From Chloroflexi bacterium B3_Chlor (lineage in GTDB: Bacteria; Chloroflexota; Anaerolineae; UBA7937; B3-Chlor), in assembly GCA_005223035.1 (NCBI GenBank), contig NJBK01000002.1:1-64000 (forward strand): a DNA stretch of 64,000 nucleotides, read 5' to 3'. Below the pieces are notes generated by a model. The model had not been told where the DNA came from. It was given only the letters and a program-made list of their open reading frames with translations, and did not search any database. Shown here one piece after another: positions 1-64,000 of the stretch. Every line of letters starts with the position of its first letter. Positions within the stretch are counted from its first letter, which is position 1. Position numbers and translations under genes: made by a program.

Positions 1-1
1 G

Positions 2-937
2 GGACGGAGTGCGGAGGAACAGTTGGCGGATGCCCTCTATGCGGTTGCCAGGGCTGAGCTCAACTTGCGGATAGCGGAGGAGGAAGCCGCCATCGCCGAT
101 GCTGGAGCGGCGCTGTGCCAGCACGATATCGAAAAGGTCGCAGCTCGCCTCAGCAAAGCCCAGTTTGAGTATCAACTCGCCTCCTATCTCGTGCGGCCGG
201 ACAAGCCTCCTGAGCAAGAGAGTGACTTCACGAGGTCACAACGGTGGGCCTTGGAATTCGCCTCTCTGGATTACGACAAGGCAGTGGCGGCTTGCGCGGC
301 GCGAGAAGCCGAGGTCCGGTATAACGCAGCGATCATCGCCTTGCGGCGACAGGAACTGGCTCATGCCAGGGAGTTGTTCACCAGGACCCAGGGGCGTGCG
401 GCTCAGGCCCAGCTGGACGCCCCCTTCTCCGGTATTATCATCTCCTGGGACAAGCGCATAGGCGAGAAGATCGAGCCGTACGAACCTATCGGCGCCATCG
501 CAGACCCCACCATCTTGCGGGTCGAGGCGTGGGTGTCAGAGGACAAGATACAGCAGGTCTCGCTGGGCCAAGAGGCGAGCGTGATCTTGGATGTGCGTCC
601 AGCGGAAACCTACGCCGGAGAGGTAGTGCACGTAGCGACCGAGGCCACGGTGTGGCAGGGCAAGAATGTGTATCTGGTAGACATCGAGTTCGCTGACTCC
701 GACGAGGTCCCAGCCACGATACGGATGGGCGCTGACGTACTCATACAAACGAGGTCCAGGGTGGACGTGCTGCTGGTGCCCACTGCGGCCATTTACAGCG
801 AGGATGGGCACACGTTTGTGGAAGTGGTGAGGGATGGTGGCCGGTCCAGGACCGAGGTGTGGACGGGAGTATCCGATGGCACCCATACCGAGATCCTGAC
901 CGGGCTGGAGGCAGGCCAGGAAGTGGTAGTTCCTTAG
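2..937 (+). CDS. HlyD-family membrane-fusion / efflux periplasmic adaptor protein, 5' partial
   Basis: The reading frame is open to the first base of the window, so the gene starts upstream; the internal TTG at 23 is not a credible start. About 310 residues are visible. The first half is a charged, alanine-rich coiled coil (frame residues about 1-130). It is followed by a half-lipoyl segment with QLDAPFSGII and a beta-barrel region containing LRVEAWVSEDKIQQV and ASVILDVRP. The order hairpin, lipoyl, beta-barrel is that of HlyD/MacA-type adaptors, which link an inner-membrane transporter to an outer partner or cell surface. No transporter gene follows, so the partner would lie upstream, outside the window. 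The family call is firm; the substrate is unknown. The location beside an O-antigen-ligase-like gene would fit export of a polysaccharide or peptide, but that is inference. Confidence 0.85.
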   Translation, partial: GRSAEEQLADALYAVARAELNLRIAEEEAAIADAGAALCQHDIEKVAARLSKAQFEYQLASYLVRPDKPPEQESDFTRSQRWALEFASLDYDKAVAACAAREAEVRYNAAIIALRRQELAHARELFTRTQGRAAQAQLDAPFSGIIISWDKRIGEKIEPYEPIGAIADPTILRVEAWVSEDKIQQVSLGQEASVILDVRPAETYAGEVVHVATEATVWQGKNVYLVDIEFADSDEVPATIRMGADVLIQTRSRVDVLLVPTAAIYSEDGHTFVEVVRDGGRSRTEVWTGVSDGTHTEILTGLEAGQEVVVP

Positions 938-976
938 ATAACAGGACGATTGCGTTCCCGTCGGTCACGGGCCACG

Positions 977-1186
977 ATGGAATCTCTACGTAGCGCTGTT
1001 TGGCCCCTAGTGTGGTGGATCCTCTTTTCTCTGCTGGCTATTGCCTTGGTCCAGGCAATACCCCAGCTAGCCCTCCTCCTGGCCGTGCTCGGTGGGGTAG
1101 CGGTGGGCGTGAGCAGCGTGGCCGGCTATTCCTCAGGGCACCACCACGGCGCTGAGCGGCGGTCCCGATCAGGCGGCGAAGAGTGA
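977..1186 (+). CDS. Small hydrophobic membrane protein, unknown function
   Basis: This gene encodes about 69 residues from ATG 977; an in-frame TTG lies at 950. Residues about 8-50 are almost entirely hydrophobic and would form one or two membrane helices. The tail is His/Arg/Glu-rich and hydrophilic. The frame opens 12 bases after the adaptor gene and ends 44 bases before the polymerase gene, all on the same strand, so co-transcription is likely. I do not recognise a family. It could be a small accessory subunit of the adjacent export or polymerisation system. A spurious frame is possible, but the strong membrane signature and tight packing argue for a real gene. Confidence 0.5.
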   Translation: MESLRSAVWPLVWWILFSLLAIALVQAIPQLALLLAVLGGVAVGVSSVAGYSSGHHHGAERRSRSGGEE

Positions 1187-1230
1187 AGGTCGAGGTGCGT
1201 GCTCATCGCTCAGGGCCGGCATCCCGATAG

Positions 1231-2622
1231 ATGGCAAGGGTGACAACTCAGCGCTTGAATCAACTGGAAGTTGCGTGCCTGCTGATAGCGACACCCTTCC
1301 TGCTGTTCCCCTCTGTGCTCAGCGTGGCAGCCCTGCTGATCCTCCTCGCGCCCTGGCTGCTCCGCTGGAGGGCCAGAGGACGTCCCACGGTCCGCACGCC
1401 AATGGACATTCCCATCCTCTGCATGCTGCTGATGGTGCCCGTTGCCGTTTGGTCCTCGGCTCTCCCGCAGGAGAGCCTGCGGAAACTGCTGGGGATCATC
1501 TTGGGCGTTGCATTCTTCTACGGCGTGGCCAACACTGGGCAGACTCGTGGATGGATCTGGTGCTGGACGTTGGTCTTGGTGTCCATCGGCGTTGGGATAT
1601 CCTGCCTGTCGTTGTTTGGCACCGACTGGGCCAGTTACAAGATGCTTCCGCTCCAGCCGATCTACCAGCGGCTGCCCCGGCTGTTCCACAACGTGACCAC
1701 CTACGGCGGTGGAGGTTTTCATCCCAATGAGGTCGGTGGGGCCTTGGCCTTGCTGGTGCCCGTGTCGCTCTCTGCCTGCCTGGCGCTCCGGTCTCGCAAT
1801 CCTGGGTCCACCGCGACAGACATTCTCGCTCTCGGGGCAGACCGATGGGAGGGCAGTACAAAAAGGTGGGTAAGGCCACTTCTGTCTCGAAGGACCATGT
1901 TGCTCCTGGCCGCACTGGCTTTCGCCCTCACAGCTGGGGTCTTCATCCTCACCCAGTCCAGAAGCGCATACGTAGGGATGGCCGTGGGACTGATCGCCTT
2001 CGGGGTGTCGCGTAGCCGCTGGTTCCTGGTCGCGCTGCTCGTGGTGGCAGTCATGGCGTCGGTCCTGGTTTGGTCTGTCGGTGTCGAGGGTGTGATCGAC
2101 TCTTTCCTGCCGGTCGAGTCGGGGCGGATCGCGGTGGGCAGGTTGGAGATCTGGCGCCGGGCCGCCTACCTGATGCAGGACTTTCCCTATACCGGGGTCG
2201 GTCTGAACATGTTCCCCTACGTGGGCGATGCCATGTATCCCTACCCTTCTCAAGGCCTCAGTGCCAGGGTGCCCCACGCCCATAACAATTTCCTGCAAGT
2301 AGCCGTAGATCTGGGCATCCCTGGCCTGATAGCCTACCTGGCCCTGCTGGTAGCTTTCTGTGCCTGCGCTTGGAGGATCTACCGCCACAGCCAGAGTCGT
2401 CCTCTCCGTCTACTTACCGCCGGGCTCTTCTCAGGAATGCTAGCTCACCAAGTGTATGGACTTACCGATGCCATCACATTGGGCGCCAAGCCCGGTTTCG
2501 TCCTGTGGATCATTCTCGGCATGGTGGCTGCGGTGTACCACCTAGAGGTAGATCAGCGAGGTCCGCTGATCACTGCAAAGACCGAGAAGACGAGCAGGCT
2601 GGTGCCAAGCAGTCATGCCTGA
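1231..2622 (+). CDS. O-antigen ligase / polymerase family membrane protein (Wzy_C)
   Basis: A 463-aa polytopic membrane protein with about 10-12 hydrophobic segments. The Wzy_C region is clear: LTQSRSAYVG, then a GR..IW segment, then TGVGLNMF, and a loop with HAHNNFLQVAVDLGIPGL. That His-rich loop is the hallmark of O-antigen ligases and related bacterial polysaccharide polymerases. These enzymes join lipid-linked glycans to an acceptor, or polymerise repeat units, on the outer face of the cytoplasmic membrane. The start is ATG 1231 with only a weak ribosome-binding site. It lies in the same orientation as the adaptor fragment and small membrane protein, suggesting an exopolysaccharide or glycoprotein locus. 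In a lipopolysaccharide-free bacterium the acceptor would be a cell-wall glycopolymer or protein; that part is inference. Confidence 0.85.
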   Translation: MARVTTQRLNQLEVACLLIATPFLLFPSVLSVAALLILLAPWLLRWRARGRPTVRTPMDIPILCMLLMVPVAVWSSALPQESLRKLLGIILGVAFFYGVANTGQTRGWIWCWTLVLVSIGVGISCLSLFGTDWASYKMLPLQPIYQRLPRLFHNVTTYGGGGFHPNEVGGALALLVPVSLSACLALRSRNPGSTATDILALGADRWEGSTKRWVRPLLSRRTMLLLAALAFALTAGVFILTQSRSAYVGMAVGLIAFGVSRSRWFLVALLVVAVMASVLVWSVGVEGVIDSFLPVESGRIAVGRLEIWRRAAYLMQDFPYTGVGLNMFPYVGDAMYPYPSQGLSARVPHAHNNFLQVAVDLGIPGLIAYLALLVAFCACAWRIYRHSQSRPLRLLTAGLFSGMLAHQVYGLTDAITLGAKPGFVLWIILGMVAAVYHLEVDQRGPLITAKTEKTSRLVPSSHA

Positions 2623-2830
2623 AATGGTGGATGCCGGGTGCCGGGGAACCACGGCTTTCATCATCACGCAGGGCTTCGCGGTTCTTGCGGCAGTAGGTGT
2701 TCGATGGTCTCCAGATTCCGGATATGGGGACCCGAGGGCCCTGCCGTGAGCGTACCTCGCCGATGGCGAAGTCTTTGGAATTAGGAGGGAACTGTCCGCA
2801 TAGTCTAGTGATCTCAAGGAGGTGAAGCTG

Positions 2831-3421
2831 ATGGAGGAAAAGAGGAGATGGAGCCTGTTGGTTTTCGTGGGCACAGGCTTGGTGGTCGCTGCGCTGGCTT
2901 ACCTGGGCTCGAGTGCGTGGGCCACGCCCGGCCAGACTGATGAGCAGAAGACTGTCCCCGCCCCGGCGACGAAGAGCGTCGACAAGACGTTGGTGCTGCC
3001 GGGCCATGACGTCGAGTTTGATCTTTCCGTAAAGGTCCCAGCGGGGTCGCTGCCCTGGGAAAACGTGGTGCTGACCGACACCATCGACTCCTATCTCACG
3101 ATTCGCGGCGCTTTCAGCGAACAAGGTGGGACCGAGATCGTTGGGCAAACTGTGACGGCCACCATTGGCACCATCCCCGAGGGCACGATCACTGTCTGGA
3201 TATATGTCACCGTGAAGCCCGGCGCCCCACATGGGCAGGTCATCACCAATACCGCCTACGTCAACGCCGACGAATTCCCGGCGGTGGAGGTCTCGGAGCC
3301 GGTCACCATCACTGTGGGCTACCCCCGCTATCTGCCACTGGTGATGAAGGGGTACATCGCTCCTTGGTGGTGGGGCAACCAGCGCTTCAAGCTGGGCACT
3401 AGCGAGAATCCCTCCCGCTAG
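2831..3421 (+). CDS. Secreted DUF11-type surface protein with YLPLVMKG motif
   Basis: A 196-aa protein. The start at ATG 2831 is preferred over GTG 2822 because AAGGAGG (2817-2823) lies 7 bases before it. A basic N-terminus (MEEKRRW) and a hydrophobic stretch ending near AWA form a signal peptide or anchor (about residues 8-34). The body matches the DUF11 conserved-repeat fold: VDKTLVLPGHDVEFDLSVKVP, then VVLTDTIDSYLTIRG, then ITNTAYVNADE. DUF11 domains build beta-sandwich modules of bacterial surface proteins. Near the C-terminus is YPRYLPLVMKG, a motif type I associate with secreted Chloroflexota proteins; it recurs in the next gene. No catalytic motif is seen. A structural or cell-surface role is likely. 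Confidence 0.75.
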   Translation: MEEKRRWSLLVFVGTGLVVAALAYLGSSAWATPGQTDEQKTVPAPATKSVDKTLVLPGHDVEFDLSVKVPAGSLPWENVVLTDTIDSYLTIRGAFSEQGGTEIVGQTVTATIGTIPEGTITVWIYVTVKPGAPHGQVITNTAYVNADEFPAVEVSEPVTITVGYPRYLPLVMKGYIAPWWWGNQRFKLGTSENPSR

Positions 3422-3795
3422 AGGATGTGTCAGCACTGCAAGCCTGGTGGTCTGTAACCCTTGGGGTCTGCGCGGACCCACCCCCGCAGCGCCTGCGGTT
3501 CATCCTGATGGTGGACCTCTCCAAGGGGCGCGACCAGTTGCGATCAGAACCTTATGCACTGTGCTCGACACCACACCGACAGCATACCACATCGTCAACT
3601 CTGTGAGAGTTGCGGCTGCTCGTCCGGACGCGGAGTATTCGACTGACCCGACGGCTACTGTGCAGCAGGTGTTCCTCCGGCAGATGGGCAGTATCTTGCT
3701 TTTCGGGACCGCGCGTGCTAATGTTTCGGTGGTATGTGGGACTCAGAGGTCGTGCAGGGACCCAGTAGCCTGCCTCGGACACGAGGGAATCAAGC
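3422..3795. other. Intergenic region, no supported gene
   Basis: About 370 bases between the DUF11 protein and the glycosidase-like gene. An open frame runs through it on the plus strand into the next gene, but it has no ribosome-binding site, no recognisable domain, and it overlaps a convincing signal-peptide gene. No terminator hairpin or clear promoter was identified. Confidence 0.4.
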
Positions 3796-5043
3796 TTGAT
3801 AAGGTGCACAGGAAAGGCAGCCGCAGTCGTTTGCTACACTCTGGTGGTTGGTATTCTTGGCCTCGTCACCGTATGTGTCGTCTCGGGTGCGCGACCGACG
3901 AGCAGCTACCTGCCTCAAACCACAGACTATGAGCGCCAGCCGCTCGTTCCCCGTGCCCATGCGGTCTTCGACTTGTCTGCCTCTGAAGATCGAGGGAAGC
4001 CCCCACTGGACGTCCAGGAGCAAGATCTGGACAAGTTGACCTACTTGCCTCTGGCGTTCAAGGGTTTCTGCGGCTTCTATCTCCCCAGCAGCCAGCGCTT
4101 CGGGTTCGATGCCGTGCGAAACAGGGCCGAGCTGTATGATGTTTCTCTGCTACATGCCGGCTGGTACCAGAATTTTGGGTTCCGAGCGGACCCTCCTGCT
4201 CTGGAAGGGCTCGAGTTTGCTCAGACTATCCGCCTCTGCCAGCCGGGCTCACCCCCTGGACGCACATGTACGAGCGACTACGTGCCAGATCAGCAAGACA
4301 TAAAGGACTACGCAGCGGCTCACCCCGGTGCTTTGTGGCTCATTGGCAACGAGCCCGACGCTCCCATTCAAGATTGCATCACCCCCCCACGCTATGCCCA
4401 GCTATATCATGAACTGTATGGGATCATCAAGGGTGCCGATCCCAGCGCAAGGGTGGCCATCGGCGGGGTGGTCCAGGGCACCCCTCTCCGCTTGCGGTAC
4501 TTGGACATGATCCTTCAGGAGTATCAGACCCGCTACGGTGGGATGATCCCCGTGGACGTGTGGAACGTGCACGGCTTCATCCTGCAGGAGCATCGGTACT
4601 CGTGGGGATGCCACATCCCCTGCGGAATCACGGACGTCGACACAGGGATCTTGTACAACATCGACGATCACGACAACATGACCTTCTTCAAGCAACAGAT
4701 CGTTGCCTTTCGCCAGTGGATGAACGATCACGGCGAAAGAGACAAGCAGCTCATCGTAACGGAATACGGTATCCTGATGCCTGACATCTACGGCTTCGAT
4801 GAGCCTCGTGTGGAAGCCTTCATGTTGGCCACGTTCGATTACTTCCTCACGGCCAGCAACCCCTCCTACGGGTATGCCGCCGATTGTGGCAAGCTGGTGC
4901 AAGGCTGGGCCTGGTACAGTCTGGATGATGCCCACTTCCAAAAGCCCTCCTACAACAGCTACAGTCACCTCTTCGATCCAGTTTACGAGACAATCACAGA
5001 CCTGGGCACGGCCTACGGGGACTACGTTTCCTCTTTGCCCTAG
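3796..5043 (+). CDS. Secreted clan GH-A-like glycoside hydrolase (TIM barrel)
   Basis: A 415-aa protein with an N-terminal hydrophobic signal or anchor (about residues 8-30, AAAVVCYTLVVGILGLVTV), a linker carrying LTYLPLAFKG, then a (beta/alpha)8-type catalytic region. Two glutamates sit where clan GH-A retaining glycosidases carry them: E186 in LIGNEPD (acid/base) and E323 in IVTEYG (nucleophile). Barrel-like strand motifs such as VWNVHGF lie between. The start is TTG 3796 with GAGGG upstream; later starts would cut the signal peptide. The substrate cannot be read from the sequence. It probably acts outside the cell on a polysaccharide, consistent with the upstream glycan genes. Exact GH family unknown; GH5/GH39-like is the nearest impression. 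Confidence 0.75.
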   Translation: MIRCTGKAAAVVCYTLVVGILGLVTVCVVSGARPTSSYLPQTTDYERQPLVPRAHAVFDLSASEDRGKPPLDVQEQDLDKLTYLPLAFKGFCGFYLPSSQRFGFDAVRNRAELYDVSLLHAGWYQNFGFRADPPALEGLEFAQTIRLCQPGSPPGRTCTSDYVPDQQDIKDYAAAHPGALWLIGNEPDAPIQDCITPPRYAQLYHELYGIIKGADPSARVAIGGVVQGTPLRLRYLDMILQEYQTRYGGMIPVDVWNVHGFILQEHRYSWGCHIPCGITDVDTGILYNIDDHDNMTFFKQQIVAFRQWMNDHGERDKQLIVTEYGILMPDIYGFDEPRVEAFMLATFDYFLTASNPSYGYAADCGKLVQGWAWYSLDDAHFQKPSYNSYSHLFDPVYETITDLGTAYGDYVSSLP

Positions 5044-5547
5044 GCTCTGTCCATCCACCGTAGGCCACGCTGGTGCGGGCTCGTTCCTCGACGTTCTCTC
5101 CCTCGCTCGTGTTGTCTTCTGATTCGCCCCAATCTGTCACGCAAAGCCTATTGTGTGTCGTGTAGCCCCCGGAGCCGGCTAAACCGAGGCCGGTCTCAAC
5201 GTCCCTGAGGCGGTGTTGCCGACCGACAAACGCTCGTGTGCTATCCATTGGAAGCAGTTGCGGAAGGAGTTCAGCTCGGTCGGCCAACAACAGCATGGCG
5301 TCCCAGGTGTGCCGTTTTCGCTGAGATTCGATACACGACGGCGCGAGTGGAGCGGGGTGCTTGCAGGAACAACCAGTGGCAGAGTTAGAACGTCCCTGGC
5401 CGTGCAGGACCCCGCCAGCTGAATACTGATCAGAAGATTCGAGGCTCGAGTCCTGGGTGGGTCCTGTCAGGGTAGTAGAGACGCTCAGCCACGAGAACCC
5501 CCGTATTGGCCGCTGTCGAGATAGGGGAGGGCTCCTATGTCCTCGCC

Positions 5548-5578
5548 GACCCTGGCCGATGCCGGGGTCTCTTTTTTT
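5548..5578 (+). terminator. Strong rho-independent terminator without an adjacent gene
   Basis: Stem GACCCTGGC (5548-5556) pairs with GCCGGGGTC (5561-5569) around a CGAT loop. It is a 9-bp stem with one T:G wobble, followed by TCTTTTTTT. The nearest plus-strand gene ends 500 bases upstream, so it either ends a long 3' UTR or a non-coding transcript. Confidence 0.8.
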
Positions 5579-6070
5579 GCGGGCTTGGAGTCAGTCTACC
5601 CGGACGCTGCAGCCAGGCTCGCCAAAGGCATGTGCGGGGTGGTCAACAGTCAGCCTTGCGGGAGCCTTGGGCCCAGGCGGGTGGCGGTTGGCAACTGGTA
5701 AGCTGGGCCGGAGCCGTGATGTGGGGGATTTTGCTCACCATGGTAGAGTTTACATAACGCATACGTGAGAAGGCTCAATCCTCTCAGATAGACCCAGGCC
5801 CGCGAGTGTCGCGAGTCGTACCTGGTTGCCAGAATCACGGCTTGCGGAGCGAGAACAGGGCAGTGGAAGCAGATGCGGAGGTTTCCGCAGTATTGGGAAC
5901 TGTACATAATCATAGCTCGATCCTCGTGATCAGGACAACTTGGGCCGACCGGGGCAGGCGGAAAGCAAACCAGACAAGTCCGGCCATCTTCACACCGAAG
6001 GGGATAAGTCGACTGAGTTCGAGTGACCATGGCGCATACTCGAAGTAGGGTCCCATGAACCGCCCAGCCA

Positions 6071-6101
6071 GCGCCTCCAGAACGGGGGCGCCTTGCTTTT
6101 T
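6071..6101 (+). terminator. Probable terminator hairpin
   Basis: GCGCCTCC (6071-6078) pairs with GGGGGCGC (6084-6091) around a 5-base AGAAC loop, with one wobble. TTTTT follows at 6097-6101 after a 5-base gap. The T-run is displaced from the stem, so termination may be weak. Confidence 0.5.
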
Positions 6102-6520
6102 CTGCTAGGGCTGGGGCCGCGAATGATAACAGAACAAACAACACCACACACACACAATATGCGTTTGGGATCTTTGGCGCCTTAGCGGGCTTGTGGAGCG
6201 TGCTCGAGCCAGGCTAGAGCTACTCCATGAGCGCGGCCAGGAGACCATCATTCGCCGTTTGATTGCTCCTCGCGTTGCCCTGCACCCTCGTCCAAGTCGT
6301 AGGCGAGGACAATGAGGAGCCCAAGCTCTTCGGGTTCTCTTGGCCATGTCCCCTTTGCGTAGCGTTCGAAGAGAGCGCTGCCAAATGTTCGATGCACATT
6401 GAGAGGCGCGAGCTATACCCTCAGGCCGAGGGCATCTTTGCCCAGCCCTCCCTTTGACAGCCGCAGTCAGACGTACTATCCTTCACGCAGCACCAGAGGG
6501 AAAAGGCCGCGCACGTTACA

Positions 6521-6592
6521 GCGGCGCTGACCATAGAGGAGCTCAGCTGACTCATAATCACTAGGTTCCAGGTTCGAGCCCCGGGCGCCGCG
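6521..6592 (+). pseudogene. tRNA-like remnant with CAT anticodon (Met/Ile2 type), D-arm broken
   Basis: A 7-bp perfect acceptor stem, GCGGCGC (6521-6527) with GCGCCGC (6585-6591), encloses T8, an anticodon arm and a T-arm. The anticodon stem is GCTGA/TCACT with one mismatch and one wobble, and its loop is CTCATAA. The variable loop is AGGTT. The T-arm is CCAGG, TTCGAGC, CCCGG with one mismatch. Spacing is near normal for a 72-nt tRNA. However, the D-arm region (6530-6545) cannot form the usual 4-bp stem and lacks the GG loop motif, position 73 is G, and no CCA is encoded. This is either a decayed tRNA, a tRNA 3'-half left at an integration scar, or a chance tRNA-like fold. The T-arm and acceptor match makes chance unlikely. 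Confidence 0.45.
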
Positions 6593-6790
6593 TACGGGAA
6601 AGGGCAGTCTGTCGTGACCAGGCGGCCGCCAACCAGATCCTCGTGCGCGGAGTTTCTTCCCAAGAATGCCTCTCCACACTTCTTGGGGATGGTCCTTCCC
6701 GGCTTTCGCCGTGGTGAGTTCGCTCCCCTTTTTTCACATCAACGCCTCTGTGCCCCTTGTAGATCGTCTGTGTGGGATTTTTCGTGAGTG

Positions 6791-6815
6791 TTTCGTGAGT
6801 TCTGTCTTGTATAAT
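6791..6815 (+). promoter_or_regulatory. Promoter of the rpoN cluster with TTTCGTGAGT element
   Basis: TATAAT lies at 6810-6815, with TTTCGTGAGT (6791-6800) exactly 9 bases upstream. A second copy of TTCGTGAGT begins at 6781, 11 bases before the corresponding bases of the first, about one helical turn. There is no good TTGACA -35. Predicted start is near 6822, giving a leader of about 110 nt before the rpoN ATG. The same arrangement occurs on the minus strand at 43331-43355. Confidence 0.6.
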
Positions 6816-6826
6816 GGCGGGAAATC

Positions 6827-6840
6827 GTGTAAGATTACAC
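6827..6840. promoter_or_regulatory. Operator-like palindrome at the predicted transcription start
   Basis: GTGTAA-GA-TTACAC is a perfect 6+6 inverted repeat with a 2-base centre, 11 bases after the -10 box of the rpoN promoter. The position suits a repressor site. The binding protein is unknown. Confidence 0.45.
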
Positions 6841-6932
6841 AAGACTGGGCCCTGGACTGAATTCAGTGTGGGAATTTGCGAAGACGTCAGATGATAATCG
6901 TGACCACGTCGGGTCTCTCATGGTGAGGCCGT

Positions 6933-8351
6933 ATGGAGCCTAGAATACTGATACGGCCAGCCGGGTCTCCAGTACCGAGACCCAAAGTCACTCCCAAGAC
7001 CATTGTCGTCAGTGGGCTGCTGGAGCTGGCATCCGTGGAACTTGAGCGGGCCATCCTCGAGGAGGTAGCTGAGAACCCCGCGCTCCAAGTGGTCGAGACG
7101 GCCCACTGTGAGCGCTGCGGCGCCACGTTCTCAGGCTCAGCCTGTCCCCGTTGTGTGAGCGAAACCAGAGAAACGCCTGCGGCAGAGTGGACCGCGGATT
7201 GGGGTGGCTCGACGCGCACCCGGTGGGCTCAAGAGGAAGAATGGGATCCGTTCTCCAAGGTGGCGGCTCCCTGGTCGATCCGCGATCATCTCCTGTGGCA
7301 ACTATGTCCCCTCCTGTCTGCCTCCGAATTGGAAATCGCCTCTCTTATGCTGGAGAACCTCGACCATCGCGGGCTCCTGGATTGCGAGTTGCAGACCATC
7401 GCTTCAATCCTTGATGTACCTTTGACTCAGGTTGAGAGCGTCTTGGCTGTGGTCCAGAGGCAAGACCCCGCGGGCATTGCGGCCAGGACGCTTCGCGAGA
7501 GGCTACTGATCCAGCTGGACTGCCTGGACTGCGAAGAAGGCGTCGCAGGGCTGTGCAAACTGCTGATCGAAGATCATTGGGAGGCCCTCGGCAAGGGCAA
7601 ACTGAAGAGAATAGCAGGGGAGCTCCAAGTAGGCATAGAGGATATTGGGCGGGCCAGGGACTTCATGAGGGCCAACCTTGATCCCTATCCTGTCCATGCA
7701 TTCCTCGACCATCCGAAGCCTGCTGACGAGCCGACCGAGGCTCACTACCTGCGACCCGACGTAGTCATCGCTGTTCATGGCCCAGACGGTTCAGAGGAGT
7801 TTGAGATACGGTTTCCTGCGGAAAGACGTTTTCGTTTCTCACTGGACGGGGCCTATCGAGGGCTGATGGATGCATTTGACAACGAACGTGTGCATGTCAA
7901 CCCAGGCGAATATGACCACGTCCGCCAATGCGTGGGCAGAAGCAAGCTCTTCATTTCGGGCTGGCAGGAGAGGTGGCGGACGCTGCGTTGCATCGTCGAA
8001 GGGATGGTTGAGTATCAAAGGGAGTTCCTGCTCAACGATGCCAGGTCGCTCCGTCCTCTGACACGAGCTCGGCTTGCGGAGATGGTGGGGGTGCATGAGT
8101 CAACCGTCAGCAGAGCTGTGGCGTCCAAGTATGCTCTGATCCCGGGAGGACGGATCGTCGCCCTGTCGGATTTCTTCGATGGCTCGTTGAGGGCCAAGGT
8201 CTTGATCAAGGATTGGATTTCAGAGGAGAGTCATCCGCTGACAGATAGCGAACTTGTGGAGTTGCTCGCCCAGGCTGGCGTCTGCGTAGCGAGACGGACC
8301 GTGGCGAAGTATCGCCAGGCGCTGAGGATTCTTCCTTCGGAATTGAGGTGA
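6933..8351 (+). CDS. rpoN: RNA polymerase sigma-54 factor (RpoN) with zinc-ribbon-like insert
   Basis: A 472-aa protein, close to the usual length. Region I is recognisable in TPKTIVVSGLLELASVELE and VAENPALQVVE (residues about 20-55), which binds activators and fork-junction DNA. The core-binding domain follows (about 110-300), then a helix-turn-helix, and the RpoN box ARRTVAKYRQ at 453-462, which reads the -24 element. Between regions I and III sits CERCGATFSGSACPRC (C59, C62, C71, C74), a four-cysteine knuckle where most family members have an acidic linker. The start ATG 6933 is preceded by GGTGAGG. The gene heads a compact cluster with two kinases and an NtrC-type activator, so this is probably a dedicated sigma-54 circuit. 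The sigma-54 assignment is firm; metal binding is inference. Confidence 0.93.
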   Translation: MEPRILIRPAGSPVPRPKVTPKTIVVSGLLELASVELERAILEEVAENPALQVVETAHCERCGATFSGSACPRCVSETRETPAAEWTADWGGSTRTRWAQEEEWDPFSKVAAPWSIRDHLLWQLCPLLSASELEIASLMLENLDHRGLLDCELQTIASILDVPLTQVESVLAVVQRQDPAGIAARTLRERLLIQLDCLDCEEGVAGLCKLLIEDHWEALGKGKLKRIAGELQVGIEDIGRARDFMRANLDPYPVHAFLDHPKPADEPTEAHYLRPDVVIAVHGPDGSEEFEIRFPAERRFRFSLDGAYRGLMDAFDNERVHVNPGEYDHVRQCVGRSKLFISGWQERWRTLRCIVEGMVEYQREFLLNDARSLRPLTRARLAEMVGVHESTVSRAVASKYALIPGGRIVALSDFFDGSLRAKVLIKDWISEESHPLTDSELVELLAQAGVCVARRTVAKYRQALRILPSELR

Positions 8352-8352
8352 T

Positions 8353-11310
8353 ATGTCCACCATCGACAGACTAATGAAGGTCAGAAGTAGGTACGTGGTC
8401 GTTGCCGCCTCCCTGCTGGGTCTGGCACTCGTGGTGATCGTTGTCGGCTATGTGCTGCGGAACGCTGGCGCACGTGCCCGGGTGTCGGCGCTCGGCGACG
8501 CGGAGCAAGTCTGGCTGGCGGAGAAGAGTGAGCTGCGGATTGCTGGCAGGTGGGAGGAACCCCCTTTCGCCTTTACAGACGACGCTGACACGTACGGTGG
8601 GTACGAGGTGGAGCTTGCGGAAAGCTTGGGGCCTATCCTGGGGATAGGGGTCGAGGTGCTTCCGATGACCCGGGAGGAGGCCGTGATCGCTATGGAAAAC
8701 GGTGAAGTTGATGCCATCATGGGGATGGTGAGAAATGCTCGAACGAGTGACGAGTATGAATTCACTGAACCTTATCTCAGCAGCTCCCTGGGCATTTTTG
8801 CGCGATCGGAGAGGTTCGACGTAGCGTCATTGGGAGATCTACGGGATCATCAGGTCGCCGTTCAAGCGGGCACTGCAGCGGAGGCAGTATTGAGGAACCA
8901 GCCAGGGATCCTTCCAGTATTGGTGCAGTCTGCAGAAGAAGGCTTGCGGTCCGTGGCGGACGCGCAGGTCGTCGCGCTTGTGGCAGACGAGATGGTGGGC
9001 TTGCGTGCGGTCCAACTGGCAGGCCTCGGGGACGAGGTCAAGTTGATTGGCCAGCCAACAGAAACTGTCAACTACAGCTTCGCCGTGCCGAAGAATCATG
9101 GTACACAGCTCAACGTTCTGAATCACGCTCTCGCCTCAATGCAAGCCGTCGGACTGAAACAGCAGGTGGATCGCGCCTGGTTCGGGATACCTTTGGCCTC
9201 GTCTGGAGCGTCACCCACCAGTACTACAATCACGGTGGTTCTTGGTGTCGTAGTTGTGGGGTTGGTCTTGGGTAATGCGACCTACGTGCTGCTGAAGATG
9301 CGTCAACGCACGGAAGAGCAGACAGTAGTTCTCGAAGAATCACGGGACAAGTATCGGAAGCTGGTGGACGGGACCGATGAGGCCATATTCACCGTGAGTG
9401 GTGATCTCAGCCTTCTCGAGGTCAACAACAGGGTGGAGTCGCTCACCGGATACAAGAAAGACAGCCTCTTGAGAATGAGTTTGGAGGATCTCGTTCCTCC
9501 GACACAAAGACAGGCTATGAAGAGCTGTGTCCAGAGGGCCTTGCTGGAGGGAGTTGGCACGCTGGACGCTGTCTCAATCATAGACAGGCATGGAGACGAG
9601 GTGCCGGTGCGGTTTAGCGCTCATTCGGTTTCGCAGGCGGGACGAAGGATGATTCAGTGCATTGCTCGGGACGTCCGCGAGCGCGAAAGGATGCGTCATC
9701 AGGTAATGCGACGGAGCGAAGACCTGTCAGCCATCAACGCCATAGCCAGTATGGTCAGTCACTCTCTGGATGTCGAGGAGATGTTGGAGAAAGCGCTGGC
9801 AAAGGTCTTGGACCTGACAAGGGCAGACAGCGGTGTCATCTACTTGAGCGGAAGCCGTGATGGAGAGATGATTCCTGTGGTCAAGCAAGGGCTCACCGCG
9901 CAGGCCATGAAACAGGTAGGTTGGCCGGATGAACCTCGACGGTTAGCAGAGGAGGTGGCTCAGGTCGGGAGAGTCCTCATTTCGACTGACTTTGGCCAAG
10001 AAACAGTAGGATCGGGCAGTCCGCAAGTCACTGGCGCTGCTCTCGGAACTCAGGCCGGCGTTCCTCTGACTTCTAAGGAGCGGGTCTACGGCGTAATGAA
10101 CATCTATGGGCGGGAACCTCGCAGGTTCACAGATGAGGACGTCGCGCTACTGACGGCGGTGGGGAATCAGATTGGGGTCGCAATCGAGAACGCGCAGTTG
10201 ATCCACCGCCTACAACGGACCGTCAGTGAGATGGTGACCATGAAGCGGTTCAGTGAGAGTGTGCTGGAGGACATGACGAATGGGTTGGTGGTGGTAGACA
10301 CGGACGGCAAGATACGGCTCTTGAATCGGGCCGGAGAGAGCCTGCTGGGATATAGCGAAGAAGAGGCGCTCAATAGCTCTGTTGAGCAGTTATTGGGGCG
10401 GGGCGCGAGGATAGTACGGGATAGTATGGAGAGGCAGCTGGCGTTTCCCGGTGAGGAAATCGTCGTAAGGAGGGATGGGGGAGAGAGTATACCGCTAGGG
10501 ATGAGCGTCTCGCCCTTGCGGGGTGATGGGGGGAAGGTGAACGGCGCGGTGGTGATGTTGCGCGATCTAAGTAGAGAGAAGGAGCTGGAGGAAGAGAGGA
10601 CCAGGCTGGACCGACTGGCGCTGTTGGGGGAGATGTCGGCGGTCATGGCGCATGAGATTCGCAACCCACTGGCCGGGATGGGCGCCGGCATTCAGCATCT
10701 TCTCACGAAGTTCGAGGTGGGTGACGAGAGGCATGACGCTCTGGAGAGGGTATTGAAGGAGGGGGAGAGGGTAAACAGAATCATCGGGGACATATTGATG
10801 ATATCGCGTCCCCCGCATCTGAATCTGGCGCCATGCGACATCTCGGAAGTGATGGCAGACGGAGTCAGTCAATGGGAGGAGAAGGCTAGAGGCCAGGCCG
10901 TTGAGATCGGGACCTACTATGCTACCGATCTGCCGCAGGTGAGGGGTGACAAGATACGATTGGAGCAGGCGTTTTCAAACCTGGTAGTGAACGCGATAGA
11001 GGCCATGGCCAACGGAGGGCAGTTGAGGATAGAGGTGACGGGGCCTGTTGTGGCGGAGTGGCTGGGGGACGGTGAAGGCGAGTGTGTCCAGGTCATGATA
11101 CAGGACAGGGGGATCGGGATCAAGAGGGAGGACATAGCGAAGGTAGCGGACCCGTTCTACACAACAAAGGCGAGGGGGACGGGGTTAGGACTACCGATCG
11201 CGAAGCGGATCATCGAGGAGCACGGGGGTGAGTTGGAGATCGAGAGCGACGAGGGGGAAGGAACGAAGGTTACAGTGCGGCTTCCCCTGGTCAGGAGGGG
11301 AGGGCGATGA
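8353..11310 (+). CDS. Sensor histidine kinase: periplasmic SBP_bac_3 sensor, PAS-GAF-PAS, HisKA-HATPase
   Basis: A 985-aa membrane sensor kinase. Order: TM1 (about 15-38), an extracytoplasmic solute-binding domain of the amino-acid-binding type (about 45-280, with FTDDADTYGGYEVELAE and YEFTEPYLSSSLGI), TM2 (about 292-316), PAS (about 330-445), GAF (about 455-615), PAS (about 625-740), HisKA with H767 in MAHEIRNPLAGMG, and HATPase with DRGIGI and GTGLGLPIAK. This is an NtrB/AtoS-like kinase expected to sense a small extracellular solute and phosphorylate a receiver. It starts 1 base after the rpoN stop and overlaps the next gene by 4 bases (ATGA). Likely partners are the receivers encoded next door. 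The ligand is unknown. The C-terminal 350 residues are nearly a copy of the next kinase. Confidence 0.93.
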   Translation: MSTIDRLMKVRSRYVVVAASLLGLALVVIVVGYVLRNAGARARVSALGDAEQVWLAEKSELRIAGRWEEPPFAFTDDADTYGGYEVELAESLGPILGIGVEVLPMTREEAVIAMENGEVDAIMGMVRNARTSDEYEFTEPYLSSSLGIFARSERFDVASLGDLRDHQVAVQAGTAAEAVLRNQPGILPVLVQSAEEGLRSVADAQVVALVADEMVGLRAVQLAGLGDEVKLIGQPTETVNYSFAVPKNHGTQLNVLNHALASMQAVGLKQQVDRAWFGIPLASSGASPTSTTITVVLGVVVVGLVLGNATYVLLKMRQRTEEQTVVLEESRDKYRKLVDGTDEAIFTVSGDLSLLEVNNRVESLTGYKKDSLLRMSLEDLVPPTQRQAMKSCVQRALLEGVGTLDAVSIIDRHGDEVPVRFSAHSVSQAGRRMIQCIARDVRERERMRHQVMRRSEDLSAINAIASMVSHSLDVEEMLEKALAKVLDLTRADSGVIYLSGSRDGEMIPVVKQGLTAQAMKQVGWPDEPRRLAEEVAQVGRVLISTDFGQETVGSGSPQVTGAALGTQAGVPLTSKERVYGVMNIYGREPRRFTDEDVALLTAVGNQIGVAIENAQLIHRLQRTVSEMVTMKRFSESVLEDMTNGLVVVDTDGKIRLLNRAGESLLGYSEEEALNSSVEQLLGRGARIVRDSMERQLAFPGEEIVVRRDGGESIPLGMSVSPLRGDGGKVNGAVVMLRDLSREKELEEERTRLDRLALLGEMSAVMAHEIRNPLAGMGAGIQHLLTKFEVGDERHDALERVLKEGERVNRIIGDILMISRPPHLNLAPCDISEVMADGVSQWEEKARGQAVEIGTYYATDLPQVRGDKIRLEQAFSNLVVNAIEAMANGGQLRIEVTGPVVAEWLGDGEGECVQVMIQDRGIGIKREDIAKVADPFYTTKARGTGLGLPIAKRIIEEHGGELEIESDEGEGTKVTVRLPLVRRGGR

Positions 11311-13448
11311 ACGCTAGGATACTGATCATAGATGACGAAGAGACATTGTGCTACTTCCTGAAGGAGTCGCTGGAAGAGAAGGGCTATGAGGCTGTTACAG
11401 CGCACACGGCCGGAGAGGGCTTGAAGGTGGCAACGAGGCAGCAGATAGACCTGGTGTTATTGGATTTGAAGTTGCCCGATGGCGACGGTATCGATGTGTT
11501 GTATGAGATCAGGAAGGTGGACTCGAATCTGCCGGTGATAGTGTTGACCGGACACGCAGCGGTCGAGAGTGCAGTACAAGCGATGAAGCTTGGAGCGTAT
11601 GACTACTTGGAGAAACCCATCAACCTGGCACAATTGAGCAGCAGTGTTGCTGAAGCCTTGGACTCGAGGCGTCAGGAGCTTTCCGCGATTGGGGCGCGAC
11701 AGGCGGACGTTGAAGAGGAGAGTGCCGCGCTCGAGCTGGCAGATAGCGCGCCGCTTATGGAACAGAGTGGCGTGGCAGCAGGAGAGTTCGCAGCGATGTC
11801 GCGGGCGCTGAGGCAGTTGGAGCGGCAGCTTGAAGAGACTGTAGCGTTGGATTCCATTTCCTCTGACCTATTGAGGTCTCGGAATCTTGAGCAGCTGATA
11901 GAAAGGACACTGGATCGGCTCCTTCAGTTATCCTCGGTAGACATGACTGCCGTTTTTGTTGGCGACAGCGATGACGGGGAATTGGTGCTTGCCAGTCAGC
12001 GTCGGTTTCCTCCCCGCGTCTGGGAAGATACAACACTCCGAAGGCTCTCAGCGGAGGGCGTCTTGGGAAGACCCGTCGCTCGTTTGCCGAAGGTCCTGCC
12101 CCTGAGCGAGGCGGTTCCTGATCGGTGGGTCGAGCAGCTGAACGCCCGGCTGGGGAATGACATCTTTACTCTCTTGGTGCCACTGAAGGACGGGGATCAC
12201 TTGCGAGGTCTGATGCTGGTTGGCCGTCGGGGTGTGCGGGCCTTTGACCGCACGCAGATACAGACGTTTTGCACCATTGCTGAGCGGCTCGCTCTCGTGA
12301 TGGGTCATGCAATCCAGCGGAGTTCGCTGAGGCAGCGCCTAGGTCAACTGTCAGAGCGCGAGGCTCTTCACGAGAGTGTGCTGCAGGGGATGACGAATGG
12401 GTTAGTTGTGGTGGACAGGGAAGGGAACATAAGGCTGCTAAATCGAGCGGCGGAGGGGCTGCTGGGGTACAACGAAGAGGATGTACTTGACAGCCCTGTA
12501 GAGGATGTTCTGGGGTTTGGCGCTGAAATTGTACGGAATAGTCTGGAGAGGGAGTTGGCCTATTCCGGCGAGGAGATTGTAGTCGAGCGGGACGGGGGGG
12601 AGGGCGTACTGCTGGGGATGAGCATATCGCCGTTGAGGGGAGACCGGGGTAAGGTGAGCGGAGCGGTTGTTACGCTGAGCGATTTGCGGGAGGCGAGGGC
12701 GCTGGAGGATGAGAGGAGGAAGTTGGATCGTCTGGCGTTCTTGGGAGAGATATCGGCGGTGATGGCTCATGAGATTCGTAACCCTCTGGCGGGGATGGGA
12801 GCAGGGATACAGCATATGCTTACGAAGTTTGAGGAGGGGGACGAGAGGCATGAGTCTCTGGAGAGAATATTGAAGGAAGGGGAGAGGGTAAATCGGATCA
12901 TCGAGGACATATTGCTGATATCGCGACCTCCACACTTGAATCTAGCTCCTTGTGACCTATCCGAGGTGATAGGGGAGATAGTTACACAATGGGAGGAGAA
13001 AGCGCGGGAGCAAGGGGTGAAGATCAGGGAGTATTACCCTTCGGGGTTGCCGTTGGTGAAGGGAGACAAGATACGATTGCATCAGGCATTGTCGAACCTG
13101 ATCTCGAATGGGATAGATGCGATGCCAACGGGAGGCGAACTGAGCATAGCGGTGACCGGGCCCGGGAGCGGGGATCTGGTAGCCAGTGCGAGAGGCGCAG
13201 AGTTGTGGGTGGATGGGGAGTATGTAGAGGTAGAGATCAGGGACAGAGGCGCTGGGATAAGAGAGGAAGAGCTAGGGAAGATGTTCGAGCCTTTCCACGC
13301 GATGAAGGCGAGGGGGACGGGATTGGGTCTGGCGATCACGAGGCGCATCATCGACGAGCATGGTGGTGAGGTAAGGGTAGAGAGTCAGGAGGGGGAAGGG
13401 ACAAGGTTCGTAGTGAGAGTTCCCCTGACAGGGAGGGGAGGGCGATGA
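11307..13448 (+). CDS. Receiver-GAF-PAS-histidine kinase (soluble hybrid kinase)
   Basis: A 713-aa protein without membrane segments. An N-terminal receiver (1-120, phospho-acceptor D53 in LVLLDLKLPDGDG, K in EKPINL) is followed by a short coiled linker, GAF (about 180-345), PAS (about 350-470), HisKA (H488 in MAHEIRNPLAGMG) and HATPase (DRGAGI, GTGLGLAITRRI). It overlaps both neighbours by 4 bases (ATGA). The receiver is almost identical to that of the downstream NtrC-type regulator, and the PAS-kinase part to that of the upstream sensor kinase, so the gene looks like a fusion product of local duplications. It could act as a relay: phosphorylated by the membrane kinase, then phosphorylating the activator. 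The domain call is firm, the relay is inference. Confidence 0.92.
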   Translation: MNARILIIDDEETLCYFLKESLEEKGYEAVTAHTAGEGLKVATRQQIDLVLLDLKLPDGDGIDVLYEIRKVDSNLPVIVLTGHAAVESAVQAMKLGAYDYLEKPINLAQLSSSVAEALDSRRQELSAIGARQADVEEESAALELADSAPLMEQSGVAAGEFAAMSRALRQLERQLEETVALDSISSDLLRSRNLEQLIERTLDRLLQLSSVDMTAVFVGDSDDGELVLASQRRFPPRVWEDTTLRRLSAEGVLGRPVARLPKVLPLSEAVPDRWVEQLNARLGNDIFTLLVPLKDGDHLRGLMLVGRRGVRAFDRTQIQTFCTIAERLALVMGHAIQRSSLRQRLGQLSEREALHESVLQGMTNGLVVVDREGNIRLLNRAAEGLLGYNEEDVLDSPVEDVLGFGAEIVRNSLERELAYSGEEIVVERDGGEGVLLGMSISPLRGDRGKVSGAVVTLSDLREARALEDERRKLDRLAFLGEISAVMAHEIRNPLAGMGAGIQHMLTKFEEGDERHESLERILKEGERVNRIIEDILLISRPPHLNLAPCDLSEVIGEIVTQWEEKAREQGVKIREYYPSGLPLVKGDKIRLHQALSNLISNGIDAMPTGGELSIAVTGPGSGDLVASARGAELWVDGEYVEVEIRDRGAGIREEELGKMFEPFHAMKARGTGLGLAITRRIIDEHGGEVRVESQEGEGTRFVVRVPLTGRGGR

Positions 13449-14830
13449 ACGAGAGGATATTGATCATAGACGACGAAGAGACGTTATGCTACTTTCTGAA
13501 GGAGTCCTTGGAGGATAAGGGCTATCAGGCTGTGGCGGCGTACACCGCAGGAAAGGGTTTGGAGGTAGTAGCGAGGCAGCAGATAGACCTGGTGTTACTG
13601 GATTTGAAGCTGCCTGATGGAGACGGCATGGATCTGCTGTATGAGATCAGGAAGGTGGACTCAAATCTGCCGGTGATAGTGCTGACCGGGCACGCGGCAG
13701 TCGACAGTGCAGTACAAGCGATGAAGCTTGGAGCATACGACTACCTGGAAAAGCCCATCAACTTGGAGGAGTTGAGCATCACTGCCGCCAAAGCCCTAGA
13801 ATCGCGGTCTATGCGCCAGGAGATTCAAAGATTGCGGTTTCAGCAGGATCGAGACCAAGAACTCATTGTTGGTGACAACAAGAGCATGCGGGACATCATG
13901 CGGCTCATCGAGCGGGTGGCCCCCAGCAAGGCCAGTGTTCTGATCCAGGGGGAGAGCGGGACCGGCAAGGAGGTCGTGGCCCAGGCCATACACAACATGA
14001 GCCCCAGGGCGAAGAAAGGCTTTGTGCCCATAAGCTGTGCCGCCATTCCAGATACTCTGATGGAAACGGAACTCTTTGGTTACGAGGCGGGTGCCTTTAC
14101 GGACGCAAGGCGTCAAAAACTTGGGCTGATAGAAATGGCAGATGGAGGTACACTCTTCTTAGACGAGATAAGTACGCTGAAACCGGAACTGCAGGCCAAG
14201 CTTCTGCGCATTCTTGAGACAGAAAGCACGCGGCGACTGGGTGGTATCAAAGACATGCGCGTTGACCTTCGAGTCATCGCCGCTACGAATCGGGATCTGC
14301 GCGAAGCCATAAAGGAAAGGTCATTCCGTGAAGATCTCTACTATCGCCTGAGCGTAGTAGTGATAGACATACCGCCGCTTCGCGAGCGTCTTGAAGATGT
14401 CGACAAATTCGCAGCAGCGTTCATCGGCGACTTCAATAGGACAAGTGCGACGAAGGTGCAAGGTATCTCGGATGATGCACTTCGCCTGATGCGGCAATAC
14501 GAGTGGCCTGGCAACGTGCGCGAATTGCGCAATGTCATAGAGCGAGCGATGATTCTATGCAGCGATGATGTGATCAACGTAGGGGATCTTCCGGCAGAAA
14601 TCGTGAGCAAGGAGCCGGGCGTGGCGTTTGCAAAGAACCTCCTGCCGATTCCGCCGGTGGCTTCCGGTGTGGATATGAAGGCTACCATTGCGGACATCGA
14701 GAAGCGAATGATAACGGAAGCGCTGGCGCAGACCCAAGGCAACAAGAGTCGGGCGGCAAGGCTGCTGGGGGTAAGTCGCGACGTTCTCAACTACAGTATG
14801 CAGAAATACGACTTGCAAATAGAGCATTGA
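13445..14830 (+). CDS. Sigma-54-dependent response regulator, NtrC/AtoC family
   Basis: A 461-aa regulator with the classic three parts. A receiver (1-120, D53) is followed by the AAA+ sigma-54 activation domain with Walker A GESGTGKE (169-176), loop 1 motif GAFTDA at 216-221 (canonical GAFTGA), Walker B GGTLFLDEIS and an arginine-finger region. The C-terminal Fis-type helix-turn-helix contains KSRAARLLGVSRDVLNY. It should remodel sigma-54 RNA polymerase at -24/-12 promoters after phosphorylation. The nearest such promoter is 435 bases downstream (15265-15280), ahead of the large gene run. The overlap with the kinase gene (ATGA) indicates translational coupling. The G-to-D change in loop 1 touches the sigma-54 contact loop; similar variants exist in the family as far as I know. 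Confidence 0.95.
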   Translation: MNERILIIDDEETLCYFLKESLEDKGYQAVAAYTAGKGLEVVARQQIDLVLLDLKLPDGDGMDLLYEIRKVDSNLPVIVLTGHAAVDSAVQAMKLGAYDYLEKPINLEELSITAAKALESRSMRQEIQRLRFQQDRDQELIVGDNKSMRDIMRLIERVAPSKASVLIQGESGTGKEVVAQAIHNMSPRAKKGFVPISCAAIPDTLMETELFGYEAGAFTDARRQKLGLIEMADGGTLFLDEISTLKPELQAKLLRILETESTRRLGGIKDMRVDLRVIAATNRDLREAIKERSFREDLYYRLSVVVIDIPPLRERLEDVDKFAAAFIGDFNRTSATKVQGISDDALRLMRQYEWPGNVRELRNVIERAMILCSDDVINVGDLPAEIVSKEPGVAFAKNLLPIPPVASGVDMKATIADIEKRMITEALAQTQGNKSRAARLLGVSRDVLNYSMQKYDLQIEH

Positions 14831-14969
14831 CGGATAGATTCGCGTTTCCCCGCGGTCAGAAGATCCTAGGCTTCTTCGCTCTGTCTGGCTGGCCGCCTTC
14901 CCACACGGCCTTCCTGTGTGCTCCGCGGTGTGCCTCGTTCCTCTCGCCAAGACCTTCCAAGCTATGCGA

Positions 14970-14989
14970 AGTGCGGAATTCTCCGCACT
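14970..14989. promoter_or_regulatory. Perfect palindrome: candidate enhancer (UAS) or weak terminator
   Basis: AGTGCGGA-ATTC-TCCGCACT is a perfect 8-bp dyad with a 4-base centre, 140 bases after the NtrC-type gene and about 276 bases before the -24 element. NtrC-family activators bind such dyads upstream of sigma-54 promoters. It is followed by GAGTGATTTTC, so weak termination of the rpoN cluster is the alternative. Confidence 0.4.
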
Positions 14990-15189
14990 GAGTGATTTTC
15001 CTCATGACTGGCGTCGGCTACCAGTAGGAGTCCACGGCTTCACGTCTGGCTGTTCTTGGGCGGCCTCTTCGGTGTCGACGCCTGGTTTCTACTTCCCCCG
15101 ATCCAAGGAACACTAAGTGTGGTAGTCGGAGGGGAGATGCCCCCCCACATATAGTATCCCCACAGGTACTTCTCCCGGGTGATGGTCTG

Positions 15190-15226
15190 CTGCGGCCCGG
15201 CAGCGCTTTCGACCTTCTGCGGCCCG
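15190..15226. promoter_or_regulatory. Direct repeat CTGCGGCCCG x2, candidate activator site
   Basis: CTGCGGCCCG occurs at 15190-15199 and 15217-15226, roughly 65-100 bases upstream of the predicted start of the sigma-54 promoter. The first copy sits inside an inverted repeat (GCTGC/GCAGC). The distance fits an upstream activator site. Confidence 0.35.
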
Positions 15227-15264
15227 AAGTTCCATGTGCACCTCGTCTTCTGAGGTGGTCAGCC

Positions 15265-15280
15265 TGGCACGCATCTTGCA
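15265..15280 (+). promoter_or_regulatory. Consensus sigma-54 (-24/-12) promoter
   Basis: TGGCACGCATCTTGCA matches the sigma-54 consensus TGGCACG-N4-TTGCA at every defined position, with the GG and GC elements at correct spacing. The predicted start is near 15291, 25-40 bases before the receiver gene. It lies in a non-coding stretch directly downstream of rpoN and an NtrC-type activator gene. Confidence 0.85.
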
Positions 15281-15316
15281 GCACAGTAGTAGCAGGGGGC
15301 TCCACGGCTACACACT

Positions 15317-15739
15317 GTGGGCAGCGAAGAGATGTCGGAAACCTGGGCGAAGTTGCTGATAGCTGAAGACGAGGACACGCTCTCCTTCTTCCTCCGACAA
15401 AGCCTGGAGGACTCCACGCCTCCTTTCGTGGTGGAGGTGGTGGATGCCGGTGACCGGGCTTTGAAGAAGGTGCTCACGGACAAGTTTGATCTCATCATAG
15501 TGGATCTCCGTCTTCCGGATATGGACGGTCTGGCCCTGATCAGGGCTGTGCGGCAGTTCGATCCCTTCATGAAGGTAATCGTGATGACCGCCTACGGCTC
15601 TCCAGATATGGAGCAAGAAGTCAAGAAACTCGGGATTCATGGATATGTCACTAAGCCTTTCGTTATTGAAGACATGAAGAGAATGATAACTCAGATAATG
15701 GCGGACAAACCGTCGTATGGAAGGGGGTCAAGAGCATGA
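15317..15739 (+). CDS. Single-domain response regulator (receiver only)
   Basis: A 140-aa stand-alone receiver from GTG 15317; ATG 15332 (135 aa) is an equally possible start, and neither has a strong ribosome-binding site. Motifs: acidic pair in LLIAEDEDTLS, phospho-acceptor D63 in LIIVDLRLPDMDG, T in VIVMTAYG, and K in YVTKPF. There is no output domain, so it acts by protein contact or as a phosphate relay or sink. It is the first gene after the sigma-54 promoter and overlaps the next by 4 bases (ATGA), so it probably controls the products of the run, for instance the NACHT-TPR protein. That partner assignment is inference. Confidence 0.9.
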   Translation: MGSEEMSETWAKLLIAEDEDTLSFFLRQSLEDSTPPFVVEVVDAGDRALKKVLTDKFDLIIVDLRLPDMDGLALIRAVRQFDPFMKVIVMTAYGSPDMEQEVKKLGIHGYVTKPFVIEDMKRMITQIMADKPSYGRGSRA

Positions 15740-16047
15740 GGTACGAGATTCAGATCGTTATGTCAGTCAGTCTCTTCGTGATTGGAGTGCTGGCGTCGGT
15801 TTCGGGTCTCTGGATCATTCTGGCGAAGGAGTATCACCAGGCGATGAAGCAGTTGTCGGCCCAGTCCATCAGGATCACGGGTCGTGCCATCACGCAAGAC
15901 TCGGTGGCGCCTCTGATCGATTCAGCATCGCGAATGGTGGAGGCCATCAACCAACTGATTCGTACGGCAGCGGGCGTCGGGGCTTTTCTGTGCGTGGTGG
16001 GCGTCATGATCTGCGTTGTCGCCTTTTGGATGATTGGCAGAGTGTAA
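15736..16047 (+). CDS. Small two-helix membrane protein, unknown function
   Basis: A 103-aa protein with membrane helices at about residues 7-30 and 78-100. Between them is a soluble segment of about 45 residues (YHQAMKQLSAQSIRITGRAI, then DSVAPLIDSASRMVEAINQLI) that looks amphipathic and could form a helical signalling stalk. It overlaps the receiver gene by 4 bases, and its stop lies 10 bases before the NACHT gene, so all three are likely co-translated. I do not recognise a family. It may anchor or sense for the receiver and the NACHT protein, or form a membrane pore component. Its position between the two is the only evidence for that. Confidence 0.7.
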   Translation: MRYEIQIVMSVSLFVIGVLASVSGLWIILAKEYHQAMKQLSAQSIRITGRAITQDSVAPLIDSASRMVEAINQLIRTAAGVGAFLCVVGVMICVVAFWMIGRV

Positions 16048-16057
16048 GGGGGAGACG

Positions 16058-19000
16058 ATGAGCGAGATGGAGAGCGGAGGTCTGCCCGAGTCGGCCGAGG
16101 AGGCAGAGGAACACAGCAATGTGGAACTCATAGACGTGCAGACCACCGTGAGGAGATACCTGCAATGTCTGCTGGATGACTTGGAGTTGCAGGATATCTC
16201 ATCCTCGTACCTGCCACTGCGCCTCAGGCCTTTTCGGGGTTTTGCTTCCAGGTCGCAAGAAGGTGACCAGGATGCTGAGCCACGGTCTGACAATTGGCTT
16301 GGGAGTACGTCGGACATTCTTCCAGCCCTTGAAGGTTGGGAAAGGATTGTTCTCCTGGGGAGGGCAGGGGCCGGAAAGACCACCACATTGCGCTGGCTAG
16401 CACATCAGCAGGCAGAACACTTGCTGACTGGGGGCAACTCCCGACTGGAAGGCAAGAGCATACCAGCACAATACCTACCCCTCTTTGTTGAACTGTCCGC
16501 AAGCAACGAGGGTGATGGCTTGCTGAGCGCCCTGGCAGGTGTCTTCGAGAAGTACGAACTGACGGTCAACGAGGAAGCGGTGGGTAACATCCTCGATCGC
16601 AACGCCATCGTGTTTCTCGTCGATGGCCTGGAGCACATTCGTGATAACCAACTGCTGGATGAGCTGGCCCGCTTGGTCGAGTCCGGAAATACGAAGTGTG
16701 TTGTCACATGCCGCACGGAGGACTATGGCGCTTTCCGGCGCTGGCTCGAAGATCCGCTTGTGCTTGAGCTTGAGGATATGGATGAGGAAGAGCGCAGGAC
16801 TTACATACAGAGCCAGCTGCCTGAATCCGCTGGGGCCTTCGCCCTGTCGAGGGCCAGAGGAGAGGAGCCACTGTGGAACCTGCTCAGGATTCCCCTCTTC
16901 TCAACGACATTCGTGGAGCTGGCGGAGCAAGCTGCGAATGGATTGGGGTGGGTCGAAGGCACCACGCTCGTGCAGGAGGGAGTACGGCGGCTATTGGAGG
17001 CCACGACTTCACGGCTGATCGACTTGGACATTGACGAGGCAAGACGCGATTTGGCGGCCCTGGCTCTTCAAATGCAGCGAGTGCGCAAGTCCAATACCCC
17101 TGAGCTTGGTAGTGGACACCTTGTCATCCAGCTTGGTTCCCCAGGAACAGCGGTCTCACCGCAGCGGCTTTCCAGCCTTGCCTCCACGGGCATCATAACC
17201 ATCTCGAAGGCGGAGGACAGCGTATGGTTCGCCGACAGTATGGTGCAGGATTACTTCGCGGCGCTAGCCATGAGTGAGTCCTACACAGGTGCACTGTCCA
17301 AGAGCATCTGTCTCGATTCCGAGGAGACGGCAGAACATTGGGAAGGGGTCTTGCTTCACCTCTACCATTTCTTGTCTGATCGCCTGGGGTACTTGCAGCA
17401 ACTCTTGCAGACTCGGATTGATGGGTGGGGCCCTCGCGTCGCGGCCAAGTGTCTTGCATACAACGAGGATTCTCACGAGGCTCGCCAGCTAGCGGCATCG
17501 CTTGCCCTGGTTGACGCCGTTGATCTGACATCCGTCTACCGGCTGGGGGTAGCGCTCAAAGACCTCGGAAAGAAGGACGACGCTGCCGCTCTGTTCGAGG
17601 GCATGCTTGGGCGTGAGCGAGAGGATTCGCGCCCACGCCAGGAGATGTTGGGCTATCGAGAGAAGTACGGACGAGGTTCCCTCGACTCGTCCTGGCCTGC
17701 ACAACCTGAGCGGATAATCTCGCGGCGAAACCTAGGTCTGCTGTATCGTGAGCTGGATCAGGTCGACAGGGCAGTGACGGAACTGGAGGAAGCTGCCCAG
17801 GGAGCAAATGCCGCCTGCTCGGATACCTATCACGAGTTGGGGCTAGCTTATCTGCAACAGGGGCGCCTTGAGGACGCGTTGACATCATTCCAACACGCAA
17901 TTGCCCTCAATTCTGGAGTGGCTGCCTATCACTACAGCGCAGGCGTCGTGCTGAACCATCTGCAGCGCTACGCTGAGGCTCAGGCGGAGCTTCAGCAAGC
18001 GACTATGTTTGAGCCCGAGGATCCGGGGTCGTATCTGGAGCTGGGCTTTGCCTACGAGAAGCAGGAGTGGTACGAGGAAGCCCTAGCTGCCTATCAGGCA
18101 GCGGAAGCACGCGATCCACGCGAGCCATTGTGTCCACAACGGATCAGCGGACTTCTGTCAGTGCACGAGCGATGGGATGAAGCCGCTCAGGCGTTGCGGC
18201 GTGCGCTGGCGCTTGCACCCAACAAAGCAGATTGGCATTACGAGTTGGGTGAGCTGTATGACCGCCGTGGCCGGCACCGGGACGCACTGGCGGAATACCT
18301 CCATGCAACTGATCTGGATCCGAAGAACCCTGAGTACCTCCACACGGCCGGAGCGCTCTTCCACAAGATGAATCGCCCTGCAAAGGCGATAGACTATCTT
18401 GGTGCAGCGGTGGAATTGGATTCAGGGCGGGCTGACTGGTGCTTTGATCTGGCCTCAGCGATGGCTTCGCAAGGACGGTACGACGAAGCATGGGTTTGGT
18501 CGGAGCGCTCGGTAGGCCTCGCGCCAGACGATCCCCAGCATCAGGTCCTGGCTGGGACGATTCTGCGCCAGCTAGGGCGACGCAGCGAGGCGGAATCCCA
18601 GCTAAGACAGGCCGCGGAACTGGACCCAGAGCTGGCAGTTGCGCGCTGTGAGCTAGGCCTCCTGCTGGAGGACGAGGGACGACGTGACGAAGCCCTGGCC
18701 GAGTATAAAGCTGCAATAGCTCTTGAACCTGAAGATGCAACCCACCACTACGGGATGGGGGTGCTCCTACACGGTATGGGTCAACACGAGAAGGCTGTGG
18801 AGTCCTTGACCAGAGCGATTGAGTTGAATCCTTCCTTTGCTAAAGCAGCTGAGAAGTTAGGTGCCGTCTTCGAAGAAGCCCAGCACGACGGCGACGCATT
18901 GCGGATGTACGACCAGGCAATCTCCATGGACCCGGCGAATGCGAGCTATCATCTGCGTGCGGGTGCTCTGTGCCAGAAGATGGGGCGCGTGGAGGATGCA

Positions 19001-22000
19001 CTGGGCTACTTGGAGGAATCTTCAAAGCTCGATCCACGGAATGGTGAGATCCACTTCTTACTGGGCCAGGTCTATGAGATCGACGGGTCGCTGGAAAGAG
19101 CCTTGGATGAATACCAGGAGGCGATAGCGTATAGCCCGGAGGATGCAGGGTACCACACCTGTGCAGCTTCGGCCGCCCATCGTCTTGGGCGCGTGAATGA
19201 GGCAAAGGCACAGGCTGAGAAGGCCCTGGAACTGGAACATGCCCGTCCAGAACTGAACTACGAGTTGGGTAGGACATTGCAGGAGATAGGTTTGACCGCG
19301 GAGGCGGCCGTGTGTTTTGAGAGGGCTGCGGAAGTCACACCTGAGGAGCCAGAGTTTCAGTTGCACTACGCGAGGGCTCTGCGCGACCTGGGGCGCGTCG
19401 AAGAGGCAATCCGAGTGCTGGAAGCAGTCCGGCGATCACTTGGAGCATCAGCCGCCATCCACGCCGAGTTGGCGGGGCTGTATTCAACACAAGGCAAGAC
19501 AGCTGAGGCTTTGCAGCGGTGGGATGAAGCGATCAGCCTTGAACCCGAGGACGCTTCCTTTCATTTGGGAAAGGGAACACTGTTGCGTCATGACGGTGAG
19601 CCAGAACTCAGTGTGGCCGTGCTTGAGCGAGCTAGTGCGCTGAATGCCGATAATCCAGAGGTCCAATGGCAGCTAGGGCTGAGTCTCGAGGCAGTTGGCC
19701 GCGATGAGGAAGCATGCAAAGCGCATGGACGTGCCTCGAATTTGGCGCCTGACGTCCATATGTACCAACTATCATATGGTATGGCGTGCCGAAGGCAGGC
19801 TGATCTGAGCCAAGCGACCACCGCCCTGGAGGCCGCGATTGAACTGGCTCCGGACGATGCAGAGAGCAACCATCAACTTGGCGACCTCCGCCTCGAGCAA
19901 GGAGAGCTTGATGAAGCGATGGCCCTCCTGGAGAAGGCGTGTGCGCTGGATCCCGATGTTGGGGCGTACCATCGCTCCTTAGGCCGAGCCCACGCCATGA
20001 TGGGCCAGGACGATGAGGCAATCAGTGCTCTTGAGCGTGCAAGCACACTGATTGAGGGAGACGACGAACTGCTGTACGAACTAGCCCGGGCCGCGGACGC
20101 TCAAGATTATACGCACAAGGCGCTGGCTCTATGTCGTCAAGCTCTTGATTTGAAGCCTCACGATGCTCGCTACCTAGCGCAGGCGGCTGAGTTGCTCAGA
20201 AGGCTCGGGGAGGACGAGGAAGCTGTCCAGATCCTGGAACAGGCATCAGAGCAGGACGTGCCAGAGATTCAGCATGTACTGGCTCAGCTGTACCGTTCTC
20301 AGGGTCGACTGGCAGACGCACTGCACGCGGCGGAACGAGCGGTGCGGCTTGCCCGATCCAGTGCGGAGTACAGGACCCATTACGCAGAGGTGCTGGTTGA
20401 CTTGGATCGGGGGGAGGATGCCACGGCGCAGTTGGAGGAAGGCGTCCGACTTGCCCCTGGGAACTCGGCCAACCGGTTCACCCTCGGCCAGCTATACGAG
20501 GAGCAGGGTCTCTTGGAGCAGGCCGTGGATCAGTACACGGAAGCGGCAAGTCTGGCACCTGACCAGTCGGAATACCACTGGCGACTAGGGGGTCTCCTTG
20601 GGAAGCTGGGGCGCTCCGATGAAGCGACGGCGGCATTGGGAAAGGCCATCGCTCTGGACCCGGACGATGTTGAGGCATGCTTGACCGCCGGGCAGGTGCT
20701 GTATCAGCAAGGGTTGTATGAGGAGGCTCTATCGCAGTTCCAACGTGCTTTGGAGCTGGATAGCAGCCTAGTTTCAGCTCAGAGGGCAGCGGGTGCAGCA
20801 TTGCGCTGTCTCGGAGAAGACACCCGAGCGATTGAGGAACTTAGGAAAGCGATCGAATTGGATCCCGCCGATCATGAGACCCACTTTGAACTCGCGACAG
20901 CTTACGCTGCTGTCGGGAATCTGGAACGCGCTGTGGACAGTTGCCAAAGGGCCATTGACCTGGCTCCGGACGAAGCAAGTTACCATGGGCTCAAGGGCAA
21001 CTTGCTGCGGAGACTGGGTCGCTCTGATGAGGCCGAAAAGTGCCTGCGACAGGCGCTGGCCCTGAATGACAGAGACGTTGAGGCCCATTACGAACTGTCG
21101 GTGGTGTATGAGATGCAGGAGAGGTTCGAGGAAGCTGCTAAGTCCCACGAGCGAGCTGTTCAGCTTGCCTCCGACTCACCAGAATTCCGCCAACCGCTGG
21201 CCGTCGTGGCTTCGAGGATTGCCAAATCCCTTCCGTTGTCCCGAGCGTCCTCCTGGTTTGAGGAAGTCGAGCGAGAGTTGCACCAGGTCCTGGCAAGGAG
21301 GCCCGAAGATGCTCTTGCCCATAGCCAACTGGCTCTCATACATGCGAAGAGAGGCAGGGGAGAGAAAGGCCTTGCCGAGTGTAGGAGGGCCATCGAGCTT
21401 GACCCTGACAATCCGCTACACCATCACAATCTAGGTGTGGTGCTCCACAGCATTGGCAGAGGTGAAGAGGCAGTCCAAGAGCTGCTCGCGGCGTGCGACC
21501 TGGATCCCAAAGATCCTGCCAACCACTACGAGTTGGGCGTGACCTACCTCGCTGTAGATCAGTTGGGACCTGCCATAGCAGCTTTGGAGACGGCCACGCA
21601 ACTGGCTCCTGTGCGCGCAGACTATCAGTACGCCCTGGTGATGGCTTACGAACAAGCAGGGCGTGATGACGAGGCCATTTCAGCACTCACCAAAGCCATG
21701 GAGCATAATCCCAACGTTGCCGATAGACATCACCGTCTGGGCGAATTGTACGACAAGGGGGAACGGTACCAATCCGCCTTGGACGCGTACCTGTCAGCGA
21801 TCGAGCTGGAGCCGAAGAAGGCCCAATACTACTTCGACGCAGGCCTTGCGTATAGGCACATGAGACGGTACGAGAAAGCGGCCCACTATCTACAAGAGGC
21901 GCTCAACAGGAGAGACGATGACCCCCGCTGGTGGGCTGAGCTAGGGGCTGCGCTGGAATCGCAGAACCGTTGGGAAGACGCAGAGATGGCATACCAGAAG

Positions 22001-22867
22001 GCTATTCAGCTGGCGCCAGACGAGCCTTTGTACCTCCTGCATCTGGGTAGGTGCTATGAGAAGCTGGGCCGCTATAGCGATGCCGCGGCACAGTATCTGG
22101 AGGCATCTGCCCTGAGGCCGGACTGGGCGCTGGTTCATGAACGTCTGGCTAGCCTGGCAGAGGCACAGGGTGAGCCCCACGAGGCGCTGCTCAGCTATAG
22201 CAAGGCCCTGCAAGCAGATCCGGCCAACCCTAAGTACCATCTGAAGATGGGTGCTTTGCACAAGCGCGAGAAGCGATATGACCTCGCCATGGAAGAGCTC
22301 CACAGGGCGATGGAGTTGTCGGCAGAGGCGCCGGCTGCATACCATGAAATGGCGGAGATATATGAGGAACAGGGCAATCATGATGAGGCCCTACACGCCT
22401 ACCATCAGGCCCTGCGGGTAATGCCCGACGACGTTGCGTCCCATGTCAAGCTTGGTCAGTTGTGTGGACGGCTTGGACACATTGACAAAGCCGCTGCTCA
22501 CTTGAAGAAGGGTATTCAACTGGAGCCTACCGATGCAACCGCTCATTGCGAACTGGGACGGATATTCGAAATGCAGGGGGACCATAGTGCCGCGTTGCAG
22601 GAGTACGACCAGGCACTCCGCTATGAGCCCGATAGTTTTGCTCCCTACTTTGGGGCAGGCATGATCTACAAGAAGATGAAGCAGTACCCCGAAGCCGTGG
22701 AGATGTTCCGTCACGCGGTGAAGCTGGAACCTCATGACAGTGAAGCTTACAAACAATTGGCAGCCACGAGTGCACTGGCCTTCTTCGTGGCCCGGGGCGC
22801 TCGTTCGGCTGACCGATTTCAAGAACGAACCGATGTGGCACAGGAGGCCAAAACAGCGTGTCGCTGA
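16058..22867 (+). CDS. Giant NACHT-type STAND NTPase with about 50 TPR repeats
   Basis: 2,269 aa from ATG 16058, chosen because AGGGGGAG precedes it by 3-4 bases; an upstream in-frame TTG at 16034 lies inside the previous gene. The NTPase domain carries Walker A GRAGAGKT (101-108), Walker B VFLVDGLEH with D189, and VVTCRTEDY (sensor-1-like), a NACHT pattern. A helical region (about 250-480) leads into tetratricopeptide repeats that fill residues about 490-2255. Two TPR types alternate, for example YHYSAGVVLNHLQRYAEAQ then SYLELGFAYEKQEWYEEAL, giving a 68-residue period repeated about 25 times. There is no signal peptide or membrane helix. STAND proteins oligomerise on ligand sensing and activate an effector. 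The effector candidate is the clan-CD peptidase whose gene overlaps this one by 10 bases. Confidence 0.88.
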   Translation: MSEMESGGLPESAEEAEEHSNVELIDVQTTVRRYLQCLLDDLELQDISSSYLPLRLRPFRGFASRSQEGDQDAEPRSDNWLGSTSDILPALEGWERIVLLGRAGAGKTTTLRWLAHQQAEHLLTGGNSRLEGKSIPAQYLPLFVELSASNEGDGLLSALAGVFEKYELTVNEEAVGNILDRNAIVFLVDGLEHIRDNQLLDELARLVESGNTKCVVTCRTEDYGAFRRWLEDPLVLELEDMDEEERRTYIQSQLPESAGAFALSRARGEEPLWNLLRIPLFSTTFVELAEQAANGLGWVEGTTLVQEGVRRLLEATTSRLIDLDIDEARRDLAALALQMQRVRKSNTPELGSGHLVIQLGSPGTAVSPQRLSSLASTGIITISKAEDSVWFADSMVQDYFAALAMSESYTGALSKSICLDSEETAEHWEGVLLHLYHFLSDRLGYLQQLLQTRIDGWGPRVAAKCLAYNEDSHEARQLAASLALVDAVDLTSVYRLGVALKDLGKKDDAAALFEGMLGREREDSRPRQEMLGYREKYGRGSLDSSWPAQPERIISRRNLGLLYRELDQVDRAVTELEEAAQGANAACSDTYHELGLAYLQQGRLEDALTSFQHAIALNSGVAAYHYSAGVVLNHLQRYAEAQAELQQATMFEPEDPGSYLELGFAYEKQEWYEEALAAYQAAEARDPREPLCPQRISGLLSVHERWDEAAQALRRALALAPNKADWHYELGELYDRRGRHRDALAEYLHATDLDPKNPEYLHTAGALFHKMNRPAKAIDYLGAAVELDSGRADWCFDLASAMASQGRYDEAWVWSERSVGLAPDDPQHQVLAGTILRQLGRRSEAESQLRQAAELDPELAVARCELGLLLEDEGRRDEALAEYKAAIALEPEDATHHYGMGVLLHGMGQHEKAVESLTRAIELNPSFAKAAEKLGAVFEEAQHDGDALRMYDQAISMDPANASYHLRAGALCQKMGRVEDALGYLEESSKLDPRNGEIHFLLGQVYEIDGSLERALDEYQEAIAYSPEDAGYHTCAASAAHRLGRVNEAKAQAEKALELEHARPELNYELGRTLQEIGLTAEAAVCFERAAEVTPEEPEFQLHYARALRDLGRVEEAIRVLEAVRRSLGASAAIHAELAGLYSTQGKTAEALQRWDEAISLEPEDASFHLGKGTLLRHDGEPELSVAVLERASALNADNPEVQWQLGLSLEAVGRDEEACKAHGRASNLAPDVHMYQLSYGMACRRQADLSQATTALEAAIELAPDDAESNHQLGDLRLEQGELDEAMALLEKACALDPDVGAYHRSLGRAHAMMGQDDEAISALERASTLIEGDDELLYELARAADAQDYTHKALALCRQALDLKPHDARYLAQAAELLRRLGEDEEAVQILEQASEQDVPEIQHVLAQLYRSQGRLADALHAAERAVRLARSSAEYRTHYAEVLVDLDRGEDATAQLEEGVRLAPGNSANRFTLGQLYEEQGLLEQAVDQYTEAASLAPDQSEYHWRLGGLLGKLGRSDEATAALGKAIALDPDDVEACLTAGQVLYQQGLYEEALSQFQRALELDSSLVSAQRAAGAALRCLGEDTRAIEELRKAIELDPADHETHFELATAYAAVGNLERAVDSCQRAIDLAPDEASYHGLKGNLLRRLGRSDEAEKCLRQALALNDRDVEAHYELSVVYEMQERFEEAAKSHERAVQLASDSPEFRQPLAVVASRIAKSLPLSRASSWFEEVERELHQVLARRPEDALAHSQLALIHAKRGRGEKGLAECRRAIELDPDNPLHHHNLGVVLHSIGRGEEAVQELLAACDLDPKDPANHYELGVTYLAVDQLGPAIAALETATQLAPVRADYQYALVMAYEQAGRDDEAISALTKAMEHNPNVADRHHRLGELYDKGERYQSALDAYLSAIELEPKKAQYYFDAGLAYRHMRRYEKAAHYLQEALNRRDDDPRWWAELGAALESQNRWEDAEMAYQKAIQLAPDEPLYLLHLGRCYEKLGRYSDAAAQYLEASALRPDWALVHERLASLAEAQGEPHEALLSYSKALQADPANPKYHLKMGALHKREKRYDLAMEELHRAMELSAEAPAAYHEMAEIYEEQGNHDEALHAYHQALRVMPDDVASHVKLGQLCGRLGHIDKAAAHLKKGIQLEPTDATAHCELGRIFEMQGDHSAALQEYDQALRYEPDSFAPYFGAGMIYKKMKQYPEAVEMFRHAVKLEPHDSEAYKQLAATSALAFFVARGARSADRFQERTDVAQEAKTACR

Positions 22868-25455
22868 TAACGTCTAGAGAGCTATTTGACGTAGCCAAGT
22901 TCTCCTTCGATCTGGGCTATCAGGATTCGGGAGTGCTGTTGCTGGAGCATCTTCTGGAGCAGCTGCCGAGCCATGTAGCTGGGCATTGCCTTCTCGGCGA
23001 GAGACTCGTCACTCTGAAGCATTGGGCGGAAGCTCGAGAGCACTTCGAATACCCTTTGATGGTTGATCCTTTGAATCTCTCAGCGCTAAGGGGGATGGGC
23101 CGCATCGACCTGGCGCAGGGTTCCTCTGCCGAGGAAAGCGAATACCTCCAGAGGGCTTGGGGCCTGTACCCGTACGACGCCGTGACCAGGCAACTAGTCG
23201 GTAAATCGTTGGATGACCTGCCTCCCTTGACTCTGGCCCGAATCCTGACCGTGTCTTCCCTTCATGAAGATGCCCTGCGCTACTACCAGGTTGGTTGTGA
23301 GCAATCAGACTCGGCGTCAGCGGAGGCGGTCTTGACACTGGTCCTTGCGCAAGCCTTGTGGAGGGCAGGGCGCGCGGATGAAGCCAGATCTCTGCTGGAG
23401 AGGCTTGCTGGTGAGCAGCCGATGTGGATCAGACCGAAACTGATCCTGGCGGACATAGCACTGGAGCAGCGGGACGATGCCCTCGGCGTGGCTCTGCTAC
23501 ACGATGCCAACGCCCTGGACTGTAGTCTGCTCGTCGCCCAAGAGTTGCTTAGTTTAGATGAGCGGTACGGCTCGCTGATGATGAAGAGTCTTGAAGTGCC
23601 AGCCCCAGGGTCTGAGATCATGGACAGCGCGCCGGCAATCCTGCGGTACCTCTTGCGGGCGGAACCTTTGCCTGCGCCGCTTGCGGCCGACGCGACCTTG
23701 ATGGAGCGATCACCGGATTCAGGGGACCCCCATCTGACCAAGAAGGGCTGCGATCTCGGTGCTGTGGTTGCGGAATCCAGTGATGGTGCTGATGTGGCAC
23801 CTACGTACGAGGTGCCCGAAAGCGAAGCCCCGATTGACAATTCTGGGCAAGGGATCGCGGTTCGCCTCATTCTGTCCAGTCGGGACAGGCTGGTTTCGAG
23901 CTACGGAGAGGACGGGTGTGGAAAGCTGGATGCCAAGCTCTCAGAACTCTGTGAGGCCGTGTCGCGGTCCACAGGTGACGAGGCCATCAAGATCTACGTC
24001 GACGATGAGTCCTGCCTCGCCGAGTTTGGCCTGGGTAACGTTGATCCCTCTGATCCAGAGCAGATAAGGCGACTGATTGAGCAACTCGATTCGAGGCTGA
24101 GGCGGGAATCGAAGGGAGTGAAATCCCTGTTGATCGTCGGGGGTGATTCAGTAATCCCCTTCCATAGGCTTGCCAACCCTACTGATGATGAAGACACAGA
24201 AGTGCTCTCAGACTGGCCCTATGCGGCTCAAGATGGTGGTCCCTTACTCGTAAGATTCAGCGTAGGACGTCTGCCGGACGGCGATCCAGGGGATCTGGCG
24301 ATGCTGTTGCAGCTTGTAGACCAAGCAATCGGGCATCACAATGCCAGCTCTCAGGGTGGCAAGGGCATCACGTCTTCAGGGTGGCTGAATCCGATCCGGA
24401 GATTGCTAGCTTCTGGGCAAGCGTCACAGACCAGCGTTGGCTACTCGGCCGAGATTTGGGCTGAGGCGTCTCGCTCCGTGTTCGAAGTGATAGGGGACGC
24501 CAGCAAGTTGCATGTGTCTCCCCCGTTGACTGACTATGACTTCTTGAGTACATACGAGAACATCCCAGCGCTGAGCTATTTCAATCTGCATGGATTCCGC
24601 GGAAGCTCGTATTGGTACGGTCATGGAGAGTCAGAGCATGGTGCCCCCCTGTTGCCTATTGCACTTACTCCTCTCTCGATCTCTTGGACTGATGCGCAGG
24701 CGGCACTGGTGTACTCGGAGGCGTGCTACGGAGGGGATCTACAGAATCAGCACAGTGACGGCTCGATAGCTATGAGCTTCCTCGCCAAAGGGGCCTTGGG
24801 GTTCATCGGCTCCACCGCGATGTCGTACGGCTCGTTGGCGCCTCCTCTGTCGGGTGCTGACTTGCTTGGCAGATATCTCTGGGAGGGCGTCGTAGGAGGA
24901 CTCCCGATCGGATGTGCGTTGCGAAGGGCAAGGTCGGCGTTGATCCGCGCAGCAACAGAGGACCAAGGCTATCTGGACGGGGAGGACCAGAAGACACTAC
25001 TGAGCTTTGTACTGTACGGTGACCCTTCGTTGTCCCTAACAAGTGCCTCGACATCGTCGGAGATGGACGCCGAACTCCGGGTTGCGTGTCCTCCACTGGC
25101 CTGCTGTTCCTCGATGATGGAAAGCGGATCACTGCCGCTTCCACGAGACCTAAAACAGAAAGTGCAGCACAGTCTGCCCTTCCTATCTATGAATGGCCTT
25201 GAGGCTCATCCGCTTATCCTCTGTAGGGTGGCCTCTTCACACTGTGAATGTGCCACGAATTCGTGCACTTCAAAGCAGCAAACCCAAGGGCACCTTCCCG
25301 AGTTGATTGTCGCCTCTCAGCAGAAGGTGGTTTCCAAGGGCGGGGATCAATTGCGTCACGTTGTCAAAGTGACGGTCAACGCTGATGGTGATGTGCTCAA
25401 AGTGGTCATCTCCAGGGGAGGAACACTCGTGGACAAAGGAAGCAGGCTAAGATGA
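22858..25455 (+). CDS. Cytoplasmic TPR / clan-CD (C25, caspase/gingipain-like) cysteine peptidase with extra C-terminal domain
   Basis: 865 aa, starting at GTG 22858 inside the end of the NACHT gene, with AGGAGG 12 bases upstream. Residues 1-210 are helical, TPR-like. The peptidase region (about 310-720) carries the clan-CD dyad: H578 in YFNLHG and C623 in VYSEACYGG, 45 residues apart, as in caspases and gingipains. LLIVGGDSVIPF and RFSVGRLP are C25-like strands. No signal peptide is present, unlike secreted gingipains, so it probably acts in the cytoplasm. Residues about 745-865 form a separate Cys-rich domain ending RHVVKVTVNADGDVLKVVIS, homologous to the 78-aa product at 32770. By analogy with other STAND and caspase-like pairs it could be the effector activated by the NACHT protein; the substrate is unknown. 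Confidence 0.85.
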   Translation: MSLITSRELFDVAKFSFDLGYQDSGVLLLEHLLEQLPSHVAGHCLLGERLVTLKHWAEAREHFEYPLMVDPLNLSALRGMGRIDLAQGSSAEESEYLQRAWGLYPYDAVTRQLVGKSLDDLPPLTLARILTVSSLHEDALRYYQVGCEQSDSASAEAVLTLVLAQALWRAGRADEARSLLERLAGEQPMWIRPKLILADIALEQRDDALGVALLHDANALDCSLLVAQELLSLDERYGSLMMKSLEVPAPGSEIMDSAPAILRYLLRAEPLPAPLAADATLMERSPDSGDPHLTKKGCDLGAVVAESSDGADVAPTYEVPESEAPIDNSGQGIAVRLILSSRDRLVSSYGEDGCGKLDAKLSELCEAVSRSTGDEAIKIYVDDESCLAEFGLGNVDPSDPEQIRRLIEQLDSRLRRESKGVKSLLIVGGDSVIPFHRLANPTDDEDTEVLSDWPYAAQDGGPLLVRFSVGRLPDGDPGDLAMLLQLVDQAIGHHNASSQGGKGITSSGWLNPIRRLLASGQASQTSVGYSAEIWAEASRSVFEVIGDASKLHVSPPLTDYDFLSTYENIPALSYFNLHGFRGSSYWYGHGESEHGAPLLPIALTPLSISWTDAQAALVYSEACYGGDLQNQHSDGSIAMSFLAKGALGFIGSTAMSYGSLAPPLSGADLLGRYLWEGVVGGLPIGCALRRARSALIRAATEDQGYLDGEDQKTLLSFVLYGDPSLSLTSASTSSEMDAELRVACPPLACCSSMMESGSLPLPRDLKQKVQHSLPFLSMNGLEAHPLILCRVASSHCECATNSCTSKQQTQGHLPELIVASQQKVVSKGGDQLRHVVKVTVNADGDVLKVVISRGGTLVDKGSRLR

Positions 25456-27899
25456 CTTTGGAGCGATACTGGCGACCGAACAACGATACCGGGTTTGGGT
25501 TCCACTACTACCCCGACACGGAGCACTACAGCCCGTATGACCTCAAACGGTGGTTGCCTGAACTCAAGAGCATGGGCACCAGTTGGCTTGCGGTCTTGTC
25601 TGGGCTGGAAACTCCGATCCCAGAGTTCTTCGTCAAGAAACTAATAGCCAACGAAATTGAACCTATCGTACGAGTAGCAACGCCGGCGATTCAACCCTTA
25701 GACAGGTCTGCGCTGGGCGAACTCCTGAGAGTCTACGCAAGCTGGGGTGTCCATTACGTGGAGGTATTCTGCGACGCCAATTGCGCTTCCAGATGGCCTC
25801 TTCGGGATTGGTGTTGCGTCTCCTTAGTAGAGAGGTTCGTGGATCTGTTGGTGCCGTGTCTCGAGGAAATGCACGTCGCTGGCTTGCATCCCGTCTTTCC
25901 CGCTCTGCGGCCCCATGGCGACTACTGGGACCTGAGCTTCCTCCAAATCGCTCTAGAACTCCTGACAGCCAGTGTCAACGGCTCCCTTATCGAGAGCATG
26001 GTGGTCGGCATGCACAATCATGCCTTTGACAAGCCCCTTAGCTGGGGTCAGGGAGGGCAGAAACGGTGGTCAACGGCTCGACCGTACTTCAGCCCGCAGG
26101 AGAGCCAGGATCATATCGGGTACAACCTCTTTGAGTGGTACGATGAGATCATTCAGGCTACCGTGGGGCATTCTCTGGGCCTGATATGCATGGGTGGTGC
26201 GGTTGTCGGAGACCCCAATTCCTCGACCAACGGTGTGTGGACCAACCAAGGCGGCCACTCTGACCGCGCTGTCGCGATTGCTACAATGGTGATGGATGGC
26301 TCCGTTCCCGACTATGTAGTCAATCACAACTTCTGGTTGTTGGCTGCCAAGGAAGGCGATCCTCGCAGGGCGCAGGCCTGGTACGGCGCACAGGGAGAGG
26401 AGAGCCTGGCAGTTACTGCGATGAAAGGGCTTCTCAAGCACCCCCGCTCTCCTAATGGCAAGAGTCCGCCCTCCGTCGAACCAAACCCACCACCCAGTCC
26501 AATTGGCGGCGTGGAGTTTGTCGGACTCTCGCAGGAGATGATAGATGCGTTGCGCATTAGCGGCCCCCAGCGTGCGACTGAACCATTCTGGAGGGTTGTC
26601 CGTGTGGAAGTGCAACCCGCGACCCAGAACATGAGTGCCTTTGTGATCGCGGATGCGGAAGCTGTTGGCTTCTCCTGGCCTGACGGCGAACATGTGGTCG
26701 CTCCCAAGGATGACCCCTACGCACCTGCTGGTGCTCGACAACAGGCGGCGTCCATGCCCATGTTCGCTGGCTGGGGTGCCTACTCCGCGGAAGTGGTGAG
26801 CAACAGTGAAAAGCTGAGCGGGTTTGGGCTGTATGGCGACAACTTGGAGTTGACCCATACCCAACACCACCCGGTTATCGTCAGTTTCCGACTCGTGGAT
26901 CCGAGCGGGAATGATCCACCGCCGACGCAGCCTGAACCTCCAAGCCCTCCATCTCCACTTCCGCAAACGCCGGTCGCATATGAGGCTTTTCGCCGACCTC
27001 CTGGGGATAATGGGATGGGCATTCACTTTGGTCTCAACACAACGAGTGAAGCTATCTCACTGGACATCAGGAGGGCCAAGGACATGAAGCTTACCTGGGC
27101 CACTCTCTGTTACCAGGGTGATGAGCAACTCGTAAGATGCGCCAAGATGATCTGGGATGCGGGCATCATGCCAGTCTGCAGACAGATCACCGGCGTCAGC
27201 AGAAGCTATCCCTTCGACAGAGATGCTCGAGTGCTCATGGAGAACGGCATCCCAGCCTACATCCAGATCTTCAACGAGCCCTCAGATCCTCGGGAATGGG
27301 AGAGGGGGAGGCCCAAGGACTATGTTGACAAATGGTCCGGGCTCTGGGCGCAGAAGGCCACTGAAGTGTACAACGCTGGAGGTTATCCAGGGCTCCAGTG
27401 CCTGCAACCAGAAGAAGCGGAGGCGGCCATAGACGTGCTGGGAGCTGACAGCCAGGTGTGGGAGCGTGTGTGGTTCTGCGCTCACAACTATGGTTTGAAT
27501 CACCCTCCAGCTTGGCAAGAGGACTACTGGTGCGTCCTGGGGTTCCAGTTCTTCGCAGAAGTGTTCAAGAGGCGTTTGGGCTTCGTCCCACCCATCATTT
27601 GCGGAGAGGGCGGATGGTTATACGGTGCTTACGATGACCATCGCTATCCACGGGTTGACGGCATGGTTCACGCCAGGTACACAAAGGAGATGTTCGAGTG
27701 GTTCCGCACGGGCAAGCTGTCCAACGGCGAACTGCTCCCCGATTATCTGTTCGCTGTTTGCCCTTGGATACTCAGCGACTCGACCGACGAGGCTTGGTAC
27801 GGATTCACGACCAAGGGGCTGACCATTCAAGCCGTAGGGGACATCCCTGAGTTTACCAGGGCGAGCAGTGTTCCTACCAAACCAGGAGCCCAGGAATAA
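25452..27899 (+). CDS. Twin TIM-barrel protein (clan GH-A-like); first active site degenerate, second intact
   Basis: 815 aa, overlapping the peptidase gene by 4 bases (ATGA). It contains two related barrels (about 1-335 and 520-800) separated by a Pro-rich linker, a beta-rich domain (about 365-490) and another Pro-rich linker. In barrel 2 both glycosidase glutamates are present: E609 in IFNEPSD and E719 in ICGEGGW. In barrel 1 the equivalent sites read FCDAN (D108 for the acid/base Glu) and ICMGGAV (Gly for the nucleophile). No signal peptide is visible. The paralogue at 37274 shows the opposite pattern. The neighbours include a PGRP amidase and SpoIID, so a wall-related glycan substrate is plausible. 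How it would be exported, or whether it works inside the cell, is unclear. Confidence 0.75.
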   Translation: MTLERYWRPNNDTGFGFHYYPDTEHYSPYDLKRWLPELKSMGTSWLAVLSGLETPIPEFFVKKLIANEIEPIVRVATPAIQPLDRSALGELLRVYASWGVHYVEVFCDANCASRWPLRDWCCVSLVERFVDLLVPCLEEMHVAGLHPVFPALRPHGDYWDLSFLQIALELLTASVNGSLIESMVVGMHNHAFDKPLSWGQGGQKRWSTARPYFSPQESQDHIGYNLFEWYDEIIQATVGHSLGLICMGGAVVGDPNSSTNGVWTNQGGHSDRAVAIATMVMDGSVPDYVVNHNFWLLAAKEGDPRRAQAWYGAQGEESLAVTAMKGLLKHPRSPNGKSPPSVEPNPPPSPIGGVEFVGLSQEMIDALRISGPQRATEPFWRVVRVEVQPATQNMSAFVIADAEAVGFSWPDGEHVVAPKDDPYAPAGARQQAASMPMFAGWGAYSAEVVSNSEKLSGFGLYGDNLELTHTQHHPVIVSFRLVDPSGNDPPPTQPEPPSPPSPLPQTPVAYEAFRRPPGDNGMGIHFGLNTTSEAISLDIRRAKDMKLTWATLCYQGDEQLVRCAKMIWDAGIMPVCRQITGVSRSYPFDRDARVLMENGIPAYIQIFNEPSDPREWERGRPKDYVDKWSGLWAQKATEVYNAGGYPGLQCLQPEEAEAAIDVLGADSQVWERVWFCAHNYGLNHPPAWQEDYWCVLGFQFFAEVFKRRLGFVPPIICGEGGWLYGAYDDHRYPRVDGMVHARYTKEMFEWFRTGKLSNGELLPDYLFAVCPWILSDSTDEAWYGFTTKGLTIQAVGDIPEFTRASSVPTKPGAQE

Positions 27900-27930
27900 G
27901 TACGTTATGAGAAGGGAGAAGGTGTCACGC

Positions 27931-28446
27931 GTGGAGGAGTACGAGGACATGGGCGGCGGCTATGCGCATGAGGATCAGGTGCAATTGCCCCCTCACGAAA
28001 TGAGCTTGTTCATAGACGAGCTTGAGGACCTGATCTGCACCGGCGTCAGAGTGCCTCTGACGGCAAAGGCGGTTGTTGATCAGGAACAGTGTCTGGATAC
28101 TCTGCAAGTGCTTCGCGCCAACTGGCCCTGGGAGATGCTGGAGGCGAAACGCATCCTCTCGCAAGAGGGAGAAGTGCTGGAAAGGGCGGAGGTAGAGGCT
28201 GAGGAGATCAGACAACGCGCCGAGCGACAGGCAGCCGTGATTCTTGATCAGAGTCAACTCGTGAAGATGGCGGAGGTCCGTGCCCAGGAAGTACTTGAGG
28301 CAGCGGAGCAAGAGGCGACCCAGCTATTGCAGCGCGCTGAGCAGGATGTCAGGGATGTGTATTTGGGTTTGGAGCGAGAGCTGGAGCTGCTGTTGCGCGA
28401 CATCAAAGGACTGGTGGCAGCTCGCTTGGGCAGGTTGAGAAGCTAA
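27931..28446 (+). CDS. Coiled-coil protein of the DivIVA / F0-b-like type
   Basis: 171 aa from GTG 27931, which has GGGAGAAGG 8 bases upstream; ATG 27907 is the alternative and would add 8 residues. After a charged N-terminus comes MSLFIDELEDLICTGVRVPLTAKAVVD. This resembles a short family I know from Chloroflexota and actinobacteria that is loosely annotated as cell-division initiation or ATP-synthase-b-like. From about residue 70 to the end the chain is a long Glu/Ala/Arg coiled coil (RAEVEAEEIRQRAERQAA). Such proteins polymerise or scaffold at membranes and septa. It lies between the twin-barrel gene and MraZ, 27 bases before the latter. A division or polarity scaffold is plausible; no enzyme motif is present. 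Confidence 0.65.
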   Translation: MEEYEDMGGGYAHEDQVQLPPHEMSLFIDELEDLICTGVRVPLTAKAVVDQEQCLDTLQVLRANWPWEMLEAKRILSQEGEVLERAEVEAEEIRQRAERQAAVILDQSQLVKMAEVRAQEVLEAAEQEATQLLQRAEQDVRDVYLGLERELELLLRDIKGLVAARLGRLRS

Positions 28447-28473
28447 GTGGATGGAGCAGATGAGGGCAGGGGG

Positions 28474-28908
28474 ATGCTGCTAGGGACCTCCAAGGTGGTG
28501 CGGCTTTCAGCCGAGGGTCTTGTCGTGCCCCCCCAGTTCCGGGAGGGTCTAGAGGATGCGTTTGTCATGACGAGAGGGCTGGACCGGTGCGTTGCCGTCT
28601 TTCCTCTTACTGTGTGGGACGCCCTGCTGGAGCGCATTGACCCGCCCGCATCATTCCTTCGCGCGGCTGCTCGTCTGTTTCAGCGGCACATCTATGGAGG
28701 CGCCTTGGTCGATACACTCGGACCCGAGGGCCAGATGAACGTTCCAGAGCATTTGCGGCGTTATGCCGAATTGGCGGACGAGGTAGTGGTGGTCGGAGTT
28801 GCCACGCGTTTGGAGATCTGGAGTCCGGAGCGGTGGAGCGAAGAGGAACTCAACATCATCGAGCAGGCAGAGCAGGCCTCAGAGGCTTTGAGTGGTTACG
28901 GAATCTAG
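28474..28908 (+). CDS. Divergent MraZ-like protein lacking both DXXXR motifs
   Basis: 144 aa from ATG 28474 (GAGGG 7 bases upstream; GTG 28447 is possible). Two SpoVT-AbrB/MraZ halves are clear: VVPPQFREGLEDAFVMTRGL with CVAVFPLTVWDAL, and NVPEHLRRYAELADEVVVVG with LEIWSPERW. MraZ is a DNA-binding regulator normally encoded first in the division/cell-wall cluster, and its two halves carry DXXXR motifs that contact DNA. Here these read LSAEGL and LGPEGQ, so Asp and Arg are lost from both. The gene therefore keeps the fold but probably not ordinary mra-box binding. Its neighbours are a coiled-coil protein, an amidase and an FtsZ-like gene, a miniature of a division cluster without ftsW, ftsI or mur genes. 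Confidence 0.75.
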   Translation: MLLGTSKVVRLSAEGLVVPPQFREGLEDAFVMTRGLDRCVAVFPLTVWDALLERIDPPASFLRAAARLFQRHIYGGALVDTLGPEGQMNVPEHLRRYAELADEVVVVGVATRLEIWSPERWSEEELNIIEQAEQASEALSGYGI

Positions 28909-28945
28909 TTGGCATGTGATTTGAAACCTGGTAAAGGGAGCTGGT

Positions 28946-31573
28946 ATGCGAAGAACACTGACCGTTCTAGTGTTGTTTTCCGCAACCTTGTTCGTAATGC
29001 AGAGTGTGCCTCACAGGGAGACCGTTGTGAGGACCGAGACCGCCATACAGGATGGGACTCTGGCACAGTGGGTCCAAAGCACATTGGCCGACTTTGAGCA
29101 GGCTGAACCAGACTGTGTGGCTGTGTCTGCAGTTGATGATGGAGAGGTCGCCCTTGCCCAGGAGGAAGAAGGACGACACTGCCCAACCGGCACCTTGGTA
29201 TCTGCCATCTACGAGTCGTCAGTCCTTTTCAACATGGTGGGGTCCGCTTGGGCGGTAGACAAGCCCCTGGGAACCAGCTTCCAATTGGAGGTTCGTGCTA
29301 GCGCCGATCGTGAGGCCTGGAGCGACTGGATGGAGGTTGTTCAGGATGAGGATGGACCCAAGACCGAGCAGATGACTCACGGCAATCTACTTGAAGTTTC
29401 ACCATCCCGGTATCTGCAGTACCGGCTGATCCTGGGCACCTTCGAGACGAGCGTCTCACCCCTGGTGCGTGAACTGGTTTTCACTGTCATGAACACACGC
29501 GATGGGCCGACTGCCAAGGAGGCCCGTGCCATGATCCTTCCCCAGGAGGTGACCTCCGGGGTACCCCAACCTCGCATCATTTCCAGGAGGGGCTGGGGGG
29601 CCAACGAGTCCTGGGCGACGCGGGAGCCGGTTTACCAGAAGCCGACGGCCTTTGTCATCCACCACACGGTAACGCCCAACAATCCTGAAGACCCGGCATA
29701 CATCGTACGTGCCATCTTCCAGTATCACGCCCTATCCCGGGGATGGGGTGACGTTGGGTACAACTTCTTGATTGATCGCCAGGGCAACATATACGAGGGG
29801 CGCAAAGGTGGAGATGGTGTGGTTGGGATTCATGCCGGGGACTACAACTATGGCAGTATTGGGATCGCCCTCCTGGGGGACTATAGATCCGCGAAGATGA
29901 CTCCAGCGATGAAGGAGGCTCTTATCTCATTGATGGCATGGGAAGCTGATCGCTTCGACATACATCCGCTGGAATCATCGTATTTCGTCCACCGCGTATT
30001 TCCCGACGTGGTAGGGCATCGCGATCTGTGGCCCACGATCTGTCCGGGCGACAACGTATATCGGGTGCTGCCGGAAGTGCGCCAGTTGACCTGGCAACGG
30101 CTTCTCGCTCACAACCCTAGGGTCGTGATTGCTAACCCTTCGGCAGGCGAGGCTATCTCGGGGAGGACGACGATACGAGTCTTCAGTCCGAGCCCCACCA
30201 CATCGGCGACCCAGCTCTTCTTGGACGGTGCACTCAAGGAGGAGAGCGGCTCCTCGCTCTCTTGGACATGGAACACGCGGCAATTCACCGAAGGCATTCA
30301 TCGAATCGAGGCTGTGGCCACCAGCATCCAAGGCCGTACGTCCCGTGTGGCGCACGAGGTCACAGTGGACAACACGCCGCCGACCGGTTCAATCGAGATC
30401 AGCGAGGGAGCATCGTACACGTCGCAGTTGACCGTTACCCTTAGCTTGCAGGCAGAAGATGGACAGGGTGACTTGAACGGCATGCAGTTCACCCAGGACA
30501 ATGCCAGCGAGTTCAGTGAGCTCGAGGAGTTCGCACTTTCCAGAGAGTGGTTCTTGAGTTCTGGTGACGGGGAGAAGATAGTCGGCGTCCGCTTCCTCGA
30601 CATCGCCGGGAATGCCTCGGCGACCTACACTGCGACCATTGTCCTCGACACGGAACCGCCGGGCGATTGGACTGCGGTTGACGTCGGGGATTCTGACCGC
30701 GTCGTGGTCGAAGTCTCAGATCATGGGAGCGGGCTGGACACGTCAAGCGCCACCTATTCCGTCTCCGCCGACGGAGAGCTCACATGGGGTGAGTGGCAGC
30801 CTGCTTCGTGCGACGCAGGAGAAAGCGAGTACTCGTTGAACACTTGTCGTCTGGTGGCCGAGCCGCCTGAAGGGGCAGTGCGGTTAAAGATAGCCGACCG
30901 TGCAGGCAACGAAGGACATAGCCCCGTTTACGGCCAGTCGGGCTCGCCGACGCCGTACGATACTCCAGGGGTCAGCCCGGTACCGACCGCTCCACCCGCA
31001 GGCACCCCCACTCCGGAGATACCGCCAAGTGGGCTGCCAGACTTGGTTGTGCGCGGGGTGGAGGTCAGCCCCGAAGTAGGCTTGGAATCCGGCTCGGTGA
31101 CCGTCACCGTGACGATTGAGAACCAGGCTGGCGTAGACGCAGAGAACGGCTTTTGGGTTGAGCTATTCGTGGACCCGCCAACCGTCCCGAGCATAAACTC
31201 GATAGCCGTGCAGGATGGTGAGGGCGCGTTTTGGTACGTCTCGGGTCTGGCTGGCCAACAGCCGCTTGGACTGTCGCTGGAAGATGCGGATGACCGGTAC
31301 AGCAACTTCGGAGGCAGTTTCTCGGCCGGGCGACATGAACTATATGCGTATGTGGACGCCTACAACTCTGAGGGTGAGATCGGGCTAGTGTTGGAAGCCG
31401 ACGAGTCCAACAATGTGCTTGGTCCGCTGATCGTGGACATCGGCCAGGGGTCGGGCGGGGACGGTTCAGACCCTATGGGCAGTGGACCAGTGCAGACGCT
31501 GCGGCTCTTCGTCGAACGGGTGGGGAGATTCCTGGAGTTGCTGCGAGATTACGTCGCATCGCAGCAGGGTTGA
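28946..31573 (+). CDS. Exported PGRP-type N-acetylmuramoyl-L-alanine amidase with Ig-like and CARDB-like modules
   Basis: 875 aa with an N-terminal signal peptide (MRRTLTVLVLFSATLFVMQSV). The amidase_2/PGRP domain (about 210-385) has RRGWGANESW, the zinc site H239/H240 in VIHHTVTPNN, YNFLIDRQGNIYEG, H358 in VGHRDLWP and C366, all in canonical order, so catalysis is expected: cleavage of the amide between N-acetylmuramic acid and L-Ala in peptidoglycan. Downstream are Ig-like modules (about 395-560, with VDNTPPTGSI), a beta-rich segment, a PT-rich linker and a CARDB-like module (about 690-840, LPDLVVRGVEVSPEV). GGAG-type ribosome-binding sequence precedes ATG 28946. Within the run it would supply the peptide-stripping activity that SpoIID-type transglycosylases need. 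Confidence 0.9.
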   Translation: MRRTLTVLVLFSATLFVMQSVPHRETVVRTETAIQDGTLAQWVQSTLADFEQAEPDCVAVSAVDDGEVALAQEEEGRHCPTGTLVSAIYESSVLFNMVGSAWAVDKPLGTSFQLEVRASADREAWSDWMEVVQDEDGPKTEQMTHGNLLEVSPSRYLQYRLILGTFETSVSPLVRELVFTVMNTRDGPTAKEARAMILPQEVTSGVPQPRIISRRGWGANESWATREPVYQKPTAFVIHHTVTPNNPEDPAYIVRAIFQYHALSRGWGDVGYNFLIDRQGNIYEGRKGGDGVVGIHAGDYNYGSIGIALLGDYRSAKMTPAMKEALISLMAWEADRFDIHPLESSYFVHRVFPDVVGHRDLWPTICPGDNVYRVLPEVRQLTWQRLLAHNPRVVIANPSAGEAISGRTTIRVFSPSPTTSATQLFLDGALKEESGSSLSWTWNTRQFTEGIHRIEAVATSIQGRTSRVAHEVTVDNTPPTGSIEISEGASYTSQLTVTLSLQAEDGQGDLNGMQFTQDNASEFSELEEFALSREWFLSSGDGEKIVGVRFLDIAGNASATYTATIVLDTEPPGDWTAVDVGDSDRVVVEVSDHGSGLDTSSATYSVSADGELTWGEWQPASCDAGESEYSLNTCRLVAEPPEGAVRLKIADRAGNEGHSPVYGQSGSPTPYDTPGVSPVPTAPPAGTPTPEIPPSGLPDLVVRGVEVSPEVGLESGSVTVTVTIENQAGVDAENGFWVELFVDPPTVPSINSIAVQDGEGAFWYVSGLAGQQPLGLSLEDADDRYSNFGGSFSAGRHELYAYVDAYNSEGEIGLVLEADESNNVLGPLIVDIGQGSGGDGSDPMGSGPVQTLRLFVERVGRFLELLRDYVASQQG

Positions 31574-31586
31574 AGGAGGCGCCTGG

Positions 31587-32777
31587 ATGAACGAGTCAGA
31601 TGACGGGCTGTCACACGTAGAGGAGGGACCGATGACTCGGCAATACAACCAACCACTGATCAAAGTCATCGGAATCGGGGGCGGAGGCGGCAACGCCGTT
31701 GACAGGATGATTCACGTCGGTATTCCGGGGGTGCAGTTCATGGCCGCGAACACCGACGCTCAAACCCTTGCCCGGTCGGAGGCCCCGCACAAGGTACAAC
31801 TTGGCCCGCAGACTACCAGAGGCCTGGGGGCTGGAGGCGACGCTGAGGTAGGAGCTAGGGCAGCTGAAGAAAGCTCGGAGGCGCTGGTGGAGGTCTTGAG
31901 GGGAGCGGAAATTGTGTTCCTGGCCTTGGGTCTGGGTGGCGGTACAGGCACGGGCGCAGGACCAGTCATCGCGGAGTTGGCGCGACAGGTTGGAGCTTTG
32001 ACCGTAGCCGTCGCGACGACGCCGTTCAGCTTCGAGGGGCGCAAACGGGCCGAGACAGCCATGGAAGGAATGCGGGCCCTAGCGACGAAGTCAGACACTC
32101 TCATCGCCATCTCCAATGACCGTCTACTGGAGTTCATTGATGAGGAGACTTCGCTCGATATCTCCTTTCGCATAGCCGATGAGGTGCTCAGGCAGGGGAT
32201 TCAGGGGGTGGCTGAGCTCATCACGAGTACAGGCCTAATCAATCTCAATCTGATGCACGTGAGAACGGTACTGCAGAACGCCGGTTCGGCGCTGATGTCA
32301 ATTGGACAAGGCCGGGGAGATGATCGGGCGGTAGAGGCCGCACACCTGGCGATCGCCAGCCCACTCACCCAGCTATCATCCATAGCAGGAGCGTCGGGAA
32401 TCCTGGTCAACATCACGGGTGGTGCCGACCTGTCGCTAGACGAGATCCAGCAGGCCGTGAGCACAATAGCTGGGGTTGCTAGTCCTGATGCCAACATCTT
32501 CTTCGGGGCCACGGTCGATCCCAACATGGGAACGCAACTTCAAGTCATGCTCATCGCCGTAGGAATGGACGGCCTGACACGAGTACGCCCTGTGGATTCG
32601 CTAGTCTCTCACGGACAGCCGTATCGCAGTTCGGCAGCGCACCCCTTCAGGGCTGAAGGGGCAGGACTGCACCGTTTCGACCGCTCCCAGCAGGGCACCG
32701 ATCTCCATGATCTGGACGTTCCCACCTTCCTGAGACGTCGTAGATTGGGGAGGATAGCGGAGGAACAGTATGAGTAG
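31587..32777 (+). CDS. FtsZ paralogue with degenerate catalytic T7 loop but intact C-terminal peptide
   Basis: 396 aa from ATG 31587 (AAGGAGG 7 bases upstream; ATG 31632 also has a site). The GTP-binding core is well kept: VIGIGGGGGNAVDRM, AANTDAQ and the tubulin signature GGGTGTGA at 117-124. The T7 synergy loop, normally NxDxxD with two Asp that hydrolyse the neighbour's GTP, reads N219-L-N-L-M-H224, so both Asp are lost. The protein ends with a canonical FtsZ tail, LDVPTFLRRRR, the site that binds SepF/FtsA-type anchors. It should bind GTP and perhaps co-polymerise but not activate hydrolysis, acting as a cap or stabiliser of Z filaments. It overlaps the 78-aa gene by 8 bases. A second, normal ftsZ is expected elsewhere in the genome. 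Confidence 0.88.
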   Translation: MNESDDGLSHVEEGPMTRQYNQPLIKVIGIGGGGGNAVDRMIHVGIPGVQFMAANTDAQTLARSEAPHKVQLGPQTTRGLGAGGDAEVGARAAEESSEALVEVLRGAEIVFLALGLGGGTGTGAGPVIAELARQVGALTVAVATTPFSFEGRKRAETAMEGMRALATKSDTLIAISNDRLLEFIDEETSLDISFRIADEVLRQGIQGVAELITSTGLINLNLMHVRTVLQNAGSALMSIGQGRGDDRAVEAAHLAIASPLTQLSSIAGASGILVNITGGADLSLDEIQQAVSTIAGVASPDANIFFGATVDPNMGTQLQVMLIAVGMDGLTRVRPVDSLVSHGQPYRSSAAHPFRAEGAGLHRFDRSQQGTDLHDLDVPTFLRRRRLGRIAEEQYE

Positions 32778-33006
32778 GCCCACCAAGGAGTGTAGGACCA
32801 AAGTGCAGAAACATCTCAAGGAGCACTTTCCGGAGATGGCAGGTGTGAGACCCCGTGTCACATCCACGAACCATGGGGGACACGTGAGGCATCGTTTCAC
32901 ATTTCGGAAAGCCCTGCGGTCAGGCAACGGAGAGAGGTTTCAACAGATTGTGCATTTGACCAGCGATGAAGAGGGACAAGTGCTCAAGGTCGCCGTGTCC
33001 AGGTAG
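32770..33006 (+). CDS. 78-aa protein homologous to the C-terminal domain of the clan-CD peptidase
   Basis: A small basic protein overlapping the FtsZ-like gene by 8 bases with GGAGG upstream of ATG 32770, so it is translated with it. It aligns end to end with about the last 95 residues of the 865-aa peptidase: TKVQKHLKEHF with QKVQHSLPFL, then MAGVRPR with MNGLEAHP, then a C-terminal strand pair IVHLTSDEEGQVLKVAVSR with VVKVTVNADGDVLKVVISR. The peptidase copy carries an extra Cys-rich insert in the middle. I know no named family. A free copy of an effector's terminal domain in the same run suggests a competitor, antidote, adaptor or substrate mimic for the peptidase. It could also be a common interaction tag. 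Confidence 0.75.
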   Translation: MSRPTKECRTKVQKHLKEHFPEMAGVRPRVTSTNHGGHVRHRFTFRKALRSGNGERFQQIVHLTSDEEGQVLKVAVSR

Positions 33007-33024
33007 GAGCCAAAGCGAGGGTTG

Positions 33025-34665
33025 ATGATGAGAGGGGCACAAAGGATGGTGGTGCTCGATAGGGCTAGTCGTCGGCGTCTCATCGTTCACTTGCTGTTGC
33101 TGGTCGTACTCAGTTTCAGCTTCCAGGACCCCTCGACTGCAGTGGGGGCTCCCGGTCTGGTCGAGCCGACCACATACGTGGTTTCCTGGGGGGATACTCT
33201 GTCCAGTATTGCCCGGCGATATGGGACCACGGTGTCCGCTATTGTCCAGGCTAATCAGGTTTTCGATCCTGATTTCATCTACGTAGGCCAGAGGCTTGCG
33301 ATCCCGGCCACCTCTCCTGCACCAACTGGTTCCGGCGTCTATGTGGTGCGAGTAGGGGACACCCTGTCAGCTATAGCAGCGCGCTATCAAACGACAGTTC
33401 AACGCCTGGTTCAGATGAACGGTCTCACGAACGCAAACTTCATAGTTGTCGGACAGAGAGTGGCAGTACCTGATGGGGGTCCGCCAGACCCTTCAGTAGT
33501 TTCCGGTGGAAACGGCACCGTCTATCGAGTGCAACGGGGAGACACTCTCATAGCTATTGCCACGCGCTTTCGTGTGAACATGTGGGACATTGTCTTGGCC
33601 AACAACATCGCCAATGCGTCACTGATCTACGTTGGTCAGTCGCTAGTCATACCTGACGTCCGGCCATCTACCGGTGGCACGCCCACTCCCGTGCCGAGGG
33701 GAACGCCCGCACCCACTCGACAGGCTCCGACGGCGACTCCGAGGCCTCCCACACGCACGCCGGGGCTCCCTAGCCCGACGACCGGGCCTTCGTACGCATT
33801 TAGGTATGTGCAGGGTAGCATGCGGCAATTCCCCAACTGCGGAACCGTCTACTTCAAGGGTCAGATTAGAGGCATAGGAGGCGAGCCGGTCAACGGGAGG
33901 ACGTTGCGTCTGCGCTTCGCGGGCCACGTCGTCTACAAGATGAGTGGAGTGGGTCAAAACCCTGGTGAATGGGGTTTCGCGCCCTTGGCTCCCGAGAACT
34001 ATCATTCTCCGTTCACATTCCTCATAGATACTGTGGAGAGTGAGGCCAATCCGGTTCCGCAGTCGGACACGGTGGAGATTCGTTTCACCGACTGCGGCAC
34101 TGCAGGACAGTTCGACAACATCGTCTTCGAGTATGTTGGAGGAAATCCCGCACCCGTTCCGAGTCCAACTAGTGTGCCAACGCGCAACCCTGCGCCAACT
34201 TCTACCCCGAGCAGTCCTCTGCCGCCGATTGAATGGGATCAGCGCCTGAACGACCTGCCATGTGTAGGATTGGTGACTGTGGCGGAGAGAGGCATACAAG
34301 TGCGGCCAGGGGACCGGTACTGGCGACTCGTGAGCGCCAGGTGGCTCAATGAAGACGAAAGCCGCAGGGACATACAGATCCACGTGGATCTGCTCGACGA
34401 GGCGGGGCGGCGTGTGTTTGGAGAGACCGTGGTGTTTGAGAACGGTGGTCGGCACAGGGTGGTCAGTGAACCCCAGAGTTGCTGCTACCCGTGGGACTAC
34501 CCAGTCAAGTGGCCAATGTTCAATGTGCTTTGCTCCTATAACGCCTATGTAGAGGGGCTGCCCAGCGATATGGTGGTAGGGATGGGACTTGGAACTCCGA
34601 AGCATCCTGATTGGACTGTTCACACCGGGTTTGTCTTGACCTTCCAACGGACTGAACATCGGTGA
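33025..34665 (+). CDS. Exported protein with three LysM domains and two beta-rich C-terminal regions
   Basis: 546 aa from ATG 33025 (GCGAGG upstream; ATG 33028 is possible). A basic start and hydrophobic stretch (about 16-35, LIVHLLLLVVLSFSF) form a signal or anchor. Three LysM domains follow at about 50-94, 107-150 and 167-211, each with the YVV.WGDTLSSIARRYGT pattern, giving binding to peptidoglycan N-acetylglucosamine. After a Pro/Thr-rich linker comes a beta-rich domain (about 253-372) starting SMRQFPNCGTVYFKGQI, then another Pro/Thr linker and a final domain (about 405-545). No catalytic motif was recognised. It is probably a wall-bound surface or scaffold protein made together with the amidase and FtsZ-like proteins. 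Confidence 0.85.
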   Translation: MMRGAQRMVVLDRASRRRLIVHLLLLVVLSFSFQDPSTAVGAPGLVEPTTYVVSWGDTLSSIARRYGTTVSAIVQANQVFDPDFIYVGQRLAIPATSPAPTGSGVYVVRVGDTLSAIAARYQTTVQRLVQMNGLTNANFIVVGQRVAVPDGGPPDPSVVSGGNGTVYRVQRGDTLIAIATRFRVNMWDIVLANNIANASLIYVGQSLVIPDVRPSTGGTPTPVPRGTPAPTRQAPTATPRPPTRTPGLPSPTTGPSYAFRYVQGSMRQFPNCGTVYFKGQIRGIGGEPVNGRTLRLRFAGHVVYKMSGVGQNPGEWGFAPLAPENYHSPFTFLIDTVESEANPVPQSDTVEIRFTDCGTAGQFDNIVFEYVGGNPAPVPSPTSVPTRNPAPTSTPSSPLPPIEWDQRLNDLPCVGLVTVAERGIQVRPGDRYWRLVSARWLNEDESRRDIQIHVDLLDEAGRRVFGETVVFENGGRHRVVSEPQSCCYPWDYPVKWPMFNVLCSYNAYVEGLPSDMVVGMGLGTPKHPDWTVHTGFVLTFQRTEHR

Positions 34666-34714
34666 GTACTGATAGACCGCTCGCTGCGGGGAACTCGGTT
34701 CTGGAGGTTTCGGC

Positions 34715-34852
34715 ATGCTTCAGCTGATATTCTGGAGAGCTGTAGCATTCATAACCAGTGGGCTACTGCAAGTGAGGATCCTGATCCTCCTGTTAGTGCT
34801 TGCGTACGTCGTCGGTTGGATCTTGGGCCTGGTGTACGGCCGAGGCTTTTAG
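34715..34852 (+). CDS. 45-aa single-pass membrane peptide
   Basis: A short frame starting at ATG 34715 with GGAGG 7 bases upstream and ending TAG 34850-34852. The product begins MLQLIFWRAVAFITSG and continues with a strongly hydrophobic segment, RILILLLVLAYVVGWILGLV, then YGRGF. It sits between two LysM genes on the same strand, 49 bases after the first and 95 before the second. The good ribosome-binding site and the membrane-like composition support it. Function unknown; it may be a small regulator or holin-like peptide of the envelope system. Confidence 0.6.
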   Translation: MLQLIFWRAVAFITSGLLQVRILILLLVLAYVVGWILGLVYGRGF

Positions 34853-34947
34853 AACTTTGGTTGCTGGACAAGAACCTAGTGACATATTGGGACGAGTGAC
34901 TGGCGCCGGATCATTCCGCGGGAATCACCCGGCAAGGAGGTAGAGGA

Positions 34948-36675
34948 ATGAGGAAGAGGATGTGCCGTATGGTCGTGGTGTTCATTGTGCTCGCGCTTCT
35001 CGCAGGCCTCGGTTCTCCTGTCTGGGGGGCGCCCGAGTCCGAGCGGCGAGCTACAGCGTCACTGCTCCACATAGTGCAGTGGGGGGAGAACCTTACATTG
35101 ATAGCTCGGCGATACGGAGTTACCACCGGGGCCATTGTGCAGGCGAACGGGATAGCCAATCCCAACTACATCTACGCAGGACAGAGACTGGTGATCCCAA
35201 CGCCTTCGCCATCTCCTTCACCGCCTTCGTCAGGTACGACGACAACCTATGTGGTGCGCAGGGGAGATACCCTGTCAGGCATTGCGTACCGCTTCGGAAC
35301 CACAGTCAACACCATCGTGTCGTTGAACGGGCTGGTGAATCCGAACCTCATCTTCGGCGGCCAGACGTTACGCATCCCTGGGCAGGGACAGCCGTCCCAA
35401 CCGGATCAGCCGACTGAGACCTGCGTCTATGTCGTGAAGGCGGGCGACAACTTGACGAGGATCGCACTCGCCTACCGCACAACGGTGTGGGCCATCGCCA
35501 TTGCCAATAACTTGGCAAACCCCTCCTTCATCTGGGTCAGCCAGCGGCTGGTGATACCGGGCTGCTCACCCAGCAGTTCACCCACGCCAACACCGGGACC
35601 GCCCGGTCCAGCACCTCAGCCAACGGCCACTCCGGCACCGACCGTGCAGCCCGGCCCGGTGCCTCGGATGAATACCCCGGAGTACGGAGTGCATACCTTT
35701 CTGTGGTGGAACGGCGAGTACCGCGCTCGAGACGCACAAATGGTTAAAGACGCAGGACTCACCTGGGTCAAGGAGCTATTCCCCTGGAGGAGCATCGAGG
35801 GGGCGGGCAAAGGCATTTTCAACTGGTCGGTTGCGGACCAAGTGGTCCAGACACTGAATGATCGCGGATTGAAGGTCATTGCTCGGGTTGATTTCCAGCC
35901 TGCCTGGGCCAGAGCCGCCGGTGCCAATAACGGACCCCCGGACAACTATCGTGACTACGGTGACTTCTTGTATGCGATGGCCAGCCGCTATCGGGGGAGG
36001 ATTCAGGCTTATGAGATCTGGAATGAGCCGAATCTTGCCCGTGAATGGGGTGATCGGCCGCCCAACGCTGCAGAGTATGTGGCACTGCTAAGGGTTGCGT
36101 ATCGCCGCATCAATGAGGCTGACCCCAATGCCGTGGTCATCACCGCAGGCCTGGCTCCAACGGGAACCGGTCTGCCCCACGCCATTCCCGACGTCCGGTA
36201 CCTGCGTGAGATGTACCAGGCAGGCGCCAAGAACTATTTTGACGTGCTCGGAGTCCACGCCCCCGGTTACAAAGCTGCCCCAGAGACCAGTCCTAGCGAA
36301 GTGCAGAACAACCCCGCGCTAGGGGGCAGGCGCTTCTTCTGCTTCCGGCGTGTGGAAGACCTGCGCCAGGTCATGGTGGAGAACGGGGACGCAGGAAAGC
36401 AGATGGCGGTCCTGGAGTTTGGGTGGACAAGCGATCCCAGGCCTGGTTCTCCATACAATTGGCACGCGGTGTCGGAGGAGACAAAGGCTGACTACATAGT
36501 ACGTGCCTTCCAGTGGGCTCGCGACCATTGGTCACCATGGATGGGCGTGATGACTGTGCTGTCCATCGCGGATACAGCATGGACGGAGGACGATGAGCAG
36601 TACTGGTGGGCCATCACCAATCCTGATGGCACCACTAGGCTAGCCTATGACGCGCTGAGAAGCGCTCCCAAGTAG
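34948..36675 (+). CDS. LysM(x3)-glycoside hydrolase (clan GH-A-like), exported
   Basis: 575 aa with a signal peptide ([20 protein letters not shown], cleavage near VWGAP). Three LysM domains at about 41-85, 98-141 and 155-200 are followed by a Pro/Thr-rich linker and a TIM-barrel catalytic domain (about 240-570). Both glutamates are present: E360 in [12 protein letters not shown] (acid/base) and E490 in AVLEFGW (nucleophile). AAGGAGGTAGAGG precedes ATG 34948. The LysM array places the enzyme on peptidoglycan, so it may cleave a wall-linked polysaccharide. The barrel is related to those in the twin-barrel proteins of this run and to the secreted enzyme at 3796. Exact substrate unknown. Confidence 0.88.
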
Positions 36676-36694
36676 GCAGGGAGGAGGTCATCCA

Positions 36695-37234
36695 TTGACT
36701 CGTAGGATCGCATTGCTATGGGTGTCTGGGGTGTGCATCGTTGCGATGTTGGCAATTGGCGGTTGCACAAGGGAGAAGCCAATGGCAACACCAACAGCCA
36801 CGGCGCAAGGGGAGATTGAGCTCGTTTCGCCGTCACCCACCCCGTTGCCTGTGAGCACACCGTCGCTGCCTGAGCCCATCCACTATACGGTACAGGCAGG
36901 GGACACGGTGTGGGCTATCGCAGACCGTTTTGGCGTCACGCCGGACGCACTGGTAGAGGCCAACGCTCTGTTGGAACCAGATCGTTTGCAGCCTGGCCAG
37001 GAGCTTCTCATCCCTACTGGGGATGAGACGGCAAGCGACGAACCTGCCCCTACAGAATCTCCTTCAGCCGACACAGGGACTACGGAGGGCGGGCGCATAC
37101 ATACGGTCCGCGGTGGGGATACTTTGTGGAGCATCGCCATACGGTACGACACGACAGTGGATGAGATTGCCACACTTAATGAGCTGGACCCTGAGGGAAT
37201 CTTGGCCCTTGGGCAGCAGTTGCTGATCCCATAG
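36695..37234 (+). CDS. Lipoprotein with two LysM domains
   Basis: 179 aa. A lipobox (LAIGGC, Cys near 24) follows a hydrophobic signal, so the mature protein should be lipid-anchored. After a Pro/Thr/Ser linker come two LysM domains: YTVQAGDTVWAIADRFGV (about 64-107) and HTVRGGDTLWSIAIRYDT (about 135-178). The start is TTG 36695 with GGAGGAGG upstream. It lies 20 bases after the LysM-glycosidase gene and 39 before the SpoIID-barrel gene. It probably tethers the membrane to peptidoglycan or recruits enzymes to the wall. Confidence 0.85.
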   Translation: MTRRIALLWVSGVCIVAMLAIGGCTREKPMATPTATAQGEIELVSPSPTPLPVSTPSLPEPIHYTVQAGDTVWAIADRFGVTPDALVEANALLEPDRLQPGQELLIPTGDETASDEPAPTESPSADTGTTEGGRIHTVRGGDTLWSIAIRYDTTVDEIATLNELDPEGILALGQQLLIP

Positions 37235-37273
37235 CGCACAGGCGCGCGAGTATGGCCATACAGGAGGGTGATC

Positions 37274-40200
37274 GTGAACTTGCTTGACTATCCTAGACCG
37301 AGACGAGACACCGGCATAGGGTTTCACTGGTTTCCAGACCAGTGGCACTATGAGCAACGTTACTTCGACATCTTCGTGCCGGAGTTGAAGGCGATGGGAA
37401 CCAGCTGGCTCCTGGTTCTCTCGGATGGACTGAGAACGATCCCGGACTGGTTCCTTCGAGGGCTGATGGAGCACGACATTGAGCCGATCATCCGCGTCTA
37501 CACCCGGTTTGTCACCTTTCTCGACCAGGCTGGGCTCCGCCGCGCGTGCGAGCACTACGCATCACTGGGTGTCCACTACGTGCATGTGTTCAACGAGCCA
37601 AACCTGAAGCACGAGTGGGCGGAGTGGAGTAGTGAGCGTCTGCCTGCCCGATTCATGGACTTCCTGATGCCGTGCTTGGAAACGATGTACGCGGTGGAGG
37701 GGATAATTCCGGTCCTCACCCCCCTGAGCCCCGGCGGCGACTACTGGGACACCTCCTTTTTGAAGTCTACGTTAGCCATTATTAACCAGCGCGGAAAGAA
37801 GTATCTGTATGACAGAATGGCTATTGGAATCCATAATTATGCCTTCAACAAGCCCCTGACCTACGGGAAGGGAGGAAGCGCCAGGTGGCGATGCGCACGA
37901 CCTTACCAGCGCCCTCCGGGCTGTGAAGATCACACAGGGTTCCATATGTTCGAATGGTACGACGAGATAGTCCGTCAGCACACTGGGCGGCGCCTTCCGA
38001 TGATCGGCTGCGAGAATGGGGTGCGGCTGGGTGACGCCGACGATCCTCGTTCTCCCGCCATCAACGAAGCGCTCCACGCCGAGCGCCATGCCGCCATGTG
38101 TCAAATGGTGATGAATGGGGAGGTGCCATATTACTTCTTTAACAATGCTTTCTGGTTGCTTGCGGCTGAGGACGACAACTTCTTCGTCCGCCACAGTTGG
38201 TATAGGCCCCATGGAGAACCTCGCCTGCCCCAGTCCGTTGCCCGATTGAAAGCCCTGACAAAAGTGGAGCGACCCCTGCGAGTGCACGTGCCTGATGAGA
38301 TAAGAGTCCTGATGACCGACGGCGATGTCAGGGTGATGAGGCTTGAGGAGTACTTGAGAGGCGTGCTGCCACTAGAGATGGGGGATGACGCCGCAGGTGA
38401 GGCTCTGAAAGCTCAGGCCGTGGCCGGTCGCTGCTACGCGGCATACGCAGTGGCCAATCCGAGGCACAGTGCACAAGGTGCTGATGTCTGTACCACGACT
38501 CATTGCCAGGTCTGGTCGCCAGAGACCTACCTAACCACTGATGTCGCAGTCCAAGAAACTGCAAGTGTAGTAGCCCTGCATGGCGATGAGGTGATCCAAG
38601 CCTTCCACTTCGCCCACTGTGATGGGCACACTCGCAACAGTGAGGATGTCTGGGTGCGAGCCTTGCCCTATTGCAGGAGTGTTCCGTGCACCAGACCGTA
38701 CCCGTCGATGCATGGACACGGCGTTGGAATGTGCAAACGTGGGGCGATGGCGATGGCAGAGCAAGGGGCTACCTACGTGGACATTCTGACGCACTACTAT
38801 ACAGATATCCACGTTGTGGGAGCGGATAGGGTACCGGTGGACACGTGGCCAGAACAGAGAACGGGATATTCGGATTGGCCTCGTCCACGTGCCGACAACG
38901 GTTTGGGCATCCACGCGGGACTGGACTTCTCGGAGGAGGCCCTAACCGCAGATGTGGCGCGGGCAGAGGAACTGAATCTCAAATGGGTGCTACTGGCACC
39001 GGAAGATGAGACACAACTGCGAAGGGCGGTGTCAGCCTACTGGCAAAAGGATATTATGCCCGTCGTGAGGCCACGGTGTTTGGTTGATGAGGATCATGAC
39101 TTCGTCAAGGACGCGAGGCTGATGCTAGAGATGGACATTCCAGCCTATGTCCAAGTGTACAATGCTCCCGAGCAGGCTGAGGAGTGGAGGACAGGGCGGA
39201 CAGATATGGAAGTGTTTGCCTCGCGCTGGCTGACTCAAGCCGAGGCTCTAGTCGAGGCCGATGCCTACCCCGGATTGCAGGTGAATAGGGTTGAGGATTT
39301 GAGAACAGTTATCGAAGAGGCGAAGAGCCAAGGCCTACAACATATCTTCCGCCATGCCTGGTTCTGTGCCCACAACTATGGGAGAAACCGTCCGGCTCGG
39401 TATCCATACGATGCTATCAACCAACGAGCGCTCCCTGTCCAGCATCCAGAGTGGGAGTTTGCAGGGTCGATAGAGGAGGTGAATCGCTGGCGCAGGGAGG
39501 GCCAGCAGCCCGGCCAGGATATCAGCGGAAACTATGATTGCGTTTTGGGATTCCTGGGCTACGCCAGGGTATTCGAGCACGAGTTGGGCTACGTCCCACC
39601 CTTCATCTGTGGTGATGGCGGGTGGAAGTATGGTGATCTCAGCGATCGCCGCTACCCCAAGGTGACTGACTTCCTGCATCAGGCACATCATATGGCCATG
39701 TTCGCTTGGTTCAGGGATGGAATGCTCACGCACGGTGGTCGGTTGCCGGAATACCTGTTCGCAGTATGTCCTTGGATCCTATCAGGCCGCGACGATCCAG
39801 CCGCCTGGTACGATGGTCCACAAGGCACTCGAGGGCAAACGATAGCTTCTGTGGCGGCCATGTCTCGTTTCGTGCGCTCTGGGGTCCCGGTGGTCCCGCC
39901 TGCCCCGTCCCCGCCGCCCCCATCGCCTGAACCAGCGCCAGTACCTGAGCCAGCACCTCCGCCGAGCCCCGGGCAGCCCCAGGCGAACTGGAGTATGACC
40001 GTCGAGCGCCGGCCACGAACTGATGGTGTGAAAGCGATCGCCGGCTGTTTCCCGCGCCAAGGAATTCGGCTTGACGTCACTGATCCTTGGGGGAATTGTG
40101 TGAGTGTCACTAGTGGCACAAAGGCCGAGTACGGTCCAGGCGGTTTTGAGGCGCGCGTTTGGGCCGACGCGGTCTTCACACTGCGCTTCTTGAACGAGGC

Positions 40201-40390
40201 CTTTCAGGTTGATGTGAACCAGGAAATCGTGGTCTTGACCTTCAGTGAGAACGGGTCAGAAGAGGGCTTCGAAGAACCAGCCGAGGCTGATACGCGGCTG
40301 GTGACAAACTGGATGGAACCAGATGTGGTTGAAGAACTCCTCCAAGATCTTGGCCGCTACGAGGGGCTCTTCACAATGGAGACGCAGTAA
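37274..40390 (+). CDS. Barrel-SpoIID-barrel protein: glycosidase-like barrel, SpoIID/LytB domain, degenerate second barrel
   Basis: 1,038 aa from GTG 37274 (AGGAGG 6 bases upstream). Barrel 1 (about 1-330) keeps E108 in VFNEPNL and E247 in IGCENG. A SpoIID/LytB domain (about 345-515) follows, with the catalytic-type Glu E368 in VLPLEMGDD, then ALKAQAVAGRCYAAYA and HGHGVGMCKRGAMAMA. SpoIID is a lytic transglycosylase acting on peptide-free glycan strands during sporulation. Barrel 2 (about 535-865) has lost its acid/base Glu (YNAPEQ, A631) and carries D781 in ICGDGGW. A Pro-rich linker and beta domain (about 900-1000) end the chain. Barrels 1 and 2 align with those of the protein at 25452, where the intact site is the opposite one. 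No signal peptide is visible. It is probably a peptidoglycan-remodelling enzyme. Confidence 0.85.
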   Translation: MNLLDYPRPRRDTGIGFHWFPDQWHYEQRYFDIFVPELKAMGTSWLLVLSDGLRTIPDWFLRGLMEHDIEPIIRVYTRFVTFLDQAGLRRACEHYASLGVHYVHVFNEPNLKHEWAEWSSERLPARFMDFLMPCLETMYAVEGIIPVLTPLSPGGDYWDTSFLKSTLAIINQRGKKYLYDRMAIGIHNYAFNKPLTYGKGGSARWRCARPYQRPPGCEDHTGFHMFEWYDEIVRQHTGRRLPMIGCENGVRLGDADDPRSPAINEALHAERHAAMCQMVMNGEVPYYFFNNAFWLLAAEDDNFFVRHSWYRPHGEPRLPQSVARLKALTKVERPLRVHVPDEIRVLMTDGDVRVMRLEEYLRGVLPLEMGDDAAGEALKAQAVAGRCYAAYAVANPRHSAQGADVCTTTHCQVWSPETYLTTDVAVQETASVVALHGDEVIQAFHFAHCDGHTRNSEDVWVRALPYCRSVPCTRPYPSMHGHGVGMCKRGAMAMAEQGATYVDILTHYYTDIHVVGADRVPVDTWPEQRTGYSDWPRPRADNGLGIHAGLDFSEEALTADVARAEELNLKWVLLAPEDETQLRRAVSAYWQKDIMPVVRPRCLVDEDHDFVKDARLMLEMDIPAYVQVYNAPEQAEEWRTGRTDMEVFASRWLTQAEALVEADAYPGLQVNRVEDLRTVIEEAKSQGLQHIFRHAWFCAHNYGRNRPARYPYDAINQRALPVQHPEWEFAGSIEEVNRWRREGQQPGQDISGNYDCVLGFLGYARVFEHELGYVPPFICGDGGWKYGDLSDRRYPKVTDFLHQAHHMAMFAWFRDGMLTHGGRLPEYLFAVCPWILSGRDDPAAWYDGPQGTRGQTIASVAAMSRFVRSGVPVVPPAPSPPPPSPEPAPVPEPAPPPSPGQPQANWSMTVERRPRTDGVKAIAGCFPRQGIRLDVTDPWGNCVSVTSGTKAEYGPGGFEARVWADAVFTLRFLNEAFQVDVNQEIVVLTFSENGSEEGFEEPAEADTRLVTNWMEPDVVEELLQDLGRYEGLFTMETQ

Positions 40391-40468
40391 CATCGGCGGG
40401 TCCAGGCGGTTCGCTCGCTCGGCGGTGGAAGACGACAGAGAACACGACTGAGGAGGTGTAGAGACAAG

Positions 40469-40927
40469 ATGGAAACCGGAACGGAGATGAGAAGCAGCAG
40501 GCTGTTCATGGTGATTGCTCTGGTACTTACGGCGTCGCTGTTCCTCGGTTTGCTGGGCATCGGAGGGCTTGTCCTTTTCAAGTTCCTCGCCGGGCCCACG
40601 GAGGTCGCCATGCCCCCCGAGATAGAGGCGCCCACTACTGAGCCTGAGGTTCCTGCCACACCAACTCTTTCTGCCTTGCCCAGTGCGACACCAACAGCGG
40701 CACCGACAGCGACCTTGGTCGTCGCCGCAACCACTGCAAGTCCGCCTGTTGAAGGCTCGGACAACGGCACCGGGCATGATGCGCCAGGCATGAGCAGTCC
40801 TGGGCCGGAGTCATCAGAGATGCCGCAGACCGGACTTGGCCTGCTCGAGACGCTGGGGGTCGGGTTGGCGTTGATCTGCCTACTCAGCGCCACTCGTGTC
40901 GCCCGCAGGTTGAGAGTGGAAAGATAG
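40469..40927 (+). CDS. Membrane-anchored Pro/Thr-rich protein with MPQTG sortase-like tail
   Basis: 152 aa. An N-terminal membrane helix (about 12-38) is followed by a Pro/Thr/Ala/Ser-rich, probably glycosylated stalk, then EMPQTG, a hydrophobic stretch (LGLLETLGVGLALICLL) and a basic tail (RVARRLRVER). This three-part end is the layout of a sortase sorting signal. GGAGG lies before ATG 40469. The protein would be displayed on, or covalently linked to, the wall. No sortase gene is in the window. The alternative is a two-helix membrane protein with a chance MPQTG. Confidence 0.65.
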   Translation: METGTEMRSSRLFMVIALVLTASLFLGLLGIGGLVLFKFLAGPTEVAMPPEIEAPTTEPEVPATPTLSALPSATPTAAPTATLVVAATTASPPVEGSDNGTGHDAPGMSSPGPESSEMPQTGLGLLETLGVGLALICLLSATRVARRLRVER

Positions 40928-40998
40928 GTCTGGAGGCAGAGAACAGTCTCTGGCTGTTGCGATATCTACATCTACACTAGGCTGGGAGGAGACATTCA

Positions 40999-42351
40999 GT
41001 GATTCGGCAGCCTGAGTTAAACCGCGTGTCCCCACTTGCCCGGGTTGATCGGATTGTGAGTACTATACTGGCGTTAGCCTTTCTCGTAACCGGCTTCCAG
41101 ACGGGCTATCGTCTGACACACGGGGCAGGGCACCTCCTTGGTGGGGTCCAATGGTCACTGGGGAGTGGACACGTCTCTGGCGCACAAGTCCCGTTGGACA
41201 CACCGGTGCGCGTAAAGGAGCCGTTACCTGTTTGGCAGGGAAGGGAGCGGTTGAATATCCTGATCATGGGACTGGATCAACGCCCGGGCTCAGCGTTGCC
41301 AGGACGAGCTGATGTAATCATGATCGCCAGTGTGGACCCTGTGGAAAGGAGGGTTGTCCTGCTTTCCATCCCTCGGGACCTGTGGGTCGAGGTACCGGGA
41401 CACGGCGAGAACAGGATCAACAGCGCGTATTTCTATGGAGAGTTCGAAGGTACCCAAGGGGGTGGACCTGGTCTAGTGAAGAGGACTCTCGAGCACAACT
41501 TCGGAGTCACCATCGACTACTACGGAACACTTGATTTTGAATGCTTCAAACGGATCGTAGACGTCTTGGGTGGTATCACCATTGACGTGCCTGAGTCGAT
41601 TAGGGATGACCGCTATCCAGATGACACCTATGGTTACATGAGGATCTACATCCCAGCCGGGAGGCAGCACATGAACGGCGAGACTGCCTTGCAGTACGTG
41701 AGGGCTCGCCACGAAACGAGTGACTTCTCCAGGATGCGTCGGCAACAGCAGGTGCTCTTGGCTGTGCGCGAGAAAGCGTTGAGGCTGGACATTATCTTCT
41801 CGCTACCTGAGTTGCTGCCCCTGCTCGGCAAAGCCTTCTCAACCGACTTGCCGCCCCAGGATGTGATGGCTCTAGCCAATCTGGCGGCCCACATCGAACT
41901 CCAAGACACGCAGCTGCGAGTAGTTGACGAGTCGTTGACCATTCCATATGTGGCTCCAGACGGCGCACAGGTACTTCTTCCAAGGCTGGATCGGATTCGG
42001 GCGATGATATCTCACTTGCTGGACAGTTCGCCTGTCTCTGAAGAGTCCCGGCTCCCGGAAGTGGCAGACGCACGCATCCTGGTGCGGGCTGATGTCTCTA
42101 GGCCAGGACTAGCCCAAGAGGTGGCCGATTTGTTGCAGCGCCGGGGCTACAATGCATGGGCCCAAGGTGATGGTATTCAGATTGAGTCGGAGGGAACCTT
42201 CATCGCCAGCCGCCGTGAAATGGCCGAGACTGCCGTTCTACTATCCGCGCTGTTGCGGGCGGGTCCAGAATTCGCCATCCTGGATCCCGAGGTGGAGGAG
42301 GGGAGAGATATCGTGGTGACGCTTGGGCGTAGTTTCGTGATGCCTAGGTAG
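40999..42351 (+). CDS. LytR-CpsA-Psr (LCP) family phosphotransferase
   Basis: 450 aa from GTG 40999 with GGGAGGAG 8 bases upstream. One membrane helix (about 20-42) precedes the LCP domain (about 85-275): LNILIMGLDQRPG, then RADVIMIASVDPVERRVVLLSIPRDLWV, then RINSAYFYG, IDYYGTLDFECF, VDVLGGITIDVP and ALQYVRARHETSDFSRMRRQQ. A LytR_C-like domain (about 350-440) ends the chain. LCP enzymes transfer lipid-linked glycopolymers onto peptidoglycan at the outer face of the membrane. It is the last gene of the rightward run and the clearest sign that the run modifies the wall. Confidence 0.92.
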   Translation: MIRQPELNRVSPLARVDRIVSTILALAFLVTGFQTGYRLTHGAGHLLGGVQWSLGSGHVSGAQVPLDTPVRVKEPLPVWQGRERLNILIMGLDQRPGSALPGRADVIMIASVDPVERRVVLLSIPRDLWVEVPGHGENRINSAYFYGEFEGTQGGGPGLVKRTLEHNFGVTIDYYGTLDFECFKRIVDVLGGITIDVPESIRDDRYPDDTYGYMRIYIPAGRQHMNGETALQYVRARHETSDFSRMRRQQQVLLAVREKALRLDIIFSLPELLPLLGKAFSTDLPPQDVMALANLAAHIELQDTQLRVVDESLTIPYVAPDGAQVLLPRLDRIRAMISHLLDSSPVSEESRLPEVADARILVRADVSRPGLAQEVADLLQRRGYNAWAQGDGIQIESEGTFIASRREMAETAVLLSALLRAGPEFAILDPEVEEGRDIVVTLGRSFVMPR

Positions 42352-42396
42352 AGGGGAATGAGGCCGACTGTGTCAGGATTTGCGTACAGAGAGCGT

Positions 42397-43296
42397 CTAC
42401 GGCGAGCCCGGGGCCTCGGCGCGTTCGAGCCACTCGCCAGCGCACCAGCCCAGGGATCCGCGGTAGTCCAGATACCACCATGTGAAGCCGTCAGCGAGCT
42501 CGGGCCCACCGACCACCCGGAGAGTGGTCCCCTCGCCAAGCATTTCTATCGTCTGGTGGCTGAGTCCGGCGCCGGACCGCAGGCGCAGTCCCGCATCTGC
42601 GGTGTCCCCTACCCTGACGTAGTCTCCCACCTTGATATCTTGGGCACCAGCGTAAGACACGGGTGTCGATTCCACGGGCAGGAGCAGGGTCGGATCCAGT
42701 TCTTTCGCGCGGAAGTGTTCTTGGCCGATAGCTCCAAGCCTCATCGGGGTGTCGGGGGGCGCATCCATATGCCATTCTATCCGCGCATACCGAAAGCACT
42801 GTGTGAGCATGCCTGGCTCAACTGCGGGTTCGCTTATCGGAGGACCCAAGGTGTCGGGACCGCCGTGATCCAGGTAGAAGGTGAGGAAACTGAAGCAGAC
42901 ATTGTGTCCGGTTTCTGGGAAGTACTGGCAAAGTCCATCTCTGATCATGGGCTCCGGCACGGGAGGCGTTCGTGGCGTGCGATGGCCGAGGAGTTCGCCC
43001 AGGGGGCTCAAACCCACTCCGCACGGACCTTGGGCTTCCTCGAGGCACTCCATGCGGGCGCGCTGAAAGTATTGAACCAGGCGACCGTTCTCTTCGAAGG
43101 CTTCCGTAATAGGAGGGCCCCATGCTTGTAGATCGCCTTTCGTTTCGAAAGTGGATAGAAAGGGTTCGCCGAGGTAATGGCCGGTCTGGGGGAAGTACCT
43201 GGCTGGCGCTTGCTGTGCTTGGCCAGGACGCCAAGGAAGGAGCAGGGCGGTGACAATCAGGCACGCGATGGCGGGTAGAACCACCTTCTTCAGCAT
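42397..43296 (-). CDS. Secreted SH3-domain protein with two FP(E/Q)TGH repeats
   Basis: 299 aa from the minus-strand ATG at 43296, which has AAGG 6 bases upstream; the ATG at 43302 is an alternative, and starts further out overlap the promoter. A signal peptide (MLKKVVLPAIACLIVTALLL) precedes two repeats of about 50 residues: ARYFPQTGHYLGEPFL with LQAWGPPITEAF, and CQYFPETGHNVCFSFL with LGPPISEPAVE. A bacterial SH3 domain (about 215-285, YVRVGDTADAGLRLRSGAG) ends the chain. Such repeats are common in secreted Chloroflexota proteins and SH3 domains bind cell wall. It converges with the LCP gene, 45 bases away, closing the sigma-54 run. Its promoter resembles that of the rpoN cluster. Confidence 0.8.
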   Translation of the reverse strand: MLKKVVLPAIACLIVTALLLPWRPGQAQQAPARYFPQTGHYLGEPFLSTFETKGDLQAWGPPITEAFEENGRLVQYFQRARMECLEEAQGPCGVGLSPLGELLGHRTPRTPPVPEPMIRDGLCQYFPETGHNVCFSFLTFYLDHGGPDTLGPPISEPAVEPGMLTQCFRYARIEWHMDAPPDTPMRLGAIGQEHFRAKELDPTLLLPVESTPVSYAGAQDIKVGDYVRVGDTADAGLRLRSGAGLSHQTIEMLGEGTTLRVVGGPELADGFTWWYLDYRGSLGWCAGEWLERAEAPGSP

Positions 43297-43330
43297 ATTC
43301 ATCCTTGCCAAACACAGTATCTTCAACCGC

Positions 43331-43355
43331 ATTATATCACACAGCACTCACGAAA
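43331..43355 (-). promoter_or_regulatory. Minus-strand promoter sharing the TTTCGTGAGT-N9-TATAAT layout
   Basis: On the minus strand TTTCGTGAGT (plus 43346-43355) is followed after exactly 9 bases by TATAAT (plus 43331-43336). Predicted start near 43324. The element, spacing and flanks match the rpoN promoter at 6791-6815. Confidence 0.6.
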
Positions 43356-43436
43356 AACAAACAAGTTGTGCAGGCCAAGCCAAGAACAGTCGCGTTGTCA
43401 CTTGATTGATCTAGATGGGGGGGCAGGAGGCGGATA

Positions 43437-45908
43437 ATGAAAGAGCGGTTGGGAGTGGAGGCCATTAGACTTCAGGCCGTGAACGGCAGGCTCAAGGTAA
43501 GCGTGCTTTCCGACGCCGGTACTGCACCCTCTGATGCATCCAACAATTGGGGCAGGCTGTATGCGGTATCACATGCGGTCAACCATGGTGTTGGTGCAGA
43601 ACGCGTCTGCGATCGGGTTGAGGGCGTTGCGCGAGAGACCTATCGTCGGTCCCCGGGGGGAGTGACCAACAGACTCCGGCAATCTGTGAGGAACGCCAAC
43701 AGGTATCTCTATCTCAGGAATCGAGTGCGACGTAAGGGGGGAGCGCTTCTTGCGGCCCTCAGTTGCGTAGCAATCCGTGACATGGATGCCTACGCTTGTG
43801 GTGTGGGACCGGGTGGTATTGTCATCCTCAGCCGGGGCCGAGTACGCAGTTTCGTGAATCCAGCGCAGTGGGGTGAGCAAAGCCTCGAGCAAGATTGGCG
43901 GTGCAATGGCTTTGTGTTGGGAAGAAGCGCAGACCTCTCAGATCCGAAATTCTCCTATCGCCAGATCTTGCCCGGTGACTGGTTGCTGATTATGGCCGGC
44001 GGGCATGCGGGGGATTTTCTGGAGGCCGGTGGTGCGTTGGCGACAGTCATGGGCGAGTACGAGGTCGAAGCGGCAGCAGAACATCTGGCGGGCGTCCTCG
44101 GAAACCATGCAGACCTCTCAGCGCTGCTGCTCCGGTCGATGTCGAAAACGGCCTGGGTGACGGATGGCCCTCCTCCAAGTGGTGGGGGCACCGCGCGTAG
44201 GTTTGCGTCCTCGGAGGAGACCTCTGTGTTGTTGGGGCAGGTGGATGGCGGCGACGAGGCCGCAGAAGGGGGGTGCCAGGTCAGCAGAGAGAGCTCGCCT
44301 CACCGGAAAGAGAGTGCTGCTCTCAAGGACGCACGATCTCTAGCTCAATCTCTGAAGTCGCAGCTTGTTGCAGACTTCGGTGGAGAACGACGTGAAGGAA
44401 GCAGACGCAGGCCACGACAACGCCACCAGTTCCTGGAGCAGAGCGTTCAGATGTGTCGGTTGGCAGGCACCTTGATCCTATCCCTGATTCTTGGTTTGTG
44501 GAGAGGCAGCTTGAGACTGTTTAGATGGGGCCTGCATCTCGTTCGGCGTATCCGGAGCTGGGTCAGGCACCACCGTGTTACTGAACGGTTGGCAAGAGGC
44601 TTTGAATTGGCGCTTGTCGGTGTCTGGGCAGCGTCGAAGGGGCTCATAGTTCGGATTCTGCCAGAGAGCCAGGGCCCGACGGTAACATATGGTGCCTCAG
44701 CACGTCCCATGGCCAGGGTGAAAGTCTCAGGCTTCCATCCATCCCCCAAGAGCCGTGCTGTCATAGGCGGTCTCATCATTGTGGCGGTTGTCGCGCTGGT
44801 AGCCACCGCTGCGCTGCGTGTGAAGTCTCGACTCAAGCAGGCAGACATAGAGAGACTAGCCTCCCAAGTCGAGGACACATTGTTGCTCGCCCAACGAGAG
44901 GACGACAGAGATGCGACGATGGCTCTGCTTGCAGAAGCCCAGGAGTTGATTGACCAGGCGCCTGTCAGCCAGAGAGACAGCTACGAGTTGAGCCATGTGA
45001 TCGAAGGGCTGGACAGCCAATGGGATGCACTCGCCGGCGCGGTGCGGGTAGCGTTCGGTGCGAACCAGATGTTGGCAATCCCTGATGGCATGCCTCGACG
45101 ACTGCTCATCGTTAAGGGCAATCTGTACGTTCTTGACGAGACGGGACAGCGCTTGTATCGGTATGTCTTGGACCAGCAAGGCGAGCTGATACCCGACCAG
45201 GAGCCTTGGATATGGGAGTTGGAACCGGCAGCGGAGAGTGCATCTCTGAGTGAGATCATCGACATAGAATGGATGGATGCCGCCAATGGAAGGGCAACGC
45301 CGGCCCTTTTGATGCTGACGGCGGAAGGCTCGGTTCTGGAGTTGAATTCTGCCGGGGGCGTTCGGCCTGTAGCCATCTCTGATGTTCTGCAATGGAAAAA
45401 CGCGCAGGCTCTGAGAACCTACTCTGGTAACCTGTATGTGCTTGATTTGGCACACGAGAGCATCATGAAGTACATACCCTCCGGGGACGACTATCAACAA
45501 CCGCCTGTTGACTACCTCCAGGGATCAGTGGACATCCAGTGGACAAGCGTGATCGACATGGCCATAGACGGCTCCGTCTATCTGCTGCTCTCGAACGGAT
45601 CCATCATGAAGTTTGCGGCTGGGGCACCTCAGCCATTCCCGCTGGAAGGGCTGTATCCTCCGCTGGAGAACCCAGAGGCCATATTCGCCTCTCCTGATTC
45701 GCTTTCGGTTTTCGTCGCCGAGCCGGCCCAGGCGCGGATTGTGGAGTTCAACAGAGATGGTCAGTTCATAAGACAGTTCCGTGCTGCACGTGACGGCGAG
45801 GATCCCTTTGCGGACTTGCGCGCGTTTGTTGTTGATGTGAGTCACAATCGCTTGCTCATCGGCACGGCCACAGGCCTTTTCAACACCGATGTGGCCTCAT
45901 CGGAGTAG
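43437..45908 (+). CDS. PP2C-like pseudophosphatase - transmembrane - beta-propeller protein
   Basis: 823 aa (GGAGGCGGATA before ATG 43437). Residues about 1-240 follow the PP2C fold: YAVSHAVNHGVGAERVCDRV in the place of the DGxGGH motif, LRQSVRNANRYLYLRN, then GGALLAALSCVAIRDMDAYACGV and LLIMAGGH. The metal-binding Asp residues of PP2C (DG and GD motifs) are absent, so it is probably not an active phosphatase. Hydrophobic segments lie near 345-358 and a clear membrane helix at about 442-462, followed by a coiled stretch. The C-terminal 280 residues show repeated blade-like strands (NLYVLDETGQRLYRY, SVYLLLSNGSIMKF) of a propeller outside the cell. It may be a signal-transducing protein linking an external propeller to a cytoplasmic phospho-protein-binding domain. 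Confidence 0.7.
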   Translation: MKERLGVEAIRLQAVNGRLKVSVLSDAGTAPSDASNNWGRLYAVSHAVNHGVGAERVCDRVEGVARETYRRSPGGVTNRLRQSVRNANRYLYLRNRVRRKGGALLAALSCVAIRDMDAYACGVGPGGIVILSRGRVRSFVNPAQWGEQSLEQDWRCNGFVLGRSADLSDPKFSYRQILPGDWLLIMAGGHAGDFLEAGGALATVMGEYEVEAAAEHLAGVLGNHADLSALLLRSMSKTAWVTDGPPPSGGGTARRFASSEETSVLLGQVDGGDEAAEGGCQVSRESSPHRKESAALKDARSLAQSLKSQLVADFGGERREGSRRRPRQRHQFLEQSVQMCRLAGTLILSLILGLWRGSLRLFRWGLHLVRRIRSWVRHHRVTERLARGFELALVGVWAASKGLIVRILPESQGPTVTYGASARPMARVKVSGFHPSPKSRAVIGGLIIVAVVALVATAALRVKSRLKQADIERLASQVEDTLLLAQREDDRDATMALLAEAQELIDQAPVSQRDSYELSHVIEGLDSQWDALAGAVRVAFGANQMLAIPDGMPRRLLIVKGNLYVLDETGQRLYRYVLDQQGELIPDQEPWIWELEPAAESASLSEIIDIEWMDAANGRATPALLMLTAEGSVLELNSAGGVRPVAISDVLQWKNAQALRTYSGNLYVLDLAHESIMKYIPSGDDYQQPPVDYLQGSVDIQWTSVIDMAIDGSVYLLLSNGSIMKFAAGAPQPFPLEGLYPPLENPEAIFASPDSLSVFVAEPAQARIVEFNRDGQFIRQFRAARDGEDPFADLRAFVVDVSHNRLLIGTATGLFNTDVASSE

Positions 45909-46092
45909 GGATCTTGCTGCTCGCTTTGAGGCACCGTGCGCAACTGGAAGTGTGATCGTGAAGACAGGGTCTATCTGATGGCGAAGGCCAGCGCGAGGCT
46001 TACAACGTCTGGGGGCTTGGGCAAGCTGGCACTTATGACAACAGTTGGAGCCGAGAGGCTGTGGCACACCAGTAGCACCAGAGGGGATCAGC

Positions 46093-47454
46093 GTGCGAAG
46101 GAATAGAATTCATCAGGCCCTGGCTAAGGAGATGACATCACGGCCTGGTGATCATCGAATCCGGATCATCGTCAAGTACAAAGAGCAAATCGCCAAGGCC
46201 AGGGCGGTTGAATCAGCTAGGCTGCCAGCACCACCATCAAGGGTCCTCACCGTGGTTCCTGCGGTGGCTCTGGCTGCCGGGCCGTCCGAGATCGAGACGT
46301 TGAGTCATGAGCCCGATGTGGATAAGATCTGGCCCGATTTGAGGGTCTATGCTTGTCTGGACGTTAGCACATCGGTAATCAGAGCACCACGTGTTTGGAG
46401 GGAAGGATATACCGGGGCAGGGGTGGGCATCGGCATCCTTGATACTGGCATTGACCTTGAACATCCAGATTTTGCGGGCCGAATCGCTGGCGTGGCCGAT
46501 TTCACCGGTGAAGGCATTACAGACACCAACGGTCATGGCACTCACGTCGCCGGGATCGTGTCTGGGGACGGCACGAGCTCCGACGGCAAGTACGGAGGGG
46601 TTGCGCCCGGCTCCCACTTATACGTGGCAAAGGTGCTTGATCGCCAAGGCTCCGCGTTCATGAGCGATGTGATGGCTGGCATTGAATGGGCCGTCCAACA
46701 GAAGGTACATGTGATGAACCTTTCTCTTTCGGGGCCAGCCCCCGGGGATGGCACTGATGCTCTGTCGGAGACGTGCGACGTAGTAGTTGAACGCGGCTTT
46801 GTGATCTGTGTAGCAGCAGGCAACTCCGGGCCTACCCCTTGTAGTATTGGCCCGCCGGCCTGTGCACGCCAAGTCATCACCGTTGGGGCCTCGACCGATG
46901 AGGACACACTTCTAGAGGCTTCTTCGAGAGGACCCACCGCTGATGGCCGTGTCAAGCCGGATCTCCTTTTCCCCGGAGCGAGCATAGTTTCGTGCCGTGC
47001 CGGCAACGCGTCCCTCGGCAATGCTCTGAACCAGAGGTACACAGAGGCTTCCGGCACCAGCATGGCGACCCCCCACGCCTCAGGGGTTGCGGCGCTTCTC
47101 CTGGAGGCGGATCCAGGGTTGACACCGAGGGAGATCAAGCAGTTGATAATGGACGCGGCTGTAGACCTAGGTCTTGAAGAGAATAGTCAGGGAGCGGGCC
47201 GGGGGGACGCTTATGCCAGCCTCGGGTCTGTACGCGTTCCAGAAGTTGGGCCAGCAAAGCCCGGATGTTTGGTTCAAAGTCTGCCCCTGCTTAGGCTTCT
47301 GGGTCGTGTCTGGTCTTGGGCACTTCACGACACCCGCTGGGACCTATCTGGCTTGGGGCGAGTGTCATGTGATACAATACGTCCATTGTGGGGCATGGTC
47401 ACGAGAGATGGCGAGGGAGAGCGCAGTTCGGGATCAAGAACTTGGCGGCGCTAG
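46093..47454 (+). CDS. Subtilisin-family (S8) serine peptidase
   Basis: 453 aa from GTG 46093 (GAGGGG upstream); TTG 46045 lacks such support. An inhibitor-like prodomain (HRIRIIVKYKEQIAKA) precedes the catalytic domain with the full triad: D117 in GILDTGID, H148 in NGHGTHVAG and S323 in GTSMATPHASG, plus the oxyanion Asn in CVAAGNSG. No signal peptide is seen, so it may be intracellular or use another export route. The last 75 residues (from about 375) look unrelated to S8 enzymes, are Trp/Arg-rich and overlap the next gene by 67 bases; a frameshift or a run-on tail is possible there. The core assignment is firm. Confidence 0.9.
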   Translation: MRRNRIHQALAKEMTSRPGDHRIRIIVKYKEQIAKARAVESARLPAPPSRVLTVVPAVALAAGPSEIETLSHEPDVDKIWPDLRVYACLDVSTSVIRAPRVWREGYTGAGVGIGILDTGIDLEHPDFAGRIAGVADFTGEGITDTNGHGTHVAGIVSGDGTSSDGKYGGVAPGSHLYVAKVLDRQGSAFMSDVMAGIEWAVQQKVHVMNLSLSGPAPGDGTDALSETCDVVVERGFVICVAAGNSGPTPCSIGPPACARQVITVGASTDEDTLLEASSRGPTADGRVKPDLLFPGASIVSCRAGNASLGNALNQRYTEASGTSMATPHASGVAALLLEADPGLTPREIKQLIMDAAVDLGLEENSQGAGRGDAYASLGSVRVPEVGPAKPGCLVQSLPLLRLLGRVWSWALHDTRWDLSGLGRVSCDTIRPLWGMVTRDGEGERSSGSRTWRR

Positions 47455-48338
47455 GCTTACTTATGCTGCTCCCGTTCGTTGTGGCGTGTGAACGCCTTAG
47501 TGCGTTGCCGCTGCCAACAGCCACCATCGTACCCTCACCTTCTCCAACTTCGACCCCCACGACCACCTCTACCCCGCAACCCACTGCCACCGCCACGCAT
47601 ACTCCGACGCCCACACCGGAACCGACCGCCACACCGAGGGGACATCTGGAGGCAGTGGTGATCCTCCACGGCCCCTCTCGCTTCCTGCAGGTTGATCGGG
47701 TGCTGGGGCAAAACGATGTGTCGTCGGTGCCCGTCCATGCGTACTCAGGGGAACCGATCCCTGATCTTACAGGATATGACGCAGTGATTCTGTCCGGCGG
47801 TGAGTATGCAACCAGCCAGTTTGACACCGTCCCCTTTCTACAGGAGGAAGGAGTGCGCGTGATGGAGGCCATTAGCCAAGATGTCCCCGTTCTTGGTATC
47901 TGTTTGGGACATCAGTTGCTGGCTCATTGGCTGGGGGGGCGGGTGGAGCGGAGCCCGCAGTTCGAGGTTGGTTGGCTGGAGGTTACACTAAACGAAGAAG
48001 GGCTCAGCGACCCTCTCCTGAAAGACCTCGACCAGCGGTTCTACGCCTTTTTGTGGCATTGGGACCAGGTGACGAAGCTGCCGCCTGGAGGGGTGAATCT
48101 GGCTTCCTCGGACCTTTGTCCAATCCAAGTGTTTCGGTATCGCGATTTGCCCGTCTGGGGGATACAGTCCAACCCTCAGTATGACCCTCCCCTTGCGGAA
48201 AGCGTGCTGCTGGGAGCCCCGTGGCTGGCCGACCTCGGTGTTGACGCACCTGCGATAGCGAGCAAGGGGTTCCAGGTAGACGACGGCAGCCAGGACCGCA
48301 TCTTCAGCAACTTCTTCACCTTCGTCAGGAGTTGGTGA
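47388..48338 (+). CDS. Lipoprotein class-I glutamine amidotransferase homologue lacking the His-Glu pair
   Basis: 316 aa from GTG 47388; an in-frame TTG at 47442 is possible. A hydrophobic signal with lipobox FVVAC precedes a long Pro/Thr linker and a GATase-1 domain (about 85-310). The nucleophile is present: C172 in VLGICLGHQLLAH. The usual FHPE motif that gives the catalytic His and Glu reads GIQSNPQY, with N262 and Q264. So ammonia release from glutamine is unlikely; a binding or modified role outside the cell is more likely. TGATACAAT (47370-47378) upstream may be an extended -10 promoter inside the subtilase tail. Confidence 0.75.
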   Translation: MGHGHERWRGRAQFGIKNLAALGLLMLLPFVVACERLSALPLPTATIVPSPSPTSTPTTTSTPQPTATATHTPTPTPEPTATPRGHLEAVVILHGPSRFLQVDRVLGQNDVSSVPVHAYSGEPIPDLTGYDAVILSGGEYATSQFDTVPFLQEEGVRVMEAISQDVPVLGICLGHQLLAHWLGGRVERSPQFEVGWLEVTLNEEGLSDPLLKDLDQRFYAFLWHWDQVTKLPPGGVNLASSDLCPIQVFRYRDLPVWGIQSNPQYDPPLAESVLLGAPWLADLGVDAPAIASKGFQVDDGSQDRIFSNFFTFVRSW

Positions 48339-48452
48339 GTAACACCTGAAGCTGGCTGCTTTTGGCACGTTTAGACGTCCGGTCACAGGCACTGGGTCAC
48401 AAGCAGTGTCAATGGGCCACAGGACATTCGGTCCAGCCTCAGGCACTGCGAG

Positions 48453-48481
48453 TTGAAAAGCGGGCAGCTTCCTGCTATAAT
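48453..48481 (+). promoter_or_regulatory. Sigma-70-type promoter of the tRNA genes
   Basis: TTGAAA (48453-48458), a 17-base spacer and TATAAT (48476-48481). The predicted start lies just before tRNA-Leu. Confidence 0.7.
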
Positions 48482-48492
48482 ATGAGAGCATA

Positions 48493-48574
48493 GGGGGAGT
48501 GTCGGAACTGGCAGACGAGCGTGATTTAGGATCACGTGGAGCAATCCGTGTGGGTTCGAGTCCCACCTTCCCCA
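48493..48574 (+). tRNA. tRNA-Leu (anticodon TAG)
   Basis: Acceptor GGGGGAG pairs with CTTCCCC (one wobble). The anticodon arm is CGTGA-TTTAGGA-TCACG, with TAG at its centre. A class II variable arm follows, then the T-arm GTGGG-TTCGAGT-CCCAC and discriminator A74. CCA is not encoded. Confidence 0.93.
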
Positions 48575-48590
48575 TCAGAGTCTTGAGTAA

Positions 48591-48663
<73 letters not shown>

Positions 48664-48735
48664 TTTCTTCATGCAAGCGGCTCGGACAGATCACCATTCT
48701 TACTCGGCGGCTTACCAGATTCTCCGTTTTTGTGT

Positions 48736-48741
48736 TATAAT
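48736..48741 (+). promoter_or_regulatory. -10 element upstream of trigger factor gene
   Basis: TATAAT lies 27 bases before the tig start. The -35 is weak. It probably drives tig-clpP-clpX in addition to read-through from the tRNA genes. Confidence 0.5.
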
Positions 48742-48767
48742 GGATTTGAGGAGGGTGAACGACACAC

Positions 48768-50144
48768 TTGGAAGTTACTACGAAGCAACTGGAGAACAGA
48801 CAAGCTATCTTGACCGCAAAGGTCGAGGATGAGTGGCTGGATCCTTTTCTCAGGACCGCTTCTAGGAGCCTGGCGACCCGCTTTGAGATTCCGGGCTTCC
48901 GCAAAGGGAAGGCCCCGCACCAGGTGGTCGTGCAGCGCATGGGCAAGGAGGCATTGGTCAGGGAGGTCATAGATGACCTGGGAAGAGCGGCCTATGACGA
49001 GGCTGTGGAAGAGAGTGGCTTGGAGCCCATTCGGCTGGAGGACTTTGAGATTGCTGAGTGGGCCCCTCTCACGCTGCGAATGACCGTGTCTTTGAAGCCG
49101 ATCATCGAGCTGGGCGATTATCGAAGCCAGCCTGTGGAATTAGAGGAGGTCGAGGTCAAGGACGAAGACGCAGAGGCTGTGTTGCGAGACCTTCAGGAGC
49201 GGTATGCGGAAAGGGTATCTGTGGACCGTCCGGCCGCGCTGGGTGATTTCGCGCTGTTGGATGTGGAAGGGAGTTTAGAGGGCAGAGTCGTACTGCAGCT
49301 GGAACAGCAGGAGTACGAACTGCGAGCCGATGCGGACTTCCCAGTCGGCGAGTTTGCTGAGAAGTTGGCAGGGGTTCCCGTGGGGGAGCAGGTGAGCTTC
49401 GACTTGACGTTCCCTGATGATTATGAAGACGAGGATCTGGCCGGCCACGAGGCCACGCTGCGAGTGCATCTTCATAGTCTACAGGAGAAGGTTCTTCCTG
49501 AGATAGATGACGAGTTGGCTAAGATGGTTGCCGGTTTTGGAAGCTTGGAGGAGTTGACGGAGAAGATTAGAGAAGACCTGTACTTGCACCGTGATGCCGA
49601 ACTCAAGGACCAACTAGCCGAGGAACTCTTGGGGTCCGTGGCGGAGGAGACACAAGTAGATTCTCCACCCCTGTTCGTGGATGCAGAGCTGGAGACGATG
49701 GTGAGGATGCTCGTGCGCGACCTACAGGAGCAGGGTCTTACCCTAGAAGGATATCTAAAGACGTCGGGCAGGACCATTGAGAACCTGCTGGATGAGTTTC
49801 GGCCCACTGCCGAAAAACGCGTGAAGGAATCCCTCGTCTTGTCGAAGTTGGTGGAGGTGGAAGACATCGAGGTGGAGGACGCAGAAATCGAAGAAGAGGT
49901 GGCCCGGATCACTGATGCGTATGGCCAGGACACCGAGGGGCTACGAGACGCGCTATTGAGCAATGAGCACGTGAGAGAGGACATCCGCAACAGACTGTAC
50001 GGTCGCAAGATTGTGGAGCGTTTAGCAGAGCTCTCAAGTCTGCCTGAGGCGACTGAGGAGGCTTCGGTCGCGGCGCAGGGAGAAGAATATCAGTCGGAAG
50101 TTGAAGATAAGCCGGTTTCCGTGGATGAAGCCGCTTCTCAGTAG
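48768..50144 (+). CDS. tig: Trigger factor, ribosome-associated chaperone and prolyl isomerase
   Basis: 458 aa, the usual length. The N-terminal ribosome-binding domain (1-115) has the signature GFRKGKAPHQVVVQRMG. The FKBP-type prolyl isomerase domain spans about 150-245 (LGDFALLDVEG, VGEQVSFDLTFPDDY). A helical C-terminal chaperone domain (about 255-440) is followed by an acidic tail. The start is TTG 48768 with GAGGAGGG 12 bases upstream, giving MEVTTKQLENRQ, which fits the family N-terminus. It binds nascent chains at the ribosome exit. The order tig-clpP-clpX is widely conserved. Confidence 0.97.
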   Translation: MEVTTKQLENRQAILTAKVEDEWLDPFLRTASRSLATRFEIPGFRKGKAPHQVVVQRMGKEALVREVIDDLGRAAYDEAVEESGLEPIRLEDFEIAEWAPLTLRMTVSLKPIIELGDYRSQPVELEEVEVKDEDAEAVLRDLQERYAERVSVDRPAALGDFALLDVEGSLEGRVVLQLEQQEYELRADADFPVGEFAEKLAGVPVGEQVSFDLTFPDDYEDEDLAGHEATLRVHLHSLQEKVLPEIDDELAKMVAGFGSLEELTEKIREDLYLHRDAELKDQLAEELLGSVAEETQVDSPPLFVDAELETMVRMLVRDLQEQGLTLEGYLKTSGRTIENLLDEFRPTAEKRVKESLVLSKLVEVEDIEVEDAEIEEEVARITDAYGQDTEGLRDALLSNEHVREDIRNRLYGRKIVERLAELSSLPEATEEASVAAQGEEYQSEVEDKPVSVDEAASQ

Positions 50145-50194
50145 TAATGTACGTCTGGTTAGAGCTAGGAAACATCTGAGACGGAGGTGAGGGC

Positions 50195-50803
50195 ATGGCC
50201 AGCTTGATTCCGATGGTCATAGAGTCAACCGGTAGGGGGGAGCGGGCGTATGATATCTATTCTCTTCTTCTCAAAGAGAGGATCATTTTCTTGGGCACTC
50301 CCATTGACGACAGCGTAGCCAACGTGATAATAGCTCAGCTGCTCTTTCTTGAGCGGGAGGATCCGGACAAAGACATTCATCTTTACATAAACAGTCCGGG
50401 CGGCCTTATCTATCCTGGTTTGGCCATATACGATACGGTGCAGCTGATCAAGGCGCCAGTCTCGACTATCTGCGTGGGATCAAGCGCGAGTCTGGCTACC
50501 GTTCTGCTGGCCGCGGGCTCACCGGGCAGGCGATATGGTTTGCCTAACTGTACGATACACATGCACCCTGCCGGTGGAGGGATTCGCGGCTATGCTCCCG
50601 ATGTTGAGATCCAAGCGCGTGAGTTGTTGCGGATGCAGGCCAAGATCCACGAGATACTGGCCAAGCACACGGGACAGAGCGTGGAGAAAATCGCTCAAGA
50701 CTTTGACCGCGACTACTACATGGACGCCGAAGGCGGCGTTGAATACGGCATGATTGACGAGATACTAGTTGGTCCCGCGAGCGAGGAGAAAGAGGCGCAA
50801 TGA
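50195..50803 (+). CDS. clpP: ATP-dependent Clp protease proteolytic subunit ClpP
   Basis: 202 aa. The catalytic serine is S99 in [15 protein letters not shown]. The catalytic His lies in [13 protein letters not shown], where most family members have IHQP(S/L)GG, and [18 protein letters not shown] closes the domain. GGAGGTGAGGGC precedes ATG 50195. It forms the barrel peptidase that degrades proteins unfolded by ClpX, whose gene overlaps by 4 bases (ATGA). Confidence 0.97.
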
Positions 50804-52056
50804 CCACTACGACTTCCGAGCGGGTGCATTACTGCTCCTTTTGCAACAGGCCGCAGCATCAGGTGGGACGTTTGATTGCCGGTCCAGGGTCGGTCAACAT
50901 CTGTGACCAGTGTGTTGAGCTTTGCAGGGAGATCCTAGCGGAAGGTGAACCATGTGCCCCTCGCAGCCCGATGCCAGTGGGCAAGATAGTGCCTCCCAAG
51001 CAGATCTATGAACGACTGAATGAATATGTTATCGGGCAGGACCAGGCGAAGCGTGTGTTGTCAGTTGCGGTCTACAATCACTACAAGCGCGTGTTCGCCG
51101 GCTCGTTGGTGGACGACGTAGAGCTGCAAAAGACGAACATACTCTTGGTCGGTCCAACAGGGTGCGGGAAGACGCTCCTCGCGGAGACGCTAGCCAGAAT
51201 CCTGGACGTTCCGTTTACCATAGCAGATGCTACATCGTTGACCGAAGCTGGCTACGTGGGGGAGGATGTGGAGAACATCCTCCTCCGGTTGATTCAGGCA
51301 GCGGATTTTGACCTTGCGCGGGCCGAGAAAGGAATCGTCTACATAGACGAGATAGACAAGACCGCGCGCAAAGCCGGGGACAATCCTTCGATCACTCGAG
51401 ATGTATCCGGAGAGGGTGTCCAACAAGCCTTGTTGAAGATAATCGAGGGTACAGTCGCCAATGTGCCCCCACAGGGGGGAAGAAAACATCCCCACCAGGA
51501 CTTTATCCAACTTGACACGGGAGACGTGCTCTTCATCTGTGGCGGTGCATTCGAAGGGCTGGATACCATCGTTGGTGCACGGGTAGGAGGTAGGAAACCG
51601 ATTGGCTTTAGGGACAGGGAAGCCCAGGGCAAGACAGAACTGACGTCAGCCGAACTGCTCCGGATGGTCATAGCCGATGACCTGTTGAAGTATGGCCTCA
51701 TACCGGAGTTTGTTGGTCGCTTGCCGATGGCTGTCAGTGTCGAGCCCTTGGACAAAGAGATGATGGTCCGAATATTGACCGAGCCAAAGAATGCCATCGT
51801 GAAGCAGTTCAAGAAGCTATTGGCTCTGGATAACGTGGAGTTGGTCTTCACACAGGACGCCTTGGAGGCAGCGGCCGAGAAGGCCCTGGAGTACAACACC
51901 GGAGCGAGAGCCTTGAGGACCATCATCGAGCAAGTGCTTCTGGACGCGATGTATGAGATACCTACGCTGGGCAACGTTCGGAGGTGCGAGATCGATAGGG
52001 AGGCGATTACCGGAGAAGCCAAGCCTGAGCTGACCTACTGGTCTGAGACCGCGTAG
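50800..52056 (+). CDS. clpX: ATP-dependent Clp protease ATP-binding subunit ClpX
   Basis: 418 aa. An N-terminal C4 zinc-binding domain ([19 protein letters not shown], then CDQCVELC) is followed by AAA+ motifs: Walker A GPTGCGKT, Walker B VYIDEIDK, sensor and the ClpX-specific [16 protein letters not shown] pore region. It unfolds tagged substrates for ClpP. It overlaps clpP by 4 bases and is followed after 24 bases by a strong terminator. Confidence 0.98.
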
Positions 52057-52080
52057 CTCGATGACGCAACCGGAGATCAA

Positions 52081-52114
52081 GAACCCCCTGCGACTCCAGG
52101 GGGTTCATTTTTTT
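52081..52114 (+). terminator. Strong rho-independent terminator after clpX
   Basis: GAACCCCCTG (52081-52090) pairs perfectly with CAGGGGGTTC (52097-52106) around a 6-base loop, followed by A and TTTTTTT. It ends the tig-clpP-clpX transcript ahead of the convergent glycosyltransferase gene. Confidence 0.95.
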
Positions 52115-52149
52115 GCCGGTGCTACAAGCTTAGGGCTGGAAGGACCGAT

Positions 52150-53457
52150 TCAGTCACAACAACACGTCTTCGTTGTGCTTAACTGAGGGCTGCCTCTACA
52201 GCAGACTTGTGGACGAGTATGGCCCGCCAGGTCTCGATACGCAGCTACTACCTGTTCTGCGACGATAGACCAACTGTACCGCTTGGACAGTTGGACCGCC
52301 TGTTGCCCCATGGTCCGACGCAGGTTCCCATCGGTCAGCAGCAGGCTCAGTTTATCGGCCAAGGCCCTTTGGTCATCGCTGGGCACGAGGAAACCCGTCT
52401 GCCCGTCTCTCACTGTGAAGGTGAGCCCCCCTACCTTGGAAGCGATGACAGGCGTTCCACAAGCCATGGCCTCCAAGGCCACCATTCCGAATGACTCGTA
52501 GTGGGAAGGAACGACACACACGTCGGCGGCAGAGTAGTGATAGGGCAGTGTATCCTGGTCCCGTTTTCCGTGGAAAGTGACCACGTCAGCAATGCCCAGT
52601 TTCTCTCGCACTCTTTGCAGGCGTGACATCTCCCGATCCAGGCTGTCGGCATCGGCGTCTGGATCCCCCCCGATAATGCATAGGCAGACTTCATCCTGAA
52701 GCACATCCTTGTCCTTGAGCACCAGCGCCATCGCTTCAATCAGCACATCTATCCCCTTCAGGGGTTCGACACGGCCCACGAAGAGCATCATTCTGTGATC
52801 CTGCGGCATTTCCAGGCAAGCCTTTGCCTCATCCCGTGGGATAGGGTGGAATAGCTCCAGGTCTACTCCGCAAGGGATCACCTCGATCTTGGTTGGGTCA
52901 GCACCGTACAACCAAATCATCTGGGCCTTCTCAAGAGGGTTAGCGGCGATCAGCCGGTCGGCGAAGCTCATAATCTCACGCTCGCTCTCGAGACGCAGCG
53001 GCGTCTCTTGCTGCTCATTGGTTCTCGCCACCTGGTTCTTCAGTTCTCCCAGGGTGTGGAACATCTGCATTACAGGGGTCTTCCACTCCGACTGCAGTTG
53101 TCGAGCCACCAAGCCGGAGAGCCAGTAGTGGCTGTGAACAAGGTCGTAGCCGATGTTCTCTTTCCTTGCGAACTCCTTCAGGTTGGCGGTGAATTCCGCG
53201 GTATGGGCGTGCACCAGGTTCTTGTCGTAGGGAGCCTCCGGCCCAGCCTTGAGATGTATCACCCTGGCATTAGGTCCCAAGTCGCCAACCTGGGGTACAT
53301 CCGGGTTCTGAGACCGGGTGAAGACGTCCACGAAGAGACCTCGCCGTCCCAGCTCGCGACTGAGATCTCGAACGTATACATTCATCCCGCCACTTTCCTT
53401 ACCCCCGAGCGCTGCCAAGGGGCAGGTGTGGACACTCAACATCGCAACGCGATACAC
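52150..53457 (-). CDS. GT4-family glycosyltransferase, MshA-like
   Basis: 435 aa from a GTG start. The N-terminal Rossmann domain has LSVHTCPLAALGGKESGGMNVYV and DLVHSHYWLSG. The C-terminal GT-B domain has LFVGRVEPLKGIDVLIEA, VTFHGKRDQDTLPYHYSAADV and the donor-binding EX7E-type motif PSHYESFGMVALEAMACG. GGMNVYVRDL is typical of MshA / sucrose-synthase-like enzymes. The acceptor (inositol phosphate, lipid or glycan) cannot be decided. The short C-terminus is Cys-rich (CCRG, CCCD). It starts 4 bases after the acyltransferase stop, so both form a leftward operon. Confidence 0.88.
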   Translation of the reverse strand: MYRVAMLSVHTCPLAALGGKESGGMNVYVRDLSRELGRRGLFVDVFTRSQNPDVPQVGDLGPNARVIHLKAGPEAPYDKNLVHAHTAEFTANLKEFARKENIGYDLVHSHYWLSGLVARQLQSEWKTPVMQMFHTLGELKNQVARTNEQQETPLRLESEREIMSFADRLIAANPLEKAQMIWLYGADPTKIEVIPCGVDLELFHPIPRDEAKACLEMPQDHRMMLFVGRVEPLKGIDVLIEAMALVLKDKDVLQDEVCLCIIGGDPDADADSLDREMSRLQRVREKLGIADVVTFHGKRDQDTLPYHYSAADVCVVPSHYESFGMVALEAMACGTPVIASKVGGLTFTVRDGQTGFLVPSDDQRALADKLSLLLTDGNLRRTMGQQAVQLSKRYSWSIVAEQVVAAYRDLAGHTRPQVCCRGSPQLSTTKTCCCD

Positions 53458-53461
53458 AGTC

Positions 53462-54529
53462 TCAGCCTCGTCTACTGATTCTCAGATTATGTACCTCGGT
53501 CCTCAGCGCACCAAACCGGTACTTGTACTCCTCCTCGCCGCGCAGAAAGTCGAAGGTTTTGCGCCCTTCTTCTATCGCATCTCGGATGCAGCAAGCAAGG
53601 AGCACGATGCCCGTACTTAGGGAGGAGTACAACTGGGGGTCATAGCCCGAGTTGTAGACCAAGATGACCTCATCATAGTCGAAGCAGAAAGCGGCCGCCA
53701 CCTTCACTTCGTTGATCACTAGAAACGCCAGTTTCAACCACCCGTGCTCTAAGGCGGCCCGAGCTATGGAGTGGAAGAAAGCCTGCTTTCTGCGGTCCAT
53801 GAAAGCCATCTTCCCGCGATCACTCTTCTGATGCAGTCTTATGAAATCTTCCACCTCAGCATGTAAAGACCTCTCATCTTGTGCGTAGTACCAGCGGGCT
53901 GACGCCTCTCTCTTGGCCTTGCGAATCTTGCGGCGCACTTCGTGACGTTGCTTCTTGTTCAGAAGGGACAGATACCGCTCCCACGTTGAAGGCAAGTTGA
54001 TGACAGGGCACACCTCCTCGACCTCTGCGCTAACCTCAATTCCCTGCGTTTTCCTGGCAAGGCCGCTCAGCACGGTCAGGGTCGGTGACGAGGCAGGGAC
54101 ATTATGTAGGTCAAGCACCTCCCACGGATAGCTGTGATCGTCGGTAAGGCAGTGCCACAGCGCTGCGTACGCCAAGTCTTCCCTGCCGCGAGCAACAATG
54201 ATGTCCAGATAGTCGGACACCTCAACCCCACCTACAAGGCGCATAGTCCTCCCACTTTCGCTAGAGGGTAGTGCATAGAACGGGGCGAGGCCAATCAATT
54301 CGCCTGCCTCCCGCACGGTCACTATGGATAGTTGAGCGTCCTGCCCGAAGCAGTCCCACCAGATCGTCTGCCACTGCCAAGTCGAGAAGAGAGTGTCGGC
54401 CCTACTCCTCTTGAGCAGCCTATTCCATTCTCCTTCCAACGAAAGGAAAGCCTGGCTATCAGTATGAGTCTCTACACTCAGCTTCGAATCCGCAGGCATG
54501 CCTGGTACATTGTAGCAGATTGCCTGCAA
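53462..54529 (-). CDS. GNAT-superfamily acyltransferase, BioF2/CelD (FemAB-like)
   Basis: 355 aa; the ATG giving MPADSKLSVE (minus strand, 54499) is a possible later start. Motifs of the BioF2-like acetyltransferase family (Acetyltransf_6) are present: FSTWQWQTIWWDCFG, LIGLAPFYALPS, the KKQRHEVRRKIRKAKRE segment, and FDFLRGEEEYKYRFG near the end. Such enzymes are linked to polysaccharide or peptidoglycan modification. The gene is upstream of the GT4 gene in a leftward pair. Confidence 0.82.
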   Translation of the reverse strand: MQAICYNVPGMPADSKLSVETHTDSQAFLSLEGEWNRLLKRSRADTLFSTWQWQTIWWDCFGQDAQLSIVTVREAGELIGLAPFYALPSSESGRTMRLVGGVEVSDYLDIIVARGREDLAYAALWHCLTDDHSYPWEVLDLHNVPASSPTLTVLSGLARKTQGIEVSAEVEEVCPVINLPSTWERYLSLLNKKQRHEVRRKIRKAKREASARWYYAQDERSLHAEVEDFIRLHQKSDRGKMAFMDRRKQAFFHSIARAALEHGWLKLAFLVINEVKVAAAFCFDYDEVILVYNSGYDPQLYSSLSTGIVLLACCIRDAIEEGRKTFDFLRGEEEYKYRFGALRTEVHNLRISRRG

Positions 54530-54562
54530 TGGTGCTAGACGTGTTTCTTTGTTGGGTCATGT

Positions 54563-54591
54563 TTGCACTTTTCTGGATAATGTGTTAGAAT
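54563..54591 (+). promoter_or_regulatory. Sigma-70-type promoter of the cupin-dehydrogenase leader
   Basis: TTGCAC (54563-54568), a 17-base spacer and TAGAAT (54586-54591). Predicted start near 54598, leaving a 295-nt leader before the cupin gene. Confidence 0.6.
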
Positions 54592-54597
54592 AATCAT

Positions 54598-54857
54598 GCG
54601 TCTCCTATCATGCTCGTGATGCTGTGATCAACGTTTTGAGCCAATACCTGTGTATAGGGAGCCGATCTCTGGAAGTGCTGTCCGCAAGGGCAAATCCGAC
54701 AGGTAGGCACCCACCTGCCTCGGCAGGTTCAAAACAATGATAGCACACGACAAGATGGGGGACGCATGATTTAGCCAACAGGCGGATGAAGTCTGTTGGC
54801 TTTCTGATTTGGACATGCTATTCCGTGTGCTCTCCTCTTCTTTTTTTGCCAAAGCTG
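54598..54857 (+). promoter_or_regulatory. Structured 5' leader, unidentified RNA element
   Basis: No gene is seen here. Hairpins include ACCTGC-CTCG-GCAGGT (about 54713-54728) and a perfect 9-bp stem AGCCAACAG (54773-54781) with CTGTTGGCT (54793-54801). A T-run, TTTTTTT, lies further on at 54841-54847. I compared it from memory with 4.5S RNA, tmRNA, and the c-di-GMP and cobalamin riboswitches and saw no match. Confidence 0.4.
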
Positions 54858-54866
54858 TGCTAGAAT
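54858..54866 (+). promoter_or_regulatory. Second, extended -10 promoter next to the cupin gene
   Basis: TGC-TAGAAT is an extended -10 element. Its start near 54873 would leave a short leader with GGGAGGTGAG before ATG 54894. Confidence 0.45.
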
Positions 54867-54893
54867 GTACTCGGTGCGCGTGGGAGGTGAGCC

Positions 54894-55277
54894 ATGAGCT
54901 GTGTTCGTAGATTCATAGCGGTAGATGGCAGCTTTCACTGGGATGGCATAAGTGTCCAAAGCTATGAATCGTCCGAAGTGCAAGGAACCACAGTTCGATG
55001 GTTGGTGGGTCCTGAAGAGGGAGCTCCTAGTTTCGCCATACGCTATTTTGAGGTTGAACCAGGGGGTTGCACCTCCTTGGACATTCACGAGCATGATCAC
55101 GGGGTTGTGGTCCTGCGAGGAAGGGGACGGGTACTGGTGGGAGATGATACGGTACACGTATCATTCGGGGACGTCGTCTATGTCTCGCCACGTGAGCAGC
55201 ATCAGTTCAGGTGTGTGGGTCAGGAACCGTTTGGCTTCCTCTGTGTGATTCCGGCGGAGAGGAGCACACACGAATGA
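54894..55277 (+). CDS. Small cupin-domain protein
   Basis: 127 aa single cupin. The two metal-site motifs are visible: DIHEHDHGVVVLRGRGRVLVG (motif 1, His residues) and VYVSPREQHQFRCVG (motif 2). GGGAGGTGAG precedes ATG 54894. It overlaps the first dehydrogenase gene by 4 bases (ATGA), so the products probably act together, perhaps as a sugar or polyol-binding sensor or isomerase. Substrate unknown. Confidence 0.85.
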   Translation: MSCVRRFIAVDGSFHWDGISVQSYESSEVQGTTVRWLVGPEEGAPSFAIRYFEVEPGGCTSLDIHEHDHGVVVLRGRGRVLVGDDTVHVSFGDVVYVSPREQHQFRCVGQEPFGFLCVIPAERSTHE

Positions 55278-56296
55278 AAGCAGTGGTCTACTTGGAGCCC
55301 GGTCAACTGAGCTACCAAGAGGTGGATCGGCCCACCATCGGTCCAGGTGAGCTGCTGGTGAGGACTAGGGCTTCTCTGACGTGCGGCACCGATGTAAAGA
55401 CGTTCCAACGGGGACATCATCTGGTGGAGCCGCCGACGCTTTTCGGGCATGAGTTTGCGGGCGATGTGTGTCAGGTCGGGGATGGGGTGAGTGGATTCGA
55501 TGAGGGCATGAGGGTCGTGGCTGCGAATTCTGCTCCGTGCAACTCCTGCTTCTTCTGTGCTCGCAGCAAGCACAACCTCTGTGAGAACATAGTTTTCAAC
55601 TGGGGGGCTTTCGCCGAGTACATCAAGGTGCCCGCACCCATTGTGGCCCAGAATGCGTACGAGATTCCAGAGGGCCTCACGTACGAGGAGGCGGCATTAC
55701 TGGAGCCGCTGGCCTGCGTTGTCTTGGGGAATGAGGCCGCCAACATCTCGTCGGGAGACACTGTGGTGATCGCAGGAGGAGGAGGGCCCATTGGCCTCAT
55801 GCACCTTCAGCTGGCGATGCACAGGGGGGCCGAGCAAGTAGTGGTGATTGATCTCAAGGACAGCAGATTGGAACTGGCTCGGGAGTTGGGGGCAACGGCA
55901 GTGATCAACCCTGCGATAGAGAATCCGGTGGCGGGCGTCAAGGACTTAACCGAAGGCTGGGGGGCTGACGTGGTCATCGAGACCGCCGGAGTTCCCGAGG
56001 TTTGGCAAATGGCCCTGGAACTGGCGCGCAAGGGAGGAACCGTGGTCATGTTCGGGGGTTGCCTGTCAGGCACCCAGATACCGTTGGACACGAGCGCGGT
56101 ACACTACGGCGAGTTGACGATCAAGGGGGCTTTTCATCACACGCCGCGGACGGTTGGGAAGGCGTTGGAGTTCTTGAGTCAGGGGGTCGTCAAGCCAGGG
56201 CCCCTAATCAGCGGGCGGTTGCCGCTGAGAGACGTGGAGAAGGCTTTGCATATGGTGATGGCAGGGCAAGCTATCAAGATGGCCATCATCCCTTAG
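55274..56296 (+). CDS. Zinc-dependent medium-chain dehydrogenase (sorbitol / threonine dehydrogenase-like)
   Basis: 340 aa from ATG 55274, overlapping the cupin gene; a longer frame from 55211 lies inside the cupin gene and is rejected. The catalytic zinc region has CGTDVKTF and GHEFAGDV; the structural zinc lobe has CNSCFFCARSKHNLCE. The NAD-binding motif is GGGGPIGLM. This family oxidises polyols or amino alcohols with NAD(P). The second dehydrogenase follows 19 bases downstream. Confidence 0.9.
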   Translation: MKAVVYLEPGQLSYQEVDRPTIGPGELLVRTRASLTCGTDVKTFQRGHHLVEPPTLFGHEFAGDVCQVGDGVSGFDEGMRVVAANSAPCNSCFFCARSKHNLCENIVFNWGAFAEYIKVPAPIVAQNAYEIPEGLTYEEAALLEPLACVVLGNEAANISSGDTVVIAGGGGPIGLMHLQLAMHRGAEQVVVIDLKDSRLELARELGATAVINPAIENPVAGVKDLTEGWGADVVIETAGVPEVWQMALELARKGGTVVMFGGCLSGTQIPLDTSAVHYGELTIKGAFHHTPRTVGKALEFLSQGVVKPGPLISGRLPLRDVEKALHMVMAGQAIKMAIIP

Positions 56297-56315
56297 AACA
56301 TGCTGGGGACATGAC

Positions 56316-57338
56316 ATGAGAGTCGCCAAGTACTATGGTCGGGATGATGTTCGCTTGGAGCAGATACCGGCGCCTGAAATCGGCCCTGGCGAGGTGCTGG
56401 TACAGGTGAAGGCCTGTGGGCTCTGCGGCAGCGACCTTATGGAGTGGTATGCAGACAGCAAAGCCCCCGTAGTACTGGGGCATGAACCGGTGGGGTTTGT
56501 ATCCCAGTTGGGGAGCGGGGTCCAGGGATTCACCCCTGGGGACAGAGTCTTTGTTCATCACCACGTCCCTTGTTTCGTCTGTCACTACTGTCGACGGGGC
56601 AACTATTCATCGTGTCCCACCTTCAGGGAAAACGGCATCTATCCTGGTGGTTTTGCTGAATATGTCCGGGTAAGGGCCATTAACGTGCAGTGGGATGTGC
56701 TTCACCTGCCGGACGGGCTCGGTTTTGAGGAAGCGACACTGATCGAGCCCACCGCCTGTGCCATCAGAGGTGTGAAACGGTGTGGCATGCAAATAGGTGA
56801 CAAGGTCCTGATCATAGGGGCAGGAGTGAGTGGTTTGCTGTTCTCCCAGCTGAGCAGGTTGTGGGGTGCAAGCCTAGTCATCGCCACAGACCTGGTAGAG
56901 TACCGTCTGCGGATGGCTTTGGAGTTCGGAGCGGATGCCGTCGTCAACGCCAAGGCACAGGATTGCGAGACGCAGCTGCTGGAGGCAACCGGGGGTGCGG
57001 GTGCGGACTTGGTTATCGTGACTCCAGGCAGCGTGGCGGCCATGCAGCAGGGGCTGAGACTAGCTGGCAAGGGAGGTAACGTGCTCATCTACGGACCCTT
57101 GCCGCCCGGTGGGACTCTGCCGGTGGAGGTCCATGACTTGCTTTTCTCGGAGAAGACGCTTGTGACTACATATTCTTGTGGGCCCGATGACACGCGCACC
57201 GCTCTGGACCTGATTCGCAGGGACAGAGTTCGAACCAAGGGCTTGGTCACTCATCGCTTCGGCTTGGATGAGGTGGAAAGGGCCATGCGCTTGGCGGCAC
57301 AGGCTACTGAGTCTCTGAAGGTTGTGATTACCCCCTGA
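56316..57338 (+). CDS. Second zinc-dependent medium-chain dehydrogenase
   Basis: 340 aa. CGLCGSDLMEW and GHEPVGFV form the catalytic zinc site, CFVCHYCRRGNYSSCP the structural site, and GAGVSGLLF the nucleotide-binding loop. It belongs to the same superfamily as the preceding gene but is clearly divergent from it. The pair suggests two successive oxidations or a redox interconversion of a sugar or inositol-like compound, with the cupin protein as a third partner. Substrate not readable. Confidence 0.9.
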   Translation: MRVAKYYGRDDVRLEQIPAPEIGPGEVLVQVKACGLCGSDLMEWYADSKAPVVLGHEPVGFVSQLGSGVQGFTPGDRVFVHHHVPCFVCHYCRRGNYSSCPTFRENGIYPGGFAEYVRVRAINVQWDVLHLPDGLGFEEATLIEPTACAIRGVKRCGMQIGDKVLIIGAGVSGLLFSQLSRLWGASLVIATDLVEYRLRMALEFGADAVVNAKAQDCETQLLEATGGAGADLVIVTPGSVAAMQQGLRLAGKGGNVLIYGPLPPGGTLPVEVHDLLFSEKTLVTTYSCGPDDTRTALDLIRRDRVRTKGLVTHRFGLDEVERAMRLAAQATESLKVVITP

Positions 57339-57430
57339 TTCGGGTTGGACCGCGCTGGGGAGAACCAGCGGCTGGATGTAGTCTGGAGGATCGGCGCAGG
57401 AGTTGACCCCGTGGAGGAATCTACCAGTAC

Positions 57431-59002
57431 ATGACCTGGGCAGAGCTGCGAAAGAGCCTGGACCTCAATCTAGTTCTGATAGCTCTCCTAAGCGTTCTTG
57501 CCTTCGCCCCCCTTACCTACCCTGGCTTCTTCCAATCGCACTCCACTTTCCTACCCGTTTTCAATCTCTTGGACCTAGAACGCGATCTGTGGAGCAACTG
57601 GGGGTGGGTCCCCACGCTGGTCAGGGGTTTCGATCAGCTTAGAGGAGAAGGGCCCTTTCCCTATCTCCTCGCCGAGTTTCTTCGGTGGCTCGGCGCAGGA
57701 GGAGTGCAGTCAATCAAGACCGTATACCTGCTGGGTTTCGTGTCCTCGGGGCTGGGCATCTACCTCTTGGGAAAGGAGTTCTACGGGGCTCCAGGAGCGT
57801 TGGTGGCCGCGGTGGTGTACGTATATTTGCCCTATCATCTGGCCACGGTGTATGTGCGGGGCGCATACGCCGAGGCATGGGCGTTTGTGCTCTATCCTCT
57901 CATCCTTCTCTGCCTGCACAAGTACATGAGCAAGGAAGCTTGGCTATGGGCAACTGTGACTGTCCTTCTCTATGCTGCTCTGGCTTTGACTAACCTTGGG
58001 CCGGCACTATTGTATGGCCTCTTACTGCTCGCCTACGTCCTGCTCTTGAGCCCCTCGCGGAGGGCGAAGGGCCAAGCTGTTCGGCTCCTGGTGCTGGGAG
58101 TGATAGTGGCACTCCTCCTCCAACTGCCCACGGTGATGAGGCACGGTCTGGTCGTCCAAAGCGCGCAGGATTTCACACAGCATTTCGTTTACCCGTTTCA
58201 GCTGCTGTCAGCAAGCTGGGGGTACGGCACCAGCGTGCCTGGCTGGGACGACACCTTGCCATTACAACTGGGGCTCGTTGCCACAGGCTTGACTCTCCTG
58301 TCTGGCATGCTGTTGGCGGGCAATGACGTGGATCCGACGCTGCGGAGGAGAGTAGGGTTCTTCGTGGCCGGCGCTCTGGTCATGGCTATTCTGGTGCTGC
58401 CCCCTGCGTCCTTTCTATGGCGTGTCAGCTTACTGTCGTATGCGCTGCGCTATCCGTGGCAGTTGTTGGCGTTCGTCGGGTTGGCGATGTCGATAGCCTC
58501 AGGAGCCACTGTGCGCTTGGGCCGGCAGCTGGCCCGCTTTCCGTGGCGGGCCGTACTGGTAACGTTGGCGATCGTGGCGAGCTATAGCTATCTGAGCCCT
58601 CGCTTCACAGATGTGCAGGTTGGTGGGTCTCCCGTGGCCATAATGGGAGATAGGATGGCGCTGTTGGCCTATGAGCGGCAAGGTCCACTCCTGCATGGAG
58701 CCACCGTCCGTCTTACTCTGTACTGGCAGTCCTTGCAGCCGATGGAGAGGGATTACACGGTGTTCGTTCACATCGTGGACGCTACAGGCAGGACTTGGGG
58801 GCAGCAGGATAGCATGCCGGTGGCTGCGGAGAGGCCCACCAGCTCGTGGAAATTGGGCGAGGTTATCGAAGATGAGTACGAGCTGACAATAGATGTCGAG
58901 GGACCAAGGGAGGGATACACCATTGAGTTGGGTGTGTATGATCCCAGTACTGGGGAGAGGCTGCTGGTCTCCGACGGTGCCACTGCAGTCATCATAGACT
59001 GA
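57431..59002 (+). CDS. PTPS-related polytopic membrane protein (GT-C-like), copy 1
   Basis: 523 aa. About 10 membrane helices make up residues 20-400, with VYVYLPYHLATVYVRGAYAE, a family motif shared with the next two genes. A soluble C-terminal domain (about 405-523, VRLTLYWQSLQPMERDYTVFVHI) is beta-rich and resembles modules attached to Chloroflexota glycosyltransferases. Members of this group are annotated as 6-pyruvoyl-tetrahydropterin-synthase-related membrane proteins and look like GT-C enzymes. GGAGG lies upstream of ATG 57431. It probably transfers sugars from lipid carriers outside the membrane. Confidence 0.75.
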   Translation: MTWAELRKSLDLNLVLIALLSVLAFAPLTYPGFFQSHSTFLPVFNLLDLERDLWSNWGWVPTLVRGFDQLRGEGPFPYLLAEFLRWLGAGGVQSIKTVYLLGFVSSGLGIYLLGKEFYGAPGALVAAVVYVYLPYHLATVYVRGAYAEAWAFVLYPLILLCLHKYMSKEAWLWATVTVLLYAALALTNLGPALLYGLLLLAYVLLLSPSRRAKGQAVRLLVLGVIVALLLQLPTVMRHGLVVQSAQDFTQHFVYPFQLLSASWGYGTSVPGWDDTLPLQLGLVATGLTLLSGMLLAGNDVDPTLRRRVGFFVAGALVMAILVLPPASFLWRVSLLSYALRYPWQLLAFVGLAMSIASGATVRLGRQLARFPWRAVLVTLAIVASYSYLSPRFTDVQVGGSPVAIMGDRMALLAYERQGPLLHGATVRLTLYWQSLQPMERDYTVFVHIVDATGRTWGQQDSMPVAAERPTSSWKLGEVIEDEYELTIDVEGPREGYTIELGVYDPSTGERLLVSDGATAVIID

Positions 59003-59024
59003 GAGGGGCTGCGCCCTTTCCTCT

Positions 59025-60854
59025 GTGTGGTGGATTGTGTTGAGGAAGATCAAGGGTTTCGACACCAACGTCATTTTGGTCATGGCGCTTGCTGTGTTCG
59101 CCATCGGACCGCTCTTTCAACCTGGGTTCTTCTGGGGCGCTCATGACGCACGGCATAGCGTATACTTTCTCTACGAGTTCGACCGTTCCATTCAGGAAGG
59201 GATACTGTATCCCCGCTGGTCCCCTGATATCGCCTTTGGGTATGGTTACCCTCTGTTCAACATCTACAGCCCTTTGGCCTTCTATCTTGCTGAGGTGCTG
59301 CATCTACTTGGCCTGGACCTTGTCTCGGCGATCAAGATGGTCTTCGCCCTTGGTTTCGTGCTCTCTGGGTTAACCATGTATCTCTTTGCACGGCGGCTGA
59401 TGGGTCGCTGGGCAGGCCTGGTCGCAGGCCTGGTGTATGTTTACGTTCCGTATCACATTGGCGACGTCTACGTGCGGGGAGCCTTTGCCGAATCGGTAGC
59501 CTTGATCTTCTTTCCCTTGATCCTCTGGAGTTTCTATGAGACAGTGGAAAACCCTCACCCGGCAGCCATGCTTGCATCCGGGCTGTCTTATGCTGGGCTG
59601 GCTTTCTCCCACAACGGGCTCCTCTTGCTGTTCTCGCCCTTTCTGGGTGTCTATCTCGTTTTCTTGGTGCTCACAAGAGCCCGGGAGGACGTACGGGGTA
59701 AGGCCACATCGAGCGGTGAGCGGTGGATCCTGGCGGCGAAAGCTACGGCGCGGCGATCTTGGATGCCTTTGACAGGGCTCCTACTGGGCCTCGGCCTGAG
59801 TGCCATCTTCTGGCTGCCGATGGCCGTGGAGTTCAAGTTTGTGCGGTTGGACCAGTGGCTGGGCGGCTACTACGACTATCGAGACGATTTCGTCTACTTC
59901 TTCCAGTTTTTTTCTCCGTTCTGGGGTCATGGCCTGAGTCGACCTGGGCCCAGCGATGAGCTACCTTTTCAGATAGGGGCAGTCCCTCTTGTTCTGTCAA
60001 TTCTCTCGTTAGCAGCTTTGGCACGGATCAGAGATCAGATGCGCCGACGGATGGTCGTCTTCTTCCAGGGATCTCTGGTGATGATTGTATTCTTGATGTT
60101 GTCTGCCTCGGCCTCTTTCTGGGAACTATTGCCCATCGTAATCTTCGCTCAGTTTCCCTGGCGCTTGCTGGCGCTGGTGATGCCCTGTGTTGCACTATTG
60201 TCTGGCTCAGTGATGGTTGTCAAAGAAGGGGATAATGAGCGGGCGTCGGCTGTCGCAGCCTGGGCCCTGGTAGGCCTCGTAATCTTTGGAAGCTATGCTT
60301 ATCTCTCACCTCAGATAATAGAGCCGGCCGAGGGCCCAGTCTCCCTCGAAGCAATGATGCGTTTCATGCAAAGCAGTGATCAGATGACCGGTTCGGTGGC
60401 CTGGACTCACGAGGTGCCCAGATGGTCACCATTTGCAGAGTACGTGATCAACGAAGGGCAACCTCCAGACCTGAAGGTCGACCTAGCGTCTCTTCCCAGA
60501 CCCAGAAGGCGGTTGGCCGTTGACCTACAGCATAGCAGTACCATTTCTCACGAATTGTGGGTCCACGCGGAAGAGGAGGGGAGAATCATCTTCAACATCT
60601 TCTATTACCCCGGCTGGCGGGCTTATGTGCTGACGGGGTTAGACGGCGAGATAGACAGGGAGTTGGAGGTATTGCCGCACGGTAGCCTAGGGCGGGTGTC
60701 GGTGTGGGTTCCGGTGGGAGAGTACTATCTGCTATTGCGCTTCGAGAACACCGCGGTGAGGGCCGTAGGTGAATGGTTGTCCTTGCTCAGCTTGTCAGCC
60801 GTGTTCGCTGTTTTGGGGTGGCAAGAATATCGGCGCAGCAGGATAGAAGGGTAG
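59025..60854 (+). CDS. PTPS-related polytopic membrane protein (GT-C-like), copy 2
   Basis: 609 aa from GTG 59025; TTG 59040 is an alternative, and no strong ribosome-binding site was seen. It shares with copy 3 the N-terminal GAHDARHSVYFLYEFD loop, LYPRWSPDIAFGYGYPLFNIYSPL and YVPYHIGDVYVRGAFAE. That Asp/His-rich first loop is where GT-C enzymes carry catalytic acids. About 11 helices are followed by an extracellular domain (about 460-590). It lies 22 bases after copy 1. Confidence 0.75.
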   Translation: MWWIVLRKIKGFDTNVILVMALAVFAIGPLFQPGFFWGAHDARHSVYFLYEFDRSIQEGILYPRWSPDIAFGYGYPLFNIYSPLAFYLAEVLHLLGLDLVSAIKMVFALGFVLSGLTMYLFARRLMGRWAGLVAGLVYVYVPYHIGDVYVRGAFAESVALIFFPLILWSFYETVENPHPAAMLASGLSYAGLAFSHNGLLLLFSPFLGVYLVFLVLTRAREDVRGKATSSGERWILAAKATARRSWMPLTGLLLGLGLSAIFWLPMAVEFKFVRLDQWLGGYYDYRDDFVYFFQFFSPFWGHGLSRPGPSDELPFQIGAVPLVLSILSLAALARIRDQMRRRMVVFFQGSLVMIVFLMLSASASFWELLPIVIFAQFPWRLLALVMPCVALLSGSVMVVKEGDNERASAVAAWALVGLVIFGSYAYLSPQIIEPAEGPVSLEAMMRFMQSSDQMTGSVAWTHEVPRWSPFAEYVINEGQPPDLKVDLASLPRPRRRLAVDLQHSSTISHELWVHAEEEGRIIFNIFYYPGWRAYVLTGLDGEIDRELEVLPHGSLGRVSVWVPVGEYYLLLRFENTAVRAVGEWLSLLSLSAVFAVLGWQEYRRSRIEG

Positions 60855-60864
60855 AGGTTTCTTC

Positions 60865-62637
60865 ATGGGGGAAGGCCGCCGGAAGGGAGTGAAGGACACC
60901 CTCGAGAAGCTCGCCAACCATGTGAGTTGGAATGTGCTTCTGATCGTAGCACTTTCGACGTTCGCCTGGGCCCCCCTTGTGGGTCCTCCTTACTTCCTCA
61001 ACGCGCACGATGCTCCTCACAGCATCTTCTTCCTGAACCAGTTTGACCAGGCAATTAGAGATGGTGTGCTCTACCCCCGCTGGGGCGTGGATTTCGCTTT
61101 AGGCTACGGCTACCCGCTGTTCAACATCTACTCTACGCTGGCCTTCTATGTGGCGGAGGCGTTTCACCTATTGGGCGCAGGTCTAACGGCTGCTGTGAAG
61201 CTGACGTATGTCCTTGGCTTCATCATCTCTGGGCTGACTATGTACGCCTTTGCCAAGAGGGTTTTTGGCACCGGAGCAGGTGTGCTCGCCGCCGTGGTCT
61301 ATGTCTTCGTTCCCTATCGTCTGCTCGACGTCTATGTGAGATCTGCCTTTAGCGAGTTCTTCGCCTTCAGCTTCTTGCCCCTCATCCTGCTGCTCTTCCA
61401 CGACTTGGCAGAACGGCGATCCTGGCGTCACCTCGCCCTAGCAAGTCTTGCCTACGCTGGCCTCTTTCTTACCCACGCAACTACCGCACTCATCTTCACT
61501 ATGCTGTTGGTGCCCTATGTGGGCTTCTTGATCTTTTCCAGGCTCCGCGTTGGCCGGGCGGAGTGCCTGCGGGCAACGGGAATGTGCTTGGCAGCAGCGG
61601 TTGTGGCCCTTGGGCTCAGTTCCATCTTTCTCTTGCCGATGTTGGCTGAAAAGGCATATATCGTAGAGACGCAATGGACTCAGGGCAGTTTCGGCTATGC
61701 CAAGCACTTCGTGTACCCTTCGCAGCTTTTCTCGCCTTTCTGGGGATATGGGTACGCAGGTGAGGACTTGCAGGACGAGATGTCCCTGCAATTGGGGATG
61801 GCGGCCAGTACGTTGGCCTTGGTAGGGGTGATCTCTTCTCTGTTGAAGGAAGGCACGAACAAAGGGCACGTACTGTTCTTCCTCGTCGCCTCTCTCGTCA
61901 CGGTTCTGGCCATGATGCCAGTGGCCTTGCCTATTTGGCAGATCCTTCCGTTGGCGGCTCTCGTCCAGTTCCCCTGGCGCCTGTTAGGCCTGGCGGCTCT
62001 TACGATGTCCTTCTTGAGTGGCACTGCCTTCCACTCCCTTGGGGAACGACCATCACACGTGGAAACCCGCTTGGACCCTCGCCTGGGAGTTCTGCTGTTG
62101 ATGGTTGTCTTGGCGAGCTACGCCTATACCTTGCCTGAGTACACCGCACCGTCTCCCCGTTCTGAGCAGCCGGTGGCTATCATTGATTTTGAGTCCTTCT
62201 ATCCTCCAGACCGGGTGGGGATGACTGTTTGGGTAATGGAACAACCACATAATACGCCTCTGGTGGAGCGATACCTGTCGGGAAAGCCCTTGGTCAAAGC
62301 CAGGGCTCTAGCTGAGGGCGCAACGATGGAGACCATCAGGCATGGTGGGGCTTCCGAAGAGATACGCGTCACTTCCCCTGAGGGCACTGAGGTGCAATTC
62401 TACACCTACTATTTCCCTGGCTGGAGGGGATATGTCAATGGTAGGGAGGTCGAGATCTATCCTACAGGACCCCACGGGTTGATCACTTTGCAGGTTCCCG
62501 CTGGGGGCCACCGCGTATCGATCCGTTTTGGTGACACTCCGGTCCGTGTGCTGGGCACAGCACTCTCAGTGTTTAGCGCTGCGCTGGTGGTTGCTGTGTT
62601 GATAGGGGACGTGGTGAGAGGCCGAAGATTGACATAA
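60865..62637 (+). CDS. PTPS-related polytopic membrane protein (GT-C-like), copy 3
   Basis: 590 aa from ATG 60865, 10 bases after copy 2. Motifs: NAHDAPHSIFFLNQFDQAI, LYPRWGVDFALGYGYPLFNIY and FVPYRLLDVYVRSAFSE. The transmembrane part covers about 20-415, and the outer domain 420-560 includes FYTYYFPGWRGYVNG, also seen in copy 2 as FYYPGWRAYV. The three tandem copies suggest a pathway adding several sugars to one glycan or lipid. Confidence 0.75.
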   Translation: MGEGRRKGVKDTLEKLANHVSWNVLLIVALSTFAWAPLVGPPYFLNAHDAPHSIFFLNQFDQAIRDGVLYPRWGVDFALGYGYPLFNIYSTLAFYVAEAFHLLGAGLTAAVKLTYVLGFIISGLTMYAFAKRVFGTGAGVLAAVVYVFVPYRLLDVYVRSAFSEFFAFSFLPLILLLFHDLAERRSWRHLALASLAYAGLFLTHATTALIFTMLLVPYVGFLIFSRLRVGRAECLRATGMCLAAAVVALGLSSIFLLPMLAEKAYIVETQWTQGSFGYAKHFVYPSQLFSPFWGYGYAGEDLQDEMSLQLGMAASTLALVGVISSLLKEGTNKGHVLFFLVASLVTVLAMMPVALPIWQILPLAALVQFPWRLLGLAALTMSFLSGTAFHSLGERPSHVETRLDPRLGVLLLMVVLASYAYTLPEYTAPSPRSEQPVAIIDFESFYPPDRVGMTVWVMEQPHNTPLVERYLSGKPLVKARALAEGATMETIRHGGASEEIRVTSPEGTEVQFYTYYFPGWRGYVNGREVEIYPTGPHGLITLQVPAGGHRVSIRFGDTPVRVLGTALSVFSAALVVAVLIGDVVRGRRLT

Positions 62638-62735
62638 GTTTCACCGGCCATTTCGGCACTTTACATAAGTGTTCCAATAACTGAGTGCGTACCACGGGTG
62701 CAGGGTGGTCGGTGGGGCAGGAGCAGAGGGCTCGT

Positions 62736-63020
62736 TTAGAGTATCTCTATCTGGTAATCCACCACATCGGCATCGAATCGGCTGTTTGTGATGGTCTCCA
62801 CAATCCTAGTCAGGATCCCGTGCACATGACTTGCATCGTTGGAAACGCAGGCGATGCCTATTACGGCGGACTGCCAGGCGTCGTTGGCATCCACTTCAGC
62901 GATGGAGACGTTGAACTGATTCCTCACCTTGGCCAAGATCGATTTGACGACACGTCGCTTGGCTTTGAGGGAGTGACTGGCAGGTATCTCTAGCACAACC
63001 GTACAGAGGCCGACAACCAT
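62736..63020 (-). CDS. DUF503 family protein (YlxP-like)
   Basis: 94 aa, full length for the family. It begins MVVGLCTVVLEIPASHSLKAKRRVVKSILAKVRNQFNVSIAEVD, the DUF503 signature. The fold is a small ferredoxin-like domain; in many bacteria the gene is near rbfA/infB. The precise role is unknown. It converges with the membrane-protein array and lies downstream of the GT2 gene. Confidence 0.9.
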   Translation of the reverse strand: MVVGLCTVVLEIPASHSLKAKRRVVKSILAKVRNQFNVSIAEVDANDAWQSAVIGIACVSNDASHVHGILTRIVETITNSRFDADVVDYQIEIL

Positions 63021-63163
63021 AATGTCGTCTATTCAAAGTTGCTAGTGGGTGGCCCAGAGCTTGTGCTCAGCGGCGCCAGAAGTTTATCAGACGAGGCGCT
63101 TGTGCCTGTCGGGCCCCGCTAAGTACATTGCGCATCCATCGGCCGGCCACTGGTGCAGGCGCT

Positions 63164-63880
63164 TTAGCCAAAACGCACCCTGATCAGTCCCTTGAGGTCG
63201 CCCCAAGCGGTCTCGAAGATGTTGACCCGGCTGTCTGGGTCGTCAATCCAGCTCACCGCAACCTCATGAATCCGGTATCCCTTCCGTTCTGCCCTAAGAA
63301 GCAACTCCGTGTCAAAGAACCAACCTTGGTCCTCAACCACCGGAACCAGGTCGTGGACTGCGTGTCGCGTAAGGGCCTTGAACCCACACTGGGCGTCCGA
63401 GAACTTGTTCCGAAACATCAGCCTTATCAGCAGATTGTAACATCGGGAGATGATTTCCCTTTTCAGCTGCCGTTGTACCTGAGCACCTTTCTTCAATCGG
63501 GACCCAATGGCTATGTGATACCCTGCATTTGCGAGTCCATCAATCAACGCAGGAAAGGCGTCCAGGTCGGTGGAAAGATCAACGTCCATGTAGCTCACTA
63601 TATCAGCGTCGCTTTGAAGCCACGCCCGACGCAGGGCTCGGCCGCGGCCCTTCTGATCCAGGTGTATGTAAGAGACCTCAGGATATGAAGACGACAACTC
63701 CCTGGCGACCTCCAGCGTCCGGTCCACGGAGGCATTGTCGGCGATGACGATGCGCCAACGATCAGGGAATCGTTCATGGAGGAACCTTCGTAGGCTCGTG
63801 ACGCTTCCTTCCAGAGTTCGCTCCTCGTTGTAGACTGGGATCACCACATCAACGGTTATCTCATGCTCATTCTCGGACAT
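63164..63880 (-). CDS. GT2 glycosyltransferase, dolichyl/polyprenyl-phosphate sugar synthase-like
   Basis: 238 aa from the minus-strand ATG at 63880, which has GGAAGAGGAAC upstream; the frame extends 13 codons further without support. GT-A motifs: VDVVIPVYNEERTLEGSV, IVIADNASVDRT, the metal-binding DVDLSTD and, further on, GFKALTR and FFDTELLLRAERKGY. This matches dolichyl-phosphate beta-glucosyltransferase-like enzymes that load a sugar on a polyprenyl phosphate. Such a donor would feed GT-C enzymes like the three genes nearby. Confidence 0.92.
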   Translation of the reverse strand: MSENEHEITVDVVIPVYNEERTLEGSVTSLRRFLHERFPDRWRIVIADNASVDRTLEVARELSSSYPEVSYIHLDQKGRGRALRRAWLQSDADIVSYMDVDLSTDLDAFPALIDGLANAGYHIAIGSRLKKGAQVQRQLKREIISRCYNLLIRLMFRNKFSDAQCGFKALTRHAVHDLVPVVEDQGWFFDTELLLRAERKGYRIHEVAVSWIDDPDSRVNIFETAWGDLKGLIRVRFG

Positions 63881-63907
63881 ACTGTTCCTCTTCCGGTCTG
63901 CAATCCA

Positions 63908-63913
63908 ATTATA
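63908..63913 (-). promoter_or_regulatory. -10 element (extended) for the GT2 gene
   Basis: On the minus strand TGC-TATAAT, an extended -10, lies 27 bases upstream of the GT2 ATG. Confidence 0.5.
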
Positions 63914-63946
63914 GCACAAGAAAGGGTTCTACGCATTCTCGCGGTC

Positions 63947-63983
63947 TTGCAGGGTGTTCACCCTTCTTGTATAATTCAAGAAG
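63947..63983 (+). promoter_or_regulatory. Rightward promoter with two palindromes at the window edge
   Basis: TTGCAG (63947-63952), a 17-base spacer and TATAAT (63970-63975). AGGGTG-TT-CACCCT (63951-63964) fills the spacer, and CTTCTTG (63963-63969) with CAAGAAG (63977-63983) flanks the -10 box. This is the layout of a repressed promoter; the gene it drives lies beyond the window. Confidence 0.6.
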
Positions 63984-64000
63984 CCCTTCGTTTACGCGGA

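Follow-up and report, generated by a model that had tools for sequence, protein, structure and literature searches.

A sigma-54-headed locus of Anaerolineae: a possible, so far undescribed programme of cell remodelling or separation

Analysis of a window of 64,000 nucleotides (the whole stretch studied, from contig NJBK01000002.1 of Chloroflexi bacterium B3_Chlor) led to an operon that, judged from its sequence, has the look of a hitherto undescribed programme by which cells are remodelled or separated. The system proved to be real, and it is conserved in the class Anaerolineae, across many families, with one match per genome. The regulatory genes come first (RpoN, sensor kinase, NtrC-type activator, sigma-54 site), then the receiver, the two-TM, giant TPR, TPR-C25 peptidase, barrel, DivIVA-like and MraZ-like genes, and finally the amidase, FtsZ-like, LysM, SpoIID-barrel and LCP genes. 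This order is shared by families f1–f3 of the order, as well as by f4, f26 and others of the class; the sequence-only reading depended on such conservation, and the order is indeed kept across families. We give a probability of about 0.45 to the reading that the locus would encode a signal-inducible septum/envelope remodelling programme of filamentous Chloroflexota, leading to separation, filament fragmentation or specialised division.

Gene content and sigma-54 control

Between the sigma-54 promoter and position 42351 there are 15 genes, all on the + strand (Table 1), where 17 in one direction had been counted before; the direction stands and the number does not. The genes had also been described as mostly overlapping or separated by fewer than 100 bases, which has to be amended for two gaps of more than 240 bases (32778–33021 and 34666–34947), neither holding a terminator-like or sigma-70-like match. 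Because of these gaps, co-transcription of the entire run (15317–42351) is no more than putative. The conserved locus reaches further upstream, to RpoN, two kinases and the activator at 6933–14830. Domains were assigned by Pfam/NCBIfam profile matches, and these bore out the receiver, NACHT, TPR, C25, MraZ, amidase, FtsZ, LysM, SpoIID and LCP domains already read from the sequence, with LysM in three proteins of the run.

Table 1. Features of the locus, with positions in the window.
Feature	Position	Strand	Basis
RpoN (sigma-54), the system's dedicated sigma factor	6933..8351	+	PF04963/PF04552
Sensor histidine kinase, SBP_bac_3 + PAS + GAF domains	8353..11310	+	domain matches; orthologs in relatives
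Receiver-GAF-PAS-histidine kinase	11307..13448	+	domain matches
NtrC-type sigma-54 activator, receiver-AAA-Fis HTH; the genome's only strong one	13445..14830	+	
Enhancer-like palindrome GCGGAATTCTCCGC, putative activator site	14973..14986		weak match to the relatives' motif
Sigma-54 promoter TGGCACGCATCTTGCA	15265..15280	+	
Single-domain response regulator (receiver)	15317..15739	+	PF00072, 3e-26
Two-TM membrane protein, 103 aa; core	15736..16047	+	family comparison
Giant NACHT-TPR protein, 2277 aa; scaffold/sensor	16034..22867	+	NACHT PF05729 1.5e-11, then long TPR region
Cytoplasmic TPR-C25 (gingipain/caspase-like) peptidase; core	22858..25455	+	TPR plus Peptidase_C25 2.9e-16
Leaderless twin TIM-barrel protein	25452..27899	+	hydropathy, fold match
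Coiled-coil DivIVA-like protein	27868..28446	+	Pfam match below cut-off
Divergent MraZ paralog	28447..28908	+	MraZ 3.7e-19
Secreted PGRP-type N-acetylmuramoyl-L-alanine amidase, Ig/CARDB domains	28946..31573	+	Amidase_2 1.7e-20
FtsZ paralog, longest ORF	31482..32777	+	FtsZ GTPase 1e-44, C-terminal domain 1e-27
LysM protein, N-terminal hydrophobic segment	33022..34665	+	domain match, hydropathy
LysM plus glycosidase-like (GH5/42-like) protein	34948..36675	+	domain match
LysM lipoprotein-like protein	36695..37234	+	domain match, hydropathy
Leaderless twin TIM-barrel protein with SpoIID (lytic transglycosylase) domain	37268..40390	+	SpoIID 1.4e-18; TIGR02669 9.6e-46
Surface anchor protein, MPQTG sorting-like C-terminus	40469..40927	+	
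LCP (LytR-CpsA-Psr) glycopolymer transferase	40999..42351	+	LCP 7e-42

The single consensus promoter said to head the run proved sound. TGGCACGCATCTTGCA is a perfect -24/-12 element (GG-N10-GC), the only zero-mismatch match in the window, and 22 of 24 homologous loci keep a site with 0–1 mismatches upstream of the receiver/two-TM gene. Matches with up to two mismatches are at chance level within the window, while zero-mismatch matches number 8 in the 2.8 Mb genome vs 3 for a reversed control pattern; several zero-mismatch matches were judged to be chance, for instance G000:C1:12021, inside a coding gene. Both RpoN and the bEBP that a sigma-54 operon requires are present in the genome. RpoN and the two-TM gene occur together in 35/40 (Fisher 2e-36) and lie at most 10 kb apart in 26 of 35 genomes, and most genomes checked have one strong sigma-54 activator, the operon's own (exceptions G044 and G201). 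In three Anaerolineaceae genomes the barrel-FtsZ pair is unlinked from the locus, and all three pairs have a sigma-54 site upstream.

Concerning the activator, GCGGAATTCTCCGC is a weak match to the relatives' motif GGGGAATTTTCCCC. Several families have motifs like the latter upstream, and two unlinked sigma-54 sites carry them too; in G005 a SpoIID-barrel paralog elsewhere carries the same enhancer-like pair together with a sigma-54 site. Since G004 has the motif at several places away from sigma-54 sites, it was downgraded from a proven activator site, and we treat GGGGAATTTTCCCC-like palindromes as putative ones.

Core trio, FtsZ paralog and wall proteins

Across the loci compared, two parts are invariant: the two-TM protein, the best conserved small member (54–79% identity across families), and the C25 peptidase. 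Among the loci tested, those of Ardenticatenales and of Bellilinea type have a giant protein without the P-loop (Walker A), and the single-contig genome G252 lacks the giant protein gene altogether; by this comparison the NACHT domain is therefore dispensable, and NACHT as the core of the system was rejected. Of the NACHT/peptidase pair pointed out earlier, the link between a STAND/TPR protein and a clan-CD peptidase survives, NACHT as a constant part does not. The His-Cys dyad of the peptidase (NLHG and E(A/S)C(Y/F)G) is invariant. Searching PDB by sequence, with profiles of C25 and of the barrel, yielded no useful match; a fold search was needed, in which gingipain K (Kgp) ranked top (E-value = 3e-9), Csx29 next and SAVED-CHAT weakly; a His-Gly and Cys dyad in a gingipain fold places the protein in clan CD, family C25.

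The trio of two-TM protein, giant protein and peptidase is also present outside Anaerolineae, without RpoN/NtrC, the FtsZ paralog and most wall genes; there it adjoins an amidase in f107 and f128, and directly follows mraZ-rsmH in G521. In Bellilinea and G252 the sigma-54 form is reduced to a minimum. Given these reduced loci, wall remodelling may be an accessory output of the system. Chance juxtaposition was rejected on the gene order kept in relatives and the trio kept outside the class. The neighbourhood is chromosomal (clpPX etc.), and a prophage or mobile origin was rejected, as no mobile or defence genes were seen near the operon or the conserved loci of relatives.

Of 22 genomes that have the system, 19 carry at least two FtsZ genes, and the 20 that lack it carry exactly one each (p = 3e-9); the operon copies split from the canonical ones with 97/99 support. 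The window copy, which probably starts at about 31590 and not at 31482, falls outside the canonical clade and reads NLNLMH in its T7 loop, with Asp residues of the canonical N-x-D-x-x-D replaced. The second Asp is replaced in f1, f2, f3, f53 and f26; the change is not universal, as the f4, f27 and f54 copies retain both. A GTPase defect of the paralog may be inferred. The MraZ-like protein is divergent, with a second MraZ gene elsewhere in the genome (G000:C70), in agreement with the altered MraZ and FtsZ copies first noticed.

Neither of the two proteins first described as twin-barrel (25452 and 37268) has a Pfam barrel match; the fold itself holds, in that one barrel, modelled with AlphaFold2 (pLDDT 87), matches TIM-barrel glycosidases, PslG best. 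Some barrels retain the catalytic Glu residues of glycoside hydrolase clan A (acid/base and nucleophile), others do not. The SpoIID/LytB domain has its catalytic Glu in 9/9 and belongs to the SpoIID family, of which a homolog has been reported to act at the division septum of chlamydiae, where it cleaves glycan strands (PMC6635528). Hydropathy gave no signal peptide in any barrel ortholog examined; hydrophobic segments stand at the N-termini of the amidase, LysM and LCP proteins. For direct action on the septal wall the leaderless barrel/SpoIID proteins are poorly suited, unless they are exported or the cell lyses.

Proposed function and competing explanations

In the proposed programme, an external signal would act through the solute-binding sensor kinase on the NtrC-type protein; together, this activator and the dedicated RpoN would switch on one operon. 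The two-TM protein would anchor a giant TPR (often NACHT) scaffold controlling the cytoplasmic TPR-C25 caspase-like peptidase, while the GTPase-impaired FtsZ, DivIVA-like and MraZ-like proteins would redirect or restrain normal division. The amidase, SpoIID, barrel, LysM and LCP proteins would cut and re-decorate septal peptidoglycan, the outcome being cell separation, filament fragmentation or specialised division. The physical complex, protease substrate, septal location and biological outcome are what we infer. The reading as a system is strengthened by the 22/24 sigma-54 sites, the unlinked FtsZ sites, the dedicated RpoN/NtrC and the strict second FtsZ; one conserved sigma-54-headed unit, as first proposed, thus stands, and fragmentation or differentiation is still its conjectural part. 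More tentatively, there may be an undescribed, phylum-wide Chloroflexota cell-biology system in which a membrane-anchored TPR/STAND scaffold and a caspase-like C25 protease act on a modified FtsZ2-based septum, the sigma-54 circuit of Anaerolineae letting a signal set off, in multicellular filaments, a programmed cleavage of septa, fragmentation or a cell fate.

The SpoIID, amidase, DivIVA-like and FtsZ paralog genes, under sigma-54/NtrC control with a solute-binding sensor kinase, would also suit starvation-induced differentiation into a resting cell, cyst or spore-like form, where modified division and wall turnover yield a dormant cell. We consider this unlikely: Spo0A was found in 0/12 genomes searched, cultured Anaerolineae are described as non-sporulating (PMC4877987), and coat, germination or forespore sigma genes were not seen within the operon. 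Endosporulation was rejected on the Spo0A result, and the earlier analogy with endospore engulfment is not supported. Somewhat more doubtful is a conflict or abortive-infection system, in which the NACHT-TPR protein senses invasion or damage and activates the C25 peptidase, and wall hydrolases lyse the cell, sparing its filament neighbours. The NACHT plus clan-CD protease architecture and the fold match to Csx29, of the type III-E CRISPR effector, would agree with it. Membrane damage could bring the leaderless hydrolases and the small two-TM protein into action, and among related conflict systems, which are enriched in multicellular bacteria, a few include FtsZ (PMC7159879). However, neither a conserved NACHT NTPase nor a known defence family or defence-island context was found; PADLOC matched TPR repeats only, on which a known defence system was rejected. 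The single match per genome, the order kept across families, the lack of mobile/defence neighbours, and the control of transcription by a nutrient-type sensor and a sigma-54 of its own also speak against it, and the LCP, MraZ-like, DivIVA-like and FtsZ parts fit badly.

One proposal has sigma-54 controlling the bacterial exterior in general, including peptidoglycan (PMC3162934), and the locus could be an ordinary envelope-maintenance/surface-polymer regulon with the STAND/protease genes as stress sensor. The LCP, LysM and anchor proteins are consistent with this, as are the sigma-54 sites upstream of large surface proteins in G009, but the strict second FtsZ, the MraZ-like and DivIVA-like genes and the trio beside mraZ-rsmH in another class would be left unexplained, and we regard it as improbable.

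Comparison with known systems and significance

No published description of this gene combination was found in the open-access literature searched, in line with the first impression of its novelty. Like the endospore engulfment machinery (SpoIID/SpoIIP/SpoIIM), the operon joins a SpoIID lytic transglycosylase with an amidase; unlike it, the operon is under sigma-54, Spo0A is absent from the 12 genomes searched, cultured hosts are described as non-sporulating, and SpoIID sits within a leaderless glycosidase-like barrel protein. It shares with TPR-CHAT/Csx29 (Craspase) and other NACHT/TPR-caspase systems a TPR-coupled clan-CD cysteine peptidase adjoining a STAND/TPR protein, whereas the peptidase here is nearer C25/gingipain, has no CRISPR or nuclease, and is part of a system that is conserved across families and includes FtsZ and wall genes under sigma-54 control. 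In the sigma-54 exterior regulons (Francke et al., 2011; PMC3162934), too, RpoN and an activator are set over envelope genes; here, in contrast, one activator serves essentially one main operon with a division paralog and a caspase-like protease, and no flagellar or nitrogen genes. MraZ- and FtsZ-family genes stand together as in the dcw cluster, which the trio of G521 also recalls, but they are divergent paralogs, with canonical FtsZ and another MraZ gene elsewhere and no mur/fts synthesis genes.

If the proposed programme is correct, division and wall remodelling would have a sigma-54 regulon of their own in a phylum with little-known filamentous cell biology, and a bacterial caspase-like protease would be tied to an FtsZ paralog. 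The cultured carrier Bellilinea caldifistulae makes the system open to experiment, and its genes provide a marker set for asking whether multicellular bacteria separate or sacrifice cells by controlled proteolysis.

Layout and sigma-54 control of the gene run

The source assembly is a 2.8 Mb MAG of the class Anaerolineae (phylum Chloroflexota), and the window is the opening 64 kb of a 129 kb contig. The domains assigned by the sequence-only reading were correct (Pfam/NCBIfam), and the consensus sigma-54 promoter it placed ahead of the run is a perfect match, the sole one in the window. The run holds 15 genes, all on the + strand, instead of the 17 claimed. The tight spacing also claimed holds for most neighbouring genes, which overlap or stand <100 bases apart, but not for two gaps of >240 bases, 3' of the FtsZ-like gene and 3' of the first LysM gene; neither gap contains a terminator- or sigma-70-like match. 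RpoN, two kinases and an NtrC-type activator lie directly 5' of the promoter and are part of the locus. The receiver domains of the receiver-kinase and the activator are nearly identical and the bases upstream of both genes are also alike (aggggagggcg), which suggests a recent partial duplication or gene conversion. Among the compared loci, the genes 3' of the operon are kept beside it only within family f1.

Coordinates of the features discussed (window unless a locus is named)
Feature	Coordinates	Strand
RpoN, two kinases, NtrC-type activator	6933-14830	
Receiver domain, N-terminus of receiver-kinase	11307-11700	
Receiver domain, N-terminus of NtrC-type activator	13445-13840	
Sigma-54 promoter	15265	
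Gene run (operon)	15265-42351	+
Two-TM gene	15736-16047	+
Propeller-like protein, subtilase, GATase-like gene	43437-48338	
Three large multi-TM proteins in a row, start and length similar, apparently tandem duplicates	57431-62637	
Very divergent operon FtsZ, genome G044	L136:16103-17365	
Very divergent operon FtsZ	L086:16638-17858	
Large secreted protein, PKD/cohesin/dockerin (G009)	L120:2027-7750	
Large secreted protein, CBM96/Ig (G009)	L121:7126-10545	

A sigma-54 site with 0-1 mismatches stands 5' of the receiver or two-TM gene in 22/24 loci examined, some of them near relatives (the exceptions are locus L075 and genome G252). RpoN (E < 1e-20) and the two-TM gene are both present in 35/40 genomes (Fisher p 2e-36), <10 kb apart in 26 of the 35, the remaining pairs being split across contigs of fragmented assemblies. 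Nearly all carriers checked by PF00158 search have one strong sigma-54 activator, the operon's own; a second is found in G044 and in G201, and that of G004 sits on a separate contig. Where the barrel-FtsZ pair is relocated (three Anaerolineaceae genomes), a sigma-54 site is found just 5' of it in each. Zero-mismatch sites also precede the large secreted proteins of G009, possible further regulon members.

About 110-350 bases 5' of the promoter, f1, f2, f3, f26 and three additional loci carry a GGGGAATTTTCCCC-like motif, which is doubled in f2 and f26 with a spacing of 18-20 bases. It also lies 5' of rpoN in f3 and f2, and two genes outside the locus, for a SpoIID-barrel protein in G005 and for a kinase in G004, have a similar pair in front of them. 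In G004 (L137-L141), however, the motif also occurs, frequently as a pair spaced 18-19 bases, close to a dinB-like gene and to others that have no sigma-54 site, so we infer only a putative activator site.

Conservation and the second FtsZ

Conserved gene order or co-occurrence in relatives had been named as a check, and the order proved to be kept across families of the order and class. The whole run is retained in both other genera of the source's family (protein identity about 53-89%), and two more families of the order share the succession receiver, two-TM, NACHT-TPR, C25, DivIVA-like, MraZ-like, amidase, FtsZ-like, LysM, SpoIID-barrel and LCP. The two-TM gene occurs in 40/396 class genomes, the genome collections surveyed being samples. 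Class-wide, RpoN, kinase, NtrC, two-TM, giant TPR and C25 genes come in this order and are followed by a more or less complete set of barrel, FtsZ and wall genes; the genomes are mostly MAGs, and some apparent losses may reflect assembly gaps. Minimal forms were met in Bellilinea caldifistulae (RpoN, kinase, NtrC, two-TM, TPR and C25, the next gene resembling alanyl-tRNA synthetase) and in the single-contig genome G252, where the giant gene is missing. Kinase, activator and two-TM genes of the system also lie 3' of a secA-like gene in L072 (DDXK01000076, labelled Desulfobulbaceae UBA2262), probably a mis-binned Chloroflexota contig.

At least two FtsZ genes are present in 19/22 carriers, whereas a single copy is present in each of the 20 class genomes that lack the two-TM gene (p 3e-9). 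Canonical and operon copies are divided by a branch with 97/99 support in a tree whose rooting is not established and in which two very divergent operon copies form long branches. The T7-loop Asp residues of FtsZ are required for GTP hydrolysis. All canonical copies read N-x-D-F-A-D, whereas the second Asp is His or Ser in the operon FtsZ of f1, f2, f3, f53 and f26, and the first is also gone in f1; hydrolysis is thus expected to be impaired in these copies. Both residues are retained in f4, f27 and f54. The GTP-binding or T7 motifs are broken in the G044 and L086 copies, which look as if enzyme function were being lost altogether.

The core trio and the wall enzymes

The C25 His and Cys are unchanged in every ortholog spanning them, and the predicted model (mean pLDDT 75) best matches gingipain K, followed by Csx29. 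The NACHT P-loop is found in f1-f4, f26 and a few others, and is absent from the Ardenticatenales and Bellilinea-type loci tested. Lys/Arg-rich segments of membrane proteins face the cytoplasm (positive-inside rule). The two-TM protein has six such residues in its 48-residue loop versus one in each tail, so the loop would be cytoplasmic; we infer that this protein may anchor the TPR protein. Among the wall enzymes, SpoIID retains its catalytic Glu in 9/9 orthologs, while catalytic residues of the barrels are present in some and missing in others. The one barrel modelled (pLDDT 87) matches PslG-type glycosidases. No barrel-protein ortholog examined has a hydrophobic leader, unlike the amidase, LysM and LCP proteins.

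The C25-domain profile matched 30/400 phylum genomes, 18 of them from other classes. Two-TM, giant TPR and C25 genes are adjacent in 8 of the 15 non-class loci read, and none of the 15 has RpoN and NtrC alongside; the trio is therefore probably the older part, to which Anaerolineae would later have added the sigma-54 circuit and FtsZ paralog, if this order of events is right. The f96 loci have C25 and a barrel protein without two-TM or giant TPR. An Amidase_2 gene lies 5' of the locus in f107 genomes (one a single contig of 5,801,598 bases) and f128, and in G521 the trio is 3' of mraZ and rsmH with one gene intervening. The same G521 contig (L170/L165) bears two FtsZ genes separated by about 1.2 kb.

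Possible role of the system

Septum or envelope remodelling is suggested by the second FtsZ, by the MraZ-like and DivIVA-like genes, by the lytic enzymes and by the mraZ-rsmH and amidase genes found next to the trio in other genomes. The kinase, the activator and an RpoN of its own suggest that the programme is conditional. The system is unlikely to be a known defence system, as a PADLOC search yielded TPR similarity and nothing else, but it may have a cell-death role. Endosporulation is also unlikely, since Spo0A was absent from the 12 genomes searched and cultured Anaerolineae are described as filamentous, non-motile and non-sporulating (PMC4877987). The invariant caspase-like dyad points to a proteolytic switch, and the most likely outcome of such a programme would be filament fragmentation or a specialised division.

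Follow-up and report, generated by a model that had tools for sequence, protein, structure and literature searches.

The element TGGCACGCATCTTGCA at positions 15265–15280 of the window (the whole stretch of 64,000 nucleotides that was analysed) very probably functions as a sigma-54 promoter and forms the chief output of a self-contained island of regulatory genes. The window comes from a 2.8 Mb, 85% complete assembly of the host, an uncultured member of the Anaerolineae (Chloroflexota). Since the element occupies the same place in 27 of 29 loci, this rare switch appears to exist mainly for one large operon of cell-envelope and cell-division genes.

The −24/−12 element and its conservation

The element shows 0 mismatches to the sigma-54 consensus TGGCAC-N5-TTGCW, with the GG and GC at the fixed spacing. 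As the initial annotation had stated, the match is full and lies in non-coding DNA, 435 bp past the NtrC-type activator gene (stop at 14830). The distance to the first gene had been given as 25–40 bases, whereas the start conserved in relatives, ATG 15332, is 51 bp downstream; the nearest open reading frame start, GTG 15317 in the same orientation as the element, is 36 bp downstream. Transcription from sigma-54 promoters starts about 12 nt past the −12 element and requires sigma-54 together with an ATP-using activator. With C15279 (the C of the GC) as −12, this geometry predicts a start at A15291. No sigma-70-like promoter was found in the gap between the activator and the run of genes downstream. 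The same gap holds a terminator-like perfect inverted repeat that precedes the −24 element by 295 bp; it may be a binding site for the activator or a weak terminator for the rpoN operon.

Could the element be a chance match without function? The window contains 39 sites with up to two mismatches, about as many as chance gives (36), and consequently the string says little by itself; the argument depends on where the element lies and on its conservation. No other site in the window has zero mismatches, in line with the earlier observation that no comparable site was found elsewhere in it, and the element scores 23.4 bits, compared with 14.1 for the second-best site, with a weight matrix built solely from relatives outside the host's family. 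We scanned the gap from the activator gene to the receiver or membrane-protein gene in 29 Anaerolineae loci, with borders set by hand from tblastn hits. An exact −24/−12 element was present in 23 of the gaps and one with at most one mismatch in 27, compared with 0.03 and 0.64 expected from dinucleotide shuffles. This conservation contradicts a chance match, which we regard as extremely improbable.

Furthermore, the element is conserved in these gaps whereas the surrounding DNA has diverged, and when four family genomes are aligned, no conserved stretch of the 500-bp gap is longer than CAGCCTGGCAyGsATCTTGCA. Four of five independently retrieved loci that were tested after the rule had been set agreed with it (L187, L188, L189 and L195; not L192). 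Two junctions carry no good site (two mismatches in G138, four in G252), and in one locus, L194, the membrane protein and the NACHT and C25 genes are present with neither the rpoN cluster nor a site in their vicinity. Across the class, the gene order is rpoN, kinases, activator, site, (receiver), membrane protein, NACHT/TPR protein and C25 peptidase. The retrieved loci are nearly all labelled Chloroflexota, Anaerolineae, Anaerolineales or Ardenticatenales. An assembly labelled Desulfobulbaceae UBA2262 (L189) also has an Anaerolineae-like locus, probably on a misbinned contig.

The membrane protein also co-occurs with the sigma factor. In 298 genomes of the class, rpoN was found in 45, the 103-aa membrane protein in 31 and both in 26, so that 26 of the 31 genomes with the membrane protein have rpoN (odds ratio 68, Fisher p = 1.7e-20, with genomes treated as independent and phylogeny uncorrected).

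Sigma-54 sites in the host genome and in relatives

A genome-wide pattern search for equally good sites returned 8 exact matches to TGGCACN5TTGCW, 7 of which lie inside genes according to a codon-usage gene model. The element is the only intergenic full-consensus sigma-54 promoter in the 85%-complete genome, and its extended form, CTGGCAN5CTTGCA, occurs once. About 87 distinct sites with at most one mismatch, roughly three quarters of the 117 in the genome, were placed relative to genes, a survey that more degenerate sites could escape; among them, no intergenic site but this element reaches the scores of the conserved footprints. The entry from L370 among the placed sites is a duplicate, which is intragenic when read in L371. 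One intergenic site, TGGCATTCCTTTTGCA at C1:86527, precedes a membrane-protein gene by 123 bp; its score of 14.8 is under that of the lowest conserved footprint (17.0). The weight-matrix runner-up lies inside uvrA and was rejected as conserved coding sequence: in a family member, its 150-bp flanks show 97% and 89% identity.

Related sites do occur in relatives. Exact −24/−12 elements precede rpoN in G032, G041, G093, G201, G242 and G262 (loci L056, L058, L259, L261, L263 and L267), and elements with one mismatch do so in G066, G223, G252 and G270. No such site was found before rpoN in the window's own order, which indicates that autoregulation differs between lineages. Intergenic sites also lie before the amidase homolog in G041 and before the homolog of the window's SpoIID protein (SpoIID/GH-like) in G005. 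These sites before envelope genes agree with what Francke et al. 2011 proposed, namely that the bacterial exterior is under sigma-54 control (PMC3162934). Two more strong intergenic sites were seen in the family member G003 (L158:5378 and L159:4702), the former 343 bp before a GAF-type sensor gene.

The promoter could also be real while sigma-54 acts more broadly, through numerous promoters that are weaker or intragenic, the run being only its most consensus-like target. The extra intergenic sites of the relatives speak for this, as does the excess of sites with at most one mismatch in the host genome (117, compared with 72 for the reversed pattern), and in E. coli sigma-54 sites within genes can be active (PMC4591121). 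The correct spacing, however, is barely commoner than a spacing one base longer (378 and 322 sites, respectively, with up to two mismatches), and the host has one intergenic site in the footprint range and a single strong activator. We consider a broader regulator unlikely. For the host genome, the suggestion that the rpoN cluster may serve mainly this run is supported by that single site and single activator; some relatives have further sites.

The rpoN cluster and the downstream run

The features of the island are listed in Table 1.

Table 1. Features of the sigma-54 island and its downstream run in the window.
Feature	Position	Strand	Basis
rpoN, sigma-54	6933–8351	+	Pfam Sigma54_CBD 2.1e-31, Sigma54_DBD 4.1e-28; RpoN box ARRTVAKYR
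Zinc-ribbon-like CERC-x8-CPRC, residues 59–74 of sigma-54, directly after region I	7107–7154	+	cysteine conservation
Membrane sensor kinase, SBP_bac_3 - PAS - GAF - PAS - HisKA - HATPase	8353–11310	+	Pfam
Second kinase, receiver - GAF - PAS - HisKA - HATPase	11307–13448	+	Pfam
NtrC-type activator (receiver, AAA+, Fis-type HTH)	13445–14830	+	Pfam Sigma54_activat 4.3e-68
Perfect 8-bp inverted repeat AGTGCGGA-ATTC-TCCGCACT	14970–14989	+	block partly conserved in four family genomes
Sigma-54 −24/−12 promoter element TGGCAC-GCATC-TTGCA	15265–15280	+	exact consensus; conservation; sole intergenic exact site in genome
Predicted transcription start (+1)	A15291	+	sigma-54 geometry
Single-domain receiver, first gene of run (alternative start GTG 15317)	15332–15739	+	Pfam Response_reg 3.4e-26; start from family alignment
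103-aa protein, two long helices, constant promoter neighbour	15736–16047	+	alignment; model pLDDT 75; rpoN co-occurrence
2277-aa NACHT NTPase with long TPR array	16034–22867	+	Pfam NACHT 1.4e-10, TPR
TPR and peptidase family C25 (caspase-fold clan), His-Gly/Ala-Cys motif	22858–25455	+	Pfam Peptidase_C25 2.9e-16
815-aa GH-like protein	25452–27899	+	same-place homologs in relatives
192-aa protein, probably coiled coil, no family	27868–28446	+	
MraZ-like regulator	28447–28908	+	Pfam 3.7e-19; TIGR00242 below cut-off
N-acetylmuramoyl-L-alanine amidase	28946–31573	+	Pfam Amidase_2 1.7e-20
Second FtsZ, likely final gene of operon	31587–32777	+	TIGR00065 above cut-off

Apart from the NtrC-type activator, the genome encodes no strong sigma-54 activator, all other matches scoring about 24–27 bits. 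The receiver of the NtrC-type protein retains Asp53, and among the NCBIfam activator models listed, none reached its cut-off. The rpoN-bearing genomes checked have one strong activator each, except for two in G044. The activator loop reads GAFTDA across the host's order and GAFTGA or a close variant in most relatives outside it. We rejected the loop as a novelty because GAFTDA is a known variant, listed among the functional loop variants compatible with activation (PMC4641369).

In sigma-54 itself, region I is recognised weakly (Sigma54_AID E 0.0011, below the Pfam cut-off); a match to this family at E <= 1 is present in 23 of 24 RpoN sequences scanned. The segment that follows contains two cysteine pairs. 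Across 24 RpoN sequences from Anaerolineae, conservation of C59, C62 and C71 is 90% or higher, and CxxC-x(5-14)-CxxC is present in 29 of 30 sampled Chloroflexota RpoN (loci L304–L333); the RpoN of G138 is without the segment, and the best-matching sigma-54 in the PDB has no such cysteines in the alignment. As the structural model is poor here (pLDDT about 50–70), the assignment of CxxC-x8-CxxC as a putative zinc ribbon is drawn from the cysteines alone. A search of one literature collection found no paper on such a segment of sigma-54, and a search for it outside the phylum, confined to plasmids, gave no match to an N-terminus from the phylum's sigma-54. The segment gives a structural prediction that is immediately testable.

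The run comprises nine tightly packed genes over 17.4 kb. Between 15736 and 31587, neighbouring genes are spaced at −32 to +37 bp. Could this run also be read from other promoters, so that sigma-54 controls only its first genes while the site is intact? The run is long, the 37-bp gap between the MraZ and amidase genes has a weak TGGCATGTGATTTGAA at 28910, and the amidase gene of G041 has a sigma-54 site of its own. Against this, the genes overlap or abut from 15736 to 28908, and the only sigma-70-like match on the plus strand of the scanned region is intragenic, fewer than in shuffled sequences. Additional promoters seem rather improbable to us.

The 103-aa protein is probably a membrane hairpin of two helices, an assignment of moderate confidence that draws on the structural model; in a PDB profile search, its top two matches were designed helical proteins (E 0.0002 and 0.011), followed by chains of pore-forming toxins (E 0.12). 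The C25 motif NLHG...EACYG is retained in all loci matched by a motif search, one of them with ESCYG, which is consistent with an active peptidase. The 815-aa protein has no Pfam match. FtsZ genes number two per genome in 6 of 6 genomes checked; the other host copy is in contig C70 (G000 C70:58117-58404), and the copy in the window adjoins the MraZ and amidase region. A defence-system reading of the run was rejected, as PADLOC matches are confined to the TPR region. By analogy, the NACHT-TPR protein and the caspase-fold-clan peptidase recall conflict systems, and FtsZ, the amidase and MraZ would point to division or envelope remodelling.

Proposed mechanism and known systems

It is plausible that a signal is perceived by the membrane kinase, with its extracellular solute-binding domain, and by the receiver-kinase, and that these phosphorylate the NtrC-type activator, whose gene lies beside rpoN. 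The activator would then bind upstream and loop to the sigma-54 RNA polymerase waiting at the −24/−12 element, where its use of ATP would drive promoter opening at about 15291. The resulting transcript would span the run, with the receiver gene (15332) first and the second FtsZ gene (32777) last; the encoded proteins may act on the envelope and on cell division. A tentative extension, which we consider possible rather than probable, is that many Anaerolineae have such a single-purpose sigma-54, in which one sigma factor with a zinc-ribbon-like segment, one or two sensor kinases and one activator throw one switch. The run under its control, with the two-helix membrane protein, the NACHT-TPR ATPase, the caspase-fold peptidase and the second FtsZ, might drive a programme of differentiation, division or lysis.

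Canonical sigma-54 promoters with a neighbouring enhancer-binding protein gene match the island in element, spacing and activator architecture, in having activator and target side by side, and in the envelope theme proposed by Francke et al. 2011 (PMC3162934). Here, in contrast, sigma-54, both kinases and the sole strong activator are in one cluster with one evident target. NtrB/NtrC-type control likewise has a receiver-AAA+-Fis activator beside PAS-type histidine kinases, whereas the island has an extracellular solute-binding sensor and a second receiver-kinase, with an envelope and division target in place of nitrogen genes.

Most studies of sigma-54 treat it as a broad regulator served by many activators. 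Elsewhere in bacteria their number can run to dozens, with 37 in Desulfovibrio vulgaris (PMC4641369). One of these, DVU2106, is likewise a GAFTDA activator and controls adjacent cell-division operons; it differs in being listed as a single-component regulator, and the part of the source consulted mentions no NACHT-TPR/C25 genes with it. Sigma-54 was reported for some members of the Chloroflexi in 2011 (PMC3162934), and a cross-phylum survey of sigma-54 regulons from 2025 does not mention the phylum (PMC12316311). If true, the conserved arrangement of one sigma factor, one activator and one operon would be a minimal form of the sigma-54 system, and a direct handle on an uncharacterised Anaerolineae programme of signalling ATPases, a caspase-fold peptidase and a second FtsZ.

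NACHT/STAND conflict systems have a NACHT NTPase with repeats beside a caspase-fold-clan peptidase. Conflict systems that combine NACHT/STAND and caspase-fold proteins occur in multicellular bacteria (PMC7159879). The run likewise has a repeat-bearing NACHT NTPase adjoining a caspase-fold-clan peptidase, and differs in its fixed synteny with sigma-54, FtsZ, the amidase and MraZ.

Follow-up and report, generated by a model that had tools for sequence, protein, structure and literature searches.

An MraZ-fold paralogue without DXXXR motifs beside a caspase-like protease and a second FtsZ in a Chloroflexota bacterium

The gene at positions 28474 to 28908 on the plus strand of the window (the whole stretch of 64,000 nucleotides analysed here, positions 1 to 64,000 of contig NJBK01000002.1 of Chloroflexi bacterium B3_Chlor) encodes a paralogue of MraZ, termed MraZ2 in the following, which has the MraZ fold and lacks both DXXXR motifs. 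Loss of DNA binding by MraZ2 is strongly indicated. We interpret MraZ2, with a probability of roughly 0.5, as a retained MraZ paralogue that has ceased to act as the mra-box factor and would instead be a protein adaptor, in the form of a DNA-free ring, within a second FtsZ module linked to a protease. The adaptor role is what we infer from the gene's setting.

The open reading frame is genuine and extends from 28447 to 28908 if started at a GTG, or from 28474 to 28908 if started at the ATG where the MraZ match begins. Pfam family PF02381 matches it in two stretches (2.9e-19; 69.2 bits, cut-off 23). With the AlphaFold2 model of the single chain (pLDDT 82.1, pTM 0.77, weak at residues 66-73), all 16 significant Foldseek matches in the PDB were MraZ, including the promoter complexes 9r4j and 9sz7, and VIA-align superposed the model on 1n0e_C with Z 15.9 over 133 residues (rmsd 4.4). 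A likeness of the model to FliY/CheC-type proteins was weak (Z about 6 or less) and was set aside. An earlier note on this DNA, made from the sequence alone, had recognised the MraZ fold in both halves, in agreement with these results. By its two MraZ/AbrB-type half-repeats and its modelled tertiary structure the protein belongs to MraZ, and it resembles the dcw transcriptional repressor (PF02381, TIGR00242) in fold, length, half-repeats and core columns. It differs from that repressor in lacking DXXXR in both halves as well as the loop lysine K13, in scoring 79.5 bits with the curated equivalog TIGR00242, below the cut-off of 98.35 (131.8 bits for this genome's canonical copy), and in lying away from dcw, with neither an adjacent mraW nor upstream mra boxes.

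MraZ probably contacts DNA through its DXXXR motifs. The corresponding loops of MraZ2 in the window read ...RLSAEGLVVP... and ...LGPEGQMNVP...; the canonical D and R align to L11 and G15 in the first and to G83 and Q87 in the second, and D...R occurs in neither register. Where the earlier note had given the motifs as SAEGL and GPEGQ, the absence of DXXXR stands, whereas its register of the first motif was one residue out. Among related genomes, each of the 29 non-cluster copies retains both motifs, against two of the 14 copies in the cluster described below, where "non-cluster" or "dcw" denotes a copy away from the C25 protease gene (dcw context being Pfam-checked for the window genome only). 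The other 12 cluster copies miss at least one D or R, a count of sequences and not of independent events; G138:C592 and the fragment G170:C116 were left out. This distribution argues that motif loss is not due to chance. The loop lysine K13 (of DxKGR) separates the groups completely, with 29 of 29 non-cluster and none of 14 cluster copies. Out of 33 columns conserved to at least 80% in the 29 non-cluster copies, seven drop by at least 0.4 in the 14 cluster copies, and six of these seven fall in the two DXXXR loops (p = 1.7e-4). The core is retained, with G4, P19, R23, T33-R34-G35, C39, R71, L94, G108, E114, W116 and W121 (MraZ2 numbering) kept in 86-100% of the cluster copies.

The loss differs between families (designated f1, f2 and so on). 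Both motifs are affected in f1 and f3, the second in f49 and mainly the first in f50 and f54. This suggests several separate losses among the cluster copies. The two cluster copies with both motifs, from G031 and G004 (L223 and L021), lack the loop lysine; they imply either that the gene was in the cluster before the full loss or that the motifs were lost several times. The tree of MraZ (144 columns) has a weak backbone and needs two label changes for the cluster rows, so that a single origin of the cluster copies is neither shown nor excluded. Our search of the open-access literature found no paper on DXXXR in MraZ.

The window genome possesses two genes with PF02381, namely MraZ2 and a copy at 74.3-74.7 kb of contig C70. 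The latter has the motifs DSKGR and DKQGR and is accompanied by genes for a MraW methylase, a penicillin-binding-type transpeptidase, a MraY-type glycosyl transferase and a MurD-type ligase (Pfam), with an FtsZ gene about 15 kb beyond this group. Upstream of it lie a TATAAT and then three mra boxes at 10-base spacing; at least two boxes at this spacing were present in 13 of 14 canonical upstream regions tested. With this mraZ in the dcw cluster and its mra boxes, the normal role of MraZ is covered. By contrast, no triple of mra boxes was found on either strand of the 64-kb window (three pairs versus 3.4 expected), nor on the sense strand of 25 cluster stretches comprising 349,286 bases (9 pairs versus 10.8 expected). 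These scans rule out autoregulation of MraZ2 at mra boxes of the canonical type. The box pattern is insensitive in family f29, in which most intact copies likewise have no array, and the scans therefore leave room for a different motif. The earlier note had proposed to look for a second, canonical mraZ at the dcw cluster, and had named as evidence against its reading the absence of another mraZ together with a conserved mra box near MraZ2. The canonical gene was found beside mraW, and no box array lies near MraZ2. Together with the focal loss of putative contact residues, these two observations make use as a DNA-free ring the simplest account.

It is alternatively conceivable, if unlikely, that DNA binding by MraZ2 persists through altered contacts and that the protein controls its own cluster or some other regulon. 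A single MraZ ring engages several DNA repeats, and weak sites can thereby sum; the MraZ fold is kept in the AlphaFold2 model and the Foldseek matches, and some cluster members may still be DNA-binding, considering both motifs in G004 and G031 and the second motif in the three f50 copies. K13 is gone from the copy in the window, on the other hand, as are the arginines and aspartates of both motifs, and the net charge of this copy is -9 against +2 in the canonical copy. An acidic charge was rejected as proof against DNA binding because the two groups (means -4.6 and -2.3) overlap in range. The clusters also lack any mra-like array with 10-base spacing, in a scan that would miss a new motif.

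Decay into a functionless duplicate, the explanation that we regard as very improbable, would agree with the missing motif residues and with the faster evolution of MraZ2 relative to the other copy in close pairs. The reading frame is open in all 14 cluster copies, most core columns are conserved, and the loss is centred on two loops. Between close relatives dN/dS of MraZ2 amounts to 0.21-0.28 in three f3 pairs and 0.36 in one f50 pair, higher in all four than that of the other copy (0.06-0.27), yet far from neutral. We rejected decay on the basis of dN/dS and core conservation. The earlier note's conclusion of repurposing and not decay is supported by the retention of fold and core under purifying selection, by the canonical mraZ elsewhere and by the lack of nearby boxes, and the present results extend it.

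A further alternative retains an indirect effect on transcription. MraZ2 could enter mixed rings with the canonical protein and lower their affinity for DNA, so that expression of the cluster would derepress the dcw operon. In favour of such a dominant-negative antagonist, 12 of the 14 genomes whose cluster MraZ is complete also show a complete canonical copy, the exceptions being G031 (79% complete, none seen) and G170 (a fragment). The conserved core common to both copies and the selective loss of DNA-loop residues, as expected of an inhibitor, likewise fit. We nevertheless consider it distinctly unlikely, as the two copies of the window genome are only about 33% identical and the link to the C25 protease and the second FtsZ is left unexplained.

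MraZ2 belongs to an operon-like, tightly packed run of genes, all on the plus strand. The run begins with a giant protein (16034-22867) that has an N-terminal NACHT NTPase domain (Pfam, 3.4e-11) followed by TPRs, and continues with a peptidase of the caspase-like/gingipain family C25 with N-terminal TPRs (22858-25455; PF01364, 2.9e-16). The putative His-Cys pair of this protease, in NLHG and SEACYG, is invariant in eight of eight aligned rows (H295 and C342). Next follow a conserved gene at 25452-27899, nicknamed "GH", for which no Pfam family was found, and a gene for a coiled-coil protein at 27868-28446 that is possibly DivIVA-like, with no family above cut-off, and whose last base immediately precedes the alternative GTG of MraZ2. 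The coiled-coil gene has a second copy on C70 (G000:C70:93876-94256), as has FtsZ, and it is this C70 copy that matches DivIVA_Wag31 weakly, below the cut-off; the gene in the run is possibly a third, weakly identified, division-type paralogue in the run. Downstream of MraZ2 lie an N-acetylmuramoyl-L-alanine amidase with Ig-like and CARDB domains (28946-31573; Amidase_2 1.7e-20, Big_7, CARDB, and alignment) and FtsZ2, a paralogue of FtsZ (31578-32777; Pfam Tubulin and FtsZ_C, TIGR00065). Conserved neighbours, recognised by synteny, are a LysM protein (33022-34665), a LysM and glycoside-hydrolase-like protein (34948-36675; Cellulase 3.8e-6), a small LysM protein (36695-37234), all three with Pfam LysM, and a gene nicknamed "SpoIID" (37268-40390), which is related in sequence to the gene at 25452-27899. 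Small open reading frames of 81-85 amino acids beside FtsZ2 in two other stretches (L188:6279-6536 and L190:6059-6304) resemble the C-terminal tail of C25 and are possibly a detached regulatory tail.

Within the class, 335 of 396 genomes have an MraZ match and 42 have the C25 family (E <= 1e-30). In the 34 of these 42 genomes whose surroundings were viewed, the cluster includes FtsZ in 24 and MraZ in 14, where several contigs end early. Cluster MraZ copies are distributed over seven families (f1, f2, f3, f26, f49, f50 and f54). The order to which the window belongs is represented by nine genomes, seven of which have MraZ2 in the cluster; the contig of G001 (L068, taken as identical with the 4843-base contig G001:C124) stops inside the amidase, before the expected place of MraZ2, and no C25 was found in G006 (64% complete). 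In family f1, genera whose proteins are about 58-83% identical preserve a stable gene order, which reaches into the LysM and amidase genes, and f50 and f54 show the simple succession TPR, C25, MraZ2, FtsZ2. C25 and FtsZ2 are the constant neighbours of MraZ2. FtsZ2 clusters without MraZ2 are common (f4, f27, f39, f55 and f59), which makes MraZ2 an accessory. An apparent absence of FtsZ2 from cluster relatives outside the order proved wrong, for the contig of L073 ends early and G047 and G078 of the same family carry FtsZ2. The C25 family is not restricted to the class, as it occurs phylum-wide (30 of 400 genomes); in 14 stretches representing further families of this phylum, several of which end soon after C25, neither FtsZ nor MraZ was found beside it.

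FtsZ2 of the window scores 363.9 bits with TIGR00065 (cut-off 295.2) and keeps both the GTPase signature GGGTGTG and the C-terminal peptide DLDVPTFLRRRR. The T7-loop aspartates of FtsZ are catalytic. In FtsZ2 this loop reads NLNLMHV in place of NLDFADV, both aspartates being changed (to N and H), in line with the earlier note, which had seen in the neighbouring FtsZ a second division paralogue without its defining residues. A tree of 54 FtsZ sequences places 25 cluster and 29 dcw-type copies on opposite sides of one branch (100/100), while long branches among the cluster copies render the inner order unsure. For this tree, L261 and L263, which repeat cluster copies, were dropped together with the partial L262, which has its T7 aspartates, and L269 was counted as a cluster copy because it groups with those of family f4, an assignment by tree and not by surroundings. 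By this sequence split FtsZ2 is an old, class-wide paralogue, and a recent duplication limited to the order of the window is rejected. Of the 25 cluster copies, 14 have a change at a T7-loop aspartate (all seven of the window's order, and others in f26, f55, f59 and f39), versus none of the 29 dcw copies, and the remaining 11 cluster copies retain the aspartates. The FtsZ2 copies of f39 (L236, L237 and L238) have also lost GGGTGTG (AGGTGGG, SGDTGGG) and show very long branches. G223 and G271 have three FtsZ genes each, of which one lies in the C25 cluster; the tree assigns the other two to the dcw type.

Altered MraZ copies are likewise found outside the cluster. A survey of 13 genomes of the class with more than one MraZ match and no C25 at threshold, from which G010 was dropped because its copy is split, revealed a second copy missing at least one D or R in 10 of 12 genomes (families f29, f16, f37 and f23), similar to MraZ2 in this respect. 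In f29 (L362-L368) the degenerate copies lie in a different, conserved group of genes, labelled response-regulator-like, TPR and ATPase-like by inspection of their sequences and in part by scans, and neither FtsZ nor C25 was seen in these surroundings, in which they differ from MraZ2. In G298 (L371:5968-7641) a FtsZ paralogue is directly followed by an MraZ copy whose first motif is DNAGK, with a TPR giant nearby on the other strand. The recurrence of degenerate MraZ near TPR proteins fits MraZ as a reusable protein module, and makes the case of the window one of several.

The combination of a NACHT-TPR protein with a caspase-like protease also suggests a conflict or cell-suicide system, in which the division proteins would be effectors or guarded targets and MraZ2 and FtsZ2 would act as decoys or as parts that block division. 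Kaur et al. 2020 (PMC7159879) describe division-related effector domains, rarely FtsZ/tubulin, in NTPase systems of multicellular bacteria that also use caspases, and these systems resemble our cluster in joining a STAND NTPase, TPRs and a caspase-like peptidase. Such rare effectors keep this explanation in consideration, which we deem improbable. FtsZ/tubulin are effector domains in the systems described there, whereas FtsZ2 and MraZ2 are separate genes here, and the vWA-MoxR-VMAP core of those systems did not come to notice in the cluster. PADLOC 2.0 gave the giant TPR-level matches only, and C25, MraZ2 and FtsZ2 no match at all, and the stable gene order of f1 into the LysM and amidase genes is unlike a typical patchy defence island.

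Related arrangements are known for single components. HetF of Anabaena, according to PMC8406250, combines a CHAT caspase-like domain with TPRs and is a component of the divisome. Like the C25 protein of the window it is a caspase-like putative protease with TPRs and a tie to cell division, but its protease family is CHAT and not C25. A caspase-like protease in division is therefore not unprecedented. For plastids, a division system with two types of FtsZ, FtsZ1 and FtsZ2, of which one is stabilising, is reported in PMC12343686, a likeness to the two types found here, and repression of division genes by MraZ is stated for M. genitalium in PMC8475190. In our searches of the open-access literature, neither a cluster of this kind nor MraZ paralogues were found described. 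To our knowledge MraZ is known only as a dcw transcription factor, and we know of no MraZ or FtsZ paralogue partner of HetF and of no link of the plastid pair to MraZ or a protease.

If MraZ2 is a protein adaptor, it would still form a ring, as a platform for proteins rather than a clamp on DNA, and this ring might hold or time a partner from the module, the nearest candidates being FtsZ2 and the C25 protease. FtsZ2 of the window's order, given the catalytic role of the T7 aspartates, would form slow or static filaments. The NACHT-TPR protein could sense a cue and trigger the C25 protease, which in turn would set the FtsZ2/MraZ2 assembly free or dispose of it. At the site of assembly the wall would meanwhile be remodelled by the amidase and the LysM proteins. 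The whole might constitute a protease-linked device for an alternative septum or for wall remodelling, alongside normal division. On a larger scale, and as a doubtful generalisation, part of the class may possess a second, protease-linked FtsZ system (NACHT-TPR, C25 and FtsZ2) with apoptosome-like control of an alternative cytoskeletal filament, into which MraZ would have been drawn and made a DNA-free ring, its contact residues being lost several times.

The retention of the fold while the DNA loops were shed represents a natural separation-of-function experiment. Its intermediates are at hand, as G004 and G031 keep DXXXR and f50 keeps the second motif, while the family of the window has lost nearly everything. 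The spare division parts, MraZ2 and FtsZ2 beside a caspase-like protease, suggest reuse for another job. A conserved cluster in which a second FtsZ is linked with a caspase-like protease and a NACHT-TPR protein is apparently undescribed, and it makes testable whether bacteria control division filaments by caspase-type proteolysis.
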